The notes under the pieces were generated by a model, which saw only the letters and a program-made list of their open reading frames with translations, did not search any database and had not been told where the DNA came from. Source: Chitinophagaceae bacterium 26-R-25 (GTDB lineage: Bacteria > Bacteroidota > Bacteroidia > Chitinophagales > Chitinophagaceae). Taken from it: 64,000 nucleotides of DNA. The stretch lies in contig JARWSJ010000001.1 in NCBI GenBank assembly GCA_029906195.1, positions 1,674,001 through 1,738,000 of the forward strand, read 5' to 3'. The translations under genes and the position numbers were made by a program. Below are positions 1 to 64,000 of the stretch, one piece after another (position 1 is the first letter of the stretch; the number at the start of each line of letters is the position of its first letter).

Positions 1-1
1 T

Positions 2-430
2 TTATTTTGAAGCCATCAACTTCTCCAACCTCGCAATCATTTCCTCTTTCTCCTTTAACATCCTTTCATACAGCGCAATCTTCTCTTCATGCAATTCAAC
101 AATCTTATCAATGGGATGAATAGAGGAATTGTAGAAAACGGAAGCAGGTTGATTGCAATGATCAAATGTGTTGTTGTTGACAATATTATTTATCGCCTGC
201 TCTTCATCCAAGTTCTGGAAAACCTCTACCGGAATATTCAAGGCAGTAGACACCAATAGTAAAATCTCGGGTTCAATTGTTTCCTTTTGTTCGAGTAAGG
301 AAATTTTGCGCTGGGTCCATTCTTCGCCCATTTCATCAGCGAGACCCTCTTGTTTCCAGCCTCTCATTTCACGGAAACGTTTTACGTTGCGGCCTTCGTG
401 TATTTTGTGCGTAGGGTTGTGTGTTGCCAT
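2..430 (-). CDS. XRE-family transcriptional regulator with C-terminal coiled coil
   Basis: A 142-residue protein. Residues about 12-70 form a Cro/C1-type helix-turn-helix: a basic first helix (NVKRFREMRGWKQEGLADEM), a recognition helix region ending in ISLLEQK, and a following segment on choosing when to act (EILLLVSTALNIPVEVF), as usual for the family. Residues about 106-141 are a heptad-rich helix (KIALYERMLKEKEEMIARLE) that probably makes the dimer. The protein is therefore a DNA-binding repressor or activator; its targets are unknown and no adjacent operon suggests one. The stop codon is the first in-frame codon of the window, so the gene is complete. The 180 bases upstream hold an inverted repeat of the TTAACGC family. 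Confidence 0.85.
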   Translation of the reverse strand: MATHNPTHKIHEGRNVKRFREMRGWKQEGLADEMGEEWTQRKISLLEQKETIEPEILLLVSTALNIPVEVFQNLDEEQAINNIVNNNTFDHCNQPASVFYNSSIHPIDKIVELHEEKIALYERMLKEKEEMIARLEKLMASK

Positions 431-460
431 AAGAGCAAATTAAGAAAAGTTTTGAGTATT

Positions 461-576
461 GAAAAGCTTAAGGCTTAACGCATAAAGCCAAACGCATAAC
501 GCTTAACGCGGGGCACTCCGAAGATGCGCGGACCTTGCGTTAGGCATTAAGCGTTCAGCATTATGCCTTAATTAAT
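461..576. repeat. Imperfect inverted repeat, TTAACGC family (family A)
   Basis: Words of the type CATAACGCTTAACGC on the left (about 466-511) face GCGTTAGGCATTAAGCGTT on the right (about 536-575). The same word family makes hairpins at 3224-3295, 9934-10012, 21530-21592 and 56510-56581. It lies between the 3' end of the DUF4256 gene and the XRE gene. Confidence 0.75.
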
Positions 577-610
577 TTGAGTGGAAAGTATTTGGTAGGG
601 GAGCGCAAAT

Positions 611-1174
611 CTACACTTTTAATGAACACCTAAATCCTCTCGCTGCATAATAACTTTCTGCACCGTTATGATACAGGAACACGGTGTTGTAGCGGCGGTC
701 ACAAAAAACGGCGCCGCCGAGTTTGCGGATGTCGGCAGGAGTGGACACCCAACTGGAGGTTTTTAAATCGAACTGGCCGAGTTGCTGCAATTCGCGGTAT
801 TGGGTTTCGGTTAAGATGTCAACGCCCATGTCGGCCGCCATGTTGATGGCGCTGTCCGCAGGTTTGAATTCTTTTCTTGATTCCAGTGCGGCGTGGTCGT
901 AACAAAGACTTCTGCGGCCCTTGGGACTTTCCGCGGAGCAATCATAAAAAGTAAACTCGTTTGTTTTTTTATCGTAACTCACCACATCGGGTTCGCCGCC
1001 GGTTTCTTCCATTTTTTGCAGCGACCAACATTTATCTGGCTGCGCTTCAAGTTTTGTTTGCACGGCAGCCCAGTCAAGGCCTTTGTGGCGGTTCATGTTT
1101 TTTTCGAAACGGGTCTTTAAAGTTTTTAGTAGTTCGCCTGTTTCGGCGGTGGTGACTTTGTTTGTTTTTTTCAT
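611..1174 (-). CDS. DUF4256 family protein
   Basis: A soluble protein of 187 residues with no signal peptide or membrane segment. It carries the conserved blocks I associate with DUF4256: RFEKNMNRHKGL near the N-terminus, GGEPDVV and FYDCSAESPKGRRSLCYD in the middle, then NMAADMG, LTETQYRELQ, KTSSWV, IRKLGGAVFCDRRYN and a C-terminal HNGAESYYAARGFR. The biochemical role of the family is unknown. An ATG 12 codons further upstream (1210) is possible, but that stretch is made of a repeated ATCACCA word typical of the local intergenic repeats, so I prefer the start at 1174 (MKKTNKVT). It follows the YdeI-like gene on the same strand after a 301-base repeat-filled gap. Confidence 0.8.
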   Translation of the reverse strand: MKKTNKVTTAETGELLKTLKTRFEKNMNRHKGLDWAAVQTKLEAQPDKCWSLQKMEETGGEPDVVSYDKKTNEFTFYDCSAESPKGRRSLCYDHAALESRKEFKPADSAINMAADMGVDILTETQYRELQQLGQFDLKTSSWVSTPADIRKLGGAVFCDRRYNTVFLYHNGAESYYAARGFRCSLKV

Positions 1175-1210
1175 GGTTGGTTTGATTGATTGGTGATTGG
1201 TGATGGGCAA

Positions 1211-1396
1211 CTAGACCTAACAGGTTTCGGCGGACTTGTTCAAAGTAATTTAGCTGTCTGTTAAAACCTGTCAGGTCTGGCAAGGTTGCAAATTAAAAGC
1301 AATCTTGCTTGTCATCCCGAGGAACGAGGGATCTGGGAAATGCACTGGCAGGTTGTTTGTGTTAGTCTCAGATCCCTCGTTCCTCGGGGTGACAAA
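1211..1396. repeat. Two stacked inverted repeats in a 301-base gene-free gap
   Basis: The gap 1175-1475 holds no gene. First hairpin: AGACCTAACAGGTTT (1211-1225) faces AAACCTGTCAGGTCT (about 1264-1278), one mismatch. Second hairpin: the arm starting CATCCCGAGGAACGAGG at about 1313 faces CCTCGTTCCTCGGGGTG ending at about 1393, with the pairing extending to about 30 bases and two or three mismatches. A shorter pair, CAATCTTGCT at about 1302 and AGCAAGATTG at about 1431, encloses the second hairpin. Confidence 0.85.
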
Positions 1397-1475
1397 TACC
1401 TTTCCGATTGAATGCTGACTCCCTGATTCAGCAAGATTGACTTTTTTCTAATTCCTAATTTCTAACTCCTAATTC

Positions 1476-2048
1476 CTAGTCTTCAAGTCCTTTGCCCGCC
1501 AATATTTGCGGCACATACTTTTCAATTCTGGCTTCACGCGTTTTCGCTTGTTTGGCTTGCGAGAAGTACAACAGATATCCTCGCTGGCGGCCGGGCGTTA
1601 GGGCTTCGAACGCTTTTTTGAGCGCAGGCTTTTTGTTGAGTTGCGCCTGGAACTCTTCGGGAACAGGATATTCTTTTGTCTTTTTAAGTGGCACTTTCAG
1701 TCCGGCTTTTTCTACTTCGATGGCCTCGTACACGTAGGATTTCAATGTGCGTTCCTTAATTTCTTTTATGTTGGTATAACGGATCTGGCGCTGCGCTTGT
1801 ACATTTTCTGTTTGCTGTATGAGTATGCCTTCGGGATCATTCAACAACGCACCTTTGAAAAACAACACGGCGCAATATTCTTTAAAAGTATGGATCAGCA
1901 CAATGTTGGTTCCTTCGTATTGATAACAAGGGCAACCCCATTTCACTTCTTCGGTAAGGCCGCAATCAAGAATGATCTTTCTTAATTTTTCTGTTTCCTT
2001 ACTCCAGGCTTTGTCTTTCTCGAAGTAAAAATCAGCCTTAGGATTCAT
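1476..2048 (-). CDS. YdeI/OmpD-associated family protein with DUF1801-like domain
   Basis: A 190-residue cytoplasmic protein. The N-terminal two thirds resemble the DUF1801 fold (W-x-x-E-x-x-x-LR near residue 15-25, EVKWGCPCYQYEGTNIVLI, then a conserved FFKGALLNDPEG block). The C-terminal part, LTPGRQRGYLLYFSQAKQAKTREARIEKYVPQILAGKG, matches the signature of the YdeI family (bacteriocin-protection-like). Genes of this kind often sit beside ArsR and SRPBCC genes in Bacteroidota, as here. The actual substrate or partner is unknown. The stop codon lies in a CTAATTCCTAG repeat word. Confidence 0.8.
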   Translation of the reverse strand: MNPKADFYFEKDKAWSKETEKLRKIILDCGLTEEVKWGCPCYQYEGTNIVLIHTFKEYCAVLFFKGALLNDPEGILIQQTENVQAQRQIRYTNIKEIKERTLKSYVYEAIEVEKAGLKVPLKKTKEYPVPEEFQAQLNKKPALKKAFEALTPGRQRGYLLYFSQAKQAKTREARIEKYVPQILAGKGLED

Positions 2049-2056
2049 TTTTGAAG

Positions 2057-2190
2057 TTTTTAGTTGATGGTTGTTGGTTGTTAGCGGCGGTTGATAGTTG
2101 GACGTTTGTTGTTAGATCCGTTGGCTTTTAGTCAGCTTATTTGACGTCAAAGCCTAACAACTAACAACGATCAACTAACAACTAACACCG
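2057..2190. repeat. Inverted repeat, GTTAGTTGTTAG family (family F)
   Basis: The left side (about 2062-2116) is rich in GTTGATGGTTGTTGGTTGTT words; the right side (about 2151-2188) is CTAACAACTAACAAC and relatives. The right arm runs into the 3' end of the DoxX gene and contains its stop codon. Confidence 0.8.
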
Positions 2191-2569
2191 GCTTCCTATC
2201 CGCCGGACGAAAATACCACGACACCGCGGTGAGCGTTAAAAGCAATATTACCGGAAAAATTGCTCCGACAGAAGCATCACCCGCAGCGATATGCGAAAAT
2301 AATGCGCCTGACATTATAAAGAAAAAACCTGCATATGCCCATTCTTTCAGGAGCGGAAATTTAGGAATCAGCACAACGATCGCGCCAACGATTTTGAGTA
2401 CGCCCAGCAGTGTGAGCATGTAAGCCGGAAAACCCAAAGTGTTCACGACGCTGTCGTAACCACCGGCGCCGGTTTTTGTTTTCATTAATTGTACAAGTCC
2501 GGTTGAGATCATTCCCAAAGCCAACCAGGCAGTGGAGATCCAGTAGATGATTTTTTGTGTCTTTGTCAT
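2171..2569 (-). CDS. DoxX-like membrane protein
   Basis: A 132-residue integral membrane protein with four predicted membrane helices (about 8-28, 47-66, 78-98 and 102-122). The layout and the motifs STGLVQLMKTKTGAGGYD and LGVLKIVGAIVVLIPKFPLLKEWAYAGFFF fit the DoxX_2 group. The role is unclear; relatives have been linked to redox homeostasis. It is downstream of ArsR and SRPBCC genes on the same strand, a common partnership. The last five codons (VLVVS) and the stop are written by the adjacent GTTAGTTGTTAGTTGA repeat word, so the C-terminus may be a repeat-derived extension. Confidence 0.85.
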   Translation of the reverse strand: MTKTQKIIYWISTAWLALGMISTGLVQLMKTKTGAGGYDSVVNTLGFPAYMLTLLGVLKIVGAIVVLIPKFPLLKEWAYAGFFFIMSGALFSHIAAGDASVGAIFPVILLLTLTAVSWYFRPADRKPVLVVS

Positions 2570-2581
2570 GATGATGATTTT

Positions 2582-2704
2582 AATAACTGAGTAACTGAAT
2601 GACTGAATAACTGAGGTTGAATATTTGAATAACTGAATGATTGGTGACAGGCTGTAACGTCGACTTTCAAGTTCAGTTATTCAGTCATTCAGTTATTCAG
2701 TTAT
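2582..2704. repeat. Near-perfect inverted repeat, AACTGAAT family (family B)
   Basis: The left arm (about 2581-2614) and right arm (2671-2704) are built of an 8-base unit AACTGAAT with one GACTGAAT variant. They match over about 33 bases with a single mismatch and enclose about 57 bases. It fills the gap between SRPBCC (stop at 2712) and DoxX (start at 2569). Confidence 0.95.
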
Positions 2705-2711
2705 TTGAACA

Positions 2712-3188
2712 CTAGATAGGTTGTTTCATTTTAGTTACAACTTCTTCCAGTCGGTTGTGGGCCATGTTGATGCCGCCGACGAATGGAAGTTTCATTACCT
2801 GGTCGCGCTGGGCAACAGTTTCGTAGATGACATGCATATTGAGGCGACTGGTATTGTCGGTCAGTTTTTCAAATTCGTAGACTTCGAGCTGCACACCGAA
2901 AGGAGTGTTTTCCATTTCGAATGTCCGGGTGATCTTTTGGCCTGGAAGCAATTCGTGGATTACGCCGCTGGCACTAAACACAACATTTCCTTTGGGGTCG
3001 CTGGTCTGGTACTGCCAGCTGCCGTGTTTTTGGCTTTCCAGTTTTATTACTTTGGTGCCCATCCATTGTTCCACAATTTCAGGTTCTACATATGCCTTAA
3101 ATAGCAATTCAACCGGCAATTCAAAATCTCTTGTGATGACTACATCGTGTTTGCCTTCTTCGGCAGTGACTTTTGTTTTTCGTTCCAT
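2712..3188 (-). CDS. SRPBCC / AHSA1-type START-like domain protein
   Basis: A 158-residue soluble protein made of one SRPBCC (Bet v 1-like) domain. Recognisable blocks are ITRDFELPVELLFKAYVEPEIVEQWMG at residues 19-45 (the AHSA1 start with its conserved W), GSWQYQ, VFSASGVIHEL, KITRTFEME and the C-terminal helix ending MAHNRLEEVVTKM. These domains bind small hydrophobic ligands in a deep cavity; the ligand here is unknown. It is 84 bases downstream of the ArsR gene, and ArsR-SRPBCC pairs are frequent, so co-expression is likely. Confidence 0.88.
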   Translation of the reverse strand: MERKTKVTAEEGKHDVVITRDFELPVELLFKAYVEPEIVEQWMGTKVIKLESQKHGSWQYQTSDPKGNVVFSASGVIHELLPGQKITRTFEMENTPFGVQLEVYEFEKLTDNTSRLNMHVIYETVAQRDQVMKLPFVGGINMAHNRLEEVVTKMKQPI

Positions 3189-3223
3189 CTGATAGTTTTT
3201 AATGTTAATGGTTTTTTGTGTTT

Positions 3224-3295
3224 GCTTAATGCTTAACGCCTAACGCTTAACGCGGCGGCTTCGTGTTTGGCATTAGGCGTTAGGCTTGCCTTTAT
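3224..3295. repeat. Inverted repeat, family A, overlapping the arsR-like stop codon
   Basis: CTTAACGCCTAACGCTTAA words on the left (3224-3255) face GGCATTAGGCGTTAGGC on the right (3279-3295). The right arm encodes the last residues (PNA) and stop of the ArsR protein. Confidence 0.85.
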
Positions 3296-3602
3296 ACGCC
3301 TTCATAATCTCCTCCAGCTTATCAAATCGCTCATCCCACATCTTGCGGAATGGTTCGATAAAGTCGTCGACTTCTTTCATTTTTTGGACGTTTATATGGT
3401 AATGAATTTCCCGGCCATTTTGTTCCTGGCGAAGCAGTTCGCACTCGGTTAGGATGGCAAGGTGTTTTGAAACGGTCGGCCGGGCAGTATCGAAATTGGC
3501 GGCGATGGCACCGGCCGTCATGGATTGCGAAGCCACGAGAACGAGAATGGCCCGTCGCGTGGGATCTGCTATAGCCTGGAAAACATCTCTTCGTAAATTC
3601 AT
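3273..3602 (-). CDS. ArsR-family winged-helix repressor
   Basis: A 109-residue winged helix-turn-helix protein. The start [17 protein letters not shown] is the family signature, followed by the recognition helix region [12 protein letters not shown] and the wing [12 protein letters not shown]. The metal-binding ELCVC motif of classical ArsR is absent, and there are few cysteines, so this belongs to the non-metal group commonly paired with SRPBCC genes. It probably autoregulates through the paired palindromes just upstream (3606-3647). The last three residues and the stop codon come from an intergenic repeat word (CCTAACGCCTAA). Confidence 0.92.
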
Positions 3603-3605
3603 TGT

Positions 3606-3647
3606 GTAGCTATTTGACTACAAATATATATGTAGCTATTTAACTAC
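3606..3647 (-). promoter_or_regulatory. Tandem palindromic operator of the arsR-SRPBCC operon
   Basis: Two copies of an inverted repeat, GTAGCTATTTGACTAC at 3606-3621 and GTAGCTATTTAACTAC at 3632-3647, start 26 bases apart immediately upstream of the ArsR start codon (3602). Each is an imperfect GTAG-N8-CTAC palindrome. The close position fits an autoregulatory operator covering the promoter. Occupancy by this ArsR protein is inference. Confidence 0.75.
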
Positions 3648-3678
3648 GCAAGTTTTTTGACGAGATTTTTTTGAGGGA

Positions 3679-4382
3679 GCACACTGATGACACCGATTGG
3701 ACGGATTTGCACTGATTATTGTTTGAGAGATTACTTAAGTTCCAGGAGGCGATAAAAAAGGCCGTCCGGGTTTAAATCTCACACAATCAGACGGAATCAC
3801 GAAGCTGAAAAGCAGCGAGAATAATCCACAAGCCGACACACTGATTTCATTTCCATCTATGGCCTAATGACGAACTAAATGACTCAGGTAATCCACAAGT
3901 TTCCTATCGGCTCGCAATAAAAATCTCAAACCTAATTCGGGGTAGACCAATAATTTTTCCATCGAAAGCTTTGTGACATGATCAACCAGACCGTACCCAT
4001 GTATACCAGTACCGTATTGGATTTGAGCAGATTTAGCCTCAATTCCCCCTGGTTTTTCAGCCACTTATTTCGTCTTATAATTTATATTATGTTAAATAGA
4101 ACAAGGACAATTTTATCGCAATCTACCCCTCTAACGAAGCTGTTCAAATTGCCTATGTTGCCGCCCGTTCACTCATGCTTCCTATTGGCAAGAAGGCTTC
4201 GACAAGCTCAGCCTGACACTCCGATTATGTACGAAGGTTGCAGTGTTCTTATTTCGAGATCCCATATCAATCCATTCATCCGGTTCTCAATAATTCAGGT
4301 AAACTCACAACCCATAACTCACTACTCAAAACCTCGTACCAATAATCCGTGTAAATCAGTCCAATCCGTGTCATCTGTGTGC
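3679..4382. repeat. 42-base inverted repeat flanking a 620-base gene-poor segment
   Basis: The gap 3603-4468 has no gene I can support. A 42-base arm at 3679-3720 (beginning GCACACTGATGACACC) matches the reverse complement of 4341-4382 (ending TGTCATCTGTGTGC) with about five mismatches. The inside contains one more repeat word, GGCTTCGACAAGCTCAGCC (from about 4196), and a 66-codon minus-strand frame (3864-4064) that I do not recognise. It looks like a mobile-cassette remnant or a widely spaced member of the intergenic repeat families. Confidence 0.7.
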
Positions 4383-4410
4383 CAATTCCGTGTCATCTGC
4401 GTGCCCCTAA

Positions 4411-4442
4411 AAACAAAAAAACCGGCAGAAATATCTGCCGGT
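4411..4442 (-). terminator. Rho-independent terminator of the gyrA-TPR operon
   Basis: A perfect 9-base stem, ACCGGCAGA (4421-4429) with loop AATA and TCTGCCGGT (4434-4442), is followed on the minus strand by a T-rich tract. It lies 27 bases after the TPR gene stop at 4469. Confidence 0.93.
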
Positions 4443-4468
4443 TCTATATATTTTCAGTTCAAAAACTC

Positions 4469-5749
4469 CTAGTGTTGCTTATCCACGTTATTAAACTTGT
4501 CTTCGTAAGCTTTCATTTTGTCTTTGTCACCTTTTTGATCGTAAATGGTAACCAACAGATCCAATGCATCTTTCAACGCTGATTTGTCGTCCATTTTCAA
4601 TTTACCCTGACCGCTAAGGATCTGATCAACTTTCTCAAAGTAAGGAATTGCTTCGTCGAATTTTTTGTTCATTTCATCCCTGATAGCAGCCTTTTGTTTG
4701 ATTTGGTCCGGAGTCAATTTACCTGCAGCACCTGGCTTGATTGCTTTTGCTTTCGCATTCAGATCAACGCCCTGGTTGTAGCTGATTTGTCCCAATACCA
4801 GGTTCGGTTGTGCGTAGTTAGGTCTGATTTCCAGTACTTTTTTGAAGTTTTCTTGTGCTTCTTTGATCAACTCGTCTGAGTTTGCCGGACGTGAAGCCGC
4901 ATCTGCTTTATACGCCTCCTGGTAAAGTTCAACCGCATAGTTGAATCTGTAAACAGAACTATCAGGATATTTAGCGATCATTTCTTTATATTTATTGAAC
5001 AAAGCTTGTTTGTCGCCTTTTTCACGTAAATAATCCAGTTCGTAGCTTTCCCAGAAACCATCAGTTGGATAAACTTGTTTGCCCAAACCAATGTACTTGG
5101 TCATGTTAGCATCGTCTTTCTTATCAGCATAGTATACAACCAGCCATTTGTAGATCTGGTCCATACCTTCACCATGCACTTTTGCATCAGCCAGTTTTGC
5201 ATAGTAAGTAGCAGCCTCGTCTTTCAGGTTTGCTTTTTCCGCAGAGATACCAGCGTACAGAACTACGTTTGTATCGAGGGAAACTGTGCTCCATTTGTTT
5301 TCAAACATATAAGCACCTGCTTCCAGACATTTTTGGAAGTTAGGATATGCTTCTTTGTAATCTCCTCTGTTGTAAGCTGCTGCTCCAGATTTGAAATAAC
5401 CCTGGTAAATGTCCATGATCGGCTTGTAATTGTCGATCTGTAATTGCAGGTATTGCTTTTTTTCGTCCATTGAAACATATTTTTTCAATGCGTCGAAAGC
5501 GTCTACGCGTGCAGTTGGATATTTTGAAGAAATGGAAGAATCAGCTGCAAGGCCATTGTAAACTTTAGCTTTTGTGTACCATGCATCCTGATCTTTCGCG
5601 TTCTTTTCTACAGCAAGGAATTGATCTATCTGAGTTTTTGCGTCCTCGTACTTTTTGTTTTTTTCCAGATCCTTGATCTTGTCAAGCTTCTGGGCAAATG
5701 AGCCAACTCCTACGGCAAGTAGCAATAGAGAAAAAACAGCTTTTTTCAT
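4469..5749 (-). CDS. Periplasmic tetratricopeptide-repeat protein
   Basis: A 426-residue exported protein. Residues 1-19 are a signal peptide (MKKAVFSLLLLAVGVGSFAQ). The rest is helical, with TPR-like units visible around residues 20-70, 120-150 (YNRGDYKEAYPNFQKCLEAG), 165-190, 250-330 (NFKKVLEIRPNYAQPNLVLGQISYNQG) and 350-425. TPRs act as protein-binding scaffolds; the partner is unknown. It begins 27 bases after gyrA on the same strand and ends at a strong terminator, so the two are probably one transcript. The link to gyrase is positional only. Confidence 0.85.
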   Translation of the reverse strand: MKKAVFSLLLLAVGVGSFAQKLDKIKDLEKNKKYEDAKTQIDQFLAVEKNAKDQDAWYTKAKVYNGLAADSSISSKYPTARVDAFDALKKYVSMDEKKQYLQLQIDNYKPIMDIYQGYFKSGAAAYNRGDYKEAYPNFQKCLEAGAYMFENKWSTVSLDTNVVLYAGISAEKANLKDEAATYYAKLADAKVHGEGMDQIYKWLVVYYADKKDDANMTKYIGLGKQVYPTDGFWESYELDYLREKGDKQALFNKYKEMIAKYPDSSVYRFNYAVELYQEAYKADAASRPANSDELIKEAQENFKKVLEIRPNYAQPNLVLGQISYNQGVDLNAKAKAIKPGAAGKLTPDQIKQKAAIRDEMNKKFDEAIPYFEKVDQILSGQGKLKMDDKSALKDALDLLVTIYDQKGDKDKMKAYEDKFNNVDKQH

Positions 5750-5776
5750 TTTTTTGAATTTGAAATGTAAGGATTT

Positions 5777-8401
5777 TTATAGCGAATCATTATTTGCTTC
5801 TTCAGAACCATTTTCGTTTTCTGGTGAACCGTTTTCTTCCGGAGCGCCATTTTCATTATTCACTGTGTCAGCTCCATCGCCGATTGTAATGCCTTCTTCA
5901 GCAATTTCTACAACTTTCTCTTCTTCGTGTTCATCCAGTTTGGTGATCGCTGCAATTTCATCGCCGTCATCCAGCCTTATCAGTTTCACACCCTGTGTTG
6001 CACGGCCCGCTTCGCGGATATCGCCAATCGCAGTACGGATGGTCAAACCAGATTTACAAGTGATCATCAAATCTTCCTTCTCAGTTACTTCCAGAATTCC
6101 TACCAGCGGACCGGTTTTATCGGTAACGGAAATGGTTTTTACACCTTTGCCGCCTCTGTTGGTAATTCTGTATTCGTCGATTGGCGTTCTTTTACCGAAC
6201 CCTTTTTCACTCACTACCAACACGGTTTTTGATTGATCCTCCTTATTAACACATATCATACCAATTACCTCATCGGTTTCGTCATCTACCTCAATTCCTG
6301 CAACACCAATGGCACCGCGACCTGTTGGACGAACTTTTTCTTCTGGGAAACGGATCGCGCGGCCGCTTTTCACTGCCATCATGATCTCGCTGTTACCGTC
6401 GGTCAATTTCGCATATAATAATACGTCGCCTTCCACAATGGTGATCGCATTTACGCCACTTGTTCTCGGACGGCTGAAATCTTCAAGGCTGGTTTTCTTA
6501 ATGATACCTCTTTTAGTACAAAGGATAATATAATGTTGACTAACAAAATCCTTATCGGCAAGGTTGTGAATATCCAGGATGGTTCTGATCTTGTCATCCG
6601 GCGGAATCTGCATCAGGTTCTGGATTGCACGGCCCTTGCTGTTCTTTTCACCTTCGGGAATTTCGTAGACTTTCATCCAGTAACAGCGTCCTTTTTCTGT
6701 AAAGAACAACATGGTGTGGTGAGTAGACGCCACAAACAGGTGTTCTATATAGTCTTCGTCACGCGTTTTTCCACCCAAAGCACCACGTCCACCGCGTCTT
6801 TGCTGGCGGTACTCGCTTGCAGATGTACGTTTGATATAACCAAGGTGAGAAATGGTGATTACCACATCTTCCTCTTCAATAAAGTCAAGAACGTTTACTT
6901 CGTCAGCCAGGTAAGTGATCTCGGTTTTACGTTGGTCACCGAATCTAGCTTTTACTTCTTCCAGTTCTTTTGTGATCACTTCAAATCTTCTGCCTTCGTT
7001 GGCCAAAAGTTCTTTCAAGTCGGCAATAAGGCGCATAATCGCAGCATGTTCTTCGCGGATCTTATCAATTTCCATCCCGGTTAAACGCTGCAAACGCAGT
7101 TCCAGAACGGCTTTCGCCTGAATTTCGGTCATTCCGAAATCGGTCATCAACCCTTCTCTTGCAATGTCCGGTGTAGCAGAGTTACGGATCAACGCAATCA
7201 CCTGGTCGAGGTGATCCAGCGCAATCATATAACCTTCTAATATGTGTGCCTTTTTCTCAGCTTCTCTTAATTCAAATTGTGTACGGCGAACCACTACTTC
7301 GTGACGGAAATCCACAAACTCAGCCACCATTTCGCGAACGCCAAGGGTTTTAGGTTTGCCTTTTACAAGCGCTACGTTGTTGATACCAAATGAAGTTTGC
7401 AGTTCTGTGAACTTGTACAATTGGTTGATCACGATGTTCGCAACGGCATCTCTTTTCAGATCCACCACGATACGTGTACCTTCTTTTTTGTTGGATTCGT
7501 TGTTCACGTGAGCAATGCCTTCGATGGTTTTAGCAACCACCAACTGGCCGATTTTATCGCAAAGCGCATCACGGTTTACCTGGTAAGGCACTTCCGTAAT
7601 AATAAGCGTTTCTCGTCCGCTTGGTTTGGTTTCAACATGCACGCGACCACGAAGAACGACTCTTCCGCGGCCGGTCATTAAACCTTGCTTCACGCCTTCC
7701 ATTCCCCAAATGATACCACCTGTCGGGAAATCTGGCGCTTTAATAATATTGCACATTTCCTCCGGGGTAATCGAGCGGTTTTGGATATATGCAAAACATC
7801 CATCGATAACTTCAGTAAGGTTGTGCGGCAAAATATTCGTCGCCATACCTACCGCGATACCGGTAGAACCATTTATAAGCAATTGAGGAATACGTGTAGG
7901 CAAAACGGTTGGCTCTTTCAGGGAGTCGTCAAAGTTCAATTGGAAATCAACCGTGTCTTTTTCGATGTCATCCAGCATGGCTTCTGCCATACGGTGCATA
8001 CGAACCTCTGTATAACGCATAGCCGCCGGTCCGTCACCATCCTGGCTACCAAAGTTACCCTGACCGTCTACCAGCGTGTAACGCATGCTCCACTCCTGCG
8101 CCATACGCACCATGGTATCATATACAGATTTATCACCATGTGGGTGATATTTACCCAACACCTCACCCACAATACGGGCAGATTTTTTATAAGGTTTGTT
8201 GTAACTGTTTCCCAGCTCATTCATTGCATACAGCACTCTCCTGTGAACTGGCTTAAAACCGTCCCTTACATCTGGCAATGCACGTCCTACGATAACCGAC
8301 ATCGAATAATCGATGTAGGCGGACTTCATTTCTTCTTCAATATTGATGGGCTGAATACGGTTCTGGTCGTTCGTTTGAGATGGTAATTGGTTATCTTCCA
8401 T
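5777..8401 (-). CDS. gyrA: DNA gyrase subunit A
   Basis: Breakage-reunion subunit of DNA gyrase, 874 residues from the ATG at 8401. A TTG four codons upstream is less likely. The N-terminus has the winged-helix DNA gate with LPDVRDGFKPVHRRVLYAM and the catalytic tyrosine in AAMRYTEVRM at about residue 130. The GyrA box QRRGGRG, which marks true gyrase, is at about residue 534. The C-terminus has the beta-pinwheel repeats (for example VSEKGFGKRTPIDEYR) and an acidic tail. The residue equivalent to E. coli Ser83 is Lys91 (HGDKSVYD), which is unusual at this quinolone-contact position. The subunit B gene is not in the window. Confidence 0.98.
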   Translation of the reverse strand: MEDNQLPSQTNDQNRIQPINIEEEMKSAYIDYSMSVIVGRALPDVRDGFKPVHRRVLYAMNELGNSYNKPYKKSARIVGEVLGKYHPHGDKSVYDTMVRMAQEWSMRYTLVDGQGNFGSQDGDGPAAMRYTEVRMHRMAEAMLDDIEKDTVDFQLNFDDSLKEPTVLPTRIPQLLINGSTGIAVGMATNILPHNLTEVIDGCFAYIQNRSITPEEMCNIIKAPDFPTGGIIWGMEGVKQGLMTGRGRVVLRGRVHVETKPSGRETLIITEVPYQVNRDALCDKIGQLVVAKTIEGIAHVNNESNKKEGTRIVVDLKRDAVANIVINQLYKFTELQTSFGINNVALVKGKPKTLGVREMVAEFVDFRHEVVVRRTQFELREAEKKAHILEGYMIALDHLDQVIALIRNSATPDIAREGLMTDFGMTEIQAKAVLELRLQRLTGMEIDKIREEHAAIMRLIADLKELLANEGRRFEVITKELEEVKARFGDQRKTEITYLADEVNVLDFIEEEDVVITISHLGYIKRTSASEYRQQRRGGRGALGGKTRDEDYIEHLFVASTHHTMLFFTEKGRCYWMKVYEIPEGEKNSKGRAIQNLMQIPPDDKIRTILDIHNLADKDFVSQHYIILCTKRGIIKKTSLEDFSRPRTSGVNAITIVEGDVLLYAKLTDGNSEIMMAVKSGRAIRFPEEKVRPTGRGAIGVAGIEVDDETDEVIGMICVNKEDQSKTVLVVSEKGFGKRTPIDEYRITNRGGKGVKTISVTDKTGPLVGILEVTEKEDLMITCKSGLTIRTAIGDIREAGRATQGVKLIRLDDGDEIAAITKLDEHEEEKVVEIAEEGITIGDGADTVNNENGAPEENGSPENENGSEEANNDSL

Positions 8402-8472
8402 ACTTTTTTCCAAAAAGTAACGTTTATGTGGTTACTTATTAATTTAATATTAAAAATCTTTTAGAATAGTGG

Positions 8473-8480
8473 CAAATTTA
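8473..8480 (-). promoter_or_regulatory. Candidate -7 box of the gyrA promoter
   Basis: TAAATTTG on the minus strand fits the Bacteroidota -7 consensus TAnnTTTG and lies 72 bases upstream of the gyrA ATG. No convincing -33 TTTG is seen at the expected distance. The 308-base gap 8402-8709 is AT-rich and otherwise shows no gene or repeat. Confidence 0.4.
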
Positions 8481-8709
8481 CCTGTTTTAGCAATGAAAAC
8501 CAGTTTTATAGCGTGACTTTTTGGGGTGTTTTTTCCACTTTTTACAAAGGTTAATAACAACAAAACAATTTAAAATGACATAAATCAACCCAACAACCAA
8601 TACCTAGACAAAACCAACACTAAAATCCAAAAACTAAATTAATCTGGCATAAAACTTGGAAGCATTAATCCACTGTGACACATTGCCTTAATAATTTAAA
8701 CCTATTCAG

Positions 8710-8925
8710 ATGAGAGCTTTACTTACCTTGATCCTGGTGATTGCCATGGTGACCACCCTGCACGCAATCAGGATCTACGAGAAAAACGAACGCGCTAAAA
8801 GCATCCTTGTCGCACCGAAATTCTCTTCAGAAAGAGAGGCTGACGTAACGATCGAAACGGATTCTTTAAGCTTTATCAATCACCTGATCACAAAACAACG
8901 TCCAGTTGCTGAAATGAGTAACTAA
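8710..8925 (+). CDS. Small exported or membrane-anchored protein, unknown function
   Basis: A 71-residue protein that I do not recognise. Residues 1-20 are a hydrophobic signal or anchor segment (MRALLTLILVIAMVTTLHAI); the remainder is charged and polar (RIYEKNERAKSILVAPKF). Its reality is supported by divergent arrangement from gyrA and by a strong rho-independent terminator 53 bases after the stop. The protein could be a small secreted peptide or a single-pass inner-membrane protein. No family assignment is attempted. Confidence 0.6.
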   Translation: MRALLTLILVIAMVTTLHAIRIYEKNERAKSILVAPKFSSEREADVTIETDSLSFINHLITKQRPVAEMSN

Positions 8926-8978
8926 TTTTTCTACCTAACGATTATTGACAAAAGAGCTTGGCATTTGCATAAAAACAG

Positions 8979-9015
8979 AAAGCGGTTTCCTACGGGAAGC
9001 CGCTTTTTGTTTTTA
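8979..9015 (+). terminator. Rho-independent terminator after the small exported-protein gene
   Basis: A 12-base stem, AAAGCGGTTTCC (8979-8990) with GGAAGCCGCTTT (8995-9006), one wobble pair and loop TACG, is followed by TTGTTTTT. Confidence 0.95.
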
Positions 9016-9162
9016 GTTGTTTGTTTATAGTGGTTGGTTGTTAGGGAATAAATGCTATTGCTCGCTAACAAGTATAACCAATAAAAAAAGTCTGATGGCG
9101 TTCGAAAAAACCATCAGACCTTCCGGCTGTCCTAACAACTAACAGCAAACAACGAACAACTT
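9014..9162. repeat. Inverted repeat, family F, enclosing a terminator
   Basis: TAGTTGTTTGTTTATAGTGG and GTTGGTTGTTAGG (9015-9045) face CCTAACAACTAACAGC and relatives (9130-9161), about two thirds identical when one arm is reverse complemented. A separate terminator stem (9090-9119) lies inside the loop. The right arm touches the stop codon of the barrel gene at 9161. Confidence 0.75.
9083..9119 (-). terminator. Rho-independent terminator of the 9161-9754 barrel gene
   Basis: GTCTGATGG (9090-9098) pairs with CCATCAGAC (9111-9119) around a 12-base loop, followed on the minus strand by TTTTTTTA. Confidence 0.92.
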
Positions 9163-9754
9163 ATTTGTTGTTGAACAATGTATAAAACAATCCTACCTGT
9201 ATCACGCTGTTTTTAAAGTCAGCATTTGCCACAGATGCATTGCTCATGTCGCCTACTTTTGATAATCCAACAACGTAACGGGCTCCAATTCCCAAACCAA
9301 TTTTGCTGTGGAAACCTAAACCGGCAGCCCATGAAAAGTCTGCACCTTTGGTTACATCTTTCACACTCTGATTTTCAAAATCGGCACCACTAACGTTTAC
9401 GGATACCACCGGACCTGTTTCAACATAAAAACCGCCGGGACTTTGCACTTTCAGCAAAACAGGAATGCTAACATAATTCAATTTGAAATCTTCCTTGTGA
9501 CCTGTTTCCCTGTCCTCAATGGTGGCGCCTTGCGTAGAGAACAACACTTCCGGCTGCAATGAAATAACCTGTCCGAATTTATAGTTTACAAACGCACCTG
9601 CGTGAAAACCTACAAGCGAACTTTTCTTCGCATCCTGGAAATCACCACCTGTAAAGTTGCTTACGTTTACGCCTCCTTTAATACCTAGTTGAAATGTTTG
9701 AGCGAAACCTGCACTACTCACGAATAACAATGAGGCAAATAGAATCTTTTTCAT
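9161..9754 (-). CDS. PorT-family outer-membrane beta-barrel protein
   Basis: A 197-residue outer-membrane protein. Residues 1-18 are a signal peptide (MKKILFASLLFVSSAGFAQ). The rest shows alternating amphipathic strands: FQLGIKGGVNVSNF, GFHAGAFVNYKFG, ISLQPEVLFSTQGA, LNYVSIPVLLKV, GFYVETGPVVSVNVSG, FSWAAGLGFHSKIGLGIGARYVVGL and a last strand QVGLFYTLF ending in NNK. This order (GIKGG, F.AG, PE..FS.QG, Y..IP.L.K, GP) is the signature of the OMP_b-brl_2 / PorT-like family. It is probably an eight-stranded barrel; a transport or structural role is unknown. Confidence 0.9.
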   Translation of the reverse strand: MKKILFASLLFVSSAGFAQTFQLGIKGGVNVSNFTGGDFQDAKKSSLVGFHAGAFVNYKFGQVISLQPEVLFSTQGATIEDRETGHKEDFKLNYVSIPVLLKVQSPGGFYVETGPVVSVNVSGADFENQSVKDVTKGADFSWAAGLGFHSKIGLGIGARYVVGLSKVGDMSNASVANADFKNSVIQVGLFYTLFNNK

Positions 9755-9933
9755 AAAGTCCTTTTTGTGTGTTTAAATAGTTTTAAAACGGTACTAACAT
9801 TGACTGTTTGCCGCACAATATGTTTAATGACAACAAAACATTTTTTGCTGTAACGATATTGTAAAATCATCATTTCAATAATCGTTCCATGTTCATATTG
9901 TGTATCATTTTAAATAACTTAATTTCATATGAG

Positions 9934-10012
9934 AGCTTAAAGCTAAACGCCTAACGCTTAACGCGGAGGCTCACTGCGTTAAGCGTTAAGCGTTAGGCAT
10001 TGAGCTTTAAGC
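9934..10012. repeat. Inverted repeat, family A
   Basis: Left arm 9936-9964 and right arm 9976-10012 pair over 30 bases with two mismatches. Both carry a local variant, GCTTAAAGCT on the left and AGCTTTAAGC on the right. The 271-base gap 9755-10025 otherwise contains only AT-rich sequence, which must include the divergent promoters. Confidence 0.9.
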
Positions 10013-10025
10013 AAAAATAATTATC

Positions 10026-11324
10026 ATGAAAGAAATCCTCGTTGCAGGCGCAGGCAAATCATCTGTTTTCCTGATTGAATATCTTTTGCAACATGCTGCA
10101 AAAAAAGGTTTACACATTACTGTTGCCGATGCATTTTTACAGAATGCTGTTGACAAAATAAATAGCAATAAACATGGCACTGCTGAGAAACTTGATGTGA
10201 ATGATATTGAGAAAAGACAACAACTGGTTCGCAAAAGTGACATCGTTATTTCCATGTTGCCTCCTGCCCTGCACATAGCGCTGGCAAAGGATTGCCTGCT
10301 GTTTGAAAAACATTTACTCACTGCTTCCTATATTGATGATGCTGTAAAAAACATGAAGGACGAAATTGCGGGTAAAGATGTTTTGTTTCTTTACGAAATG
10401 GGCCTTGATCCGGGCATCGACCACATGAGTGCTATGCAAATGATTCATGCTATACAAAAAGATGGTGGCAAAATTATTTCTTTCAAATCGCATTGCGGCG
10501 GCTTAGTTGCACCTGAAAGTGATAACAATCCATGGCACTATAAAATATCATGGAACCCTGCAAATGTAGTAAGAGCGGGCAAAGCTGGTGCGTCATTTAA
10601 AGAAGATCACGAAATAAAAAACATCGGTTACGAGCATCTTTTTTCTCCGGAAAATAAAGTGATGGTGAACGATGAACTTTATTCTTTTTACGCCAACAGA
10701 GATTCACTTGCATACATCGACCTTTACCATTTGCACGACGCGAAAACTTTTGTAAGAACAACATTGCGTCATCCTGATTTCATTAAGGGTTGGGCAAGTA
10801 TTGTTGATTTGCAATTGACCGACGAAACAAAAAGGCTTCAAACAGATGGACTCTCCCCTGCCGGTTTCTTTAAAAAACATGTAGATGAAAATGGTTTGAA
10901 AAAAGCATTGCCAAATGATCCGACAATACTCGAACAGTTTGCTTTTATAGATTTTTACGACGATGGCGAACACATCAACAAAGGTCTGTTGACGCCCTGC
11001 GAAATACTACAATACCTGCTTGAGAAAAATCTTGTACTGATGCCTGATGACAAAGACATGATCGTGATGTTGCACGAAATTGAATTTGAAAAAAATGGAA
11101 ACACGCACTTACATAAAAGCAGCCTGGTAGTCATTGGAGATGATAATATTCATACGGCCATGGCTAAAACAGTCGGCTTGCCCCTTGCTATCGCAGCAAC
11201 AAAAATATTAGATGGAACAATCAAACTCCGCGGCTTACACATTCCTATCGTTCCTCAAATCTATGATGTTGTAATGAGCGAACTCGAAAAGTTGGGAGTG
11301 AAATTTTCACTAGTTGAAAGTTGA
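10026..11324 (+). CDS. Saccharopine dehydrogenase family oxidoreductase
   Basis: A 432-residue enzyme of the saccharopine dehydrogenase / LYS9-like group. The N-terminal Rossmann fold has EILVAGAGKSSVFLIEYLL (residues 3-21, GxGxxS-type nucleotide loop) and DIVISMLPPALH at about 78. The middle has FLYEMGLDPGIDHMSAM (about 122-140), the conserved substrate-domain motif, followed by FKSHCGGLVAPESDNNPW, where the catalytic residues of the family lie. In lysine metabolism this fold joins or splits glutamate and aminoadipate semialdehyde; in bacteria the exact substrate varies. The final three residues and stop lie inside a family C repeat arm. Confidence 0.88.
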   Translation: MKEILVAGAGKSSVFLIEYLLQHAAKKGLHITVADAFLQNAVDKINSNKHGTAEKLDVNDIEKRQQLVRKSDIVISMLPPALHIALAKDCLLFEKHLLTASYIDDAVKNMKDEIAGKDVLFLYEMGLDPGIDHMSAMQMIHAIQKDGGKIISFKSHCGGLVAPESDNNPWHYKISWNPANVVRAGKAGASFKEDHEIKNIGYEHLFSPENKVMVNDELYSFYANRDSLAYIDLYHLHDAKTFVRTTLRHPDFIKGWASIVDLQLTDETKRLQTDGLSPAGFFKKHVDENGLKKALPNDPTILEQFAFIDFYDDGEHINKGLLTPCEILQYLLEKNLVLMPDDKDMIVMLHEIEFEKNGNTHLHKSSLVVIGDDNIHTAMAKTVGLPLAIAATKILDGTIKLRGLHIPIVPQIYDVVMSELEKLGVKFSLVES

Positions 11325-11400
11325 AAATTGAAAGTTGAAAATGGTCTTAAAGTGCAGCACTCAAAGCATTTTCAACTTTCAACTTTCAATTTTCAATTAA
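11312..11400. repeat. Inverted repeat, TTGAAAATTGAAAG family (family C), between convergent genes
   Basis: Left arm 11312-11342 (GTTGAAAGTTGAAAATTG and onwards) faces right arm 11368-11399. They match over about 30 bases with a few mismatches around a 25-base loop. Both outer edges contain or touch stop codons: the plus-strand TGA at 11322-11324 and the minus-strand stop at 11397. Confidence 0.92.
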
Positions 11401-12710
11401 TTAACTTCCGCGTCGCGCACAGAAAGTATCTTATACTCAATGTCTCTGTAAACGATCTTGTATTTGCCGGGCTGCAAGTATAGGTAGTAGTAACCATTTT
11501 CTGCCGTGTTGTAGGTCTGATCCGCAGGGATCAAAACGCCAATATCTTTATTTACGCCTTCGCTCAGATAATAAGCTTGAACGAGATACAAACTTTTCTC
11601 CGTTGGTTTTATCGGATATTCTTTTTTCAAACCATTCATCGAATACCAATCCGGGCGGCCATTTTTATATTGTGTTTGTGGATGCACTACAACAATGTCA
11701 TAACCAGTCGTTGCCAGCAAATCCACCGGCTGATTGTTTTTTATGGCAACGGAGGGTTTTGAAATAGGATATCTGCCAATGTAATGATCATAGAAAATCC
11801 GTCCATATTCAAAGTCGCTAAGCTCGGTCATATCCGTTTGATTGATTGTAAGCGGATCAATATCAGACAGACGCTTAAATGCGAGTGCCATCGGAATGTA
11901 GTTGTTAATTTGCTCTTCAAAAATGTGCCCGTGACTTGCCTGAACGACAATTTTTGCAGCGCTGTCTTCCTGCAAAACTTTATAAATATTCGCGGCTTGC
12001 ACCAATTCCCGTTGAAAAGAAGAATGCGAATAAACAGAATCCTGATAAGCGACCAATTTAAAACCGATCTTCATTGCAAGGCGCAACATTTCTGCGTTCA
12101 CCGGTTCGTGTATGTATTTGCCGCTGCTGATATCGATAACTTCTGGTTTTACAGCTACATTATTATTTAAGGCCTCTACTGCAAAATATCTGAAACCCTG
12201 GTTATACAGACTCTGCAATAATGAAATGGTAAATACTCTGTGTTGTGGCTTGCACTGCGATTCGTTGATCATCACAACTTTTGCCGCAGCGGTTCTGTCG
12301 AGTATGTATTTCTTAGCATCCACATGTTGAACGTTGCGCAAAGTATCAACGTATGACGAAATGGAAGCCGCTACTTTTTTGCTTAGTGTATCGTAGCCCT
12401 TCGCAGAATAAAACAGCGCGGATGGATAGTCTGCAACCGATGTCAGGTAGTCACTGAAATCATCATAGAAAAATTTGTCCTGGAAAGAACGTTTGATCTT
12501 GTTCTCATTTTGCAATGCGGCGTATAGGGGAAACAGATAGTTGATCCTGTTGTTCACTCTGTCGCTCAGCCGCAAAACAGATGAATCTGCGAGGCTCTTT
12601 TTCGAAGTGTTTATATATGTTTTTATCTGCGTTAAATAAGGAGATGGCTGCGCAAAAACGGCCACGGAAACAAATGAAAAAGTTGCTAGCAAGAGACTTT
12701 TAAAACGCAT
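11397..12710 (-). CDS. Secreted EreA/ChaN-like (TIKI superfamily) protein
   Basis: A 437-residue protein with a signal peptide (residues 1-20, ending VAVFAQ). The segment VVMINESQCKPQHRVF (about 143-158) followed by GFRYFAVEAL (about 170-180) resembles the erythromycin-esterase / heme-uptake ChaN / TIKI fold, in which a glutamate and histidines surround the active site; IVVQASHGHIFEEQ near 255 supplies a further histidine pair. A C-terminal region of about 60 residues (ENGYYYLYLQPGKYKIVYRD) looks like a small beta domain. Substrate unknown. The assignment rests on motif resemblance, so the superfamily is likely and the family uncertain. Confidence 0.6.
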   Translation of the reverse strand: MRFKSLLLATFSFVSVAVFAQPSPYLTQIKTYINTSKKSLADSSVLRLSDRVNNRINYLFPLYAALQNENKIKRSFQDKFFYDDFSDYLTSVADYPSALFYSAKGYDTLSKKVAASISSYVDTLRNVQHVDAKKYILDRTAAAKVVMINESQCKPQHRVFTISLLQSLYNQGFRYFAVEALNNNVAVKPEVIDISSGKYIHEPVNAEMLRLAMKIGFKLVAYQDSVYSHSSFQRELVQAANIYKVLQEDSAAKIVVQASHGHIFEEQINNYIPMALAFKRLSDIDPLTINQTDMTELSDFEYGRIFYDHYIGRYPISKPSVAIKNNQPVDLLATTGYDIVVVHPQTQYKNGRPDWYSMNGLKKEYPIKPTEKSLYLVQAYYLSEGVNKDIGVLIPADQTYNTAENGYYYLYLQPGKYKIVYRDIEYKILSVRDAEVN

Positions 12711-12787
12711 GTAAGGTAATTAGGATGCAATATTAACAGAATGAACGGTGAAATGGTGATTATAAAATGTTAACCTTTCAGCTCGAG

Positions 12788-12937
12788 AACCAAAGTTCAC
12801 CACTAAGGCACTAAGGCCACTAAGCTTCACTAAGAGTCGCGACATATTCTTAAACGCTGAAAATAGCATTATCAGAGAGTTTGTAATCTCAGGAATCCCT
12901 TAGTGCGGCTTAGTGTCCTTAGTGCCTTAGTGTTGAA
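12788..12937. repeat. Inverted repeat, CACTAAGG family (family J)
   Basis: Left arm 12795-12834 (CACTAAGGCACTAAGGCCAC) and right arm 12898-12937 (ending CCTTAGTGCCTTAGTG) match over about 39 bases with about six mismatches. The right arm encodes the final TLRH residues and stop of the metalloprotease gene. Confidence 0.88.
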
Positions 12938-13713
12938 TCAACATCTTTCTCATACCACGCCCTCATCTCGCCATAGGCCTGCGATTCAGTCACGCCGTTC
13001 TCTAGAAGTTGCCTAAACGTAAGTCCTTTGACATCCATCTCATACTTCACCATCAACCAGAACTTAAGATAGGCGGTTCCCAAAAACGAACGCCCTTCAT
13101 CCACAAAGGTCTGTGCATACTGAAACCCTTCGTTTTCGTAGTTGATCAACCTTCCAATATTTTCGCGAAGAATATCTTTCTCATCTGTTTTGGTAGATTT
13201 ATAGCAAACGTATTCTGCGTAGCCTTCCCATTTCCAGATGGGAATATTTTTTAGTGGTCGCGAATGAAACAGCCCCAAAGCATTGTACTGATAACAATGG
13301 ATCATTTCATGCGCCACGGTCCGCGCCATCTGGCGATTGAAGCTGTTCAGTGCAATCCACTGAAAAGAATTATCGGGCATACCATTCAGTATAATATTAT
13401 TGTGATAGCCCCAGGCATAGGCTTCTCCGTAAATGCCCCTCAATATTTTCGGAAACTTGCTGCCATCGTTTAGAAACACGTCCAGTTTGAAAGTAGAATC
13501 ATAGATTTCACTGTTCTGCACAAGCGAAATAGCTTTGTCAAATACTTGATTATAGCCTGTATCGTACGGCATCGAAGAATAAACAGAAATGCCTCGGTAG
13601 TTATGCTTGTTGGCATACATGATCTGAGGATTCAACATGAACAGCACGAAAATCACCAGCAACAGCAAAAAAATAACAGTGAAGCGGATAATTATTCTTG
13701 CGATTCTCCTCAT
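12919..13713 (-). CDS. Membrane-anchored HExxH zinc metalloprotease, uncharacterised
   Basis: A 264-residue protein with an N-terminal membrane anchor (residues 8-28, IIIRFTVIFLLLLVIFVLF) and a periplasmic catalytic domain. The zinc-binding helix is ARTVAHEMIHCYQY with HEMIH at residues 135-139. A likely third ligand is in KWEGYAEYVCY, at Glu163 or Glu167, 24-28 residues downstream, which fits gluzincin-type peptidases. No family name is certain. The C-terminal residues STLRH and the stop codon are read from an intergenic CACTAAGG repeat, so the native C-terminus may have ended slightly earlier or differently. Confidence 0.72.
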   Translation of the reverse strand: MRRIARIIIRFTVIFLLLLVIFVLFMLNPQIMYANKHNYRGISVYSSMPYDTGYNQVFDKAISLVQNSEIYDSTFKLDVFLNDGSKFPKILRGIYGEAYAWGYHNNIILNGMPDNSFQWIALNSFNRQMARTVAHEMIHCYQYNALGLFHSRPLKNIPIWKWEGYAEYVCYKSTKTDEKDILRENIGRLINYENEGFQYAQTFVDEGRSFLGTAYLKFWLMVKYEMDVKGLTFRQLLENGVTESQAYGEMRAWYEKDVDSTLRH

Positions 13714-13768
13714 GGTGGTGGTTTCAAATGTGGTTATTCATTACAAATAAGCAAACTGAAAGTTCTGC

Positions 13769-13882
13769 AAGTAACTGAATGACTGAATAACTGAATAACT
13801 GAATAACTGATCTTGAACGTCGATCTTTCCTCAATAATTCAATGATTCAACCTTCAGTTATTCAGTTATTCAGTTACTCAGT
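13769..13882. repeat. Inverted repeat, family B
   Basis: Left arm 13769-13810 contains four or five AACTGAAT units; right arm 13831-13882 carries the reverse complement ATTCAGTT units. The right arm includes the stop codon of the sirtuin gene. Confidence 0.9.
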
Positions 13883-14563
13883 CTTCCTCAGCATCTTCTG
13901 CAATTCCCGCACCCCCAGCGTGGCCGGCTTTTCAATCGCTGTCAGGTTGCCGATGGATGATACGTAAGGAATGCGTTTGTCTACAATATATTTTTCGATG
14001 TGATCAGGTGAATAGTTCACCAATCCAGCGGCAGGATAAACAACGAGGGATGTGCCCACTACTGCAAAAATATCTGCACGCCTTACAACGCTGATGGCAC
14101 TTTCAATCATTGGGACAGCCTCTCCAAACCACACGATATGCGGGCGCCACTGCGCACCATCGGAGGCTTTGTCTCCCAGTTTTATATCTTCTTTGATTGG
14201 GGCAATGAGATGTTCATTCTTTTCACTGCGCATTTTGAAAATCTCACCATGCAGGTGCATTACGTTGGTGGAGCCTGCCCGTTCGTGGAGGTCGTCGATA
14301 TTTTGCGTGATGATCTGAACATCAAAATCATTCTCTAGTTCAGCCAATGCTATGTGTGCATCATTTGGTTGCGCATCCAGTACATTTTTTCTCCGGAAAT
14401 TATAAAACTCCAGTACCAGCGCCGGGTTCTTCATCCAGGCATGCGGAGTTGCCACTTCTTCAATATCATATCCTTCCCACAGCCCGTCACTGTCGCGAAA
14501 TGTTTTCAATCCACTCTCCGCGCTAATGCCCGCACCGGTGAGGACGACAAGTTTTTTTTTCAT
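13874..14563 (-). CDS. cobB: Sirtuin-type NAD-dependent protein deacylase
   Basis: A 229-residue class III sirtuin. Visible are the NAD loop LTGAGISAESGLKTFRD (residues 8-24), QNIDDLHERAG (87-97), the catalytic histidine in HLHGE (His105), WFGEAVP (about 143) and VVGTSLVVYPAAG. Tyr54 and Arg57 (EFYNFRR) are the residue pair that in E. coli CobB and SIRT5 selects acidic acyl groups, so desuccinylase or demalonylase activity is likely. The four zinc-binding cysteines between His105 and WFGE are absent. An upstream in-frame start at 14605 is less likely; MKKKLVVLTG begins at 14563. Glu and the stop sit in a family B repeat arm. Confidence 0.9.
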   Translation of the reverse strand: MKKKLVVLTGAGISAESGLKTFRDSDGLWEGYDIEEVATPHAWMKNPALVLEFYNFRRKNVLDAQPNDAHIALAELENDFDVQIITQNIDDLHERAGSTNVMHLHGEIFKMRSEKNEHLIAPIKEDIKLGDKASDGAQWRPHIVWFGEAVPMIESAISVVRRADIFAVVGTSLVVYPAAGLVNYSPDHIEKYIVDKRIPYVSSIGNLTAIEKPATLGVRELQKMLRKTE

Positions 14564-14591
14564 GGTTAAGAGTTTGTGATTCACAAGTATT

Positions 14592-14674
14592 AAGTCAAAA
14601 AGCAAAAGTCAAAAGTCAAAATTGGCTGCGGCAGACGGCAGCGTTTTTTACTTTTTACTTTTGATTTTTTACTT
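14592..14674. repeat. Inverted repeat, AAAAGTC family (family G)
   Basis: Left arm 14592-14621 (AAAAGCAAAAGTCAAAAGTC) faces right arm 14644-14674 (ACTTTTTACTTTTG and relatives), about 25 of 30 positions pairing. The right arm touches the stop codon of the EVE gene at 14673. Confidence 0.85.
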
Positions 14675-15083
14675 ATTTCTCCCCCGCCAATTCCATCACC
14701 ACAGCCCATTCCTCATCTGTAACCGGCTGAACGGATAAGCGACCAAGGCGAACCAGGGCCATATCTTTTAAACGTTCATCTGCTTTTACCTGGGCAAGAG
14801 TAACGGGATTTTTTAATTTTCTCACGGGCTTCAGATCCACCACTACCCATGCTTCCTCATCAGTAGTCGGGTCCTGGTAAGCCTCTTTGGCAACCTTGGC
14901 AATACCAACAATTTCCACGCCTTCATTGCTGTGATAAAAAAACACCTGATCGTTTTTTTTCATTGCCTTCATGAAATTGCGTGCCGCATAATTGCGAACA
15001 CCATCCCAGAAAGTTTGCTTGTCTTCCACAAACTTGTCCCAGCTGTATTTGAAAGGTTCTGATTTTACTAACCAGTATGCCAT
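14673..15083 (-). CDS. EVE domain protein
   Basis: A 136-residue single-domain protein matching the EVE (PUA-like) family, related to human THYN1. It opens with AYWLVKSEPFKYSWDKF and continues with WDGVRNYAARNFM, MKKNDQVFFYHSN, GIVGIA-like VEIVGIAKVAKEAYQDPT and WVVVDLKPVRKLKNPVTL, the diagnostic order of the family. EVE domains bind modified bases or nucleotides. Nothing nearby indicates a restriction system, so a general role is more likely than defence. The gene is flanked by repeat arms on its 3' side. Confidence 0.93.
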   Translation of the reverse strand: MAYWLVKSEPFKYSWDKFVEDKQTFWDGVRNYAARNFMKAMKKNDQVFFYHSNEGVEIVGIAKVAKEAYQDPTTDEEAWVVVDLKPVRKLKNPVTLAQVKADERLKDMALVRLGRLSVQPVTDEEWAVVMELAGEK

Positions 15084-15149
15084 GTGAAGTTTTGAGTTTT
15101 AAGTTATGAGTAGTGAGTTGTTAGCGCTATAAAAATAAGACGTTTTGGT

Positions 15150-15290
15150 AATTGAAAATTGAAAGTTGAAAGTTGAAAATGAGGTTGAAGTTATTGGCGT
15201 CAATGTTTATAAAAATAACCTGATTGCGCCAACTCAAACTGCCACACAGAGAAGGCATTTTCAATTCTCCACTTTCAATTTTCAATTCCT
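15150..15290. repeat. Inverted repeat, family C, widely spaced
   Basis: Left arm 15150-15181 (AATTGAAAATTGAAAGTTGA) and right arm 15255-15287 (TTTTCAATTCTCCACTTTC) enclose about 75 bases. The right arm lies just before the stop codon of the pcm gene. Confidence 0.85.
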
Positions 15291-15947
15291 CTAATTGTTC
15301 TTCCCTTCAAGCATAGGCACAAACGAAAAGTTGTCGAAAACTTCTTCGTGCAGGCTGCCATCTGCCAGCTTGGTAAGGCGCTTCATTTTTTGAACGGAGC
15401 CTTCTCCCAGCGGAATGACCATTCTGCCGCCGACTTTCATTTGCTCCACTAACTTTTGCGGAACAAATGGCGCAGCTGCAGTAATAATTACTTTGTCAAA
15501 TGGAGCATAAGTTGGCAATCCTTCAAAGCCATCTCCAAAAAAGCATTTAACGTTGGGATATTTTTTTAGCAGGGGGAATTGTTTGTTGAGATCAAAAAGC
15601 ATTTTCTGACGCTCAATAGTAAACACCTGCGCTTTCATTTCTCCCAAAATGCAAGCCTGGTAAGCACTTCCTGTGCCTATCTCCAATACTTTGTCAAATG
15701 GATTGATGTCCAGCAACTGGCTCTGGTAAGCTACGGTGTAAGGCTGGGAAATGGTTTGTTGCTGGGCGATTGGGAAAGCCCTGTCTTCATAAGCTACTTT
15801 ATCAAAGGCTGAATCAAGGAAATAATGCCGGGGAACCGTATTGATCGCCGTTAGTACCCTTTCATCTGTAATTCCCTTTGATTGCAGTAAATCTACTAGT
15901 TTCTTGCGTAGTCCTTTGTGTCGGTATGTGTCTTCAAATGTCCTCAT
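15291..15947 (-). CDS. pcm: Protein-L-isoaspartate O-methyltransferase
   Basis: A 218-residue SAM-dependent methyltransferase that repairs isoaspartyl residues in aged proteins. Motifs: VPRHYFLDSAFDKVAYEDRA (about 41-60), the substrate-binding TISQPYTVAYQ (about 69-79), the SAM loop VLEIGTGSAYQACIL (about 89-104), VFTIERQ, FDKVIITAAAP (about 150-160) and GGRMVIPLG. The length equals the usual bacterial enzyme. It is cytoplasmic. The start ATG at 15947 gives the expected N-terminus with no upstream extension. Confidence 0.95.
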   Translation of the reverse strand: MRTFEDTYRHKGLRKKLVDLLQSKGITDERVLTAINTVPRHYFLDSAFDKVAYEDRAFPIAQQQTISQPYTVAYQSQLLDINPFDKVLEIGTGSAYQACILGEMKAQVFTIERQKMLFDLNKQFPLLKKYPNVKCFFGDGFEGLPTYAPFDKVIITAAAPFVPQKLVEQMKVGGRMVIPLGEGSVQKMKRLTKLADGSLHEEVFDNFSFVPMLEGKNN

Positions 15948-16415
15948 AAGTCGCCTGCAAGATACTTAAACCCTTTAAAAACATGATTTTATTTGCCAAT
16001 ATGGCAGCTTATTTTTTATTCACATAGGGTTGTATATCAATATGATAAAAATGTCCTTCATTATTTTTCACTCGCCTTCTAGGTGTATACACTTAAAAAA
16101 AAATGTCTCTAAAAATTTGCTCAGTAAAAAAACGCAGTATATTTTCGTGTTGTGTTACGGAATCTACGTAACCATTTTTAATCCGGTCCACTACCTATCA
16201 ATACCTCCATTTAATTTAATATTTCCTGAAAGCTTCGCGGCTAGATCTAATCCATCAGTTGTGTATTTATTTGTGCGTTTATCCAATTCGATCTCCTAAG
16301 ACATTTCCGTATTTAATTCCATTCCTCGAATACCCATCACTCGATGCGTAACTGGTTTTCGCATGCCTGAAGTGACCCAAGTAATCTGTTTTTACCTTAT
16401 TTAAATACAACAATT
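15948..16415. other. 468-base intergenic region without a recognised gene
   Basis: AT-rich DNA between the divergent pcm and T9SS-cargo genes. It must hold both promoters but no clear TAnnTTTG box pair stands out. The plus-strand frame 16030-16299 is compositionally unconvincing. None of the local repeat families occurs here, which makes it one of the few long gaps free of them. Confidence 0.6.
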
Positions 16416-17981
16416 ATGATCAAATTGTACCCAAACCGTGCATTTACAGCACTCCTGACTTTAACAGTCGCTTCTTTTTCAGTTCTTTCTTTGTCTGCTC
16501 AGTGCCCCACAGGTTCTATATCTGCTGTAGCCGGAGCAACTTACACTAACGGACAAGTAGTATGCGTTTCCGGAAGTTTCACTAGTGGAACGATTACCCT
16601 TAACAGTGGTTCACAACTAGTGATTGCAACAGGTGGCAGCTTCACTGGAAATATCAACGCAGCTAGCAATGTGCAAATCTATGTTCAGTCAAAAGCAACT
16701 TTTCAACCAGCAAGCGTATCCAATTTCGTTGGAACAATCACTAACTACGGCAATACGATAGTTAACTTTAATCTACCGAGCGGAACTGCAATGATCAACA
16801 ATGATACATTGACTGTAAAAAATGGCGTTAATATCGGCAATGCTACTATTACAAACTCTGCTTGTGGTTATTTGACTTTTGCAGGTGGTTTGAACCTAAG
16901 TGGCAACGCTGCGATTCTATCCAATAACGGTACAGTATCTGTTCCCGGTCAATTTACGCTTGAAGCCGGCAATCAGTTGACCAACAGAGGAAAAATGTAC
17001 GTTACCGGTAAGTTTATTTTGAGAGGAAAAATCACCAACGATGGTCGCCTTGTTTTCTCAAGCGGCAATTCAACCATTGAAGGCTCTGACTCTATCATCA
17101 ATAAAAATGTTATTGCAATTGGAGGTTCTGCTACTATTAACAAAGCAGTCCGCAACGATGGTTTGTTCTGGATTGGTGGATCTGCAAGTTTCCAAAGCTC
17201 AAACAATTTCAACCAGACAAATGCTAATGCTTACTTAAGGGTTGATGGCGCTATGACATATTCAAATGTTATTGGCGGCAGCGGTGTAGCGTATATTGTT
17301 GGTTCAAAAGCGAGCCAAAACGGCGGACAGCTTTTGCTGGCTACTACCACGGTGGCTAAAGACACTAATAACTACGCAGCTGTTGGTGCTAACGCAGCTA
17401 AACCTTGCGGTATCGACGAAAGCCAATTGCCTTTACCTATCATTCTGCAGAACTTTACTGCAAAAGCTAGCGGTAATGCAGCTCAGCTGAACTGGTCAAC
17501 TGTTTCTGAATTGAACGGTAAAGCAATGATCGTTCAACACAGCACTGACGGTGTTAACTTTGAAGATGTTCAAACAGTTGCATCAACAACCAATAGTTCA
17601 CTTGTTCAAAATTATTCTTATATTGATAACAATGTAGCGAATGGTGTTAACTACTACCGTTTGAAACTTGTTTCTTCTGACGCTCCGATTTCTTATAGCG
17701 CTGTAGTTGCAGTGAAATTCAATGCAACAGCAGAACAACAAGCAATCAGCGTGTTTCCAAATCCGTTCTCTGATCATTTCACAGTGAAGTTTGCAGATGT
17801 AAAAGGCAGCAACGTTATTGCTAAATTGTACAATGCACAAGGTGCTGTTATTTTGGTTCAATCATTCAACAGTGCAGCTTCTGTAACAATCAATACGCCT
17901 GCTACTTTAGCGAAAGGTGTATATGTATTGGAAATTAGCGCAAATGGCGAAAAATATTATCATAGATTAATGAAGCTTTAA
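16416..17981 (+). CDS. Secreted repetitive beta protein with T9SS type A sorting domain
   Basis: A 521-residue exported protein. Residues 1-28 form a signal peptide ending LSLSAQ. Residues about 30-340 are Gly/Ser/Asn/Thr-rich with repeated short strands (for example LTVKNGVNIGNATITNS, GGLNLSGNAAILSNNGTVSV), suggesting a beta-helix or adhesin-like stalk. Residues about 345-430 form an Ig-like domain (LQNFTAKASGNAAQLNWST, NGVNYYRLKLVS). The last 80 residues (VFPNPFSDHF, LYNAQGAVILVQSF, GVYVLEISANGEKYYHRLMKL) are the type IX secretion C-terminal signal. It is therefore exported through the outer membrane and anchored or released. The ligand is unknown. A strong terminator follows. Confidence 0.93.
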   Translation: MIKLYPNRAFTALLTLTVASFSVLSLSAQCPTGSISAVAGATYTNGQVVCVSGSFTSGTITLNSGSQLVIATGGSFTGNINAASNVQIYVQSKATFQPASVSNFVGTITNYGNTIVNFNLPSGTAMINNDTLTVKNGVNIGNATITNSACGYLTFAGGLNLSGNAAILSNNGTVSVPGQFTLEAGNQLTNRGKMYVTGKFILRGKITNDGRLVFSSGNSTIEGSDSIINKNVIAIGGSATINKAVRNDGLFWIGGSASFQSSNNFNQTNANAYLRVDGAMTYSNVIGGSGVAYIVGSKASQNGGQLLLATTTVAKDTNNYAAVGANAAKPCGIDESQLPLPIILQNFTAKASGNAAQLNWSTVSELNGKAMIVQHSTDGVNFEDVQTVASTTNSSLVQNYSYIDNNVANGVNYYRLKLVSSDAPISYSAVVAVKFNATAEQQAISVFPNPFSDHFTVKFADVKGSNVIAKLYNAQGAVILVQSFNSAASVTINTPATLAKGVYVLEISANGEKYYHRLMKL

Positions 17982-18005
17982 TTAAGCATTCCGACACATT
18001 TCCTT

Positions 18006-18033
18006 AGCCCTGGCATACGCCGGGGCTTTTTTA
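18006..18033 (+). terminator. Rho-independent terminator of the T9SS cargo gene
   Basis: AGCCCTGGC (18006-18014), loop ATAC, GCCGGGGCT (18019-18027), one wobble pair, then a run of T. Confidence 0.95.
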
Positions 18034-18048
18034 TTTCGCTTCGTTCGT

Positions 18049-18250
18049 TTTTTAACCACAGAGGAAAAGAGGTTTTCTTCACGGAGGAAAGGAGAAATGC
18101 CTCAGAAAATAAACAGTGAGTAAAAGAGAGCTACGAAATAAATGATTTACAACGCCGATGCTTTCTTTGCCATTTCGCAACCGCTATTACTCACGAAGTA
18201 TAACCTCCGCTTCCTCTGTGAAAAAAACTCCGTTATCTCTGTGGTAAAAA
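18049..18250. repeat. Inverted repeat, CACAGAGG family (family I), in a 314-base gap
   Basis: Left arm about 18049-18094 (ACCACAGAGGAAAAGAGG and onwards) and right arm about 18205-18249 (CTTCCTCTGTG and ATCTCTGTGGT) pair at roughly three quarters of 45 positions, enclosing about 110 bases. It lies between convergent genes, with a canonical terminator of each gene at its two sides. Confidence 0.82.
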
Positions 18251-18271
18251 AAAAGACGCCTAGCGGCGTCT
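18246..18271 (-). terminator. Rho-independent terminator of der
   Basis: AGACGCC, loop TAGC, GGCGTCT (18254-18271), followed on the minus strand by nine T. Confidence 0.95.
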
Positions 18272-18295
18272 CTCAATAACTATAGTAAAAGTCTC

Positions 18296-19612
18296 TTATT
18301 TCTTCCTGAAGAAAATCCTTATCGGAACTCCCTTAAAGTCGAAATCTTCTCTCAACTTGTTTTCAAGATAATTCTTATACGGCGTTTTGATATCATCCGG
18401 GTAATTCGTGAAGAAAGCGAATGACGGAACGGCCGTCGGCAATTGCGTTACATACTTGATCGAAACCGCATGACCGCGTACAACCGGCGCGTGATAAGCC
18501 TTCATAGCATTCTGCATCGCTTCATTCAACTGGGAAGTTGGGATTTTGCGGTGCTTGTTGTCAAACACTTCCAAACCGGTTTCGATGGCTTTGAAAATTC
18601 TCGTTTTATCTTTTACTGAAATGAAAATAATAGGGACATCGGTAAACGGCGCAATTTTTTGCTTCAGTTGTTTTTCGTAATCACGGGCCGTATTGGTTTC
18701 TTTTTCCATCAGGTCCCATTTGTTTACCAATACAACAATACCCTTTCCTTTTTTTGCAGCAAGGCCGAAGATATTCAGATCCTGTGCAGTGATGCCTTGT
18801 TTTGCGTCAATTAGCAGTAAACAAACATCTGCTTCGTCCATTGCTTTGATGGCGCGGATAACGGAGTAAAACTCCAGGTCTTCGTTCACTTTATTTTTAC
18901 GACGGATACCGGCAGTATCAATCAAAACAAACTCTTTTTCGAAAAGGTTATAGTGCGTGTGAATCGTGTCACGGGTAGTACCTGCGATGTCGCTCACAAT
19001 GGTTCTTTCCTCTCCCACCAATGCATTCAGCAAAGAAGATTTACCAACGTTCGGCTGACCAATGATCGCAAATTTTGGAAGCGGTTTTTCATCTTCCATT
19101 GCCTGCAATTGATCATCTGTGATAAGTGCACTAACTGCATCGAGCAATTCACCTGAGCCACTACCGCTCATTGCGGAAATGAAGAATGTATTTTCAATGC
19201 CCAGGCCGTAAAACTCAGAAGCCTCCAAATATCTTTCGTGGTTGTCCACTTTATTTACAGCAAGGAAAACCGGTTTGGGCGAGCGGCGCAAAAGATTCGC
19301 CATCGCATCATCCAGATCAGTGATACCGGTAACGGTATCTGTCATAAAGATGACAGCGTTTGCTTCTTCCAATGCGATCAACACCTGCTTTTTTATTTCT
19401 CTTTCAAAAACGTCTTCACTCTGAGGCACGAATCCTCCTGTATCAATTACGTTGAATGATTTTCCGGCCCATTCAGCCACTCCATACTGACGGTCGCGAG
19501 TTACTCCGCTAACGTCGTCGACAATAGCTTTACGCTGCTCCAACAAACGGTTGAAGAACGTACTTTTCCCCACATTGGGTCTTCCTACTATTGCTACTGT
19601 AAATCCTGCCAT
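18296..19612 (-). CDS. der: Ribosome biogenesis GTPase Der (EngA)
   Basis: A 438-residue GTPase with two tandem G domains, needed for assembly of the 50S ribosomal subunit. First G domain: GRPNVGKSTFFN (residues 8-19), DTGGF, NKVD. Second G domain: GQPNVGKSSLLN (about 183-194), DTAGI, NKWD. A C-terminal KH-like domain starts at about residue 350 and ends FKGVPIRIFFRKK. Length and motif order match the family. It is cytoplasmic. The era gene lies 188 bases upstream on the same strand, with intergenic repeats between them. Confidence 0.98.
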   Translation of the reverse strand: MAGFTVAIVGRPNVGKSTFFNRLLEQRKAIVDDVSGVTRDRQYGVAEWAGKSFNVIDTGGFVPQSEDVFEREIKKQVLIALEEANAVIFMTDTVTGITDLDDAMANLLRRSPKPVFLAVNKVDNHERYLEASEFYGLGIENTFFISAMSGSGSGELLDAVSALITDDQLQAMEDEKPLPKFAIIGQPNVGKSSLLNALVGEERTIVSDIAGTTRDTIHTHYNLFEKEFVLIDTAGIRRKNKVNEDLEFYSVIRAIKAMDEADVCLLLIDAKQGITAQDLNIFGLAAKKGKGIVVLVNKWDLMEKETNTARDYEKQLKQKIAPFTDVPIIFISVKDKTRIFKAIETGLEVFDNKHRKIPTSQLNEAMQNAMKAYHAPVVRGHAVSIKYVTQLPTAVPSFAFFTNYPDDIKTPYKNYLENKLREDFDFKGVPIRIFFRKK

Positions 19613-19800
19613 GATTCTTTATTTTATTTTGGAACGCAGATTTTCAAGATTGACATGATTGTTTATGATTCTCAGTTAACTGACGTCAACCGACCTGAAT
19701 TAAATTTAAACCCAATCTATATTTTGCGATTCCTGAAATCCATTTTCAATTAAGAATGACACACATGAACAATTCTTAATTTTTAATTATTAATTCTTAA

Positions 19801-20670
19801 TTATTTATATCCGTACTCCTTCAAAAACGTTTCATTATCTCTCCACTTCGGACGCACTTTTACAAACAGTTCGAGGAACACTTTGTTGCCGACAAATTTT
19901 TCAATTTCGAGTCTTGCCTGTGTACCAAGCTTTTTGATCATGCTGCCTTTCTCGCCCAGCAAGATGCCTTTTTGGGTATCGCGCTGCACAATAATATCTG
20001 CCGTAACTTTTATTAAGGTCTGTTTTTCTTTAAACTCCTGTACTAAAACTGTGGTGTGGTAAGGAATTTCATCCTGGTAAAGTTGATAGATCTGCTCGCG
20101 GATCAGTTCGCCTACAAAAAAACGAGTTGACAAATCACTCAATTCGTCGCCCTCAAAGAAAGGCTCGCCTTCCGGCAAAAATGAAAGAATTTCTTTGAGC
20201 AATTCATCTACGCCAATCTTTTTCAATGCAGAAACTGCGATAACTTTTTTGGCGTAACTTTTTTCTTTGAAAAAATTTACCGCATCTTCCAACTTTGTAC
20301 CTTTTGCGCCTTCTATTTTATTGATCACAACAAGCGCAGGCACTTTTAGTTTTAAACTGGAAAAAATAGCGTCACATTCAGCGTGATCTTCGTACAAATC
20401 GACGAGCAGCAGGGCCAAATCCGCATCTTCCAAAGCGCCTTTTACAGACTGCATCATTTTCTCATGCAGCTTGTACTTAGGCTCGATGATGCCGGGAGTG
20501 TCGGAGAAAATAATCTGGTAATCTTTTTCGGTCAGAATGCCTTTGATGCGATGGCGGGTTGTTTGCACCTTCGGTGAAACAATAGCCAGCTTTTCATCCA
20601 TAAAAGCATTGAGCAGCGTGCTCTTTCCCGCATTGGGCTTTCCAAATATGTTTACAAAACCGGTTTTCAT
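19801..20670 (-). CDS. era: GTPase Era
   Basis: A 289-residue GTPase that binds 16S rRNA and helps mature the 30S subunit. The G domain shows GKPNAGKSTLLN (residues 10-21), an effector region QTTRHRIKGIL, DTPGI (about 58-62) and the G4 motif NKIE in place of the more usual NKxD. The C-terminal KH domain includes GEKGSMIKKLGTQARLEIEKFVGNKVFLELFVKVRPKWR. Length is near the usual 300. The stop codon is preceded on the plus strand by AATTATTAATTCTTAATT words. Confidence 0.97.
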   Translation of the reverse strand: MKTGFVNIFGKPNAGKSTLLNAFMDEKLAIVSPKVQTTRHRIKGILTEKDYQIIFSDTPGIIEPKYKLHEKMMQSVKGALEDADLALLLVDLYEDHAECDAIFSSLKLKVPALVVINKIEGAKGTKLEDAVNFFKEKSYAKKVIAVSALKKIGVDELLKEILSFLPEGEPFFEGDELSDLSTRFFVGELIREQIYQLYQDEIPYHTTVLVQEFKEKQTLIKVTADIIVQRDTQKGILLGEKGSMIKKLGTQARLEIEKFVGNKVFLELFVKVRPKWRDNETFLKEYGYK

Positions 20671-20763
20671 GACTTTTTTATTTCACACAAAGGCGCGAAG
20701 TGCCGCAAAGATCGCAAAGAAATTCTGTTAATAGCCTAAGTGCAGTCCTATTCAATTGAAAAA

Positions 20764-21258
20764 TTACCCCATATCATAATTCATGAGTAAAAGATATTGA
20801 CTACTCCTTGGATTATCATGAATTTTCCCATTGAGTTCGCGCTGTTCGCTGTTCCAATCGGCTTCCTCAATTACTTGACATGTATCATCTACACAATAAA
20901 CCATATAGCTTTTTCCTGCCAAATCTTTATAGACTGCCGCTAATGCTTGAGCACTACTAATTTCTTGACTAATATCTAGCACCATTTCTGACGGGATCGA
21001 ATAGCCAATTATTGGAGTTTGCCAAGTACCGCTTAGGTCCTTCTGAATAAATCTTACAAATAATGCAGGCCCCTTTCCAATATTCATTAACACCCAATTC
21101 TTAGTCTTTACTTTAATAAAATCAAGAACTGGCTTTTGCAAATTTTTATCAAATGAATCTCTTTGTTTTTGAGCACGGTAAACAAGAATTGCAATTGATA
21201 CAGTTGCAATTGTTCCAATAATTTCGAGCACATCTTTTGCTGTTTCTAAACAGTTCAT
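20764..21258 (-). CDS. Hypothetical protein with one N-terminal membrane helix
   Basis: A 164-residue protein that I do not recognise. I place the start at the ATG at 21258, because an upstream TTG (21294) lies within the tRNA terminator. Residues about 9-30 (LEIIGTIATVSIAILVYRA) are a membrane helix, followed by a basic stretch (QKQRDSFDKNLQKP) and a soluble domain with GKGPALFVRFIQKD. That topology puts the domain in the cytoplasm under the positive-inside rule. The gene is more AT-rich than its neighbours and lies directly behind a tRNA gene, which might point to acquisition. No homology-based function can be given. Confidence 0.6.
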   Translation of the reverse strand: MNCLETAKDVLEIIGTIATVSIAILVYRAQKQRDSFDKNLQKPVLDFIKVKTKNWVLMNIGKGPALFVRFIQKDLSGTWQTPIIGYSIPSEMVLDISQEISSAQALAAVYKDLAGKSYMVYCVDDTCQVIEEADWNSEQRELNGKIHDNPRSSQYLLLMNYDMG

Positions 21259-21281
21259 AAAGAAGCTAAATTTACCAAATG

Positions 21282-21302
21282 AAAAAAGGCTCAAACGAGC
21301 CT
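21282..21302 (-). terminator. Rho-independent terminator of tRNA-fMet
   Basis: AGGCTC, loop GTTT, GAGCCT then TTTTT on the minus strand, starting 10 bases beyond the tRNA 3' end. Confidence 0.88.
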
Positions 21303-21311
21303 CTTTTTGTG

Positions 21312-21383
<72 letters not shown>

Positions 21384-21529
21384 ATATAATGTGTCTATTT
21401 AGTTCAATTTTCGTCCCAATCGCGGTTATCGCTGTACCGTTTGTTTCGATTGGAGTGCAAAGATAAGGATAAGAAATTGACTACCAAATATTTTTTAGTT
21501 TTTTTCAAAGTTTTTTTGGGACTCCGAAT

Positions 21530-21592
21530 GCTAAATGCCTAACGCTTAACGCTGGGACCTCTGCGTTAAGCGTTAGGCATTTAGCGTTGAGC
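21530..21592. repeat. Perfect 23-base inverted repeat, family A
   Basis: Arms 21530-21552 and 21563-21585 are exact reverse complements (starting GCTAAATGCCTAACGC) around a 10-base loop. It precedes the stop codon of the GIN-domain gene at 21598. Confidence 0.97.
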
Positions 21593-21597
21593 TTCCT

Positions 21598-22311
21598 CTA
21601 ATCTTTCTTCACAATGCTGCTCGCGCCGCTGGACTGAATATTTTTTATCATGCCGGCTCCTTTGTAATAAATATCACTGGCACCGCTCAGTTTTGCATCA
21701 AGCTCTTTATTCACAGTGATTTTGATTTTGGAGGCTCCCGAGGCGTTTAACGAACATCTTTCTGTCAGCAGATCGTAGCCTTTGAAGTCACTTGCTCCAC
21801 TGGCCTGAATTTCCAACACTTCGGCGCTCCCTTTTATATTGGTGTCGCTGGCACCACTTAAGCCAACCACCAGTCTTTTCACTTCCACTTCTCCTTTAAA
21901 ATCGCTGGCGCCGTTCATTGACAACTCGAGCAAGTCGCCGGTCAATTTGCCATTTATATACACATCGCTGGCTCCTTCCGATTTAATACGGGTAAGTGTT
22001 TTAACGGCAATATACACGCGCAATTTCTTATCTCCCCGGCTCCATTTACTGCCCTGGTCGTAGGATATCTTCAATGTATGACCAGAAACCACCGTGCGAA
22101 TGTGGTCGCGGTCCTCTGCATCTTTGGCACTTACGGCCAATCCCTCTTTATCGGACTGACTTATATATAAATCAATAGCGCTGGACACCTCAATTTCTGT
22201 AAAAGTGCTGACGGTACGCGGTGATGCGTTCGGGTCGTTTATTACCTTATCCTGGCCCTTCGTTGCCAGCGCACCTATGGTAATCAGGATTAAAAAAATA
22301 GCTTTTCTCAT
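21598..22311 (-). CDS. Exported GIN-domain (DUF2807) protein, copy 1
   Basis: A 237-residue exported protein. Signal peptide about residues 1-20 (MRKAIFLILITIGALATKGQ), then a right-handed beta-helix type domain of the DUF2807 'putative auto-transporter adhesin, head GIN' family. It starts TVSTFTEIEVSSAIDLYISQ and repeats the motif SGASD or NGASDFKG at least six times, each marking one coil. I chose the ATG at 22311 because it gives a clean signal peptide. It is a paralogue of the next gene. In Bacteroidota the family is common at the cell surface, with unknown ligand. Confidence 0.9.
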   Translation of the reverse strand: MRKAIFLILITIGALATKGQDKVINDPNASPRTVSTFTEIEVSSAIDLYISQSDKEGLAVSAKDAEDRDHIRTVVSGHTLKISYDQGSKWSRGDKKLRVYIAVKTLTRIKSEGASDVYINGKLTGDLLELSMNGASDFKGEVEVKRLVVGLSGASDTNIKGSAEVLEIQASGASDFKGYDLLTERCSLNASGASKIKITVNKELDAKLSGASDIYYKGAGMIKNIQSSGASSIVKKD

Positions 22312-22364
22312 TTTATGTAAAGTTTTGAGTTCTGAGTTATAGGGCACACTCCGGATGTTCGAGA

Positions 22365-22428
22365 GGGCGAATGCGATTCGCCCCTACGACCCCATTTTCA
22401 ATTTTCAACTTTCAATTTTCAATTAATT
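22365..22428. repeat. Palindrome GGGCGAAT-GCG-ATTCGCCC plus a family C arm
   Basis: A perfect 8-base palindrome with a 3-base loop (22365-22383) is followed by CTAC and then, after a few bases, a family C arm (22392-22425) that ends at the stop codon of the second GIN gene. The same composite occurs at 28071-28118 and 51632-51692. No opposite family C arm is seen here. Confidence 0.9.
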
Positions 22429-23136
22429 CGCCTTGTTGATGCTTCCGCCGCTGCCGGTTGAAATCTTCACAATATTGCCGGTTCCTTTGTAACGAATGCT
22501 GCCACCGCTTGAGGCTTCGGCTACGAGGCCGGTGCTTACATTTGTTTCAATCACGCCACCGCTGTTTACGTCGGCTGTGCAATTTTTGGCTACAAAATCA
22601 TATCCTTTGAATACTGCGCCACTGCTTGTTTTAATCACCAATTCATCACCACTGCCGGAAAGAGAGGCCTGTGACCCGCTGTTTTGCTGTACCACCATTT
22701 TAGTACTTTTCAGGGCACCTTTGAAACTGCTGCCGGAACTAAGGCTCAATGCCATTTGCCCGGTATTGAAATTCCCGTCGACAGTGATTTGTGAACCTGC
22801 AGAACCTTCCAAAGCGGTGAGTTCAGGAACGGCCACATATACTTTCAGTTGTTTGCCTTTTGAACCCTTTGGGTATAGCGTATAATCGTAAGAAATCTTT
22901 AAAACACCATCATGCACTTCTGTAGTCAGATTGTTGCGGTCTTCTATAGTGGCCGCGCTGGCTACCACCTGTTGGGTTCCCTGGGAAAGCATGAGTTGGA
23001 TACCTCCCGATACTTCAATGGCATTGAATTTTGCTACAGTTCTCACTTCTGCATTGTTGTCTTTCACAACTTTATTCTGTGCGATGGCAACCATGGCAAA
23101 TGCAAGACCCAGCAAGGATAAGAGCAGTTTTTGCAT
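22423..23136 (-). CDS. Exported GIN-domain (DUF2807) protein, copy 2
   Basis: A 237-residue exported protein with signal peptide MQKLLLSLLGLAFAMVAIAQ. It aligns along its whole length with the neighbouring gene: NKVVKDNNAEVRTVAKFNAIEVSGGIQLMLSQG against the other copy's KVINDPNASPRTVSTFTEIEVSSAIDLYISQS. Its coil motifs are SSGSSFKG, NSGSQ and SSGAVFKGYD rather than SGASDFKG, so the copies have diverged in surface residues. A tandem duplication is the simplest origin. The last codon and stop run into a family C repeat. Confidence 0.9.
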   Translation of the reverse strand: MQKLLLSLLGLAFAMVAIAQNKVVKDNNAEVRTVAKFNAIEVSGGIQLMLSQGTQQVVASAATIEDRNNLTTEVHDGVLKISYDYTLYPKGSKGKQLKVYVAVPELTALEGSAGSQITVDGNFNTGQMALSLSSGSSFKGALKSTKMVVQQNSGSQASLSGSGDELVIKTSSGAVFKGYDFVAKNCTADVNSGGVIETNVSTGLVAEASSGGSIRYKGTGNIVKISTGSGGSINKAN

Positions 23137-23286
23137 AACAGTAATTTTAAGGTGTGACGGCCCTGCGGAAAAAAAGTTACAGGTTTTTCCATTTTTTATC
23201 CATTAATTTTGCGGTATCATTTACAGTCAATTATAACGACGTGATCCGGGCCCGGCACATTTTTATAATTGTCTTGTAAAATTCAG

Positions 23287-23370
23287 TTCCCGGGGTGCCT
23301 ATTTTTTGCAAAGCAAAATGGCTGAGATAATACCCGTAGAACCTGATCAGGGTAATGCCTGCGCAGGGAA
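23287..23370 (+). ncRNA. TPP (THI-box) riboswitch
   Basis: The conserved thiamin pyrophosphate aptamer is fully visible. P1 is formed by TTCCC (23287-23291) with GGGAA (23366-23370); GGGGTGCC follows at about 23292. GGCTGAGATAATACCCG (about 23320-23336) provides the pyrimidine-sensing CTGAGA. TAGAACCTGATCAGGGTAAT and GCCTGCGC complete P4 and P5. It lies 91 bases upstream of a TonB-dependent receptor on the same strand, so thiamin sufficiency should reduce receptor synthesis. No obvious terminator follows, so control may be at translation. Confidence 0.97.
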
Positions 23371-23460
23371 GGTGGCCAAAACTTCGTTGTTTCTATCCGC
23401 ATTCGCTTACGCAGCATTTCCATCAAAAACAATTTTTGTTAACCTTAAATGCATTTTCGC

Positions 23461-25833
23461 ATGAAAAAATTGATTTTGGGGATTTGCTTCATCTTGTTAT
23501 CAATTTTCACTTTTGCCCAAACTATCAAGGGCAAAGTAACAGATGCTGCTACTGGATCTCCTGTAAATGGTGCCACTATTGATGTAGAAGGCGCCGGAAT
23601 TACTACTACCAATGAAAGCGGCTTGTTTTACATGGCCGTAAAAAAAGGAACCTACACTGTAAACATTACCAACGTAGGATTTAAAAAGCTGGAAGAAAAA
23701 TTATCTCCCTCTTCCACTGTTGCAGAAATAAAACTGGAGCGCCAGGACTTGTTTTTACAGGAAGTGGAAATCAAGGCCGTAAGGGCTTCTGAGAAATCTC
23801 CGTTTACCAAAACCAATATCAGCAAGAAGGAAATCGAGAAAAATAATCTCGGCCAGGACCTGCCATACCTCTTGAATCAATCGCCTTCAGTGGTGGTCAA
23901 TTCAGATGCGGGAAATGGTGTTGGTTACACAGGCATTCACATTCGCGGAACAGATGCAACCCGCATCAATGTTACGCTGAACGGCATTCCGTATAATGAC
24001 GCTGAAAGTCAGGGTACTTATTTTGTGGACCTTCCGGATGTGGCGTCTTCGTTGAATTCTATTCAAATACAACGCGGTGTTGGAACCTCAACCAATGGCT
24101 CCGGTGCTTTTGGCGCGACAATTAATTTGAGCACCAACGAGTTTAACGACAAGCCTTACGGCGAAATCAATAACAGCTTTGGTTCTTTCAACACGTGGAA
24201 GAATACGGTGAAAGCCGGTTCTGGATTGATCAATGATCATTTTACCATCGATGCAAGATTGAGCCGCATAACGAGTGATGGCTATATTGACCGCGCAAGC
24301 AGCAATTTGCAGTCATTGTATTTGTCAGGCGCATATATCAACAACAAAACGTCTGTTCGTTTTAATTTGATAAAGGGAAAAGAAAAAACTTACCAGGCAT
24401 GGAACGGTGTGCCGGAGGCCTTGCTGTATTCTGACCGCACTTACAACTCATGCGGAACGGAAAAGCCGGGCGAACCGTATAATAACCAGACGGACAATTA
24501 CGACCAGGACCATTATCAACTGTTTGTAAACCAGGAATTGTCAAAGACATGGTCGCTCAATGTGGCTTCGTTCCTGACTCGTGGTAAAGGTTATTATGAA
24601 GAATACAAGGCGCAACAACCTTTTGCGAAATATGGTTTGCCCGATACAACGATCAATGGCGCTCCGGTTACGCAAACTGATTTAGTTCGCCAGAGATGGC
24701 TCGATAACTACTTCTATGGACAGGTGCTTAGTTTCCAACATAAATCTGCCAAAGATGAAGTAACGATTGGTGGCGGCTGGACGGAATACGACGGCAAGCA
24801 TTACGGCGACGTGATTTGGGCACAGGTGGGCATTCCGAAAGATTACCGTTATTACAATTATCCTGCGGTTAAAAAAGATCAGAATGTTTACGTGAAATGG
24901 TTGCATGAGTTAAATGCTAATTGGAACCTGTTTGGCGACATGCAGTACCGTCATGTTTATCATAGAATGGAAGGTTTTGAGGATTTCCCGGAAATGACCA
25001 TCACCCGTCAGTTTGATTTCTTCAATCCTAAAGCAGGTATAAGCTACAATCGCAATGGCTACAATGCCTACTTCAGTTTTGCAATGGCAGGCAAAGAGCC
25101 TAACCGCGACGACTTCCAGGCGAATCCTTCACAACAGCCAAAGCGCGAGCAATTGCAGGACTTTGAGTTGGGCATGGAAAAGAAAAGCTCATGGTATTCT
25201 TATGGTGCGACGTTGTATTATATGAACTACAAAGATCAACTTGTTTTAACGGGGCAAATGAATGACGTTGGTGCTTATGTGCGTGTGAATGTGCCCAATA
25301 GCTACCGCGCCGGTATTGAGTTGCAGGGAAGTGTTGTGGTAAACAACTGGATGAACATCCATGCCAACGTGGCTTTCAGCAAAAACAAGATCAAATCATT
25401 CGATGCTTATTTTGATGACTATGACAACAGCGGAGAGTGGGTAAAACAAATTCCGAAAGAATATAAAAACACGGATATCTCCTTCTCTCCTTCTATAATA
25501 GCGGGCGGAACGATCAACTTTATTCCGGCAAAATTCCTGATGATCAGTTTGCCGGCGAAGTTTGTGGGCAAGCAATATCTCGACAACACGCAGGATGAAA
25601 CAAGGAAGCTGGGTGATTACTATTCGCAAAATGTTATGGCAACATTTACCATTAAACATTTATTGTTTAGCGAGTGGAACATCATTGGCCAGGTGAATAA
25701 CGTGTTCAACAAACGTTTTGAAACAAATGGTGCCGCATATGCGACGATGCTGAATGGCACTATCCAAAACGACAATTATTATTTTCCGAATGCCGGCACG
25801 AATTTCATGGTGGGCGTGAATGTGAAGCTGTAG
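23461..25833 (+). CDS. TonB-dependent outer-membrane receptor, predicted thiamin uptake
   Basis: A 790-residue receptor. Signal peptide MKKLILGICFILLSIFTFAQ; residues about 21-100 are a carboxypeptidase-D-like regulatory domain (IKGKVTDAATGSPVNGATIDVEG). The plug domain follows (LPYLLNQSPSVVVNSD, IHIRGTDATRINVTLNGIPYND, IQRGVGTSTNGSGAFGATINL), then a 22-stranded barrel ending in an aromatic-hydrophobic strand, MVGVNVKL. The upstream TPP riboswitch makes thiamin or its precursors the likely substrate, as described for THI-regulated receptors of Bacteroidota. An ATG four codons upstream (23449) is also possible. No PnuT transporter is adjacent. Confidence 0.95.
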   Translation: MKKLILGICFILLSIFTFAQTIKGKVTDAATGSPVNGATIDVEGAGITTTNESGLFYMAVKKGTYTVNITNVGFKKLEEKLSPSSTVAEIKLERQDLFLQEVEIKAVRASEKSPFTKTNISKKEIEKNNLGQDLPYLLNQSPSVVVNSDAGNGVGYTGIHIRGTDATRINVTLNGIPYNDAESQGTYFVDLPDVASSLNSIQIQRGVGTSTNGSGAFGATINLSTNEFNDKPYGEINNSFGSFNTWKNTVKAGSGLINDHFTIDARLSRITSDGYIDRASSNLQSLYLSGAYINNKTSVRFNLIKGKEKTYQAWNGVPEALLYSDRTYNSCGTEKPGEPYNNQTDNYDQDHYQLFVNQELSKTWSLNVASFLTRGKGYYEEYKAQQPFAKYGLPDTTINGAPVTQTDLVRQRWLDNYFYGQVLSFQHKSAKDEVTIGGGWTEYDGKHYGDVIWAQVGIPKDYRYYNYPAVKKDQNVYVKWLHELNANWNLFGDMQYRHVYHRMEGFEDFPEMTITRQFDFFNPKAGISYNRNGYNAYFSFAMAGKEPNRDDFQANPSQQPKREQLQDFELGMEKKSSWYSYGATLYYMNYKDQLVLTGQMNDVGAYVRVNVPNSYRAGIELQGSVVVNNWMNIHANVAFSKNKIKSFDAYFDDYDNSGEWVKQIPKEYKNTDISFSPSIIAGGTINFIPAKFLMISLPAKFVGKQYLDNTQDETRKLGDYYSQNVMATFTIKHLLFSEWNIIGQVNNVFNKRFETNGAAYATMLNGTIQNDNYYFPNAGTNFMVGVNVKL

Positions 25834-25841
25834 AAGACGGC

Positions 25842-26002
25842 ACACAGATGACACGGATTAGACAGATTTACACTGATTTTTTAATAATTGAATAAACTGA
25901 ATGACTGAATAATTGAGAGTTTAGGTTTAATAGTTCTTTTTGACTTTGATCACTCAGTTATTCAGTCATTCAGTTTATTCAATTATTGAAGATCTGTGTG
26001 CC
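25842..26002. repeat. Nested inverted repeats, families B and K
   Basis: Inner family B arms 25881-25917 and 25953-25990 match over 37 bases with about two mismatches, and both contain the local variant AATAAACTGAATGACTG. Outside them GGCACACAGAT (25844-25854) faces ATCTGTGTGCC (25992-26002), the word of family K. The structure fills the gap between receptor and aspartokinase. Confidence 0.92.
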
Positions 26003-26011
26003 AATAAATTT

Positions 26012-26019
26012 TACCTTCG
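26012..26019 (+). promoter_or_regulatory. Candidate -7 box of the aspartokinase promoter
   Basis: TACCTTCG, one change from TAnnTTTG, followed by CGCAC, lies six bases before the ATG at 26025, so a very short leader is implied. Confidence 0.4.
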
Positions 26020-26024
26020 CGCAC

Positions 26025-27293
26025 ATGAAAGTTTTCAAATTCGGCGGAGCCAGCGTCAACAGCATAGAACGTATTCAAAATGTAGCCAATATTCTTCGCA
26101 GCTTTTCGAGTGAAAAAATATTGATCGTCATTTCTGCCATAGGCAAAACAACCAATGCATTGGAAAAGGTGGCAGAGGCATTTTTTGAAGGCGAAAAAGA
26201 AAAGGCGCTTGAACTTTTTACCGCGATTAAAAATGAGCACATGGAAACTGCAAAGCAACTCCTGCAGCAGAATGTGCAAAGAGCAACCGACCGCTTGCTG
26301 GATATTTTCACAGAAGTAGAATGGTTATTGCACGACAGGCCTGTTCGTGAATTTGACTACTATTATGACCAGATCGTTTGTACCGGTGAATTGCTTTCGA
26401 CTGCGATCATCAGTTTGTATTTAAATGATCAGCAAATTGCCAACACATGGATTGATGTCAGAGATATCTTCAGAACCGATAATAATTTCCGCGATGCTAA
26501 TATTGACTGGGCCTTTACTGAGCAACAGGTAAATGAGCAGGTATTGCCATTGTTTGACGAAACCAACTTCGTGATCACGCAGGGCTTTATTGGCGCTACA
26601 GCGGACAACGAAAGCACCACACTTGGTCGTGAAGGAAGCGATTACACTGCTGCTATTTTCGCCAACATGCTGGATGCGGAAAGCCAAACAATTTGGAAAG
26701 ATGTGGAGGGCGTGATGAATGCAGACCCTAAACTATTTCCCGCTGCGCAATTGATCAGCGAGTTGAATTATAAAGAAGTGATTGAAATGGCTTATTATGG
26801 TGCGCAGGTTATTCACCCGAAAACCATCAAGCCGCTGCAGAATAAGGACATTCCGTTGTTGGTGAAATGCTTCCTGAATAAAGATTTGCCGGGTACCATC
26901 ATTCACAACAGCAAAGTAAACAACCTGCCTCCTATCATTGTGATCAAAACAAACCAGGTGTTGCTGCAGCTGAATTCTAAAGATTATTCTTTTGTGGGCG
27001 AACATGCAGTGGGTAAATTATATCAGCTGCTGGAAGCGCAAAATATGCGTCCCAACCTTACACAAAATGCAGCGATCAGTTTTGTCTGCTGTGTAGATAA
27101 CAAGCCGGAGAAGATCGAAAAAATTGCCGCTGCCGCATCTGAAATGTTCGATGTGCAGTTGCAAAAAGATTTGACGTTGCTGACGGTTCGTCATTATAAC
27201 AATGGAATACTGGATGAACTGATTGCCGACAAGAAATTGCTGATTAAGCAGCAAACTATCGAGACCGTGCAGGCTCTTGTGGCGGCAATGTGA
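26025..27293 (+). CDS. Aspartate kinase
   Basis: A 422-residue monofunctional aspartokinase, the first step from aspartate to lysine, threonine and methionine. It opens MKVFKFGGASVNSIERI (family KFGGTS-like motif, residues 4-10) and has VISAIGKTTNALE, VCTGELLSTAIIS (about 116), FIGATADNESTTLGREGSDYTAA (about 189-211), IWKDVEGVMNADP (about 223-235) and YGAQVIHPKTIKPL. Residues about 300-422 form two ACT-like regulatory domains, so feedback control is expected. An earlier TTG at 25986 would read through a repeat and is rejected. The stop codon is directly followed by a family E arm. Confidence 0.94.
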   Translation: MKVFKFGGASVNSIERIQNVANILRSFSSEKILIVISAIGKTTNALEKVAEAFFEGEKEKALELFTAIKNEHMETAKQLLQQNVQRATDRLLDIFTEVEWLLHDRPVREFDYYYDQIVCTGELLSTAIISLYLNDQQIANTWIDVRDIFRTDNNFRDANIDWAFTEQQVNEQVLPLFDETNFVITQGFIGATADNESTTLGREGSDYTAAIFANMLDAESQTIWKDVEGVMNADPKLFPAAQLISELNYKEVIEMAYYGAQVIHPKTIKPLQNKDIPLLVKCFLNKDLPGTIIHNSKVNNLPPIIVIKTNQVLLQLNSKDYSFVGEHAVGKLYQLLEAQNMRPNLTQNAAISFVCCVDNKPEKIEKIAAAASEMFDVQLQKDLTLLTVRHYNNGILDELIADKKLLIKQQTIETVQALVAAM

Positions 27294-27520
27294 GAATTTG
27301 AAGATTTGAAAATTTGAAAATTCGTTCCCGGTAAGTTTCGTTATTTAATTTGGAATTGCTCAAATATCGAGAAGGCTTCGACAAGCTCAGCCTGACAGCG
27401 TAAACGAAATGTCAGGCTGAGCTTGTCGAAGCCTTCGCACATTTAAACGATTACAAAAGATCACTAGGTTGCTACACCTAATAATTTTCAAATTTTCAAA
27501 TTAGCATATTTTCAAATTAA
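27294..27520. repeat. Two nested inverted repeats (families E and L) between convergent genes
   Basis: Outer arms of TTTGAAAAT words at 27294-27324 and 27481-27520. Inner arms 27371-27397 and 27410-27436 are exact 27-base reverse complements (core GGCTTCGACAAGCTCAGCC) around a 12-base loop. The outer arms touch the stop codons of both flanking genes. Confidence 0.96.
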
Positions 27521-27924
27521 AAGAACTCTGCCAGCCTGTCTTTCATAGCCTGTGGCATCGTGGTGCGTTGCATAGTTTTGGCTTCGAGGAAATACAACAC
27601 TACTTTCCCTGTGTTTAACAGGTTGCCCTGCTCATTATACACTTCCTGGTGAAATTCGATTTTATGATGCAGCGGTAATTCTTTCAGGATCGTTTTTACC
27701 GTTAACAAATTATCATATAGTGCTGGTCTGAGATACTTACAATGCATTTCCACTACCGGCATGATCACGCCCGTTCTTTCCAGTTCTGCATACGCAAAAC
27801 CCAATTGGCGAATCGCTTCTACCCTCCCTACTTCATAATATTGTGCATAGTTGCCGTAGTACACAACACCCATTTGATCTGTCTCTGCGTAACGAACGCG
27901 TATTTGTGTTTCGCTGGAATACAT
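27517..27924 (-). CDS. Acyl-CoA thioesterase, hotdog fold (YbgC / 4HBT type)
   Basis: A 135-residue single hotdog-fold thioesterase. The catalytic segment RVRYAETDQMGVVYYGNY (residues 9-26) carries the aspartate of the 4-hydroxybenzoyl-CoA thioesterase type (Asp16). It is followed by EVGRVEAIRQLG (helix) and the strands HCKYLRPALYDNLLTVKT and HHKIEFHQEVYNEQGNLLNTGKVVLYFLEAKT. It hydrolyses acyl-CoA of unknown chain; in Proteobacteria YbgC goes with Tol-Pal, but no tol gene is here. The two C-terminal phenylalanines and stop border on a family E arm. Confidence 0.92.
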   Translation of the reverse strand: MYSSETQIRVRYAETDQMGVVYYGNYAQYYEVGRVEAIRQLGFAYAELERTGVIMPVVEMHCKYLRPALYDNLLTVKTILKELPLHHKIEFHQEVYNEQGNLLNTGKVVLYFLEAKTMQRTTMPQAMKDRLAEFF

Positions 27925-28070
27925 GTTTTTTCAATTTAGAATTAGGAATTGAGAATTAAGAATTGGGGGGCGTAATTTAATTAATAATTAATAAAGAATA
28001 TTTAATAGGTGCAGCTGGCGAAAGCAAATCGCCCTGGTCGATAATCAGCGAATCGCCGTTTACGCAAGCA

Positions 28071-28118
28071 GGGCGAATGCGATTCGCCCCTACCATTTTC
28101 AATTTTCAACTTTCAATT
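28071..28118. repeat. Palindrome GGGCGAAT-GCG-ATTCGCCC plus a family C arm
   Basis: Palindrome 28071-28089, then CTAC and a family C arm 28094-28118 that reaches the stop codon of the DoxX gene. A degraded related stretch (CAAATCGCCCTGG, 28025-28037) precedes it. Confidence 0.88.
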
Positions 28119-28524
28119 ATTTCCCGATCATTCCATCTACACTTGCTTTGCCCGGTCCCATTAGTACAATGGCGAGGAAACAGGTCAAGAATAATGCAGC
28201 GTTTGCCCCCGCTCCGAACACGTCGCCATGATGTGCTTTCACCAGTGCAACAGCCAGCGCAATTGCCGGGGGAATGGCGAAGATGCGGGTAAATAATCCA
28301 ACTATTACGAATAACGAACAAAAGAATTCAGCGAAAATAACCAGGCACAAACTGGCAGTGCTGCCGATGCCCATGAAGTTCATGAAGGTATTTTTTTTCG
28401 CGGCGAAATGAACCAGCTTATCATATCCGTGTGGCATTAGCAACGCCCCGGCTCCTATTCTCAGCAAAAATGTTCCAAGGTTAAAGGCCCAGTCAGAGCA
28501 ACTAATGGATAGTAGTCTTTTCAT
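28117..28524 (-). CDS. DoxX family membrane protein
   Basis: A 135-residue integral membrane protein of the DoxX family with four membrane helices. Characteristic are LGTFLLRIGAGALLMPHGYDKLVHF (residues about 14-38), FMGIGSTASLCLVIFAEFFCSLFVIVGLFTRI with the conserved glutamate (about 47-80), IALAVALVKAHHGD and a last helix ALFLTCFLAIVLMGPGKASVD. The start at 28524 (ATG) is chosen over a TTG seven codons upstream. DoxX proteins are associated with thiosulfate or superoxide metabolism in some bacteria; the role here is unknown. It is unrelated in sequence detail to the DoxX-like gene at 2171. Confidence 0.9.
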   Translation of the reverse strand: MKRLLSISCSDWAFNLGTFLLRIGAGALLMPHGYDKLVHFAAKKNTFMNFMGIGSTASLCLVIFAEFFCSLFVIVGLFTRIFAIPPAIALAVALVKAHHGDVFGAGANAALFLTCFLAIVLMGPGKASVDGMIGK

Positions 28525-28652
28525 GAAGAAATTGAATTTTGCCAAAAATAATGGATATGTGAATATGTTGATCTGAAGGCGTAAAGTTTTGCAAAGGCAA
28601 ATCTCATTCGCCTATAAGTTTTATTTTGAAGCATGGCTTAGCGTTTTAAGCC

Positions 28653-28785
28653 CCGAACCTTTACCACTCAGGCACTAAGGACACTACGGTTCACTAAGAG
28701 AGCCCCTTAGCGAAACTTAGTGCCTGAGTGTAAAGCAGAGTGCTACACATCTCTAATTCCTAATTTCTAATTCCTAATTTCTCGC
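28653..28785. repeat. Family J inverted repeat followed by a family D arm
   Basis: Left arm about 28661-28700 and right arm 28705-28737 pair over CTCAGGCACTAAG; the C replacing the usual A (CACTCAGG) is mirrored in both arms. A family D arm (CTAATTCCTAATTTC, 28753-28785) follows. The 380-base gap 28525-28904 has nothing else recognisable except the promoter region of the TPR gene. Confidence 0.85.
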
Positions 28786-28904
28786 CCCTTTCCCCAAGAA
28801 AATGTTAATCATCATACTTATCCACACCTGTTTGGAACGATGTTTGGTCATAGGGAAAATATTTTGAAACTTTACCGCGTTACTATCTTAACAAGCCATA
28901 ATTA

Positions 28905-31900
28905 ATGAAAAGATACATCTGTACAGCATTTTCAGCATTTATAGCTATAAGCGCTACGGCGCAGCAAACAAAAGCCATCAACGATCCGCAGATTGCTTTC
29001 AAGGAAGCAAAAGAATATTTCCAAAAGGAATATTACAGCCTGGCTTATCCAATTTTCAAAGAATTAGACGTAAAGCTGACACATCCTGACCGCACCGACA
29101 AGGCGCTGGAATATCTCGAAGTGAAGTATTACGCGATCGTTTGCGGGCTTAAACAAGACGAGCCGATGTCATCTGACATGGCAAAAGCCTACATTTCCGC
29201 GAATAACAATACGACACGTGGCGAAATGATGGCCTATCATTTGGCAGAATATTTCTTCCGACAGAAAAATTATGCCGATGCGGTGACCTATTACAACATG
29301 GCAAACATCGATGCATTGAGCAACCGTGAAATTGCTGATATGAAATTTCACAAAGCATATTCGTTGTTTAACCTGCAAAAATTTGATGAGGCAAAGCCCT
29401 TGTTCGACGCGATCAGGCAAATGCCAAAGGACCCCAATTATTTAGACGCGAATTATTACTATAGTTTCATCCTTTTCAACGAAGGCAAATACAAAGAATC
29501 GCTGGATGGTTTCAAAAAAGTGGAAGATGCACCGAATTACAAGAAAGTAGTTCCTTATTACATCGCCACCATCTATTACAATACCGGCCAGAAAGACCAG
29601 GCGCTTGCTTATGCAGAAGCAAAACTCAAGAAAGGCGATCAGTATTATGATGCCGAGTTCAAGCAATTAATTGGTCACGCTTATTTTGAGAAAGGCGATT
29701 TCGCAAAAGCACTTCCTTACCTCGAGGCTTTTGTAAGCAAATCAAAACAGGTGAGCCGCCGCGATTTATATGAGCTCTCCTACTGCTACTACAACGCCGG
29801 CACTTACACAAAAGCGATCGATGGCTTTAAGCAATTAGGTGGAAAAGAAGATTCGCTGGCTCAAAATGCGATGTATTTGCTGGGTGATGCGTATTTGAAA
29901 ACAAATCAAAAAGCCAATGCCCGCAATGCTTTTCTGTTCTGCTCCAATAACAGCAGCAATGAAAAACAGAAAGAAATTTCAAAATTCAACTACGGCAAAC
30001 TGTCATACGAATTAGGTTACCAGGATGTGGCGCAAAGCGAACTGGCGGGCTTTATTCAAAACTATCCAAACTCTGCTTACAACAACGAAGCAAGAGAATT
30101 GATGGTTGCGTTGATGGCCAATACCAACAACTTTAAAGATGCTCTTACTTTGCTTGAAAGCATCAAAACACCTTCCGAAACGGTGCAGCGCCTTTATCCG
30201 CGTGTGTTGTATGGCCGCGCAATGGAATTCGTGAACGATGGCATGCTGATAGCGGCCAATGATCTGCTGGACAAAGCACTGCGAGCAAAATTCAACGAAT
30301 CTGTGTTGCCTTTGGTAAACTTCTGGAAAGGTGAAATTTCTTTCAGACTCGACAAAACAGATGACGCGACCCGGTATTACAACGATTACCTGAAAACGCC
30401 GGTAACAAGCGGCGACGTAAAACCGGTGAGCGCGAATTATAACCTTGGTTATTGTTATTTCAAAAAGGAAAATTACAAACAGGCACTTTCATATTTTGAC
30501 CAGGTGGTAAAAACACCTCGCATCAGTAGTACGCCGGTTGAGCAAGACGCATTCATTCGCGAAGCCGATTGTTATTACATGTCGAGGGACTATAAAAAAG
30601 CCGTGGGTATGTACGACCAGGTGGTTGGTTTCTCCTGGCCTGCGAGTGATTACGCCACGTTCCAAAAAGCAATGGTGGCGGGCGTTAACAGCAGCAACGA
30701 TAAGATTAAACTTCTGCAGAGCATAGAACGTGTTTACAAAAATTCTTCATTGGCGCCGGAGGCAAACATGGAGATCGCAAGCACTTATATGGCTGACGAA
30801 AAATTCTCTGAGGCCATTCCTTTCCTTAAAAAAGTTACTGCTTCCAATACCGATAATGAAGCTTTGAAGCCAAAAGCATTATTGAAACTTGGCATTGCAT
30901 ACTACAATATTGATAACAACCAGGAAGCATTGAATCAATACAATGCGATCCTTAAGCAATATCCAAATTCTCCGGAAGCAGATGAAGCGCTTGACAACGC
31001 AAAATCTATTTACGTGGAAGAAGGAAAAACAGCTGATTACGTGGCTTTCGCTAAATCAATGGGCAGAAACATTTCTGTGAACCAGGAAGATTCTCTGGCC
31101 TATGCTGAAGCCGAGGTACAATTCAGCAATGGCAACTTTAATGGCGCCCTGAACAAGTTTGACAACTATCTCTCCCGCTTCCCGGATGGTCATTATTCAA
31201 TTGAGGCCTACTACTATCGCAGTGAAATTTATAACAACAAGAAAGATTACGCCAATGCTGTGAAAGGCTACGAGGCTGTATCTGACAGGGTGCCAAATAA
31301 ATTTGGGGAAAAATCGCTGGTGCAGGCCGCACGTATCAACTTCTTCGATGTGAAGAATTATGACAAAGCGGAACAGTATTTTTCTAAACTAAAAGATTTT
31401 GCCACAACGCAGGAAAATAAACTGGAGGCAATGCGCGGACTTTTGCGCAGCCAGTACCAGTTGAAAAAATGGAGCGAAGCGGTTGCGAATGCAAAAGATC
31501 TGGTGGCCCAGAAATCAAGCAGCTCAGACGATAAAGTGCTATCCAACATGGTGCTTGCGAAATCTGCCCAAGGCAACAATGATCTTGACCTTGCTATCTC
31601 CTACTACCGCAATGCTATTGCACTTAACAAAGGTGAATACGCTGCGGAGGCACGTTACGAGATCGCTGGCATGCTGGTAAAACAGAACAAACTGAAGGAA
31701 GGCGAAAAAGCAGCATTTGAAGTGATCAACAAATCTGGCTCTTACGAATTGTGGGTTACCAAATCGTACATTTTACTGGGCGATATTTATTACTCAGAGA
31801 AAGATTATTTCAATGCGAAAGCAACCTATCAAAGTGTAATAGACAACTCGAGCAATCCTGATCTGAAAGAACAGGCGCAGCAGAAGCTGACAGCGGCTGC

Positions 31901-31937
31901 GGATGAGGAGAAACAGAATAGTAAACTTAAAGGGTAG
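28905..31937 (+). CDS. Large periplasmic tetratricopeptide-repeat protein
   Basis: A 1010-residue exported protein. Residues 1-19 are the signal peptide (ending ISATAQ). Most of the chain is TPR units: NYADAVTYYNMAN (~125), KYKESLDGFKKVE (~195), DFAKALPYLEAFV (~265), TYTKAIDGFKQLGG, NYKQALSYFDQVVK (~525), EEALNQYNAILKQYPNSPEADEAL-like NNQEALNQYNAIL (~675), and KDYFNAKATYQSVI near the end. It lies first in a three-gene plus-strand cluster with a plug-less barrel and an HU-CCDC81 membrane protein, a combination suggesting an envelope-spanning assembly or a scaffold on peptidoglycan. Its binding partner is unknown. Confidence 0.88.
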   Translation: MKRYICTAFSAFIAISATAQQTKAINDPQIAFKEAKEYFQKEYYSLAYPIFKELDVKLTHPDRTDKALEYLEVKYYAIVCGLKQDEPMSSDMAKAYISANNNTTRGEMMAYHLAEYFFRQKNYADAVTYYNMANIDALSNREIADMKFHKAYSLFNLQKFDEAKPLFDAIRQMPKDPNYLDANYYYSFILFNEGKYKESLDGFKKVEDAPNYKKVVPYYIATIYYNTGQKDQALAYAEAKLKKGDQYYDAEFKQLIGHAYFEKGDFAKALPYLEAFVSKSKQVSRRDLYELSYCYYNAGTYTKAIDGFKQLGGKEDSLAQNAMYLLGDAYLKTNQKANARNAFLFCSNNSSNEKQKEISKFNYGKLSYELGYQDVAQSELAGFIQNYPNSAYNNEARELMVALMANTNNFKDALTLLESIKTPSETVQRLYPRVLYGRAMEFVNDGMLIAANDLLDKALRAKFNESVLPLVNFWKGEISFRLDKTDDATRYYNDYLKTPVTSGDVKPVSANYNLGYCYFKKENYKQALSYFDQVVKTPRISSTPVEQDAFIREADCYYMSRDYKKAVGMYDQVVGFSWPASDYATFQKAMVAGVNSSNDKIKLLQSIERVYKNSSLAPEANMEIASTYMADEKFSEAIPFLKKVTASNTDNEALKPKALLKLGIAYYNIDNNQEALNQYNAILKQYPNSPEADEALDNAKSIYVEEGKTADYVAFAKSMGRNISVNQEDSLAYAEAEVQFSNGNFNGALNKFDNYLSRFPDGHYSIEAYYYRSEIYNNKKDYANAVKGYEAVSDRVPNKFGEKSLVQAARINFFDVKNYDKAEQYFSKLKDFATTQENKLEAMRGLLRSQYQLKKWSEAVANAKDLVAQKSSSSDDKVLSNMVLAKSAQGNNDLDLAISYYRNAIALNKGEYAAEARYEIAGMLVKQNKLKEGEKAAFEVINKSGSYELWVTKSYILLGDIYYSEKDYFNAKATYQSVIDNSSNPDLKEQAQQKLTAAADEEKQNSKLKG

Positions 31938-32056
31938 TTGAGAGTGGAGAATTGAGAGTTGAGAGTTGTTAGTTAGCAGTTGTTAGACTTTCTGTTCATC
32001 GTTTATCAATTTTTTTGATCACCCTATTAATTATTAATTTTTAATTATTAATTCGC

Positions 32057-33697
32057 ATGAATTGTTCAAAATATATAATCGCTTCCATGAGTTTGATTAC
32101 GCTTAGCAAGGCAATGCTGGCGCAGGATAACGGGAAGAAAAAAACTGTTGACATCACTTCTACCTTTAAACCGGTATTGAGAGATGCGGCAAAGATCAAT
32201 TTCACGGCGGTTCCTCCGGCAACGGATTCCACAAAACCGAAGCTGACTTACAATATTCCTCAACAGCCCGTGACAATGAATTATCAGTCAGGCGCGTTGA
32301 GTCCGGTGGCACTTCCGGTGCAAACCATCGAGTGGCAAAACAGCAATTTTATCAAAGTGGGTATAGGCAATGTGCACTTACCTTATGTGCAGGCAGGCTT
32401 TAGTTTTGGCGATGCAAAAACGTCTTCCCTCAACATATTTGCCAAAGGCTATAGCTCTAAAGGCAACCTGGAAAATCAGAAAAACAATTATGCAAATGTG
32501 GGGCTGAAAGGTTTTCTGAAAACGGGTAAGAACATGCAGTGGGACGGCAAACTTGCTTTTACCGGCGAAGATTATTATTTCTACGGATACAAACCTGACA
32601 CTTTAAAATTCAACAAAACCGATGTTCGCCAACGTTTCCAAACCTTTGAAGGATCTGTTGGATTGCAGAATATCAGTGCTACTGAATTTGGTGTAAACTA
32701 CCATCCAACCTTGCGCTTAGCTGCGTTTACAGGAAAAAACAGCATGAGCGATGCAAATGAAACCAATGCGGTGCTGGATGTTCCTATTCAAAAAAGAATC
32801 ACCGACGAGTTTGCTGTTAACCTCGGCGTAACGGCTAATATCACTTCTTATCACAAAGCGGACAAACTCACGATAAACAATAACCTGTATTACGTTTCAC
32901 CCGCTGTAGTGTACAAAGGGGACAATTTATGGATACATGGCGGCGTGATTCCTTCATGGGACAGAAAGGATTTTCATCTTTTACCAGACTTCATGGCCGA
33001 GGTGACGACCAACGATAAGAAATTTACATTGCAAGCTGGTTGGATAGGAAGTTATGACAAGGGCTCTTATCAAAGATTTGCAGCAATGAACCCATGGATC
33101 ATTCAACCGGATTCATTGTTGAACACACGTAAACAAGAGGCTTATGGCGGCATCAAAGGCCTGCTGGGAAAGAATTTTACCTACAATGCAAAGGTTGGTG
33201 TGATCACTTATCATAACATGCCATTGTTTGTAAACGATACAACAGACGGCAAAACTTTTGAAACGGTGTACGCTTCTTCAATGAATGCGTTTCACATTCA
33301 CGGCGAAATTGGCTATGCAACGGGAGAAGTTTTTAATGCCACTGCTTCCATCGACCTTAATCAGTACAGCGGCATTAAGGGCCAGCCTTCCGCTTATGGC
33401 CTTTTGCCTGTTGAATTCAATGCTGACATGAGATGGCAGGTTATGAAAGATCTTTACTGGACAGCAGGAATCTCCGCATGGGGACCTCCTGATTATCGCA
33501 CAAAAAGCATGGGCACCAAAGCTGGCAAGGCTGCATTTGACATGAGCACCGGACTTGAGTTCAAGATCACCCGCCAGTTGAATTTGTGGGTGCAAATGAA
33601 TAACATTTTCAACAACAAATACGAACGCTGGAACCAATACAAAGTATACGGATTTAATATTTTAGGAGGCATTGTGTTTAATTTTAACCAGAAATAA
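32057..33697 (+). CDS. Outer-membrane beta-barrel protein, plug-less TonB-receptor-like
   Basis: A 546-residue outer-membrane protein. Signal peptide about residues 1-22 (ending AMLAQ). There is no plug domain; the first 60 mature residues include KKTVDITSTFKPVLRDAAKINFTAVPP, a motif I associate with this conserved Bacteroidota barrel family. From about residue 95 come alternating strands, finishing with ITRQLNLWVQMNNIFNNKYERW and GFNILGGIVFNFNQK, which resemble the last strands of TonB-dependent receptors. It follows the large TPR gene by 119 bases and precedes the HU-CCDC81 gene by 27. Function unknown; co-conservation of the three genes suggests one complex. Confidence 0.85.
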   Translation: MNCSKYIIASMSLITLSKAMLAQDNGKKKTVDITSTFKPVLRDAAKINFTAVPPATDSTKPKLTYNIPQQPVTMNYQSGALSPVALPVQTIEWQNSNFIKVGIGNVHLPYVQAGFSFGDAKTSSLNIFAKGYSSKGNLENQKNNYANVGLKGFLKTGKNMQWDGKLAFTGEDYYFYGYKPDTLKFNKTDVRQRFQTFEGSVGLQNISATEFGVNYHPTLRLAAFTGKNSMSDANETNAVLDVPIQKRITDEFAVNLGVTANITSYHKADKLTINNNLYYVSPAVVYKGDNLWIHGGVIPSWDRKDFHLLPDFMAEVTTNDKKFTLQAGWIGSYDKGSYQRFAAMNPWIIQPDSLLNTRKQEAYGGIKGLLGKNFTYNAKVGVITYHNMPLFVNDTTDGKTFETVYASSMNAFHIHGEIGYATGEVFNATASIDLNQYSGIKGQPSAYGLLPVEFNADMRWQVMKDLYWTAGISAWGPPDYRTKSMGTKAGKAAFDMSTGLEFKITRQLNLWVQMNNIFNNKYERWNQYKVYGFNILGGIVFNFNQK

Positions 33698-33724
33698 TAA
33701 GTTTGCAGACGGCAAACAAATACC

Positions 33725-34342
33725 ATGATTAATATTCTTAATAGTTACCTGGCGCAGCAAAAAAGTATCAGCATTCCCGGACTCGGCTCTTTGTATGCAG
33801 ATACAGTGCCCGTGGTGTCTGACTTTGTAAATCACAGACTATTACCTCCCCAGTATAAATACAGGTTCGATAAATATTTTGATGCGCCTGACAAGGAGTT
33901 TTTTCTTTATATCGCCAGCCAAAAAAACATTGCAGATTTTGAGGCCATCAAATGGTACAATGAATTTGCCTACGACCTCAGGGCGAATATCCGCAACAAT
34001 GGAAGCTGCGAATGGCCCGGTATTGGCACTTTTAGCATGGAATCCAATGGCGAAATAATATTCAAGCCATACACTAGCGACCATATGATGTTGCCAAATG
34101 TAAATGCAGAAAGAGTGATCCGCCAGGATGCTTCTCATGCTATCAGAGTGGGCGACCGCGAAGTATCCAATCATGAAATGAATCAATTGCTGCATGGGAA
34201 ACAACGCAAGAAACGCAGGTTTTTATGGCTCGCTTTTGCAATTCCGGCATTACTGATCGCCGGCGCTGCGACCTATGTTTTTTACATCAACAACTGGGAT
34301 CCGAATAAAGTAGTTAGCTATTTGAATAGCCTGATGAGATAA
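33725..34342 (+). CDS. HU-CCDC81 domain protein with C-terminal membrane helix
   Basis: A 205-residue protein. Residues 1-65 (ILNSYLAQQKSISIPGLGSLYA) and about 75-135 (RNNGSCEWPGIGTFSMESNGEIIFKP) are two divergent HU/IHF-like domains of the CCDC81_bac type. The basic stretch KQRKKRRF (about 159-166) precedes a membrane helix (FLWLAFAIPALLIAGAATYVFYI) and a short periplasmic tail. Such proteins have been proposed to bind other envelope components rather than DNA. Many relatives carry a C-terminal SPOR domain; here it is missing, and only about 15 residues follow the helix. It ends the TPR-barrel cluster. Confidence 0.85.
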   Translation: MINILNSYLAQQKSISIPGLGSLYADTVPVVSDFVNHRLLPPQYKYRFDKYFDAPDKEFFLYIASQKNIADFEAIKWYNEFAYDLRANIRNNGSCEWPGIGTFSMESNGEIIFKPYTSDHMMLPNVNAERVIRQDASHAIRVGDREVSNHEMNQLLHGKQRKKRRFLWLAFAIPALLIAGAATYVFYINNWDPNKVVSYLNSLMR

Positions 34343-34350
34343 TAGAGAGA

Positions 34351-34471
34351 ACGCAGATTTTCATGATTGTCAAGATTTTTATGATTTGAAAAAATCTTGG
34401 CAATCATGAAAATCATGAAAATCTGTGTCCTTCCTCATTTTCAAATTTTCAAATTCACATATTTTCAAATT
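34351..34471. repeat. Family H hairpin and family E arm, left of the VOC gene
   Basis: Family H: ACGCAGATTTTCATGATTG (34351) faces AATCATGAAAATCTGTGT (ending 34429) through an imperfect stem. It is followed by a family E arm (34436-34471) of TTTTCAAAT words whose last bases encode the C-terminal residues EFENM of the VOC protein. Confidence 0.85.
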
Positions 34472-34859
34472 CAACAAACGGCTTGAAAGCAAACTCCCAG
34501 TAGTTATTCTCAATATCTGCGACATAGCCGGAATACCCGCCCCAGAAGACTTTAGAGGGCTGTTTCACAATACGCACACCCTTTTGCTCCAGGTCTGCAA
34601 AAACATCATCTATTTCTTTTTCGGAAGGGAAATTGATGGCCATAGTAACGCGTTTAAAGCCGCTGCCATCTTGCGGAATGCCTATATCTTCAGCCAACTC
34701 ATTTGCCGGAAAAAGGCTAAGAATAAAGCCGTTTAATTTAAAAAATACAATACCACCATCATCCTTCATTGGCTGCCAGCCAAATTTTTCAATGTAGAAA
34801 TTTTTCATCTGCTCAAGATCATTGACACCGATGGTTAGAAAGCTTAGTCTTTGTTGCAT
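34455..34859 (-). CDS. VOC family protein (glyoxalase / bleomycin resistance fold)
   Basis: A 134-residue vicinal-oxygen-chelate protein with two beta-alpha-beta-beta-beta modules: RLSFLTIGVNDLEQMKNFYIEKFGWQP (residues 4-30), GIVFFKLNGFILSLFP (36-51), then TMAINFPSEKEIDDVFADLEQKGVRIVKQP (about 72-101) and GGYSGYVADIENNYWEFAF (about 107-125). The pattern resembles the PhnB/YaeR-like group. Metal ligands would be a Thr/His at residue 8, and Glu in WEFA, but they are not certain. The gene sits inside paired inverted repeats (families E and H) on both sides, which is unusual, and its last five residues are repeat-derived. Confidence 0.86.
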   Translation of the reverse strand: MQQRLSFLTIGVNDLEQMKNFYIEKFGWQPMKDDGGIVFFKLNGFILSLFPANELAEDIGIPQDGSGFKRVTMAINFPSEKEIDDVFADLEQKGVRIVKQPSKVFWGGYSGYVADIENNYWEFAFKPFVEFENM

Positions 34860-34864
34860 AAGAT

Positions 34865-34989
34865 AATTTGATAATTTGAAAATATGGAAATTTGAAAAAG
34901 AGGAAGAACGCAGATCGTCATGATTTTCAAGATTTTTATGATCTGAAAAAAATCTTCATAGAACTTGACAATCATGAAAATCTGTGTTC
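34865..34989. repeat. Family E arm and family H hairpin, right of the VOC gene
   Basis: TTTGAAAATATGGAAATTTG words at 34865-34900 are the reverse complement type of 34436-34471. Family H follows at 34908-34989 (CATGATTTTCAAG ... CAATCATGAAAATCTG). The gene is thus enclosed by mirrored E and H repeats. Confidence 0.82.
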
Positions 34990-35003
34990 ATTTTTTCAAG
35001 CAC

Positions 35004-35033
35004 AAAAAAAGGTGAAGGCATTTACCCTTCACC
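35004..35033 (-). terminator. Rho-independent terminator, possibly of a small RNA
   Basis: GGTGAAGG (35011-35018) and CCTTCACC (35026-35033) around a 7-base loop, with a seven-T tract on the minus strand. The nearest minus-strand stop upstream is the ferredoxin gene 206 bases away. In between are two more small hairpins, AGCGGG/CCCGCC (35043-35063) and TAGCACTAAGGCTA (35070-35083). Confidence 0.85.
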
Positions 35034-35238
35034 CTTATCCTAGCGGGAAATATCACCCGCCTATTTAAGTAGCACTAAGGCTACAGTAAAAGAAATTTTG
35101 ATACAGAAAAGGTAAACAAATAAACGTTCATACAGAAAAAAATAGTGCTAAAATTCTAAATGCTTGCAAGTACAAGTATTTGTTATTAGCTTGGCCGTTT
35201 TACTGCCTTGACACCCCCTTTTCCGCGAAAAAATGCCA

Positions 35239-35589
35239 TTACATTATATGCAATTTTTCTTTCTTTTCCATTAGTTCTTCCACCGTTTCCCTGTACATTT
35301 CATCAGGTACACAGCAGTCAACCGGACAAACGGCTGCACATTGCGGCTCTTCGTGAAAACCCTGGCATTCCGTACATTTATTCGGAACGATATAATAGGT
35401 ATCAACGCTAACCGGAGCATTGCGTTGATCAGCATCGACAGATGTGCCATCCATCAATTTGTAAGCGCCTTTCACTGTTGTACCGTCTGCCATTGCCCAT
35501 TCTACACCACCTTCATAAATCGCATTATTCGGACATTCAGGTTCACAAGCGCCACAATTGATACATTCATCTGTTATTTTAATTGCCAT
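35239..35589 (-). CDS. Dicluster 4Fe-4S ferredoxin
   Basis: A 116-residue ferredoxin binding two [4Fe-4S] clusters. First motif [12 protein letters not shown] (residues 9-20) plus second motif [22 protein letters not shown] (about 72-93), with the 8-residue insertion between the cysteines of the second cluster that is typical of the Alvin-type fold. It is an electron carrier in the cytoplasm. It is divergently arranged with an acyl-CoA reductase gene, and such pairing may indicate that it supplies electrons to lipid metabolism; this is inference. The C-terminal helix [15 protein letters not shown] is intact. Confidence 0.95.
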
Positions 35590-35620
35590 ATTCGTAATTT
35601 TTTAAGGTACTGTTTTACTA

Positions 35621-35640
35621 TAACTTTGCGCACAAATTTA
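35621..35640. promoter_or_regulatory. Overlapping divergent -7 boxes
   Basis: TAACTTTG (35621-35628) on the plus strand serves the acyl-CoA reductase (ATG at 35651). TAAATTTG on the minus strand (35633-35640) serves the ferredoxin (ATG at 35589). Both match TAnnTTTG. Confidence 0.6.
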
Positions 35641-35650
35641 TGAATGTAAT

Positions 35651-36649
35651 ATGAACTTACAACAACGAATTAATTTGTTGGTTCGTTTAGGCGAATATAT
35701 CACTAGCGAAAATGAGAACTGGCAGGAGGCGCAACACAAGGCAACCCGCGAAAATGGCTGGTTTACGGCGGAATTCATGGAGATCGCCACGAAAAATATT
35801 GTCGATAATTTTTTGCAAAAAGATAAGCTGGAGGCTTTCGCTGCGGCTTATCAATTGCCCGACTCAAATGCAAATCCCAAAAAAGTGGGCATTGTAATGG
35901 CCGGAAATATTCCACTGGTTGGGTTCCATGATTTTCTGTGTGTGTTTCTTACGGGGCACATAGCCGTTATTAAAACGTCTTCCAAGGATGATGTATTGAT
36001 AAAACATCTTGCGGAACAGCTATACACCTTGAATGAAGAATGCAGAGAGCTTATTGTTTTCGCTGAACTGCTAAAAAATTGCGATGCATACATTGCCACG
36101 GGCAGCAATAATTCTGCAAGATATTTTGACTACTATTTTTCCAAATACCCCAGCATAATCCGTCGCAACAGGACGTCTGTAGCCATCCTCACCGGTAACG
36201 AAACTGTGGAAGACCTGGAGAAACTTAGCGACGATATTCACATGTATTTTGGACTGGGCTGCCGTAATGTGACGCAAATTCTGGTTCCGGAAAACTATGA
36301 CTTTGTGCCTTTGATAAATGCAATGAAAAAGTATGGTCATTTTGCTGATCACAACAAGTATAGAAATAATTATGACTACCAGTTGTCGCTGCAAATATTG
36401 AACAACAAATTCTACATGAGCGACGGCAGTACGCTGCTGGTTGAAAATGCATCCCCATTCTCTCCCATCAGTCAAGTGAATTATAGTTTTTATAAGAACA
36501 AAGAAGAAATCAAGTCTTTCGAAGGCGACGAAAACATTCAATGTCTCGTAGGCGAAGGCTTCACGCCATTTGGAGTTGCGCAACAACCGTCATTAACAGA
36601 CTTTGCCGATGGCGTGGACACGATGGCGTTTCTGAAATCGCTGATTTAG
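35651..36649 (+). CDS. Acyl-CoA reductase (LuxC-like)
   Basis: A 332-residue enzyme of the LuxC / acyl-CoA reductase family, which reduces fatty acyl thioesters with NADPH to aldehydes. Motifs: VGIVMAGNIPLVGFHDFLCV (residues about 78-97, nucleotide-binding), HIAVIKTSSKD (about 102-112), ATGSNNSARYFDYYF (about 150-164), RNRTSVAILTGNET (about 171-184), and MYFGLGCRNVTQILVP with the likely catalytic cysteine (GLGCRN, about 200). The length is shorter than LuxC but normal for the Bacteroidota group. Its paired ferredoxin is divergent. The product aldehyde or alcohol could feed membrane lipid or pigment synthesis. Confidence 0.88.
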   Translation: MNLQQRINLLVRLGEYITSENENWQEAQHKATRENGWFTAEFMEIATKNIVDNFLQKDKLEAFAAAYQLPDSNANPKKVGIVMAGNIPLVGFHDFLCVFLTGHIAVIKTSSKDDVLIKHLAEQLYTLNEECRELIVFAELLKNCDAYIATGSNNSARYFDYYFSKYPSIIRRNRTSVAILTGNETVEDLEKLSDDIHMYFGLGCRNVTQILVPENYDFVPLINAMKKYGHFADHNKYRNNYDYQLSLQILNNKFYMSDGSTLLVENASPFSPISQVNYSFYKNKEEIKSFEGDENIQCLVGEGFTPFGVAQQPSLTDFADGVDTMAFLKSLI

Positions 36650-36661
36650 TGGTGAGTTAAA

Positions 36662-37183
36662 TCAGTAGCGGCCGCGTTTCATACGAATTAGCCTGAATAT
36701 CTGGTAAGGATCACTGTAGACAGGATATCCAGATGAAGTATATCGAGGCACAGGATTAGGTATCAAACTATAGATGGTAGCACCGATGGAGATAACAAAG
36801 ATGCTTCCAAACACGATACGGAAAAACCCTTCTTGTTGCAGGTTTGAAATCAGCAGCCAGGTTGCAGTCGTCGCAAGGATAGACGCGATTGGACCGCCAG
36901 CAACGACCCAAATACGTTGATCAATGGATAGATAATTGTCGGAATACACACAACAGCCTTTGTACCACAGCAAGGGGTTGTATTTACAATAAAAATCGAG
37001 CCGACCTATAGTTAAATGAAAAGAGTTGTATGGACTTCCAAAGGATCCGATATAGATGGTCACTTCATCTCTGCTCATAATGAGCGCCGGTATGGCGTGA
37101 CCTAATTCATGCAAAGTAACGGTCACAAAAAAAGCCAATCCTAGTAAAAGAGCGAGTGCTATTATAGACAGGAATTCAAACAT
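36662..37183 (-). CDS. Site-2-protease-like M50 membrane protein
   Basis: A 173-residue membrane protein with three or four helices. HELGH at residues 25-29, within FVTVTLHELGHAIPALI, is the zinc-binding motif; VVAGGPIASILATTATWL (about 93-110) corresponds to the second conserved motif of the family. It probably cleaves or formerly cleaved substrates inside the membrane, but it lacks a PDZ domain and is short, so it may be a minimal or non-canonical member. The neighbouring acyl-CoA reductase gene is convergent with a gap of 12 bases. Substrate unknown. Confidence 0.8.
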   Translation of the reverse strand: MFEFLSIIALALLLGLAFFVTVTLHELGHAIPALIMSRDEVTIYIGSFGSPYNSFHLTIGRLDFYCKYNPLLWYKGCCVYSDNYLSIDQRIWVVAGGPIASILATTATWLLISNLQQEGFFRIVFGSIFVISIGATIYSLIPNPVPRYTSSGYPVYSDPYQIFRLIRMKRGRY

Positions 37184-37300
37184 GGGCGGATTATTTTTGA
37201 GTAAAATAAGAAGATATTGCTATTAAATTGAAGCATGACCTTTTTATTTTGTGCCGAACCATATTTGTTGCTTTTCTCAACTCATAACTCCCTAAAAGTT

Positions 37301-37996
37301 CTACTTGATCGAATAATTGATAATTACCTGTGAAAAGCCTGCTACGTCCGAATAGATGCTTGGTGTACAGTCAATCCTGATGAGGCCCACTTTTAATGCA
37401 ACGTAGTAGTCGTAAGTCGCCATTTTGTATTCACCAACGCCGGGAATATCGTAGTACAGCGCAACCTGGCTATGCATCACATGAGGAAATCGAAGGGAAT
37501 TAACGTTCATTGTTATGTCCCGTGCAATGATAACACCTTTGATCTTTACGGTGTAAAGATCACTTTCTCCTGCAACAGACTCCCACGTATCATCATCGTA
37601 GTATCTGTCGTTTAGGTATAATATGGTTAATGGAAAAGGCGTTGACGATCCGTTGACAGCGTTTTGTCGAAGGAAGTAATTGTTATTATTAACAGCAATA
37701 TAATTATTGGAAAGTCCGGCGGAGTTCGCATAATTCACAAAAACCCTGTAAGTAAGCGTATCGTAAGATGCAGTGTCCTTAGTAGCTTTCAATGTATAAA
37801 GGTCTTTGTTTCCTTTTGTGTCCACATAATTGTAAACCCAGTAACTCCCTTCAGTGGCCGGTTGGTAGTCACCCGTACCATACACTGGCGCCGTCGGATC
37901 CGGCGGAAGATCTCCGCTGATTTCTTTTTTGCAGGCAGACAATAAAAAAGCAAAGATTGAAATGATCAATATGCTTCTGTATGCGTATAACTTCAT
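37301..37996 (-). CDS. Exported lipoprotein, unknown function
   Basis: A 231-residue lipoprotein. The signal region MKLYAYRSILIISIFAFLLSACKKE has the lipobox LSAC at about residues 19-22, so it is anchored in the outer or inner membrane. The mature part is predicted mostly beta (GSYWVYNYVDTKGNKDLYTLKA, YYDIPGVGEYKMATYDYYVALKVGLIRIDC) and Tyr-rich. I do not recognise a family beyond its resemblance to DUF-type Bacteroidota lipoproteins. The start at 37996 (ATG) is chosen over a TTG two codons upstream. Confidence 0.75.
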   Translation of the reverse strand: MKLYAYRSILIISIFAFLLSACKKEISGDLPPDPTAPVYGTGDYQPATEGSYWVYNYVDTKGNKDLYTLKATKDTASYDTLTYRVFVNYANSAGLSNNYIAVNNNNYFLRQNAVNGSSTPFPLTILYLNDRYYDDDTWESVAGESDLYTVKIKGVIIARDITMNVNSLRFPHVMHSQVALYYDIPGVGEYKMATYDYYVALKVGLIRIDCTPSIYSDVAGFSQVIINYSIK

Positions 37997-38359
37997 GCTC
38001 AATCTTTGCTTATAATAATGTTTTTATTAAATATATTCGGAATACAAGCTGATACTTTTAGACTAACGTTCACGCGCCTGATTCCTTATATTTTTTTATT
38101 ATATATTTTTTGTGATCACGGATACTTCGGCATTTACCCATCTACTACTACCAGCAAAAAAACACAACTATCAGATAATCATATAATTATATCGCACACA
38201 AACCGATTCAGCGTTAATGGCGTTGTGATTTTCAGTTATCCTGCAACATAGACTTTTGTTTTGGCCAATACGTTGCAATAGGAATTGTTTAAGAAGGGAT
38301 AATATGTGGTTAAAAAATGAGATTTCTAATAATCTGCCCTACCCCCTCCATATAAGCTC
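37997..38359. other. Intergenic region without a recognised gene
   Basis: AT-rich DNA of about 360 bases between the lipoprotein start and the topoisomerase IV terminator. It should carry the lipoprotein promoter. I see no repeat family, tRNA or convincing frame. Confidence 0.55.
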
Positions 38360-38411
38360 AAAAAAGGCCTCGATCCGCTCAGCAATACCGAACTTTTCGA
38401 AGCCTTTTTTT
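38360..38411 (-). terminator. Rho-independent terminator of the topoisomerase IV A gene
   Basis: AAAAAAGGC-TCGA (38360-38373) pairs with TCGA-GCCTTTTTTT (38397-38411), with one mismatch and a 23-base loop. It could work in both directions and directly follows the stop codon at 38414. Confidence 0.78.
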
Positions 38412-38413
38412 AT

Positions 38414-40930
38414 CTAGAATAATTCCGGCATTCCGTTGTCTTCTTTAGCTCTCGGCTCCCACTCCATTTCGGTATTTTTTGAGTAGTCGGCCAGTTTATT
38501 ACCTACAGCCTTCCATCCCATCACTTCCACGAAGTCGGCGATCTTTATTTTCTGGGTTTTGGTTTGAGTACCCTTTCCCGTGTAGATCAATACAACAGGT
38601 TTATTTTCTGTGGTGATCAGTTCCAGCTGGTTTGCCTCACCTTCTTTAATGAACAGGAACTTGCTTTTCAATGTGGTAGTTTCAATTTTGAAACGTTTTA
38701 CATTGTACTGCTCTTTATCACCATCGTAATAAATGGCCGTTAATATTTTGTCTTGATTGAATTTTTCTATCAATAACACTTTGTCAACGTCAAATCGTTG
38801 TGTAAGTTCCTGATCTGTTATTTCGTATGTGCCATCAGTAAATACCACAAGAATCTTGTCTTCCGCGTCAAAGCCACCGAGGTAAATACCTTTCTCCTCT
38901 GCACTTAGTCTTCCAAACTGATCATCGTACCAAAGCTTACGGGTGGCCAGCGTTGAGCGACCTGCCTCTTTAAACTTAACAGATTTGATCGGATACTTTG
39001 TTACCTGGTTACCCATTGTACCACGCGCCTTGATATCAAGTTCTTCAAAATAAAACTCAAGCTCTTTATTTCTTGCGCTACAGTTAGGGCTCAACGTGAT
39101 CTTTACAATTTCCGCTTCACCATTTGCATTGGCGGTAAAATATTGCACTTTGCTTTTCTCTGCACCCTTTGTAAGATCATATTCTTTGTCACGGGTAATG
39201 CCGGTTACATTGAAACGCTTTGCAAAACTGATTCCTGATTTACCATCCACATAGATCATATTGTAAGTGGTGCGCTCATCGTTCTTTTGGAAAACAGCCG
39301 CGTGAATAATGTCCTTGCCGATAAAAGTTTTATCCGCCACACGAACGATCTTCATTTTACCCGATTTTGTGAAAACAATGATATCGTCAAGGTCAGAACA
39401 ATCCGCGATCAACTCGTCTTTCTTCAAGCTTGTACCAATGAAGCCATCTGCACGGTTCATGTATATTTTCGCATTCGCAATCGCCACCTTGTTTGCCTGA
39501 ATTGCTTCAAAAGGTTTGATCTCTGTTTTTCTTTCTCTGCCTTTACCAAATTTCTTCAACAGATTTTCATAGTAAGCAACAGCGAAATCCACAAGGTTTG
39601 CGAGGTCATGTTTTACTTGTTTGATCTCAGCATTTAACGCTTTGATCTGTTCGTTCAATTCATCAATATCCAGCTTGTAAATACGGCGAACGGGTTTTTC
39701 CGTCAGCTTAACAATATCTTCTCTTGTAATATCGCGACGTAATTGTTTTTTGAATGGAGTGAATGCTTTATCAATTGCCTCCAACACTTTCTCCCAGGTC
39801 TCATGCCTTTTCTCCAGCTCCTTGTATATTTTTTCTTCGAAGAATATTTTCTCCAAAGAAGTATAATGCCATTTTTCCTGCAGCTCATTCAATTTGATCT
39901 CCAGCTCACGGCGCAATAACTCTTTTGTATTATCTGCCGAAGCCCTTAAAAGTTCTGATGCAGTAAGGAACATTGGCTTTTTATCAACGATCACGCAGGC
40001 ATTTGGAGAAATGCTCACTTCGCAATCGGTGAAAGCGTACAATGCATCGATCGTGATGTCGGGAGAAATACCGGGCGCCAGATCGATCTTCAATTCAACA
40101 TCCGCAGCAGTCAGGTCCTCAACTTTTTTGATCTTGATCTTTCCCTGGTCATTCGCCTTGATGATGGAATCCTTCAGCTGCGTAGTGGTTACCCCATAAG
40201 GCACGTCGCGGATCACCAGCGTTTTTTTGTCAACCTCTTCTATAGTTACACGAACTCTTACCTTACCTCCTCGCTTTCCATCATTATAGTTGGAGGCATC
40301 CATTGAGCCACCAGTCTGGAAATCAGGATAAAGCTCGAATTTCTTGCCTTTCAAATATTTTATAGAAGCATCTATCAGTTCGCAAAAGTTATGCGGAAGA
40401 ATTTTTGTTGCCAAACCAACGGCGATACCCTCTGCACCTTGTGCCAGCAGTAAGGGAAACTTCATTGGCAATGTCACCGGTTCGTTTTTACGACCGTCAT
40501 AACTCAATTGCCATTCAGTTGTTTTATTGTTGAAAGCCACTTCCAGCGCAAACTTGCTAAGACGTGCCTCAATGTAACGTGCCGCAGCCGCATCATCACC
40601 TGTTCGTATATCGCCCCAGTTACCCTGCGTTTCAATCAGCAGGTCCTTTTGACCCATATTTACCAACGCATCACCAATGCTGGCATCACCATGAGGGTGA
40701 TATTGCATACTCTGCCCAATGATGTTCGCCACCTTGTTGAAACGGCCGTCATCCATTTCTTTCATGGCATGTAAAATGCGTCGCTGCACGGGTTTCAAGC
40801 CATCTTCAATAGCCGGTACAGCACGCTCCAAAATTACATACGACGCATAATCGAGGAACCAGGTTTTATACTGTCCCTGCACACCATGCTCGTTGTCTAA
40901 AAATTCCGTTGATTTATTCTTTGTGCTCAT
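38414..40930 (-). CDS. parC: DNA topoisomerase IV subunit A
   Basis: An 838-residue type IIA topoisomerase A subunit that decatenates daughter chromosomes. DNA-gate motifs: LERAVPAIEDGLKPVQRRIL (residues 35-53), QYHPHGDASIGDALVNMGQ, and the catalytic tyrosine in AAAARYIEARLS (Tyr119). LPHNFCELIDASIKYLKGKKF follows. The GyrA box QRRGGRG is absent, as expected for topoisomerase IV. The position equivalent to E. coli ParC Ser80 is Ala83. The C-terminal part (about 500-838) is a degenerate beta-pinwheel. parE lies 3.5 kb upstream on the same strand instead of directly adjacent. Confidence 0.95.
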   Translation of the reverse strand: MSTKNKSTEFLDNEHGVQGQYKTWFLDYASYVILERAVPAIEDGLKPVQRRILHAMKEMDDGRFNKVANIIGQSMQYHPHGDASIGDALVNMGQKDLLIETQGNWGDIRTGDDAAAARYIEARLSKFALEVAFNNKTTEWQLSYDGRKNEPVTLPMKFPLLLAQGAEGIAVGLATKILPHNFCELIDASIKYLKGKKFELYPDFQTGGSMDASNYNDGKRGGKVRVRVTIEEVDKKTLVIRDVPYGVTTTQLKDSIIKANDQGKIKIKKVEDLTAADVELKIDLAPGISPDITIDALYAFTDCEVSISPNACVIVDKKPMFLTASELLRASADNTKELLRRELEIKLNELQEKWHYTSLEKIFFEEKIYKELEKRHETWEKVLEAIDKAFTPFKKQLRRDITREDIVKLTEKPVRRIYKLDIDELNEQIKALNAEIKQVKHDLANLVDFAVAYYENLLKKFGKGRERKTEIKPFEAIQANKVAIANAKIYMNRADGFIGTSLKKDELIADCSDLDDIIVFTKSGKMKIVRVADKTFIGKDIIHAAVFQKNDERTTYNMIYVDGKSGISFAKRFNVTGITRDKEYDLTKGAEKSKVQYFTANANGEAEIVKITLSPNCSARNKELEFYFEELDIKARGTMGNQVTKYPIKSVKFKEAGRSTLATRKLWYDDQFGRLSAEEKGIYLGGFDAEDKILVVFTDGTYEITDQELTQRFDVDKVLLIEKFNQDKILTAIYYDGDKEQYNVKRFKIETTTLKSKFLFIKEGEANQLELITTENKPVVLIYTGKGTQTKTQKIKIADFVEVMGWKAVGNKLADYSKNTEMEWEPRAKEDNGMPELF

Positions 40931-40950
40931 AAATTCGCTATGCTACTACT

Positions 40951-41256
40951 AACGTGTCGCCCCTCTGGGGCTTGTAATAAATTAAAAAATATCGCTGCGA
41001 ACGCTGTCCTCCAAACAGAGCTTGTCTAATCCTCTTCTATTCATCATATCAAAGAGGTCTTCTCTCTCTAAACATCTTTCACCTTCGGAATTCAGCCCCA
41101 GCGGGGCTAAACGTTCGTAGCATCTGTTTGGCGTTCTACATCCCATTGCCAGCCCCATAGGGGCGATACGTAAATTAACATGTCGCTCCTACGGAGCTGG
41201 TATATTGATTGCAATGTCCTCGTTTTGCTACGAACATTGAGCTCCTAAGGGAGCTT
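40951..41256. repeat. Cluster of five REP-like palindromes
   Basis: In the 374-base gap 40931-41304 are GCCCC-TCT-GGGGC (40959-40971), GCCCC-AGC-GGGGC (41095-41107), GCCCC-ATA-GGGGC (41152-41164), GCTCC-TAC-GGAGC (41185-41197) and GCTCC-TAAG-GGAGC (41241-41254). The C to T change in one arm is compensated by G to A in the other. Flanks TGTCG and TTCGTAGC / GCTACGAA recur. They lie beside a REP-associated transposase pseudogene. Confidence 0.9.
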
Positions 41257-41304
41257 TTCCGCGTCGGCAAAATTCTTCGTTATTGTAAGACCTTTATTCA
41301 GCTT

Positions 41305-41767
41305 CTAATCATAAAATTCAAACAAATATTTCTCGTCATATTCAATTTCAAACTTCTCCAAAAATTCTAGATACTCTTTACGAAATGTTCGCTTTTGATG
41401 ATGCTCCTTTTGATTCAAAATATAATTAACCACCTGCGGCGTTTGTGATTTGGAATATGAAAACGCTCCAAATCCTTCCTGCCAACTGAAGCCTTCATTT
41501 ACAAAGCCTTGCTGCTTCAAATATCTTGTTGTATTTACCTTAATATCTCTTACCAATGTAGATCAATGATACATCGGGCTTAATACTAATCAACATGTGT
41601 ACATGATCTGGCATACAATACACTGCAAACAATTTTTGTTTCTTGTTTTTTATAATGCCCGTCATATACTTTTGTACATCTTCTCTAAAATCTCCCTTTA
41701 TAAAACATTTCCTTCCTTTTACTGCAAATACTATTTGAATATAGATCTGCGTATATGTGTTTGCCAT
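41305..41767 (-). pseudogene. REP-associated tyrosine transposase (IS200/Y1 type), frameshifted
   Basis: Two overlapping frames together make one Y1 transposase. The upstream frame (41767-41540) begins MANTYTQIYIQIVFAVKGRK and holds the HUH metal motif in YCMPDHVHMLI. The downstream frame (to 41305) continues VRDIKVNTTRYLKQQGF, WQEGFGAFSYS and has the catalytic tyrosine region VVNYILNQKEHH. After the shared SL residues one extra base near 41555 breaks the frame; removing it restores SLSTLVRDIK. The length is otherwise complete, about 150 residues. Such enzymes act on REP palindromes like those next door. Either the gene is dead, or the shift is programmed or a sequencing error. Confidence 0.85.
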
Positions 41768-41877
41768 GTCTGAACATTTACTCTGCTTTCTACTTCCCTC
41801 TCACTCCTAAGTAGGTGAACTGGATGTCGGCAAAGTATTTGGTTCATAGCCAAAGAACTAATTCCTGATAAATCTGG

Positions 41878-43536
41878 TCATTTTTTTTCTATTCTATACA
41901 AAGAGAAATAGCCAGATTTAGTAAAAGTAACAGCTTTCAAATCATTTGAATCAATATTTTTTTCGAAATCGCCTGCTGACTCTCTTTTTTCATTTAGCAA
42001 AAAATACACTGGCCCATCCGCATTATTTAAAAGTTTTTTGCTTAAGGTTTCGGTATATAAAAACCGCACATTCAGCGTATCAAATTGCATAAAGTACTTA
42101 CTCAAATCCCTGTCAATTTTATCATCAGTATATACTATTGCATCTGCAATCTTTGCAGGAAACGTTTTTTTTATCAACGCCCTGTGATCAAAATACATCA
42201 CATTATTATGATGGAAGATGTCTGTCAACGGCCTTATCGAAAGCAGGCAAAACAAACAAATCGCAAAAACCCAAAACGCCTTTTTATCAACGATCATTTT
42301 AGCCACAAAGCACCAGCCAAGCAAAAACACACCAATTATGCCATAAAAATATTTCATATCTCCCGCTTTAATTATCATCAGCAACAAAGCAGATAAAATA
42401 AAAAAGACGGGCAAGCCAATAAATTTAAATGGCTGCTGATAAAACTTCCTGAGTAAAAAACTTCCGGCTAATATTGAAAAAGGCAGCAGAAATAAAAAGT
42501 GTCGCGGATCATAACACAGCGGAACGTATCCATTGTACGACACTGTCATAAAATTTGCACATAGCAGCAGAATAAAAAAAGTGCTTAGCATGTGCGATTC
42601 TCTTTCCTGCAGTTGTAGTTTTTTTCTATAAACCAATGCTGTTATTCCAAAGATCAGGCATATCCCATCACCCGATTGCCAAAAGGCATTCCATAGTAGA
42701 TAGGTTACTCTTTTCATCGTTTCTTTTGCAGGCAGCAGATCATACCGGCAAATGTTGACGTAGTTGTTTTGCATCAACACGTCCATGCGATAAAACCAGC
42801 TGCCGGTGGCAATTTTAAAGTACAGCAGATAAGTGAATGCTAACGCAAACATCGTAACGATGGCCGTTAACCAAAATATCCGTTGTCTTGCATTTCGCAA
42901 GTCCTGAATTATCCACCACAGAAAAAGTGGCAATATTAAAACGATGCTTTCTTTTGTAATGACGGCTACAAAGTTTATGACGCCAAATAGCACGGGCAAC
43001 CACAGGGAAAAATCCTTGTCAAATTTGTACCGGCTATAAGAATAATAAGCCGCAATTACACATAAACATATTCCAGGATCAGGCAGGAGCCTGTAAGAAT
43101 AAAACAAAAGTGTGTAATTCGAAAAAAACAAAACCAGCACCAGCACGAAATATTTGAATGATTGCCTTTTTGATAAAAGCACCATTATCCAACCGGTAAC
43201 CAGCAATGATACAAAGCTATATGCCGTAGTTGAAAAGTCGTTTATTCCAAAGAACTTATAAAAAACACCAGTGATCAGGATACATGCCCATCGCAGGCCA
43301 TACTGACTATCGCTGGTGAAAGAGAATTTGTTGTGCGACAGTGATGCCGCATATTCTACATAATTAATATCATCATTATTATAAAAACCAAGGAACGAAA
43401 ATTGGTGGTGAGTGAACCACAAACAACAGGCCGCAAAAAAAATGATTGATCGCAACCTGCTACTATCTCTTTTCGCAATTTGGTGCACAAACGTGCTAAG
43501 TTTTGAAGTCATGTCAAATGATCTTACAAAGCGCAT
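41878..43536 (-). CDS. GT-C family membrane glycosyltransferase (ArnT/PMT-like)
   Basis: A 552-residue inner-membrane protein with about eleven membrane helices. The first external loop contains NNDDINYVEYAASL (about 53-66), the acidic DD/DE motif that binds the polyprenyl-linked donor in GT39/GT83-like enzymes. FYSYRLLPDPGICLCVIAAYYSY and FVAVITKESIVLILPLFLWW resemble the family's second and third helices. A soluble C-terminal domain of about 100 residues follows. It probably transfers a sugar from an undecaprenyl donor to a lipid or protein in the periplasm. ATGs at 43536 and 43512 are both possible. It is AT-richer than its neighbours. Confidence 0.78.
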   Translation of the reverse strand: MRFVRSFDMTSKLSTFVHQIAKRDSSRLRSIIFFAACCLWFTHHQFSFLGFYNNDDINYVEYAASLSHNKFSFTSDSQYGLRWACILITGVFYKFFGINDFSTTAYSFVSLLVTGWIMVLLSKRQSFKYFVLVLVLFFSNYTLLFYSYRLLPDPGICLCVIAAYYSYSRYKFDKDFSLWLPVLFGVINFVAVITKESIVLILPLFLWWIIQDLRNARQRIFWLTAIVTMFALAFTYLLYFKIATGSWFYRMDVLMQNNYVNICRYDLLPAKETMKRVTYLLWNAFWQSGDGICLIFGITALVYRKKLQLQERESHMLSTFFILLLCANFMTVSYNGYVPLCYDPRHFLFLLPFSILAGSFLLRKFYQQPFKFIGLPVFFILSALLLMIIKAGDMKYFYGIIGVFLLGWCFVAKMIVDKKAFWVFAICLFCLLSIRPLTDIFHHNNVMYFDHRALIKKTFPAKIADAIVYTDDKIDRDLSKYFMQFDTLNVRFLYTETLSKKLLNNADGPVYFLLNEKRESAGDFEKNIDSNDLKAVTFTKSGYFSLYRIEKK

Positions 43537-43611
43537 TTAAATTTCATCTTATTGTTTCTTTTGCATTGAAAAATCAGCAATGGATGATTAATCAAAAGAT
43601 CCACTCTTTTA

Positions 43612-44451
43612 TTATACGCCCTGTTCGTTTGGCATCGCCTGTGCCGCTTTTGCTTTCACCTCAAAATCCTTCATGTTTTTTATTTCACCCTGCACATCAT
43701 ATTCTCCCGCTGCCAGCATTTGTTTCAGGCGCCACAATATGTAGGCATCGCCTGTCGTCTGTTTTGCTTTTGTCAAAAACTGGTTGATGATCTTGCTGGC
43801 TTTTTGCCAATCGGAGGTGATGAATTTTTTCAGCTCTTCATCATAAAAATCATAATCCGCTTGTGACAATTTCTTTCCCCCTTCCAGCAAACGGACGCCT
43901 TTGTTTTCTGTACACAGCTTTGCCCATTCATCAGGATCAACTTCAAATTCACTGAGCGTAATAGGTCTTGCCAACTTTTTTGCCTTCAAAAATTCCTTTG
44001 GCGGAATGGTTGAAAGCCACGTTGGATAGAATATTTGTCCCTTCTCATTAATGAAAGGCAGGTTGTTCAAATAAAGAATAAACACGCGTCCCTGAAACTC
44101 CTGCATGTATTTCAACAGCCAGTAATAACCGGATACATCGTGTTTGTTTTGCGCAGCCCATATCCAGATAATTTCATTTTCGTTTCTGCGCATCGTGCCC
44201 ACCAATTCCGCGATGGTTTTGTAATCGTCCACTTCATCAGTATCGGCCTTGCCATCATAATCACCACCTGCCAGCACTTCGCGCCACCAGTTTTTGCGAG
44301 CTTCTTTCCCTTCTCCAACATAAATATTTTCCAATGGACCTACCGCGTAATCATCCTTTATCTGTATAACATCGCCCTGGAGATTTTCATCCAATTCAAT
44401 CGCCTGCTTAAGAACAGCAATGTCTGGTTCGTTGAATACAATATGAATCAT
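43612..44451 (-). CDS. DUF1835 / DUF3658 domain protein
   Basis: A 279-residue soluble protein. The N-terminal DUF1835 part begins MIHIVFNEPDIAVLKQAIEL and has DDYAVGPLENIYVGEGKEARKNWWREVL (about 33-60) and IIWIWAAQNKHDVSGYYWLL (about 93-112). The C-terminal part (about 160-270) fits DUF3658, with ARPITLSEFEVDPDEWAKL and GDAYILWRLKQMLAAGEYDVQG. The function is unknown. It starts 13 bases after parE on the same strand, so it is probably co-transcribed with topoisomerase IV subunit B. Confidence 0.85.
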   Translation of the reverse strand: MIHIVFNEPDIAVLKQAIELDENLQGDVIQIKDDYAVGPLENIYVGEGKEARKNWWREVLAGGDYDGKADTDEVDDYKTIAELVGTMRRNENEIIWIWAAQNKHDVSGYYWLLKYMQEFQGRVFILYLNNLPFINEKGQIFYPTWLSTIPPKEFLKAKKLARPITLSEFEVDPDEWAKLCTENKGVRLLEGGKKLSQADYDFYDEELKKFITSDWQKASKIINQFLTKAKQTTGDAYILWRLKQMLAAGEYDVQGEIKNMKDFEVKAKAAQAMPNEQGV

Positions 44452-44464
44452 TTTGATTTAATTA

Positions 44465-46369
44465 TTAATTGGCACTAACAGCTGTTTCCTCCACCAAATC
44501 CAATTCTACTCTAAGGTTATCAATAATGAACTCCTGGCGTTCTTGCGTGTTTTTTCCCATAAAATATTCAAGCAACTGCTGAATATGCGTTTCAGGCATA
44601 ATCATTACCGGTTGTTTACGCATGTCGTTGCCGATAAAGCGTTTGAACTCGTCCGGACTGATCTCTCCCAAACCTTTGAATCGCGTGATCTCAGGTTTGC
44701 TGCCAAGCTTTTTAACAGCCGCCTGTTTTTCTGTTTCGTCGTAACAGTATATAGTTTCCTGTTTATTACGAACGCGGAACAACGGTGTTTCCAAAATGTA
44801 AACGTGTCCGTTCTTTACAACATCAGGGAAAAACTGCAGGAAGAATGTCATCAGCAACAAACGAATGTGCATACCATCAACATCGGCATCAGTTGCGATC
44901 ACAATATTGTTATAACGAAGATCATCATAGCTTTCTTCAATGTTCAGTGCGTGTTGCAGCAGGTTGAACTCTTCGTTTTCGTATACCACTTTTTTGGTAA
45001 GACCAAAGCTGTTCAGAGGTTTACCACGCAAGCTAAACACCGCCTGTGTTTCCACATTGCGGGATTTGGTAATCGAACCGCTGGCACTATCACCCTCAGT
45101 AATGAAGATGGTGCTTTCTTTCTGTTTTTCTAAAATCGCCTCCTTATCTTTTCCGGTTGCCTCGTCGTTGTAGTGATAACGGCAATCTCTCAGTTTGCGG
45201 TTGTGCAGATTGGCTTTCTTCGCCCTTTCGTTTGCCAGTTTTTTAATACCGGCAAGCTCTTTTCTTTCGCGCTCACTTTGCTCGATTCTTTTCTTTAAAG
45301 CCTCGGCAGTGGTTGGGTTGCGGTGAAGGAAATTGTCCAACTCTTTTCCAAGAAACTCCGTCACGAAGTTCTTCATGGTTGGGCCGTTCTCATAAACGTT
45401 TAACGAACCAAGTTTTGTTTTGGTCTGCGATTCAAAAACCGGCTCCTGTACACGCACGGACACTGCTGCACAAATGCTGCTTCGGATATCAGCCGCATCG
45501 TAATCCTTTTTATAGAAATCGCGGATGGTTTTTACAAACGCCTCTCTGAATGCAGCGAGGTGCGTACCGCCTTGTGTAGTGTACTGACCATTTACGAAGG
45601 AATAATACTCTTCCCCGTATTGGTTTTCGTGAGTAACCGCCACTTCAATGTCTTCGCCTTTCAGGTGAATGATCGGATAGCGGATCTCGTCCTCATTGGT
45701 TTTACGTTGCAGCAAATCAAGAAGGCCATTTTTGGAGACGTATTTCTTGCCGTTGAAGTTGATAATCAATCCTGCATTCAAGTAGCAATAGTTCCAAAAT
45801 TGGTTATCGAGGTATTCGTGTACAAAATGGAAATTCTTGAACACGTTGTTATCTGCTATGAACGAAACCAGCGTTCCGTTTGCTTCAGTGGTTTTAGCTT
45901 CTTTATGTTCTTTGGTCAACACACCTTTTTCAAACTCGGCAGTTTTCTCTTTGCCGTCGCGAAATGCTGTTACTTTAAACCATGAGCTCAACGCATTCAC
46001 CGCTTTTGTACCCACACCGTTCAACCCCACACTTTTCTGGAAAGCCTTGCTGTCGTATTTAGCGCCGGTGTTTATTTTACTTACTACATCTACCACTTTG
46101 CCCAATGGAATACCGCGGCCATAGTCGCGAATGGTAACAGTTTTTTCGTCTATCGAAACCTCCACGTTTTTACCATAACCCATCGTATGCTCATCAATAC
46201 AGTTGTCCATCACCTCTTTCAGCAACACATAGATACCATCATCCGGACTACTTCCATCTCCTAATTTACCAATGTACATCCCCGGACGAAGGCGGATATG
46301 TTCGCGCCAGTCGAGGCTTCGTATCGAGTCTTCCGTATATTCAAAATTCTCTTTCTTTTCTTCTGCCAT
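44465..46369 (-). CDS. parE: DNA topoisomerase IV subunit B
   Basis: A 634-residue ATPase subunit of topoisomerase IV. GHKL motifs: [12 protein letters not shown] (about 51-62), [11 protein letters not shown] (about 85-95) and [16 protein letters not shown] (about 117-132). The transducer lysine lies in the QTKTKLGS segment (about 323-330). The TOPRIM domain shows [12 protein letters not shown] (about 423-434) and the metal motif [13 protein letters not shown]. The C-terminus [10 protein letters not shown] is complete. The ATG at 46369 is preferred to a TTG ten codons upstream. It forms a heterotetramer with the parC product. DUF1835 follows by 13 bases; parC is separated from it by a REP/transposase segment and two genes. 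Confidence 0.95.
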
Positions 46370-46519
46370 AGTTTGTGTGTTGAGTGGTACTTTTTCCAAA
46401 CGGTGCGAATTTAACGGATTGATTATAAAAGCAAAAACCCTTTCCCAAAATTTTTAGTTTTCATGGAGATTTTTTTATTGTAGAAGTGGGGATATTTATT
46501 TTATAAGAGATTGAAAATC

Positions 46520-46661
46520 TAGTTGTTAGTTGTTGGTTATTAGTTGTTAGACGTTGTGTGCAACTTTCTTTTTAAAAATTATAAACTCCAAGGGCTGAAT
46601 CTCGTAAAGAAGAAAACCCTCACAGAAAGCCTAACAACTAACAACCAACAACTAACAACTC
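46520..46661. repeat. Inverted repeat, family F, one mismatch in 30
   Basis: Arms 46521-46550 (AGTTGTTAGTTGTTGGTTAT and onwards) and 46631-46660 pair with a single mismatch around an 80-base loop. The right arm reaches the stop codon of priA at 46662. Confidence 0.95.
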
Positions 46662-49157
46662 TTAATACGGATCTACGTCTGGCGTTATCACTACACTTTT
46701 AAACCGTGCATCGTTATGCAAAATGACTGTTTGCGCCTGGATCATGTGCTTGCAGGCATTGATGAGTTGGGTGTCCTTTGGCAGCTTCAGCATCATTTCC
46801 ATTATATATAAATTCCTGATTTTGTTGATGATAGGTTGCGCTGGACCAATTATATACTGACCATAAAGCGACTGCATACCCTGGGCAAACGTGCGTGCCG
46901 CATGCGCCACCACGTCTGGCTTTTTATGTTTGAAAGTCACCTGGAGCAAACGAGTAAAGGGTGGATATTGAAATTGCTTGCGGCTGTCAATCTCCGACTT
47001 GTAAAAACTCTTGAAATCATGTTGCTGCACGAAAAACAGCACCGGTTGGTTTACGTTACGCACCTGTACCAGTACTTTGCCCTGTTCATTTTTGCGCCCG
47101 GCGCGGCCACTCACCTGTTCCATCAGCTGGAAGCCGCGCTCGCTCACACGAAAATCGGCAAATCCTAGAATTGCATCACCGTCCAGTATCCCCACGAGCT
47201 GAACATGCTCAAAGTCGAGGCCTTTTACCACCATCTGCGTTCCCACGAGAATGTCTATACGCTGTTGCTCGAAAAGCTGGATCAATGCGTCGTGGCCATG
47301 TTTTCCTCTTACGGCGTCCATATCCATCCGGGAAACCCTGGCATCGGGAAAAAATTCCTGCAGCTCTTCTTCCACCCTTTCTGTTCCAAAATTCTGCTGC
47401 GCGAAATGGTGATTTCCGCAAGCTTCGCAGGTGTGAACGGGAGGATAATTGGTGCCGCAGTAATGGCAAACAAGCTTGTTGCTGAGCTTGTGAAACGTCA
47501 GCGACACGTCGCAATTGTGACAATGTGGTATCCATCCACAGGTTTGACAAACCTGGTAAGGTGAATAACCGCGGCGGTTCTGGAACAAAATGACCTGTTT
47601 CTTCTTTTGAAGACTCTCTGTAATCGCTTCCTGCAACGGAACAGACAGGATCACTTTTCCCTTTTCCTTTGTAAACAGTTTTTTCGTGTCTACGATTTCT
47701 ATTTTCGGCATGTCAACATCACCAAAACGAGACAGTAATTCAACCAGCGCATATTTACCAATTGAAGCATTGTAGTAGCTTTCCAGCGATGGCGTGGCGC
47801 TTCCCAAAACCACATTTGCGCCGAATAATGAGGCGAAATAGATCGCGGCATCGCGTGCGTGATAGCGTGGGGCGGGATCCTGTTGCTTGTACGATGAATC
47901 GTGTTCTTCGTCGCAAATGACCAGGCCAAGATCTCGGAAAGGCAGGAACAGCGCCGATCTTGCTCCCAATATTATTTTCGCTTCACCGGTCTTTACCTTG
48001 TTCCAAATCTCGATGCGTTCGTTTGAATTGAACTTCGAGTGATAAATAGCAATGTGGCCACCGAAATATTTCTGCAGACGGCGAATAACCTGGGCCGTGA
48101 GGGCAATTTCCGGCAGCATGTAAAGCACCTGTTTTCCTTTTGCCAGCAGCTCTTCGATCAGCTTCACATAGATCTGCGTTTTACCGCTGGACGTTACGCC
48201 ATGCAGTAAAGCAACTTGTTTTTGCTGTTGAGATGCTTTCACTTCGTCCAATGCTTTTTGTTGCGCTTCGGAAAGTGTAAAATCTATATTTATGCTCTTC
48301 GGCAGATTTTTTATCCTGTCAACCGAGCGTTTTTCGATGATTAAAATGCCTTTGTCGGCAAGACCTTTCAACTGCGCTGCGGTAGCATTTGATTTTTTTA
48401 GAAGGTCCGTTTGTTTTACTTCACCGGTCGTTTTCATGAAATGGAGAAACGCCAGCAGCAGCTCCATCTGCTTTTCTGCCTTCTGTAGTTTTTTATCGTT
48501 GGAAAGCAGATTGGACAAGGCTTCCTCTGTGGCAAACTCGGGATGAAGAGTAACGAAGTTTTCTTTTTTCTCTGTGTATTTGTTCTTCAAATCCTCCCAA
48601 ACAAAACAAACGCCTTTCTCGATTAATTTTTTGATAACGGGATAAACATGTGAGACCTCCAATATCTGCTGCACTTCTACCAATCGAAGTTCTTTTTTCA
48701 ACAACAAAGCCTCCGCTACCAGAAACTCTTCATCGTCCAAATGCGCGAAATCATCTCCGGCCTCATCGTTGTACATTAAAACCGTTTCGCTGCTCAGCTT
48801 GAAATGCGTGGGCAATGCAGCCTGCATTACTTCGCCTTCGCTGCACATGTAGTAATCGGAGAGCCACTCCCAAAGTTTCAACTGATTCGCAAAAACAATG
48901 GGCTCATCATCGAGCACATTTAAAATGGGTTGAGGGTTGAACGCCTTTGGCTTTTCGGTGTGGACGAGTTTTACAACACCGGCGTATTTCTTATTCTTCA
49001 AAACCACTTCTACACGGCATCCTGCCTGCACCTTTTCCAGCAAATTTGCCGGCACGGCCCATGTGTAATTTTTTGGCAAAGCCAATGGTAACAATACCTC
49101 CGCAAAATGGGTTGCTTTTTCTGTAAATAAATCTTCTTTATAAGTAGCTCCGCTCAA
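46662..49157 (-). CDS. priA: Primosomal protein N', replication restart helicase PriA
   Basis: An 831-residue superfamily-2 DNA helicase that reloads the replisome at stalled forks. The N-terminal 3'-binding domain has FAEVLLPLALPKNYTWAVP. Helicase motifs: LLHGVTSSGKTQIYVKLIEE (Walker A, about 317-336), VICDEEHDSSYKQQDPAPRYHARD (about 415), GSATPSLES, then eight zinc-binding cysteines in CQTCGWIPHCHNCDVSLTFH and CHYCGTNYPPVHTCEACG. QVSGRAGRKNEQGKVLVQ follows. No in-frame ATG is available near the start; TTG at 49157, or an ATT six bases further upstream, must serve. Length is close to other Bacteroidota PriA proteins. Confidence 0.94.
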   Translation of the reverse strand: MSGATYKEDLFTEKATHFAEVLLPLALPKNYTWAVPANLLEKVQAGCRVEVVLKNKKYAGVVKLVHTEKPKAFNPQPILNVLDDEPIVFANQLKLWEWLSDYYMCSEGEVMQAALPTHFKLSSETVLMYNDEAGDDFAHLDDEEFLVAEALLLKKELRLVEVQQILEVSHVYPVIKKLIEKGVCFVWEDLKNKYTEKKENFVTLHPEFATEEALSNLLSNDKKLQKAEKQMELLLAFLHFMKTTGEVKQTDLLKKSNATAAQLKGLADKGILIIEKRSVDRIKNLPKSINIDFTLSEAQQKALDEVKASQQQKQVALLHGVTSSGKTQIYVKLIEELLAKGKQVLYMLPEIALTAQVIRRLQKYFGGHIAIYHSKFNSNERIEIWNKVKTGEAKIILGARSALFLPFRDLGLVICDEEHDSSYKQQDPAPRYHARDAAIYFASLFGANVVLGSATPSLESYYNASIGKYALVELLSRFGDVDMPKIEIVDTKKLFTKEKGKVILSVPLQEAITESLQKKKQVILFQNRRGYSPYQVCQTCGWIPHCHNCDVSLTFHKLSNKLVCHYCGTNYPPVHTCEACGNHHFAQQNFGTERVEEELQEFFPDARVSRMDMDAVRGKHGHDALIQLFEQQRIDILVGTQMVVKGLDFEHVQLVGILDGDAILGFADFRVSERGFQLMEQVSGRAGRKNEQGKVLVQVRNVNQPVLFFVQQHDFKSFYKSEIDSRKQFQYPPFTRLLQVTFKHKKPDVVAHAARTFAQGMQSLYGQYIIGPAQPIINKIRNLYIMEMMLKLPKDTQLINACKHMIQAQTVILHNDARFKSVVITPDVDPY

Positions 49158-49212
49158 TACAATATTGTTGAAGGTGTAAAGTTTAAGGCGTAAGGTATGA
49201 GATTTTTGTTAG

Positions 49213-49262
49213 AGAGGGCACACAGATGACACAGATTTGACTGATTTACACTGATTAAAAAG
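49213..49262. repeat. Single arm of family K
   Basis: GGCACACAGATGACACAG followed by TTTACACTGATTA, without an opposite arm nearby. It is the same word as at 3679, 4341 and 25844. Confidence 0.7.
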
Positions 49263-49300
49263 CTGGATTCTAATTGCATTACTCTAGGCAATATAATAAC

Positions 49301-49326
49301 AAAAGTGGACCGGATGATCCACTTTT
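49301..49326 (-). terminator. Probable terminator of the 49382-50218 barrel gene
   Basis: AAAAGTGGA (49301-49309) and TCCACTTTT (49318-49326) form a perfect 9-base stem. On the minus strand it ends in TTTTGTTATT, a weak T tract. A family F arm (49356-49383) lies between it and the stop codon. Confidence 0.65.
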
Positions 49327-49381
49327 ATCAGAGTCGACAATTATCAGCGTATTCTAACAACTAATAACTAACAACAAACAA

Positions 49382-50218
49382 CTATTTCTTCAACGGCACG
49401 CTCACACCAAGGTTTACGATCATTTCGTAACAACCGAAAGATTGTCTCGCGGTACCGTCTGCAACTCTCAGGCCCCAGTAATTGGCGTACACGAGTTTGT
49501 TGCAATATTCGAGGAAAACGTATTTGGCGAAAGTCATTCTTAAAGCAGCCTCAACGCCAACATCCATACCACCTACCTGGAAGTGAGGATCATTTGCCTT
49601 GCCGAAAATAGTGTTCTCAACGTGAGGAATTACCATGCCCACACCGCCTTTCAGCAATAATGACGCATCGAACCAATTAGTTTTGAAGCTTGTCAAATGT
49701 TTGCGGTGAACAAGGTTGAACAACAGGAAGTTGGCACCGTTATTCAAAAAGTACGTCAAAGGTTGGTCAGCAGTGCCGTACGGTTTGTTATTGTCGTAGA
49801 AAGCATCCACCTGTTTGCCATCCATTGTCCCTCTCACATGCAGCATTTGTTCGGACGCCACAATATATTTCGTGTGATCGAAGTTGATTTCTACACCCCA
49901 GTTATCTTTAAAGAAATACCCTATGCGGTAATTGTATTGAGGAATACTAATGGCTTTATCTGCAAGGCCTTCATCCCAGCCCGGATGGTCAGCCGCATAG
50001 ACGTTTATGAATTTGTAATCATTTCCCAGAGATGGCTGGTGAATGTGAATGTTACTTGGAGTGTACCACTCTTTGTTGTAACCCCATGAAATGTAAAACT
50101 CTCCTTTTTTACCTACTTGTTCTGCTGTTGTTCTTTTCTTATTCTGTGCAAAAGCTGAACCTAAAACGAGCGTTAATCCACTCAATAGCATCAAATGCTT
50201 TAATCCTTTATTTTTCAT
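49382..50218 (-). CDS. Outer-membrane beta-barrel protein
   Basis: A 278-residue exported protein. I start at the ATG at 50218, giving signal peptide MKNKGLKHLMLLSGLTLVLGSAFAQ; an upstream ATG at 50392 would precede the promoter. The mature part shows strand-rich blocks: GEFYISWGYNKEWYTPSNIHI, YNYRIGYFFKDNWGVEINFDHTKYIV, FDASLLLKGGVGMVIPHVENT and a closing strand YEMIVNLGVSVPLKK. The alternation and charged terminal residues fit a medium-size barrel. I do not recognise a named family. A TATATTTG box (50245-50252, minus strand) sits 27 bases upstream. Confidence 0.8.
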   Translation of the reverse strand: MKNKGLKHLMLLSGLTLVLGSAFAQNKKRTTAEQVGKKGEFYISWGYNKEWYTPSNIHIHQPSLGNDYKFINVYAADHPGWDEGLADKAISIPQYNYRIGYFFKDNWGVEINFDHTKYIVASEQMLHVRGTMDGKQVDAFYDNNKPYGTADQPLTYFLNNGANFLLFNLVHRKHLTSFKTNWFDASLLLKGGVGMVIPHVENTIFGKANDPHFQVGGMDVGVEAALRMTFAKYVFLEYCNKLVYANYWGLRVADGTARQSFGCYEMIVNLGVSVPLKK

Positions 50219-50244
50219 TTCCACGATTTTAAAAAACGAGTCCG

Positions 50245-50252
50245 CAAATATA
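50245..50252 (-). promoter_or_regulatory. -7 box of the barrel gene promoter
   Basis: TATATTTG on the minus strand, a match to TAnnTTTG, followed by CGG and 27 bases to the ATG at 50218. Confidence 0.55.
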
Positions 50253-50351
50253 GAGGGTTGCGGGCTGTTGCATGACTGACACAAATCAGTCGCCTTTACA
50301 TCCACATTTTGTAAAGGAGGCCAAAGGTAGGGAAAAACGGGATTGGCAAAA

Positions 50352-50462
50352 TTCAAAAGTAAAAAATCAAAAGTCAAAAATGGAGCCCGCAAACAGGAGA
50401 CAAAGATCTCATTGCTAGGTCTATTTCTGACTTTTGACTTTTGACTTTTTACTTTTTACTTA
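50352..50462. repeat. Inverted repeat, family G
   Basis: Left arm 50352-50382 (AAAAGTAAAAAATCAAAAGT) faces right arm 50428-50462 (GACTTTTGACTTTTGACTTT). The right arm includes the stop codon of the agmatine deiminase gene (50460). Confidence 0.9.
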
Positions 50463-51497
50463 TACCAACGGTTCCTGCTGGCTCAGGCAGTGAAAGCTAC
50501 CCAACCCCCAAATGATTTCCGTGGAGTCGATTCCTACCACTTTCCTGTCGGTAAAGCAGCTTTGAATGATTTGGAGCGCCTTGTCATCTTTGTCGCAACG
50601 GAAAGTTGGAACAATTACGGCATGGTTTGCTATATAAAAATTTGCATAAGAAGCCGGAAGTCTCTGATCTTCAAATTCAACAGGATCAGGCATTGGCAGT
50701 TCAACAATGTTCAGTTGTTTGCCGTTGAGCAACCTCATTTGAGATAGTTGCTGCAGGTTATGCTGCAGAATGCCGTAATTCTCGTCGTTCTTATTTTCTT
50801 CGATAACTGTAAGAACAGTGTCTTCATTTACAAAACGCACTGTGTCGTCTATGTGACCGTCTGTATCATCGCCGATGATTCCTTCTTCCACCCACAAGAT
50901 CTGTTCTACGCCGTAGTAATTGCGCAGATAGGTTTCAATTTCTTCCTGGTTCAGTTGTGGGTTTCTGTTTGGATTCAGCAGGCAAGCAGTTGACGTCAAC
51001 AGTGTGCCTTTTCCATTAAACTCCACAGAACCACCTTCCATGATGATGCCCGGATTGAATACCGGAATGTTGTAATGTTTGCCAACCAGCGTAGGGATAA
51101 CATCGTCCAGGTCGTAGGGAGGATATTTTCCGCCCCATGCGTTGTAGTTCCAGTCAACGATCACTTTCTTTTGCTCTGCATTTGGATTGATCAAAAACGC
51201 AGGGCCGTGATCGCGGCACCAGGCATCGTTTGTGGGGTGCAAAAAGAATTTTACTTTATTGAGATCAACGCCGGCGTTTTGCAAATGCTTTGTGGCAAAG
51301 GCTTTCATGGCTTCGTTGTTCACATTGATGCAAACGGTTTCGCTAACGGTCAACTCTTTTATAAACTGACAATAGTACGGGTAAATAGCATCGATCTTTC
51401 CCGGCCAGCTTGCTTCTTTATGCGGCCAGCTTAACCAGCATGCAACATGTGGGGCAAATTCTGCCGGGAAATAGTATCCGAGTTCTTTGGGAGTCAT
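50460..51497 (-). CDS. aguA: Agmatine deiminase
   Basis: A 345-residue guanidine-modifying enzyme that converts agmatine to N-carbamoylputrescine in putrescine synthesis. The conserved order is PAEFAPHVACWLSWPHKEASWPG (residues 11-33), NDAWCRDHGPAFL (about 89-101), WNYNAWGGKYPPYDLDD (about 115-131), MEGGSVEFNGKGTLL, the acid and base residues of DGHIDDTVRFV, and the catalytic cysteine of GLGSFHCLSQQEP at about residue 337. Length and motifs match the family. The next enzyme of the pathway, N-carbamoylputrescine amidase, lies just upstream on the same strand. The stop is inside a repeat arm. Confidence 0.96.
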   Translation of the reverse strand: MTPKELGYYFPAEFAPHVACWLSWPHKEASWPGKIDAIYPYYCQFIKELTVSETVCINVNNEAMKAFATKHLQNAGVDLNKVKFFLHPTNDAWCRDHGPAFLINPNAEQKKVIVDWNYNAWGGKYPPYDLDDVIPTLVGKHYNIPVFNPGIIMEGGSVEFNGKGTLLTSTACLLNPNRNPQLNQEEIETYLRNYYGVEQILWVEEGIIGDDTDGHIDDTVRFVNEDTVLTVIEENKNDENYGILQHNLQQLSQMRLLNGKQLNIVELPMPDPVEFEDQRLPASYANFYIANHAVIVPTFRCDKDDKALQIIQSCFTDRKVVGIDSTEIIWGLGSFHCLSQQEPLV

Positions 51498-51692
51498 TGT
51501 GATAATTAGGAATTAAAAATTAGGAATTAGGAATTAGAGCGCTTTGAGATCATCACCGTACATTCCACTCTTGCACATTTTCAACTCTCAACTCTCCATT
51601 CTTAACTCTCAACTGTTTGTTATCGTAAGAAGGGCGAATGCGATTCGCCCCTACAGTATCATTTTCAATTTTCAACTTTCCATTTTCAATTA
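51498..51692. repeat. Composite repeat block between aguB and aguA
   Basis: In order: family D words (GGAATTAGGAATTAG, 51506-51537), CAACTCTCAACTCTCC words (51580-51613), the palindrome GGGCGAAT-GCG-ATTCGCCC (51632-51650), CTAC, and a family C arm (51661-51692) that reaches the stop codon of aguB. Confidence 0.85.
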
Positions 51693-52565
51693 ATCCGCGT
51701 CTATGAATCGCTTCGTAATTGGCTGGTATGAATCGATTCTCCTGTCTCTCAGGAATGGCCAGTGTGTTCTGTAGCGGTCGCTTAATTTAGTGTCGATCTC
51801 TACCACTGTTGTTTCTTCATCGTCATGAGAAGCAAGGTAAAGAAGGTTACCAAACGGATTGGAAACAAACGATCCACCCCAGAATTTCATGGCACCGCCT
51901 TGTTCAAAACCCACTCGGTTCACACTTACGACATGCACGCCATTGGCAACGGCGTGGCTACGTTGAATGGTTTGCCAAGCGTTGTATTGCTCGCTGTTGG
52001 TATGTTGATCCTGTGAAGTTGCCCAGCCTATCGCGGTTGGATAAAACAGTATCTCGGCTCCCATCAGCGCGGTAATTCTCGCTGCTTCAGGATACCACTG
52101 ATCCCAGCAAATGAGTACGCCAATCTTCGCAAATTTTGTCTCAAATATTTTGTAGCCAAGATCACCTGGCGTGAAATAGAATTTCTCGTAGTAAGCCGGA
52201 TCATCCGGAATATGCATTTTGCGGTATTTGCCAAGGTAAGAACCATCGGCATCCAATACGGCAGTGGTGTTGTGATACAAGCCTTGCGCTCTTTTTTCAA
52301 ACAAAGAAGCAATGATTACTACGCCCAGTTCCTTTGCCACAGCAGACAATGCGTCTGTGGATGGACCAGGAATTGGTTCTGCCAGCTGGAAGTTGTCGTA
52401 GTCTTCCACATCGCAGAAATATAATGAAGTAAAAAGCTCTTGCAGGCAAACGATCTGTGCGCCTTTTGCCGCCGCTTCTTTCACTTTTGAAATCGCCTTA
52501 TCCAGATTTCCCTGTTTGTTGGCTGTGCAGCTCATCTGCACCAATCCCACTTTTACTTTGCCCAT
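51690..52565 (-). CDS. aguB: N-carbamoylputrescine amidohydrolase
   Basis: A 291-residue nitrilase-superfamily enzyme that splits N-carbamoylputrescine to putrescine, CO2 and ammonia. The catalytic triad is visible: Glu43 (CLQELFTSLYF), Lys116 (YRKMHIPDDPAYYEKFYFTPGD) and Cys153 (LICWDQWYPEAARI). The block IGWATSQDQHTNSEQYNAW and SVNRVGFE with FWGGSFVSNPFGN complete the family pattern. It is cytoplasmic and forms a two-gene polyamine unit with aguA. No arginine decarboxylase is within the window. The start at 52565 (MGKVKVGLVQMSC) is standard. Confidence 0.96.
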   Translation of the reverse strand: MGKVKVGLVQMSCTANKQGNLDKAISKVKEAAAKGAQIVCLQELFTSLYFCDVEDYDNFQLAEPIPGPSTDALSAVAKELGVVIIASLFEKRAQGLYHNTTAVLDADGSYLGKYRKMHIPDDPAYYEKFYFTPGDLGYKIFETKFAKIGVLICWDQWYPEAARITALMGAEILFYPTAIGWATSQDQHTNSEQYNAWQTIQRSHAVANGVHVVSVNRVGFEQGGAMKFWGGSFVSNPFGNLLYLASHDDEETTVVEIDTKLSDRYRTHWPFLRDRRIDSYQPITKRFIDAD

Positions 52566-52878
52566 GTCCGGTTATTGATTTTGAAGCGCAAAAATAACCT
52601 ATTATCAATTAATAATTAATAAAGGAGAATTAATAATTGGTTGGGAAATGTTATGAATGTGTGTGGTGGGGTCAGTGCCCGTTGTGGTGCGATGGCAGTA
52701 CGGAGACCAGACTTGACAGGTTTCAAAAACCTGTCAAGTCTTTGCAACACCAAAATATTTCAACCAATGAAAGAGCAGCATAATTTATTTAAATATTCTG
52801 CATCTTTGCAGCCGTTTTAAGATTTTTGGGTAGGGAATGAATATTGCTGGTACTTCATAAAACCTAAAAAAACTTTTT
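52566..52878. repeat. 313-base gap with a perfect 15-base hairpin
   Basis: AGACTTGACAGGTTT (52709-52723), loop CAA, AAACCTGTCAAGTCT (52727-52741), with no mismatch. It is the same word family as the hairpin at 1211. AATTAATAATT words occur at 52606-52637. No gene is seen; on the minus strand TATTTTTG (52589-52596) could be the aguB -7 box. Confidence 0.9.
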
Positions 52879-53091
52879 ATGAAAACAGCAGGAATTATTC
52901 TCATCGTCATTGGCTTGCTCATGTTTGTTATACCAGGCATAAGCTTCACGAAAGAGAAAAAAGTATTGGACGTTGGCCCGCTTGAAGTCAATAAAAAAGA
53001 AAAGAAAACGCTTTCCTGGCCCACATATGTTGGCGGCATTGCAGCCGTTGCAGGAATAGTTATGGTGGTGGCGGGAAAAAAACAAAGTTGA
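52879..53091 (+). CDS. Small membrane protein with two helices, unknown function
   Basis: A 70-residue protein with two membrane helices, TAGIILIVIGLLMFVIPGISF (residues 3-23) and YVGGIAAVAGIVMVVAG (about 50-66), joined by a charged loop (TKEKKVLDVGPLEVNKKEKKT) that is likely periplasmic or cytoplasmic. Similar small proteins are widespread in Bacteroidota, but I cannot assign a family. It has an ATG start, ordinary codon use and no overlap, which supports it as a real gene. Confidence 0.65.
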   Translation: MKTAGIILIVIGLLMFVIPGISFTKEKKVLDVGPLEVNKKEKKTLSWPTYVGGIAAVAGIVMVVAGKKQS

Positions 53092-53180
53092 TGTTTTAGA
53101 TTTGCACCCAAGTTTAAATGCGGCTTATCTAAAAAATCATTTAAACCCAACGGATGTTATTTCTCACAAATAAGATAAAT

Positions 53181-53678
53181 ATGAAAAAACCAATTGTGGC
53201 TCTCGCTTTTTTTGCCTCTATCCTCGCTTTCAGTTGCAAAAGCACGAAAACAAACGGCGTTTCTGAAGGTGCTTCCAAGAAATCAATTTACGGAACATGG
53301 ACGCTAACTAGCATTACCCTTGATGGCATTCCCAATGACAAATTTGATGTGAAAGTGTTGGGTGGCATTCCACGCCAGTGCATGATCAGCAGTACATGGT
53401 TGTTCCCGTCAAATGGATATGGCAACTACACCATTACTCAATCCGGAGGCAACTGCCAGGCAGGTGCGCACAATATTCTCTGGTCAAGATTAACGGAAAA
53501 CGGCGTAAACTATTTGCAGTTCAAAGAACTGGAAGAAGGCGTAAAAGATAAAAATATTACCAGCGGCTACAGATTGGAACAAGTATCACAAGATGCGTCC
53601 GGTATGGTATTGCGCTCTCCACTCGATATCGGCGGCAGACATACTTATTTGATGTATTCGTTTACGAAGAACCAATAA
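53181..53678 (+). CDS. Lipocalin-like lipoprotein
   Basis: A 165-residue lipoprotein. The lipobox FSCKS lies at about residues 16-20 (MKKPIVALAFFASILAFSCKST). The mature part starts with SIYGTWTLTSITLDGIP (a GxW motif as in lipocalin-like domains) and continues with strands GYGNYTITQSGG, NYLQFKEL, YRLEQVSQDASGMVLRS and HTYLMYSFTK. It could bind a small hydrophobic ligand at the envelope; this is suggested only by the fold resemblance. The ATG at 53181 is chosen over 53154 because it starts the signal sequence. Confidence 0.72.
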   Translation: MKKPIVALAFFASILAFSCKSTKTNGVSEGASKKSIYGTWTLTSITLDGIPNDKFDVKVLGGIPRQCMISSTWLFPSNGYGNYTITQSGGNCQAGAHNILWSRLTENGVNYLQFKELEEGVKDKNITSGYRLEQVSQDASGMVLRSPLDIGGRHTYLMYSFTKNQ

Positions 53679-53683
53679 AAATT

Positions 53684-53820
53684 AATTGAAAATTGAAAGT
53701 TGAAAATTGAAAATGGGTTTTATGTGAAGCTCGACCCTTGTTTCCCAAACAGGATGCTAATGCAACAAGAATACTGCAACACAGAAAGCATTTTCAATTT
53801 TCAACTTTCAATTTTCAATT
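53684..53820. repeat. Perfect 32-base inverted repeat, family C, between convergent genes
   Basis: Arms 53684-53715 and 53789-53820 are exact reverse complements (AATTGAAAATTGAAAGTTG at the outer end) around a 73-base loop. The right arm contains the stop codon of the esterase gene (53815-53817). Confidence 0.97.
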
Positions 53821-54639
53821 ACCCAAAATCTCTTTGCTCCTCTTACCAACTTCTTTCAAAAGCAACGGAAACGCCGGTTCGGCCATGCCACCGTGATCAA
53901 AGCCTTGAAGTTCATATAAAGTTGTTCTCTTGTGACCTGCCAGTTTCATCATGCGGTTCAGGTATGCATTTTCTTCATAACGGCCATAAAGCTCCATTTC
54001 CCTGTCGCCTGTAATCAGCAAAATTGGCGGTGCATCGGCACGCACAAAATACAATGGCGCATACTCATCAATAACCGGCTGCGTTTCTTTGATGCCTCTT
54101 TCTGCACGAATCGTATAGTGTGTAATGGCTTGCCCGCTAAATGGAACCAGTTCAGCTATTTTGTCAGAATTAATATTGTATTTGCCCAAATATTTCTTGT
54201 TGAGTGTGATCATTTCTCCGAGATAACCGCCCGCCGAATGCCCTGAAACGAAGATCAGATCAGTATTGCCGCCGTATTCTGCAATGTGCTGAAATGTCCA
54301 TGCCACAGCAGCCGCTGCATCTACAATATAGGCAGGTGCTTTTACTTTGGGTGAAAGTCTGTACCCCACGCCAATCACCGCGTAACCTTTTTGCATCAAT
54401 GCATGTGGAATTTCCTTTTTACCACCTGTTATTCCGCCGCCGTGGAACCAAACAATGGTCGCAAAGTTTTTTACACCTTTCGGATAGTAAATATCGATGG
54501 TGCATTGTGAGTTGATGTAACCGTCTTTTTTGTTGATGGAATCTTCGTAGTAGTGAACATTTTTAATGGTATCGTATTGTTGCTGGGCACTTACACTAAT
54601 GGCGCATAAAAGCGCAAAGAAGAAAATGATTCTTTTCAT
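53815..54639 (-). CDS. Exported alpha/beta hydrolase (HSL/carboxylesterase type)
   Basis: A 274-residue hydrolase with signal peptide MKRIIFFFALLCAISVSAQ. The oxyanion-hole motif HGGGITGGKKEIP (about 65-77), the nucleophile in VSGHSAGGYLGEM (Ser at about 135), a predicted acid in ITGDREMELYGRYEEN (Asp at about 211) and the histidine in LQGFDHGGMAEP (about 248) complete the triad. It resembles BD-FAE / esterase-lipase proteins that act on carbohydrate esters in Bacteroidota. The substrate cannot be derived. The stop codon is supplied by the family C arm. Confidence 0.9.
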   Translation of the reverse strand: MKRIIFFFALLCAISVSAQQQYDTIKNVHYYEDSINKKDGYINSQCTIDIYYPKGVKNFATIVWFHGGGITGGKKEIPHALMQKGYAVIGVGYRLSPKVKAPAYIVDAAAAVAWTFQHIAEYGGNTDLIFVSGHSAGGYLGEMITLNKKYLGKYNINSDKIAELVPFSGQAITHYTIRAERGIKETQPVIDEYAPLYFVRADAPPILLITGDREMELYGRYEENAYLNRMMKLAGHKRTTLYELQGFDHGGMAEPAFPLLLKEVGKRSKEILGN

Positions 54640-54649
54640 GTTGGTGTTT

Positions 54650-54871
54650 TGCTAATTTGAAAATATGCAAATTTGAAAATGTTACAGGTCAAATATCCGT
54701 TATTTAATGCCAGCTCCAAACTCCTGAATTAAATATTTGAACAGTTAGAAAGGCCCCTATCACAGGAAATGGTCAACTCTCGGAATTTTCAAATTAGCAC
54801 ATTTTCAAATTAACACATTGCCGCCCCGCGGCCAATTTTCAAATTACCACATTTTCAAATTTTCAAATTTC
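54650..54871. repeat. Family E repeat block upstream of the acyl-CoA-binding protein gene
   Basis: Left words GCTAATTTGAAAATATGCAA (54651-54681) face repeated TTTTCAAAT words at 54784-54812 and 54835-54871. The right side is longer, with several extra units and a CCGCCCCGCGGCC insert (54820-54832). Confidence 0.82.
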
Positions 54872-54902
54872 TAATTGTCTACATTCGTGCAAAATCTATT
54901 TC

Positions 54903-55160
54903 ATGGAACTTAAAGAACTTTTTGAAAAGGCAGCGGCGGACAGCAAAACGCTTTCGGAAAAACCGGACAATGAGACGCTACTTCAATTGTATTCATTGTA
55001 CAAGCAAGGCACTGAAGGTGATGTAAATAGTGAGCCTCCATCAAATCCGTTTGATTTTGTAAACAAGGCAAAACACGAAGCGTGGAGTAATCTGAAAGGC
55101 AAAAGCAAGGAAGCGGCGATGCAGGAATATGTTGACCTCGTGACTAAATTAAAGGGTTAA
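54903..55160 (+). CDS. Acyl-CoA-binding protein
   Basis: An 85-residue four-helix ACBP-fold protein. Motifs: LKELFEKAAADSKTL (helix 1), LLQLYSLYKQGTEGDVNSEPP (acyl-CoA headgroup site with the Tyr/Lys pair YSLYKQ, about 29-35) and KAKHEAWSNLKGKSKEAAMQEYVDLV (about 53-78). It binds long-chain acyl-CoA in the cytoplasm and buffers or delivers it. ACBP is common in eukaryotes but also found in some bacteria including Bacteroidota. Its stop overlaps the stop of the convergent flippase gene by four bases, so no intergenic repeat is present there. Confidence 0.94.
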   Translation: MELKELFEKAAADSKTLSEKPDNETLLQLYSLYKQGTEGDVNSEPPSNPFDFVNKAKHEAWSNLKGKSKEAAMQEYVDLVTKLKG

Positions 55161-56503
55161 TTCGACAACTCTTTTTCCCCTGATTTGCTGACAATGGAAG
55201 GTGATCTGAATTGGTTCCAGAGGATCACCGTTTCTTCTTTCCAGTTGAAGATCAAACTATAGCTGTAATGTAAGATTTGCCCAAAGGATTGTTTCGATTG
55301 CCTGTTATAAAAATAAATGCTGGTAACAAACGCGACTATATATGCCAGCATAGAGGCAACCGCTGCGCCACTTATCCCCTTCGTCGGAATCAGTATCAGA
55401 TCGGCGATGATCATGGCGATCACTCCTGCGAGAGTGCTATAAAAATTGTACTTCATTTTATTTTTCCCCGCAAACCAAATACCCAATACATTCTGAAGAG
55501 ACAAAAACAGAATGGCAGGAATTTTTATCAGCGCTGGCCAATACATGCTATTGTAGTCGTGCCCCATTAATACTTCAAAAACTGAGGAGCCGCAAACCAG
55601 CAGCAACACAAAGCACAAGAGGAATGCCGCCGTTAAAAACACAAAAGGGAAAGACAAAACGCGGCCATAATTTTTAAAAGTTCCATCGGCAACGCGTGGC
55701 AGCAAAACAGATGAAAAAACCGTTGGGGCAATAAGCAGCAACTGCCCGAATTTGGAGGCCTGGATGTAATTTCCCAGTTCTGCCGGCGAACAATAATGTT
55801 CGGCAAACCAGTAATCAATCCGCAGGAGCAGGAACAACAGCAAACTATTGCCAAAAGCTACGATGGAATAACGGAAAACGCTTTTGACATAAGCCATGTT
55901 GAATTTGCGTTCCCTCAAAATATCCCGCTCATAAATAAGGAATACAATGAATAAAAAAAACGCCTGAATCAATGGCAACCAGAAGTACAACGCCATCATG
56001 GTATCCCCATCAATGAAGTGCATTTTTTCGACTGCAAAAAACAGTGCCGTCAACAAAAGCATAAAAAAAGCCATGATACCGTTTGGCAGGCCATAATTTC
56101 CCCGGGCATAAAAAAGCGGGCTGATGAAGTTGGACAAACAATTACCCGCAACAAAGATCAATGGAAAATACCACGGCCATCCGGGGGCAGAAAAATACCG
56201 GGAGACAGGTGAAATGTTCTGCAATAAAAGCAGCATAACCACCGAAGCGATACAAAGACCAAAACCCGTAACCAGCAACGTAAAAACACTTTTCCTTTTA
56301 TTGGCTGCATAAAAAGCAATTCCCAGCTCAATGTTGACGGTGCTTATGAGCAAATAGAAATTAAGCGTGTTGGTAATGAAATAAACTTTACCACTTTCAG
56401 ATGCACCAAAGTATCGTGAGAAGCCTACATTAAGCAAAAAGAGCGACAGGAAGAATAGCCATCTCCAAATGATACCTTGCAATAAACTCTTTCTTATGTT
56501 CAT
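55157..56503 (-). CDS. Oligosaccharide flippase (Wzx-like, MOP superfamily)
   Basis: A 448-residue membrane protein with about 12-14 helices. N-terminal RKSLLQGIIWRWLFFLSLFLLNVGFSRYFGASESGKVYFI and later FVAGNCLSNFISPLFYARG, VFRYSIVAFGNSLLLFLLLRIDYWFAEHYCSPAELGNYIQASKFGQLL and GVIAMIIADLILIPTKGISGAAVASMLAYIVA are typical of the polysaccharide biosynthesis flippases. It likely moves undecaprenyl-linked sugars across the inner membrane. No other polysaccharide genes are adjacent apart from the distant GT-C enzyme at 41878. The ATG at 56503 begins MNIRKSLLQG. Confidence 0.85.
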   Translation of the reverse strand: MNIRKSLLQGIIWRWLFFLSLFLLNVGFSRYFGASESGKVYFITNTLNFYLLISTVNIELGIAFYAANKRKSVFTLLVTGFGLCIASVVMLLLLQNISPVSRYFSAPGWPWYFPLIFVAGNCLSNFISPLFYARGNYGLPNGIMAFFMLLLTALFFAVEKMHFIDGDTMMALYFWLPLIQAFFLFIVFLIYERDILRERKFNMAYVKSVFRYSIVAFGNSLLLFLLLRIDYWFAEHYCSPAELGNYIQASKFGQLLLIAPTVFSSVLLPRVADGTFKNYGRVLSFPFVFLTAAFLLCFVLLLVCGSSVFEVLMGHDYNSMYWPALIKIPAILFLSLQNVLGIWFAGKNKMKYNFYSTLAGVIAMIIADLILIPTKGISGAAVASMLAYIVAFVTSIYFYNRQSKQSFGQILHYSYSLIFNWKEETVILWNQFRSPSIVSKSGEKELSN

Positions 56504-56509
56504 ACACGT

Positions 56510-56581
56510 GCTTAATGCAGAACGCCTAACGCTTAACGCACGCGACAGGCGTTAAAACGTTAGGCGTTAAGCGTTTTGCGC
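56510..56581. repeat. Inverted repeat, family A
   Basis: Words AACGCCTAACGCTTAACGC (56521-56539) face GCGTTAAAACGTTAGGCG and TTAAGCGTT (56549-56576). It separates the flippase start and tpiA stop (56588). Confidence 0.9.
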
Positions 56582-56587
56582 TATAAA

Positions 56588-57349
56588 CTATTTCAGTCCT
56601 TCAATAATTTTCACAAACTCATCTGCCTGCAAAGAAGCGCCACCAACAAGACCTCCATCAACATCCTCGTTTGAGAAGATTTCTTTTGCATTAGCAGCTT
56701 TTACGCTACCACCGTACAACACTGGAATTTTTGCAGCCACTTCTTTACCGTATTTACCGGCAAGAACTGAACGCAGGTAAGCCTGTATTTCCTGTGCCTG
56801 GTCAGCAGTGGCAGTTTTACCTGTACCGATTGCCCAGATTGGTTCGTAAGCAATAACGATACCTGAAATTTGCTCAGGAGTTAAATGGAAAAGCGATTCA
56901 ACCAGTTGCTGCTCTACGTAGCTGTTTTGCTCGTTTGCTTCACGCACAGCCAAAGGCTCGCCACAGCAGAAGACAGGAACGATGCCGTTCTCCAGCAATA
57001 AGTTCAATTTGTCAGCAAGTTGCTGATTTGTTTCGTTGAAATATTCACGACGCTCACTGTGACCAATGATCACATATTTTACTCCGATAGATTTCAGCAT
57101 TTCTGCAGAAACTTCACCTGTAAAAGCGCCTGATTTTTTATGGTAGCAGTTTTGCGCAGCTACAAAGTAACCGGCTTTCTTTTCTACAATTTCTTTTGCA
57201 GCGGTAAGGTAAGGAAATGGAACAGCGATGATAACGGCCTGGTTTTGTTTTGGAGTAACATTGGCACCCAAAATACCACTCAGTAATTGTTGCCCTTGTT
57301 CCCAGGTTAGATTCATTTTCCAGTTAGCTGCTGCAATTTGTTGTCTCAT
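56588..57349 (-). CDS. tpiA: Triosephosphate isomerase
   Basis: A 253-residue TIM barrel enzyme that interconverts dihydroxyacetone phosphate and glyceraldehyde 3-phosphate. Active-site residues are all present: Asn9 and Lys11 (AAANWKMNLTW), His97 (VIIGHSERREYF), Glu169 (IAYEPIWAIGTGKTA) and the phosphate loop YGGSVKAANA (about 212-221) with GGLVGGASL. Length is normal. It is 11 bases upstream of nothing but immediately downstream (11 bases) of the GlmU-like gene, so they probably share a transcript. Confidence 0.98.
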   Translation of the reverse strand: MRQQIAAANWKMNLTWEQGQQLLSGILGANVTPKQNQAVIIAVPFPYLTAAKEIVEKKAGYFVAAQNCYHKKSGAFTGEVSAEMLKSIGVKYVIIGHSERREYFNETNQQLADKLNLLLENGIVPVFCCGEPLAVREANEQNSYVEQQLVESLFHLTPEQISGIVIAYEPIWAIGTGKTATADQAQEIQAYLRSVLAGKYGKEVAAKIPVLYGGSVKAANAKEIFSNEDVDGGLVGGASLQADEFVKIIEGLK

Positions 57350-57359
57350 AAAAATGGAA

Positions 57360-58541
57360 TTATTGATTTTCGTATAAATATTTCAAAATGCTTTTTTCCT
57401 CCGCCGTCATTGTCTGGTGTTTCAGTTGCTTCCAGTTTTCTATATGCTGCAAAGCGGCGTCAAAGTTATAGGTTTTTATGCCTTCCGATCCCCAGGAAAA
57501 AGATGGAACATATTTGGGCGTCAATCCGCTACCGAAAATATTCACAGATACACCCACAACAGTGCCGGTATTGAACGAAGTATTGATGGCGCAACGGGAA
57601 TAATCACCCATTAACACGCCACATTTTATACCTGCTGTTTCGTACGTGTTTTTTTCCAGATCGCTGTAGACCTTAACGGCACCTGCATTGTTCTTAACGT
57701 TGGAATTAGAAGTTCCCGCACCCATGTTGCACCACTCACCTATCACAGAATCGCCGAGATAACCATCGTGACCTTTGTTGCAGTAGCCAAAGAAAACACT
57801 GTTCTTGATCTCGCCACCACCAACGCTATATGGGCCAAGCGTTGTGGCGCCATATACTTTTGTCCCAAGCTTTAGGACAGCGCCTTCACACATGGCCAGT
57901 GGCCCGCGAATGATGGAGCCTTCCATGATCTCGGCACCTCTGCCAATATAGATCGGTCCGGTGGATGCGTTAAGGATGCAATGCTCCACTTTTGCGCCTT
58001 GTTCAATGAATATATTTTCCGGAGAAATGGTTTTATTGGTAGAGGAAATCGGTTCGGAAGTTCTGCCATTGGTAAGCAAATGAAAATCCTCGCGAATGGC
58101 CCAGTCGTTCAACTGAAAAATATGCCAGGGTTGTGAAATGGCTTTAGCGTCTTCTTCGAGCAGGATGGTTTTGCTCACTTTGATGTCATTTGCGCTGGCA
58201 TCTTTGTTGGAGAACTTTAATGCAACCGGCCCGTTTACTGCGCAAAGCAACAATTCGCCGGGATTGAGTTTTTTTATATGAGAAATTATTTTAGCTGAAG
58301 GCAACACATTGCTGTGGATCAATAGATAATCGCCGGCAGATAATTCGTTTGTTTTGATTGAAAGATCGTTGTCCTTATAATTATCCAGCCATTTGTTAAA
58401 GGATGGCAGCCCGAGATAAGCTTCCCATTTCTCACGAATGGTGAGAATACCGACACGAATGTCCTGCACATGCCGGGTCAGTGTAAATGGAAACAGTTTT
58501 TGCGGTTGGCAAAATTCTTCGGTGAAAATTATCTTCTCCAT
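57360..58541 (-). CDS. GlmU-like sugar nucleotidyltransferase with left-handed beta-helix
   Basis: A 393-residue protein with an N-terminal NTP_transf_4-type domain (IIFTEEFCQPQKLFPFTLTRHVQDIRVG, residues 4-31; RPV-like motif replaced by FTLTRHVQD) and a C-terminal hexapeptide-repeat helix from about residue 170 (IFIEQGAKVEHCILNASTGPIYIGRGAEIMEGSIIRGPLAMCEGAVLKLG). It resembles the group annotated as putative sugar nucleotidyl transferase in Bacteroidota; its substrate is not established and a uridyl- or acetyltransferase role is possible. ATG at 58541 starts MEKIIFTEEF. It is 11 bases upstream of tpiA. Confidence 0.85.
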   Translation of the reverse strand: MEKIIFTEEFCQPQKLFPFTLTRHVQDIRVGILTIREKWEAYLGLPSFNKWLDNYKDNDLSIKTNELSAGDYLLIHSNVLPSAKIISHIKKLNPGELLLCAVNGPVALKFSNKDASANDIKVSKTILLEEDAKAISQPWHIFQLNDWAIREDFHLLTNGRTSEPISSTNKTISPENIFIEQGAKVEHCILNASTGPIYIGRGAEIMEGSIIRGPLAMCEGAVLKLGTKVYGATTLGPYSVGGGEIKNSVFFGYCNKGHDGYLGDSVIGEWCNMGAGTSNSNVKNNAGAVKVYSDLEKNTYETAGIKCGVLMGDYSRCAINTSFNTGTVVGVSVNIFGSGLTPKYVPSFSWGSEGIKTYNFDAALQHIENWKQLKHQTMTAEEKSILKYLYENQ

Positions 58542-58573
58542 CGGGTTGCTTGAGATTCAAAAATAGGCGAAAA

Positions 58574-58725
58574 CAATAACTGAATCATTGATTTATTGAA
58601 GAATCAATAACTGAATAACTGATTAACTGAACTTGCAAGGGTAAGGCTCACCAATAATTCAATGATTCAATAATTCACCCCTTCAGTTATTCAGTTACTC
58701 AGTTATTCAGTTACTGAGTTATCCA
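58574..58725. repeat. Family B inverted repeat with expanded arms
   Basis: Left ACTGAATCATTGATTTATTG and ATAACTGAATAACTGATTAA (58578-58630) face several ATTCAGTTACTCAGTTATTC units at 58650-58724. The arms contain a different number of units. Confidence 0.85.
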
Positions 58726-59065
58726 GCCCCTAAGGGTTTTCCTCCTAATAACGGGCCCTTTTGGCCATTAATTTTGATTCAACAAATGAGCCATTTTATT
58801 AGATAATAACACTATTTACAGATATGTAAAATATTGATTATTAATAATAAATTTTGTTTATGAAAAAATAATGAGCAAAATCATCTGCCCGATTTTTTGA
58901 AAGGGTCAATAGTTGTATATTTGATTTTCAACCACAGTTTATAGGTTTTCCTTTTGTTTGTGGTTTTACTACTAACTATCCATCAATTCTCCCATTTAAA
59001 TTCGGCATTTTTTGAGCTTGCTTGTATTTTTTTAACTATTATAAAACGTTGAAAAACTAGTGCGT
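58726..59065. other. Intergenic leader region of the acidic-protein gene
   Basis: AT-rich, without genes. TATATTTG at 58916-58923 is a consensus -7 box and TTTTTTG at 58893-58899 might be its -33 element, giving an untranslated leader of about 135 bases before the ATG at 59066. Such a long leader could contain regulatory structure; no known riboswitch is recognised. Confidence 0.5.
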
Positions 59066-59332
59066 ATGTATTCGTATTCGTTATTAGAACCAGGGTGTTA
59101 TTACATTATTCAGGAGAAAGAATTGGACGCGTTAAAACTCATCAAAATAAATCTTGAGTCTGACCATTGCCATTTCATTTCACGTTACGATGAAACGGAA
59201 GTGATGGAATGGAAGAAAAAAGATGCACCTATTTTTGACATCATCGAGTTGTTGAGTGACGACAAAGTGAAAGCCTGGGAGAAGACTTATTTTAACCAGG
59301 ATGCTTTTAATTATGAGGAAGACGAGGATTAA
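59066..59332 (+). CDS. Small acidic protein, paralogue of the next gene, family unknown
   Basis: An 88-residue acidic protein that I do not recognise. It begins MYSYSLLEPGCYYIIQEKE, has the core EWKKKDAPIFDIIELLSDDKVKAWEKTYF (about 50-78) and an acidic end FNYEEDED. A GTG two codons upstream (59060) is also possible. It aligns with the following gene at YSLLEPGCYYIIQ / YADLTLDTYYLIK, the FE..C / LES..C block, W-KKK-D and DDKV..WE..Y / DDEKISEFENIY, so the two are tandem paralogues. It is predicted cytoplasmic and beta-alpha; nothing about function can be read. Confidence 0.72.
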   Translation: MYSYSLLEPGCYYIIQEKELDALKLIKINLESDHCHFISRYDETEVMEWKKKDAPIFDIIELLSDDKVKAWEKTYFNQDAFNYEEDED

Positions 59333-59528
59333 CCAGGAATTAAGAATTAGGAATTAGGAATTAGGAATTAACAGATGTGACATACTTTTCGAGATACAGC
59401 CGTTGTGAGTGTTTGGAATAAAGGCATTGTTACATTTTGTACTGTAGGCAGCTTTGTTAATTATTAATTATTAATTGCTAATTATTTCCGCGTATAAAAA
59501 TTGATCATAACTTTAGTAAAATATTTTT
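59333..59528. repeat. Family D words and AT-rich spacer between the two acidic genes
   Basis: GGAATTAGGAATTAGGAATT words follow the stop codon (59336-59371); AATTATTAATTATTAATTGC words stand at 59458-59482. A TAACTTTA box (59509-59516) precedes the second gene. Confidence 0.7.
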
Positions 59529-59804
59529 ATGGCAACATACGCTGATCTTACGCTTGATACCTATTATCTTATCAAGGATTCACAGGAAGATGAAATAGAG
59601 TTGGTATGCGCTATTTTTGAGACAGAAAAATGTGTGCTTCTAAGAAGCTTTACACCTGAACCGGAAGATTTCTGGAAAAAGAAAACAGATGTAATTGCTG
59701 AAATCATAGAAGAGGTTGATGATGAAAAAATAAGTGAGTTTGAAAATATTTATGATGACGATCTGGAAGCAGAATTTGACGACGACATTTACTCCGAAGA
59801 ATAA
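59529..59804 (+). CDS. Small acidic protein, second paralogue, family unknown
   Basis: A 91-residue acidic protein. It starts MATYADLTLDTYYLIKDSQ, has IELVCAIFETEKCVLL (about 23-38), the shared FWKKKTDVIAEIIEEVDDEKISEFENIY (about 48-75) and an extremely acidic tail (DDDLEAEFDDDIYSEE). Calculated charge is strongly negative. It is followed by its own rho-independent terminator, and its own -7-like box TAACTTTA lies 13 bases upstream, supporting independent expression. I cannot name a family; a chaperone-like or nucleic-acid-mimic role would be speculation. Confidence 0.75.
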   Translation: MATYADLTLDTYYLIKDSQEDEIELVCAIFETEKCVLLRSFTPEPEDFWKKKTDVIAEIIEEVDDEKISEFENIYDDDLEAEFDDDIYSEE

Positions 59805-59823
59805 GTAATAATAACATTTAAGG

Positions 59824-59853
59824 TCCCGCTAAGTAATTGGCGGGATTTTTTTT
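59824..59853 (+). terminator. Rho-independent terminator of the second acidic-protein gene
   Basis: TCCCGC (59824-59829), loop of 10, GCGGGA (59840-59845), then eight T. Confidence 0.92.
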
Positions 59854-59860
59854 AAAAGTC

Positions 59861-59952
59861 AAGTTGTTAGTTATTGGTTGTTAGTTGTTAGACATCAATG
59901 ACAACTATTCAAAATTAAAGGCTAATAACTAACAACCAACAACTAACAACTT
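59861..59952. repeat. Inverted repeat, family F, two mismatches in 31
   Basis: Arms 59861-59891 (AAGTTGTTAGTTATTGGTTG and onwards) and 59922-59952, loop 30 bases. It starts eight bases after the terminator T tract and stops five bases before the next -7 box. Confidence 0.95.
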
Positions 59953-59956
59953 GCGC

Positions 59957-59964
59957 TACCTTTG
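59957..59964 (+). promoter_or_regulatory. -7 box of the YkgJ-family gene
   Basis: TACCTTTG matches TAnnTTTG; the presumed start codon (TTG) is 17 bases downstream at 59982, so the leader is very short. Confidence 0.55.
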
Positions 59965-59981
59965 CCGCTTAATACCAACGT

Positions 59982-60500
59982 TTGGCAAACTATACAATTC
60001 ATACTTCCCTGGCTTTTATTGCAGCAGAAGCAACCGCAAAAGAAACCGAAAATGATGCATTCACTTCCTTTCTCAAAAATGCGGAAGACAGCAAACAGAT
60101 CGACACGATCGTTCATGAATTGAATGATGAAATCAGTCCTGCGATAGATTGCACAACTTGTGGTAATTGTTGTAAGTCTTTGATGATAAATGTAACCGAG
60201 ACAGAATTACAAAAACTTTCTGCAGCATTGCAGCAGCCTGCAGATTCAATTAAAGAGAAATATCTTGAGCAGGGATTAGGCAACGAATATGTTATCAATA
60301 CAATTCCCTGTCATTTTCTAAGCGATAATAAATGCACTATCTACGAGCATCGTTTCCAGGGATGCCGGGACTTCCCTCACCTCCATCAGGATAATTTTAC
60401 AAGAAGATTGTTTTCAATGTTCATGCACTATGGCACTTGCCCGATTATTTACAATGTGATGGAGCAGTTGAAGAAGAGAACGGGATTTAGGAATGACTGA
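59982..60500 (+). CDS. YkgJ-family cysteine-cluster protein
   Basis: A 172-residue protein of the YkgJ (UPF0153) zinc/iron-binding family. CTTCGNCCKS (residues about 56-65) gives the first cysteine group; IPCHFLSDNKCTIYEHRFQGCRDFPH (about 107-132) and a late CPII (about 151) supply the rest, in the usual CxxCGxCC ... C ... C ... C pattern. It likely binds an Fe-S cluster or zinc; the role is unknown. There is no in-frame ATG near the start, so the TTG at 59982 (ANYTIHTSLAF) is used, right behind a -7 box. The last residues ND and the stop are written by the family B arm that follows. Confidence 0.85.
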   Translation: MANYTIHTSLAFIAAEATAKETENDAFTSFLKNAEDSKQIDTIVHELNDEISPAIDCTTCGNCCKSLMINVTETELQKLSAALQQPADSIKEKYLEQGLGNEYVINTIPCHFLSDNKCTIYEHRFQGCRDFPHLHQDNFTRRLFSMFMHYGTCPIIYNVMEQLKKRTGFRND

Positions 60501-60620
60501 ATAACTGAGTAACTGAATAACTGAACTTGATGATCAACCTTTCTTCAATGATTCGATCATTCAGTTTTTCAATCATTCAGTTTATTCAGTTATTCAGTTA
60601 CTCAGTTATTCAGTTATTTC
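60494..60620. repeat. Inverted repeat, family B, shared by two convergent stop codons
   Basis: Left arm 60494-60525 (GACTGAATAACTGAGTAACT) contains the plus-strand stop TGA at 60498-60500. Right arms 60550-60620 (repeated ATTCAGTT and ATTCAGTTACTCAG) contain the minus-strand stop at 60614. Confidence 0.92.
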
Positions 60621-61348
60621 AGCGCGATCGATATGCCACCACTTAAACCAAACTGATAAATGGTTGAGTATGTCGACACACCTGTTCCCACACCACCTGT
60701 TCCAAAGTAGATGCCTCCACCTGCGGCTTGCACAGCAGAAAGCAATTGCGCCTGGAAGAGAAATCCTATTTTAGATGCTGGGTTTGGCTTTGCTTTCAGG
60801 CCAAGCCGTAGTCCCCACGCGAATTTTGAATAAGAACCATCACCATCTTCATTATTTCCAAAAGCGCAACCAAGGCTCACGCCATACCAGGCCGTCAGAG
60901 CCTCACTTTTAATATAAGAATATCTTTTACCACCAAGCAATATATAGTTAATGCCTGCATTGAATGTTTGTTTTGGTGTTACACCATAATTCTCAACATC
61001 AATATGAGTGTCTTGCCTTACATAATACAACTCAAGACCATACATTTTCTTTAAGCCAAATTCAAGCCCTGCCTGCCATTGAAAGCCCCCGTTTACGTTT
61101 CCATAAAATTTATCGGTAGAAACATTGTCACCAAACACATAACCACCAAGCACATTCAGCGATATTTTAGGTACGGCCGCCGAAGGCTGTTGACGTGGTG
61201 GCGGTGGTGGCGCCGGGTTAACATATTGTACAGTCGCTGGTGGCGGTTGTGGTGGAGGTGGTTGTGTAGGCTGTGTAGGTTGTGGTGTCTGCGCATAAGC
61301 AAGACTCAATGAACACCCGAAGAATAAGGCTAGTGCTATCTGTTTCAT
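60614..61348 (-). CDS. Outer-membrane beta-barrel protein with proline-rich N-terminus
   Basis: A 244-residue exported protein. The start at 61348 gives signal peptide MKQIALALFFGCSLSLAYAQ; longer upstream frames lack a signal and are unlikely. Residues about 21-58 are Pro/Gln-rich (TPQPTQPTQPPPPQPPP, then PAPPPPPRQQP), probably a periplasmic linker or peptidoglycan-reaching spacer. A barrel of strands follows: ISLNVLGGYVFG, GFQWQAGLEFGLKKMYGLELYYVRQD, FNAGINYILLGGKRYS, WGLRLGLKAKP and a terminal IYQFGLSGGISIALK. Function unknown. The final codon and stop sit in a family B arm. Confidence 0.82.
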   Translation of the reverse strand: MKQIALALFFGCSLSLAYAQTPQPTQPTQPPPPQPPPATVQYVNPAPPPPPRQQPSAAVPKISLNVLGGYVFGDNVSTDKFYGNVNGGFQWQAGLEFGLKKMYGLELYYVRQDTHIDVENYGVTPKQTFNAGINYILLGGKRYSYIKSEALTAWYGVSLGCAFGNNEDGDGSYSKFAWGLRLGLKAKPNPASKIGFLFQAQLLSAVQAAGGGIYFGTGGVGTGVSTYSTIYQFGLSGGISIALK

Positions 61349-61602
61349 AAAGATGATTTTGATAATAAATGCTGATTTATACTCTTTAACATTCAGGAGT
61401 TTAAAATGTTGCGAACCATTCAACTTTCTAGCCCCGCATTTTACTGTTAAATCCACCTTCTTCAGTGAACAATTGTTTGAATATGTGGTTATAAAGTAAA
61501 TACCAGCAACGGTGTTAAGACTGTGTTTACTAATCAAATACCTATCGAGTTCCTTCATACCCGCCGATACCCTCATTTTTGACATTAAAACACTAATTAA
61601 GT

Positions 61603-62247
61603 ATGCGAATCAAAAAAGCTTATCCGAAGGCTATTGCAGCCGTACTAATTCTCTCCACGAGCCTTATGTTATCGGGTTGTTATCCTTCTGCACCTGATTA
61701 CATCTCAGACTATGATCTGGTTTACACACAACCAGATAATTCCTTCGACTTCTCTAAAGTAACAACATACATGTTACCAGATTCAGTAGAGCATATTACC
61801 AACCCCGGCGACAAGCCTGACCACACTTATGATGCTGTTATTCTTTCTGAATTAAAGAAACAGCTAGATGCGTTGGGTTGGCAACAAGTTACCAATTCTG
61901 CCGGCAGTGTGATGGTGCTTCCTTCTGTAACTGCATCTAAACAAGGTGTGTGCACCGCTTACTGCTGGTGGTGCTACTGGGGCTGGTATCCGGGCTGGGG
62001 ATATTACCCTCCTGTAAACTGGAACCCCGGCTACTGGTATCCTTCAGACATCGTGTGTGCCAGTTACAATACAGGTACACTCATGGTAAACATGACAAAC
62101 CCCGCACAACCGAAAGGCAACCAGCTGGGCGTTGTTTGGTTGGGTGTTCTTAATGGATTGCTTGAAGGCTCTACCTCCAGCATTGCTACCAGAATTCAGA
62201 CAAACATTGGTCAAATGTTTAAACAGTCACCTTATTTAAATCAATAA
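61603..62247 (+). CDS. DUF4136 family lipoprotein
   Basis: A 214-residue lipoprotein. The lipobox LSGC (residues about 23-26, IAAVLILSTSLMLSGCYPSAP) anchors it in a membrane. DYDLVYTQPDNSFDFSKVTTYMLPDSV (about 37-63) matches the start of the DUF4136 domain; ILSELKKQLDALGWQQV and GTLMVNMTNPAQ are later family blocks. An aromatic Cys-rich middle (CTAYCWWCYWGWYPGWGYYPP) is typical of this group. It is the first gene of a pair with the barrel gene 10 bases downstream, so the two are probably co-transcribed. Confidence 0.85.
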   Translation: MRIKKAYPKAIAAVLILSTSLMLSGCYPSAPDYISDYDLVYTQPDNSFDFSKVTTYMLPDSVEHITNPGDKPDHTYDAVILSELKKQLDALGWQQVTNSAGSVMVLPSVTASKQGVCTAYCWWCYWGWYPGWGYYPPVNWNPGYWYPSDIVCASYNTGTLMVNMTNPAQPKGNQLGVVWLGVLNGLLEGSTSSIATRIQTNIGQMFKQSPYLNQ

Positions 62248-62257
62248 ACACGACATT

Positions 62258-62857
62258 ATGAAATACCTTTTAACCATAATAGCGGCGTTAACTTTTTATA
62301 CGGCAGTAAACGCGCAGCAAGTAGCAGAGTTCAGCTACCAGGTATCGTTTCCGACAGGCAGCTTTAAAGATTTCGTGAGTAAAACTGGTTGGGTAGGATT
62401 TAGCGGAGCCTATCTTCACAGACTCAAAAATCCTCAACTATCACTCGGCGGAGCATTCACATGGTTCTATTTCCAGGATAAAAAAGGACATGGAACATAT
62501 CCTACAGACAAAGAAAACGCCGCTTTAACAAGTAACCGCAGCAACTATACCAACATTTATCAATTGGTGGCTTTGGTGCAATACGACTTCAAGAACCCCA
62601 AAGAACATATGGTGCCTTATGCAAGAATCGGTGTTGGCGGCGCCTACCAGGATCAACGCTCTGACAATGGTCTATACATCATACAGGCAGACGGAGTGCA
62701 GTTTGCAGCCCATGCAGATCTTGGCTTGCGATTTAACAGAGACGAAAATCATGGCGTTTATATAGCTGCTACCTATAACACTTTGCCCGCTGCGCAGGCC
62801 ATGACCGCGACTACCTTTTTTGGAATAAAGCTTGGCATCAGTGGATGGGGACATTAA
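62258..62857 (+). CDS. Outer-membrane beta-barrel protein
   Basis: A 199-residue exported protein with signal peptide MKYLLTIIAALTFYTAVNAQ. The mature part alternates strands and turns: AEFSYQVSFPTGSFKDFVSKTGWVGFSGAYLHRL, LSLGGAFTWFYFQDK, YQLVALVQYDFKNPKEHMVPYARIGVGGAYQD, FAAHADLGLRFNRDENHGVYIAATYN and a last strand FFGIKLGISGWGH. It fits the eight-stranded outer-membrane protein group (OmpW/OprF-like). It follows the DUF4136 lipoprotein gene by 10 bases. The exact role is unknown. Confidence 0.85.
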   Translation: MKYLLTIIAALTFYTAVNAQQVAEFSYQVSFPTGSFKDFVSKTGWVGFSGAYLHRLKNPQLSLGGAFTWFYFQDKKGHGTYPTDKENAALTSNRSNYTNIYQLVALVQYDFKNPKEHMVPYARIGVGGAYQDQRSDNGLYIIQADGVQFAAHADLGLRFNRDENHGVYIAATYNTLPAAQAMTATTFFGIKLGISGWGH

Positions 62858-62858
62858 A

Positions 62859-63024
62859 GGTGTGATAATTTGAAAATTTGCGAATTTGAAAATTTGAAAA
62901 TTCTTTACGTGCAGCTTATTAGTAATTTAAAAGCAGTCTGCTCCACAAGAATGAATGAAATTAATTGGAAAGATGAACAGAATGCATTTTCAAATTAGCA
63001 TATTTTCAAATTTTCAAATTCACT
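62859..63024. repeat. Inverted repeat, family E
   Basis: Left arm 62866-62902 (AATTTGAAAATTTGCGAATT and onwards) faces right arm 62984-63022 (CATTTTCAAATTAGCATATT and onwards), loop about 80 bases. The left arm starts nine bases after the barrel gene stop. Confidence 0.92.
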
Positions 63025-63085
63025 CAGTGCAAACCATCGGTACATTTTTCTCTATAACCATTCATTAAATCTTAATTATTGTTTT

Positions 63086-63631
63086 ATGAAAAAGTCTCTA
63101 TTGATTCTAATTGCTTCTATCTCGTCGCTCAGCATCTTTGCGCAGGATGATGTAGTGATCAAAGGTTCCGGCGCTACTCCTGTTACGGAGCAAATGGCTC
63201 CTAAAAAAGTTGTTGATAGTCTTCACCAAAGATTTCCCGATGCGAAGTCTGTTCAGTATTTCAAAGCAAATCCTGCTAATGTAAAAAAATGGAACATTAC
63301 GCATGAAGACAATTTGCAATCTGGTGAAACCATTGACCACTACACCATTAGTTTCAAACGGGATGACATGCAATATTATGGTTTGTACGATGCAAACGGA
63401 CACTTGCTGGTATCAAGACTTGAACAAAAAGACGCAGAACTTCCCGAAGCGGTAAAAGCTTCTCTTAAAAAAGCAGGTGAAGGAAAAGGATACACTATAG
63501 TAGACAAAACTTATTATAAAACCAGCAACTACGGCAATCACAAAGAATACTACGAAGTAACCGCCACCAACGGTTCTAAGAAGAAGAAAGTGATTGTTGC
63601 GCCGGATGGCACGATTGTAAAAGTTAAATAG
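63086..63631 (+). CDS. PepSY-like / putative beta-lactamase-inhibitor-like periplasmic protein
   Basis: A 181-residue exported protein with signal peptide MKKSLLILIASISSLSIFAQ. The mature part holds two PepSY-like repeats: VVDSLHQRFPDAKSVQYFKANPANVKKWNITHEDN (about 42-76) and LPEAVKASLKKAGEGKGYTIVDKTYYK (about 118-144), followed by YEVTATNGSKKKKVIVAPDGTIVKVK, the characteristic ending of the Bacteroidota PepSY-like (BLIP-like) family. Such proteins may inhibit or assist periplasmic proteases; here the target is unknown. The stop TAG lies in a family D repeat word. Confidence 0.86.
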   Translation: MKKSLLILIASISSLSIFAQDDVVIKGSGATPVTEQMAPKKVVDSLHQRFPDAKSVQYFKANPANVKKWNITHEDNLQSGETIDHYTISFKRDDMQYYGLYDANGHLLVSRLEQKDAELPEAVKASLKKAGEGKGYTIVDKTYYKTSNYGNHKEYYEVTATNGSKKKKVIVAPDGTIVKVK

Positions 63632-63724
63632 GAATTAGAAATTAGGAATTAGAAGAAAGCAGCATCCACTAGTAAATGGTGCACTCTTCTAATTCCTAAC
63701 TCCTAATTTCTAATTCCTAATTAC
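63629..63724. repeat. Inverted repeat, AGGAATTAG family (family D), between convergent genes
   Basis: Left arm 63629-63657 (TAGGAATTAGAAATTAGG and onwards) faces right arm 63685-63722, which has one additional GGAGTTA unit. Each outer end includes a stop codon. Confidence 0.93.
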
Positions 63725-64000
63725 TCAACCGCCATTTCCATTCTCCTCTTAACCGCCACTTTCCTCTCCTTCCTTGCCTTGGCTATGTTAATCAGTAACA
63801 CGCTGGTTAAAATGATGGCAAGACCAAGAATTTGAATCCAGCTCATGGGTTCGTTGTTGAAAAATACACCCAGCAACACAGCTACCACAGGGTTTACATA
63901 ACCATAGGTACTTACCTGCGTAGCGGAACGAACCTGCAACAGCCATACATATGCGCTATAGGCTATTAATGAACCAAACACGATAAGATAACCTAAGGAC
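63721..64000 (-). CDS. EamA/DMT-family transporter, C-terminal part (runs off the window)
   Basis: The frame stays open from the stop at 63721 to the last base, so the N-terminal portion lies beyond the window. The visible 93 residues or so include GYLIVFGSLIAYSAYVWLLQVR, followed by YGYVNPVVAVLLGVFFNNEP (the EamA signature with the conserved NP) and MSWIQILGLAIILTSVLLINIAKARKERK, i.e. the last three membrane helices of a ten-helix drug/metabolite transporter. The cytoplasmic tail is basic then acidic. The substrate is unknown. Confidence 0.88.
   Translation of the reverse strand, partial: SLGYLIVFGSLIAYSAYVWLLQVRSATQVSTYGYVNPVVAVLLGVFFNNEPMSWIQILGLAIILTSVLLINIAKARKERKVAVKRRMEMAVE

What the first reader, a model, noticed from the sequence alone, without database searches (positions are those of the whole stretch)
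461..63724. Genome-pervasive inverted repeats made from short-period words in most intergenic gaps
At least ten word families (AACTGAAT, GTTAGTTGTTAG, TTGAAAATTGAAAG, CTAACGCTTAACGC, TTTGAAAAT, AGGAATTAG, AAAAGTC, CACTAAGG, CACAGAGG, CACACAGATGACAC) recur in more than twenty gaps. In most they form two arms of 23-42 bases facing each other across a loop of about 10-110 bases. Exact or near-exact examples: 53684-53715/53789-53820 (32 of 32), 21530-21552/21563-21585 (23 of 23), 27371-27397/27410-27436 (27 of 27), 46521-46550/46631-46660 (29 of 30), about 2582/2671 (32 of 33). Loop sequences are unrelated. Nothing in the coding annotation explains this.
Basis: seen in the sequence. Interest (0 to 1): 0.85.

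Follow-up and report, generated by a model that had tools for sequence, protein, structure and literature searches.

The report
Palindromic repeat elements after stop codons
A bacterium and two sister species carry many short palindromic DNA elements, most built from repeated 7- or 8-letter words, right after the ends of genes; between the species the middle of an element can be flipped and its word exchanged for another, so the gaps between genes change while the genes stay in place.

Summary
In the window 22 of 49 gaps (>=40 nt) hold an inverted repeat (IR), 35 of 49 an IR or a short-period word array. In 464 kb of the genome 101 of 107 IRs are intergenic; shuffled gaps gave none. Window: genus Pinibacter. 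Thirteen other genera sampled gave 10 IRs in 514 kb.

New here: (1) periodic-armed IRs abut stop codons, medians 2-4 nt. (2) Arms face one way in 156 of 156 family hits. (3) Against P. aurantiacus 7 of 32 homologous loops are INVERTED between the arms; non-orthologous control 1 of 300; I hold five of the seven firm. (4) The same slot can carry another word: TTGAAAR faces TTGAGAG in 11 of 15, AATTARG faces AATTAAT in 7 of 9. (5) Some same-family loops are related (106 of 1064 pairs).

Stem mismatches show no transcript-strand G-U bias (67 vs 69), so RNA pairing is not visibly selected. Best reading: many families of small palindromic DNA elements that spread, nest, flip and replace each other at gene 3' ends; mobiliser unknown.

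The parts
1309..1395 (.). non-periodic palindrome TTGTCATCCCGAGGAACGAGGGATCTG, arms 26/27, loop 33
2055..2183 (.). GTTAGTT-word IR, 27/30, loop 69, overlaps the stop end of a minus-strand gene
2582..2705 (.). AACTGAAT-word IR, 37/40, loop 44; G002 has a CACGGATGACACGGATT element in this slot
9935..10012 (.). CTTAACGC-word IR, 28/30, loop 18, divergent gap
11314..11396 (.). TTGAAAR-word IR between convergent stops; TTGAGAG in G001
12796..12937 (.). CACTAAGG-word IR, 35/39, loop 64; loop inverted in G001 (46/67)
13781..13883 (.). AACTGAAT-word IR, 29/30, loop 43; same word and loop, same orientation, in G001 and G002
15150..15287 (.). TTGAAAR-word IR; G002 same word, G001 TTGAGAG
18048..18252 (.). 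CACAGAGG-word IR, 34/42, loop 121
21530..21585 (.). CTTAACGC-word IR, 23/23, loop 10
25883..25987 (.). AACTGAAT-type IR, 34/35, loop 35; a CACACAGATGACAC arm and a short counterpart lie outside it
27295..27518 (.). TTTGAAAAT-word arms enclosing the TTCGACAAGCTCAGCC palindrome 27371-27436; in G001 the inner element is CACTAAGG
34356..34414 (.). GAACGCAGATTTTCATGATT element, 24/25; G001 has a TTTGAAAAT element here
46521..46660 (.). GTTAGTT-word IR, 36/40, loop 60; in G001 and G002 an AAGGCATTGCCTT palindrome stands where the right arm is
50355..50456 (.). AAAAGTC-word IR, 24/25, loop 52
53683..53821 (.). TTGAAAR-word IR, 33/33, loop 73, between convergent stops; same word in G001 and G002
54653..54812 (.). 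TTTGAAAAT-word IR, 26/28, loop 104
58604..58717 (.). AACTGAAT-word IR, 26/28, loop 58
59860..59953 (.). GTTAGTT-word IR, 30/32; G002 has a CACAGAGG element in this slot; a hairpin followed by a T run lies just before it
60492..60618 (.). AACTGAAT-word IR, 33/34, loop 59, between convergent stops
62863..63016 (.). TTTGAAAAT-word IR, 28/31, loop 92; loop inverted relative to both G001 and G002
63625..63723 (.). GGAATTAG-word IR between convergent stops; AATTAAT word in G001 and G002
41410..41755 (-). decayed Y1_Tnp (PF01797) transposase remnant with in-frame stops, beside AGCCCC...GGGGC palindromes at about 40940-41250

Best explanation
These are many families of small palindromic DNA elements (about 50-270 bp in the lists): two arms, mostly 21-41 nt and in most families made of a 7- or 8-nt word repeated head to tail, facing each other across a variable loop. 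They behave as non-autonomous mobile or copyable elements kept up at the DNA level. Shown: abundance in the three species held; position at stop codons; one arm orientation; dispersed copies that share arms and loop; nesting; inversion of the loop between the arms; different word families in the same orthologous slot, in a non-random table. Inferred: new elements enter at the stop-codon end of a gene or inside an existing element; slippage lengthens and evens out the words; recombination or replication template switching between the arms flips the loop and keeps the arms alike; invasion and erosion exchange the family. The mobilising enzyme is not identified.
For: Density: 101 of 107 IRs intergenic in 464 kb, 0 in shuffles; 187 of 443 gaps >=60 nt in 764 kb: convergent 54/88, tandem 108/262, divergent 25/93. 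Thirteen other genera: 10 IRs in 514 kb. Stop abutment of periodic-armed IRs: median 4 nt (tandem, n=65) and 2 nt (convergent, n=35), 43 nt to the start in tandem gaps. Orientation 156/156 family hits. Loop inversion 7 of 32 homologous loops W-G001, control 1 of 300; clearest 85/96 inverted against 56/113 forward. Dialect table; whole-genome counts TTGAGAR x3 50, 296, 2 in G000, G001, G002. Same-word pairs: loops 23 FWD, 7 INV, 5 none, 2 short; different-word pairs: 0 FWD, 0 INV, 2 BOTH, 23 none, 17 short. Paralogous copies. Nested in W, not nested in G001 at the same gap: window coordinates 137807 and 128573. DNA-level upkeep: G-T 67, A-C 69 among non-pairing positions in tandem gaps, read on the transcript strand.
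Against: No transposase gene with the same word-armed family on both sides was found among seven Y1-transposase loci; other transposases were not searched. No target-site duplication was demonstrated. At 299001 and 320833 both arms changed word around a shared terminator-like hairpin, which fits rewriting of arms better than replacement of whole elements. Loops of TTGAGAG elements in G001 are mostly unrelated to each other (3 of 55 pairs related), unlike a fresh burst from one master. Only 106 of 1064 same-family loop pairs are related. In several copy pairs the alignment runs 20-50 nt past the element, so the ends of the moving unit are not fixed.
Confidence: 0.6

Rival explanations
1. Selected RNA hairpins at gene 3' ends: bidirectional terminators or 3' stabilisers, as proposed for hairpins in chloroplast spacers; loops flip as a by-product.
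For: Position directly after stops and enrichment in convergent gaps; arms diverge less than loops (10.4% vs 18.1% W-G001, 18.2% vs 25.5% W-G002); terminator-like sites at 15 of 64 convergent 3' ends with an IR against 11 of 24 without; flipping loops in hairpins are known from trnH-psbA, with a possible role in mRNA stability (PMC2903610, passages).
Against: No excess of G-U over A-C on the transcript strand in tandem gaps (67 vs 69 standing mismatches; 44 vs 37 between-species single changes, p 0.51); periodic arms are 26% G+C; some loops already hold a terminator-like hairpin; in tandem gaps terminators are about as frequent with and without an IR (9 of 66 vs 12 of 68 ends); 25 of 93 divergent gaps hold IRs.
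Confidence: 0.17
2. No mobility: arrays grow by slippage, and quasi-palindrome template switching copies one arm onto the other.
For: Stem pairs changed on both sides exceed independence: 43 of 1302 (25 complementary) against about 14 expected from the arm rate (the expectation is my arithmetic; misalignment in arrays inflates it); array lengths differ by whole words between orthologues.
Against: The same few words recur at hundreds of places; dispersed copies share loop sequence; slots differ by unrelated words, e.g. CTTAACGC and AACTGAAT.
Confidence: 0.1
3. REP/REPIN-type elements moved by RAYT or related Y1 transposases.
For: GTAG-ended palindromes are present; a decayed RAYT-type gene with its own palindrome cluster lies at 41410-41755; G000 also has one open, more distant Y1_Tnp frame (206 aa, 30.7 bits, over the cut-off 23).
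Against: The word-armed families have long periodic arms and no GTAG tag in the lists; word-armed IRs near the Y1 genes stand on one side only, as beside other genes; the RAYT-like copy is decayed in G000, which has the most TTGAAAR hits of the three.
Confidence: 0.06

Closest known systems
TAACTGA direct repeats (MacGregor 2015, PMC4679880; abstract, sections 3 and 12, and passages)
   Same: One word here contains TAACTGA; intergenic; the forward word gives stops in all three frames; patchy over phyla.
   Different: In the main genome there: 169 direct sets, most just upstream of start codons, one inverted case (in one cyanobacterium eight sets lay between stops). Here: paired inverted arms, more than a dozen words, at stop codons, with loop inversion.
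Small dispersed repeats and heptameric tandem repeats of cyanobacteria (Elhai et al. 2008; content recalled, paper not held; reference seen in PMC3116915)
   Same: As recalled: very small elements, nested, often inside heptamer arrays.
   Different: I recall no inverted pairs of heptamer arrays, no species dialects at orthologous slots and no loop inversion there.
REP/REPIN and RAYT (PMC3733652, passages; PMC3116915, passages)
   Same: Small dispersed palindromes; GTAG-ended ones coexist here.
   Different: REP stems are 5-13 bp with a GTAG or CGTC tag; word arms are mostly 21-41 nt, periodic and untagged.
Chloroplast hairpin-loop inversions, trnH-psbA (PMC2903610, passages)
   Same: The loop between inverted repeats flips between close relatives.
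   Different: Described for single spacers, not as a dispersed multi-family population of word arrays.
Bacterial invertible segments (PMC5903667, PMC10939037; listing with start of abstract)
   Same: Inverted repeats flank an invertible segment.
   Different: No recombinase identified; IRs here are commonest at gene 3' ends; inversion seen only between species.

Membership tests
MITE | terminal inverted repeats around a short non-coding core | tested here: met
MITE | dispersed copies sharing core and arms, flanks different | tested here: met
   nine chosen pairs aligned, (likeness ends at or within about 60 nt of the element in eight; the TCATCCCGA pair is alike to the edge of the stretch compared); 106 of 1064 same-family loop pairs
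MITE | target-site duplication | tested here: inconclusive
   orthologous gaps inspected by eye; no constant duplication seen, palindromic ends blur it
MITE | cognate transposon with the same ends | tested here: inconclusive
   none around seven Y1-transposase loci; other transposase families not searched
REP/REPIN | GTAG or CGTC tag beside a short stem | tested here: not met
   not seen by eye in the word-armed families listed; seen in the separate GTAG families
REP/REPIN | copies flanking a RAYT gene | tested here: not met
   no word-armed family on both sides of the Y1_Tnp genes looked at
TAACTGA repeats (MacGregor) | direct array just upstream of a start codon | tested here: not met
   periodic IRs in tandem gaps: median 43 nt from starts, 4 nt from stops; 17 of 65 within 20 nt of a start, 50 of 65 of a stop
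Intrinsic terminator | GC-rich stem followed by a T tract | tested here: not met
   periodic arms 26% G+C; T-tract hairpins at 15 of 64 convergent ends with an IR; terminator-like hairpins sit inside some loops
Invertible DNA segment | loop found in both orientations | tested here: met
   between species
Invertible DNA segment | dedicated recombinase and within-clone switching | not tested
   no reads available; recombinase genes not searched

The most novel reading that the evidence does not exclude
A trans-acting system writes or exchanges the arms: a recombinase or a template-bearing polymerase recognises inverted word arms at hundreds of gene ends, flips the loop, exchanges cassettes, and changes the word of many slots in one lineage at once, much as a change in a telomerase template changes every telomere. 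The slot-specific dialect table (TTGAAAR facing TTGAGAG, AATTARG facing AATTAAT) and two loci where both arms differ around a shared terminator-like hairpin are what this would predict.
Probability: 0.06. Interest if true: 0.93.

Novelty: new variant of a known kind. Interest (0 to 1): 0.62.

Why it matters
By even extrapolation from 107 IRs in 464 kb, roughly 1,500 would lie in the 6.5-Mb genome, changing gene ends within a genus while gene order stays over the compared region. How heptamer arrays and very small palindromes arise and spread in bacteria is an old open question; three syntenic species with visible exchange, nesting and inversion make it directly testable. The strand-bias test also warns against reading every long 3' hairpin as a selected terminator.

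Tried and rejected
RNA-pairing selection: tested by strand-specific G-U versus A-C counts, not supported (convergent gaps 39 vs 28, p 0.22, are uninformative because both strands may be transcribed). Canonical terminators: fewer at convergent ends with an IR, no clear difference in tandem gaps. RAYT as mobiliser: no word-armed family on both sides of the Y1_Tnp genes looked at. Rfam: only a tRNA and a TPP riboswitch in the window. A register test for in-place word change was done by eye on the alignments and was mixed, so it is not used. Stop codons on entry (mean 2.55 of 3 frames inward, 1.13 outward, 234 arms) look striking, but the independent units are about 15 families, and for TAACTGA the point is in print (PMC4679880). 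The smaller inversion count (28 FWD, 8 INV, 31 none over three comparisons) was superseded, whose other comparisons gave W-G002 5 FWD, 2 INV, 9 none, 3 short and G001-G002 9 FWD, 1 INV, 8 none, 2 short. Rows dropped: loops under 20 nt (24 of 118 pairs); gaps without a found orthologue (31 of 236 for G001; G002 fetched in part only, 70 of 236 found). The control used 40 shuffles per pair, the real pairs 100. Weak INV loci: 71354 (its loop holds another palindrome) and 160241 (loop of 22 nt). Some 'different-word' pairs are failures of my labels (e.g. 126859, 158414). Gene calls are greedy ORFs of my own; family labels are word lists of mine. In some searches the reversed-pattern control also matches long arrays, so it is no control there. 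In this second version I corrected: 13 (not nine) other genera; 56 (not 57) other genomes; 7 of 394 other genomes; the open Y1_Tnp frame in G000, for which the RAYT rival went from 0.05 to 0.06.

That the paired, inverted, dialect-switching form is not in print rests on searches (and 67 for Pinibacter), in a library that lacks most subscription papers.
Full report
Setting. The window is G000:C1:1674001-1738000 of a 6.51-Mb genome in 6 contigs. I call the window's genome W.

1. The observation. The quoted arm pairs are real, the 2582 pair in a different register. Ungapped IRs (score >=18: match +1, mismatch -2, loop up to 200) number 22 in the window and 107 in 464 kb made of the window and 20 spread 20-kb stretches; 101 of the 107 lie in gaps, and ten dinucleotide shuffles of the 287 gaps gave none. 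In the window 22 of 49 gaps hold an IR and 35 of 49 an IR or a short-period array; shuffles gave an array in 0-3 of 49. AACTGAATAACTGAATAACTGA (up to 2 mismatches) gives 806 hits in W, 896 and 356 in the two congeners, and one hit in total in the other 56 genomes searched. Samples from 13 other genera gave 10 IRs in 514 kb; two of the ten have heptamer arms (AAAAGTC in L106, GTGAATG in L037). In a phylum sample a TTGAAAR array pattern occurs in 7 and a CACTAAGG pattern in 7 of 394 other genomes, with 1-13 hits each.

2. Anatomy. In 764 kb, 187 of 443 gaps of at least 60 nt hold an IR: convergent 54/88, tandem 108/262, divergent 25/93. Arms have a median of 30 nt and loops of 49 nt; where arms are periodic (117) the best period is 7 or 14 in 83 and 8 or 16 in 28; 70 are not periodic. 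Periodic IRs lie a median of 4 nt from the stop in tandem gaps (n=65) and 2 nt in convergent gaps (n=35), against 43 nt from the start in tandem gaps. In a number of ends the stop codon is itself in step with the array, e.g. TAA-CTGAAT or TGA-AAATTGAAA (149 ends within 25 nt examined). All 156 family hits face the same way; an element can count in two families, and copies are not independent. Periodic arms are 26% G+C; of 40 elements drawn, those under 200 nt fold with a median of -45 kcal/mol.

3. The elements are a mixture. Word-armed families include AACTGAAT, TTGAAAR, TTGAGAG, AATTARG, AATTAAT, GTTAGTT, AAAAGTM, TTTGAAAAT, CTTAACGC, CACTAAGG, CACAGAGG, CACRGATGACAC and the longer GAACGCAGATTTTCATGATTGTCATGATTT. 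Beside them stand non-periodic palindromes (TCATCCCGACGAAGGAGGGATCTG, TTCGACAAGCTCAGCC, GTAGAGAC..., GTAGGGGCGAA...), the last two with a GTAG end as in REPs. 29 nested pairs were scored in W, G001 and G002 data, some of them neighbouring copies of one family; true nesting includes CTTAACGC in AACTGAAT, CACAGAGG in CACTAAGG, TTCGACAAGC in TTTGAAAAT. At 137807 and 128573 W has an element inside a CACTAAGG element that is plain in G001.

4. Copies. Most same-family loops are unrelated, but 106 of 1064 same-family pairs pass the shuffle threshold, against 104 of 11816 other pairs. Nine chosen pairs were aligned with 60 nt of flank: in eight the likeness ends at the element or within that flank, often fading over 20-50 nt; three elements of one composite (TTGAAAR arms around a GAACGCAGA element) are among them. 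In the TCATCCCGA pair the likeness (192/204) reaches the edge of the compared stretch, so a larger unit moved there.

5. Orthologous slots. 205 of 236 gaps of W (384 kb) have an orthologue in G001 and 70 in G002, of which less was fetched. An IR is present in both W and G001 at 79 gaps, in neither at 77, in W only at 25, in G001 only at 24. Loops of the 79: 23 forward, 7 inverted, 2 both, 28 no likeness, 19 too short; 300 non-orthologous pairings gave 299 none and 1 inverted. Clearest inversion: 150076, 85/96 identical when inverted against 56/113 as it stands, coding flanks 29/30 each. Others I hold firm: 62858 (63/92), 256124 (46/60), 196972 (64/92), 12711 (46/67), and 77966 for G002 against W and G001. 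Weak: 71354 and 160241.

6. Dialects. Where the word is the same, loops are mostly homologous (23 FWD, 7 INV, 5 none, 2 short); where it differs they are not (0 FWD, 0 INV, 2 BOTH, 23 none, 17 short). The exchange is not random: TTGAAAR in W faces TTGAGAG in 11 of 15 and TTGAAAR in 4; AATTARG faces AATTAAT in 7 of 9; CTTAACGC faces AACTGAAT in 4 of 6; AACTGAAT, CACTAAGG, GAACGCAGA and TTTGAAAAT face themselves in 9 of 13, 5 of 6, 5 of 7 and 5 of 5. Whole-genome counts agree: TTGAAAR x3 837, 335, 293 and TTGAGAR x3 50, 296, 2 in W, G001, G002 (overlapping hits, so long arrays weigh more); AATTARG x3 421, 206, 135 and AATTAAT-type 55, 172, 73. With G002 as third species, the change at 15084 looks derived in G001, and those at 3189 and 63632 derived in W or shared by the other two. 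Two loci go against simple replacement of whole elements: at 299001 and 320833 both arms differ in word around a shared terminator-like hairpin.

7. Why the arms match. Between W and G001 (48 elements with alignable loops) arms differ at 10.4% of positions, loops at 18.1%, adjoining coding DNA at 8.3%; stem pairs changed on both sides number 43 of 1302, 25 of them complementary, above the about 14 that independence would give, though misalignment in arrays inflates this. If RNA pairing were selected, G-U should be tolerated more than A-C on the transcribed strand. In tandem gaps standing mismatches are 67 G-T against 69 A-C, between-species single changes 44 against 37. So the likeness of the arms is better put down to DNA processes. 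This assumes transcription from the upstream gene through the element.

8. Mechanism. Shown: dispersed copies, nesting, inversion, exchange of word at a slot. Inferred: how an element arrives and what moves it. A decayed Y1 transposase lies in the window at 41410-41755 with its own AGCCCC...GGGGC palindromes and has an open frame at the same place in G002; G000 has one further open, more distant Y1_Tnp frame. None of the seven Y1 loci looked at has the same word-armed family on both sides. Loop inversion needs only arms and recombination or template switching; hairpin-loop inversions are known from a chloroplast spacer (PMC2903610, passages).

9. Known kinds. The nearest printed relatives are TAACTGA repeats (PMC4679880), REP/REPIN elements (PMC3733652, PMC3116915) and, from memory, the small dispersed repeats of Nostoc. 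In what I read of these I saw no paired inverted word arrays at stop codons that change word between species and flip their loops.

Noticed in passing
window 41410-41755 (-), palindromes at about 40940-41250: Decayed RAYT-type transposase beside a cluster of AGCCCC...GGGGC palindromes; open frame at the syntenic place in G002.
   Followed up: partly
window 23281-23387 and 21312-21383: TPP riboswitch upstream of a plus-strand gene, and a tRNA gene.
   Followed up: no
G001:C1:142795-142906 and similar places: Very long TTGAGAG arrays, as if freshly expanded by slippage.
   Followed up: no
own 384-kb join at 340830-341031; G001 join at 320470-320733: Terminator-like hairpins sit inside loops of word-armed elements.
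   Followed up: partly
inner loop edges of several families, e.g. window 46621-46631 and 53779-53789: Motifs like CACAGAAAGC or CACCTAAAGC recur at the inner end of loops of different word families; seen by eye, not counted.
   Followed up: no
L106:2689-2847 and L037:6539-6604: Word-armed IRs (AAAAGTC; GTGAATG) in two other genera of the family.
   Followed up: partly
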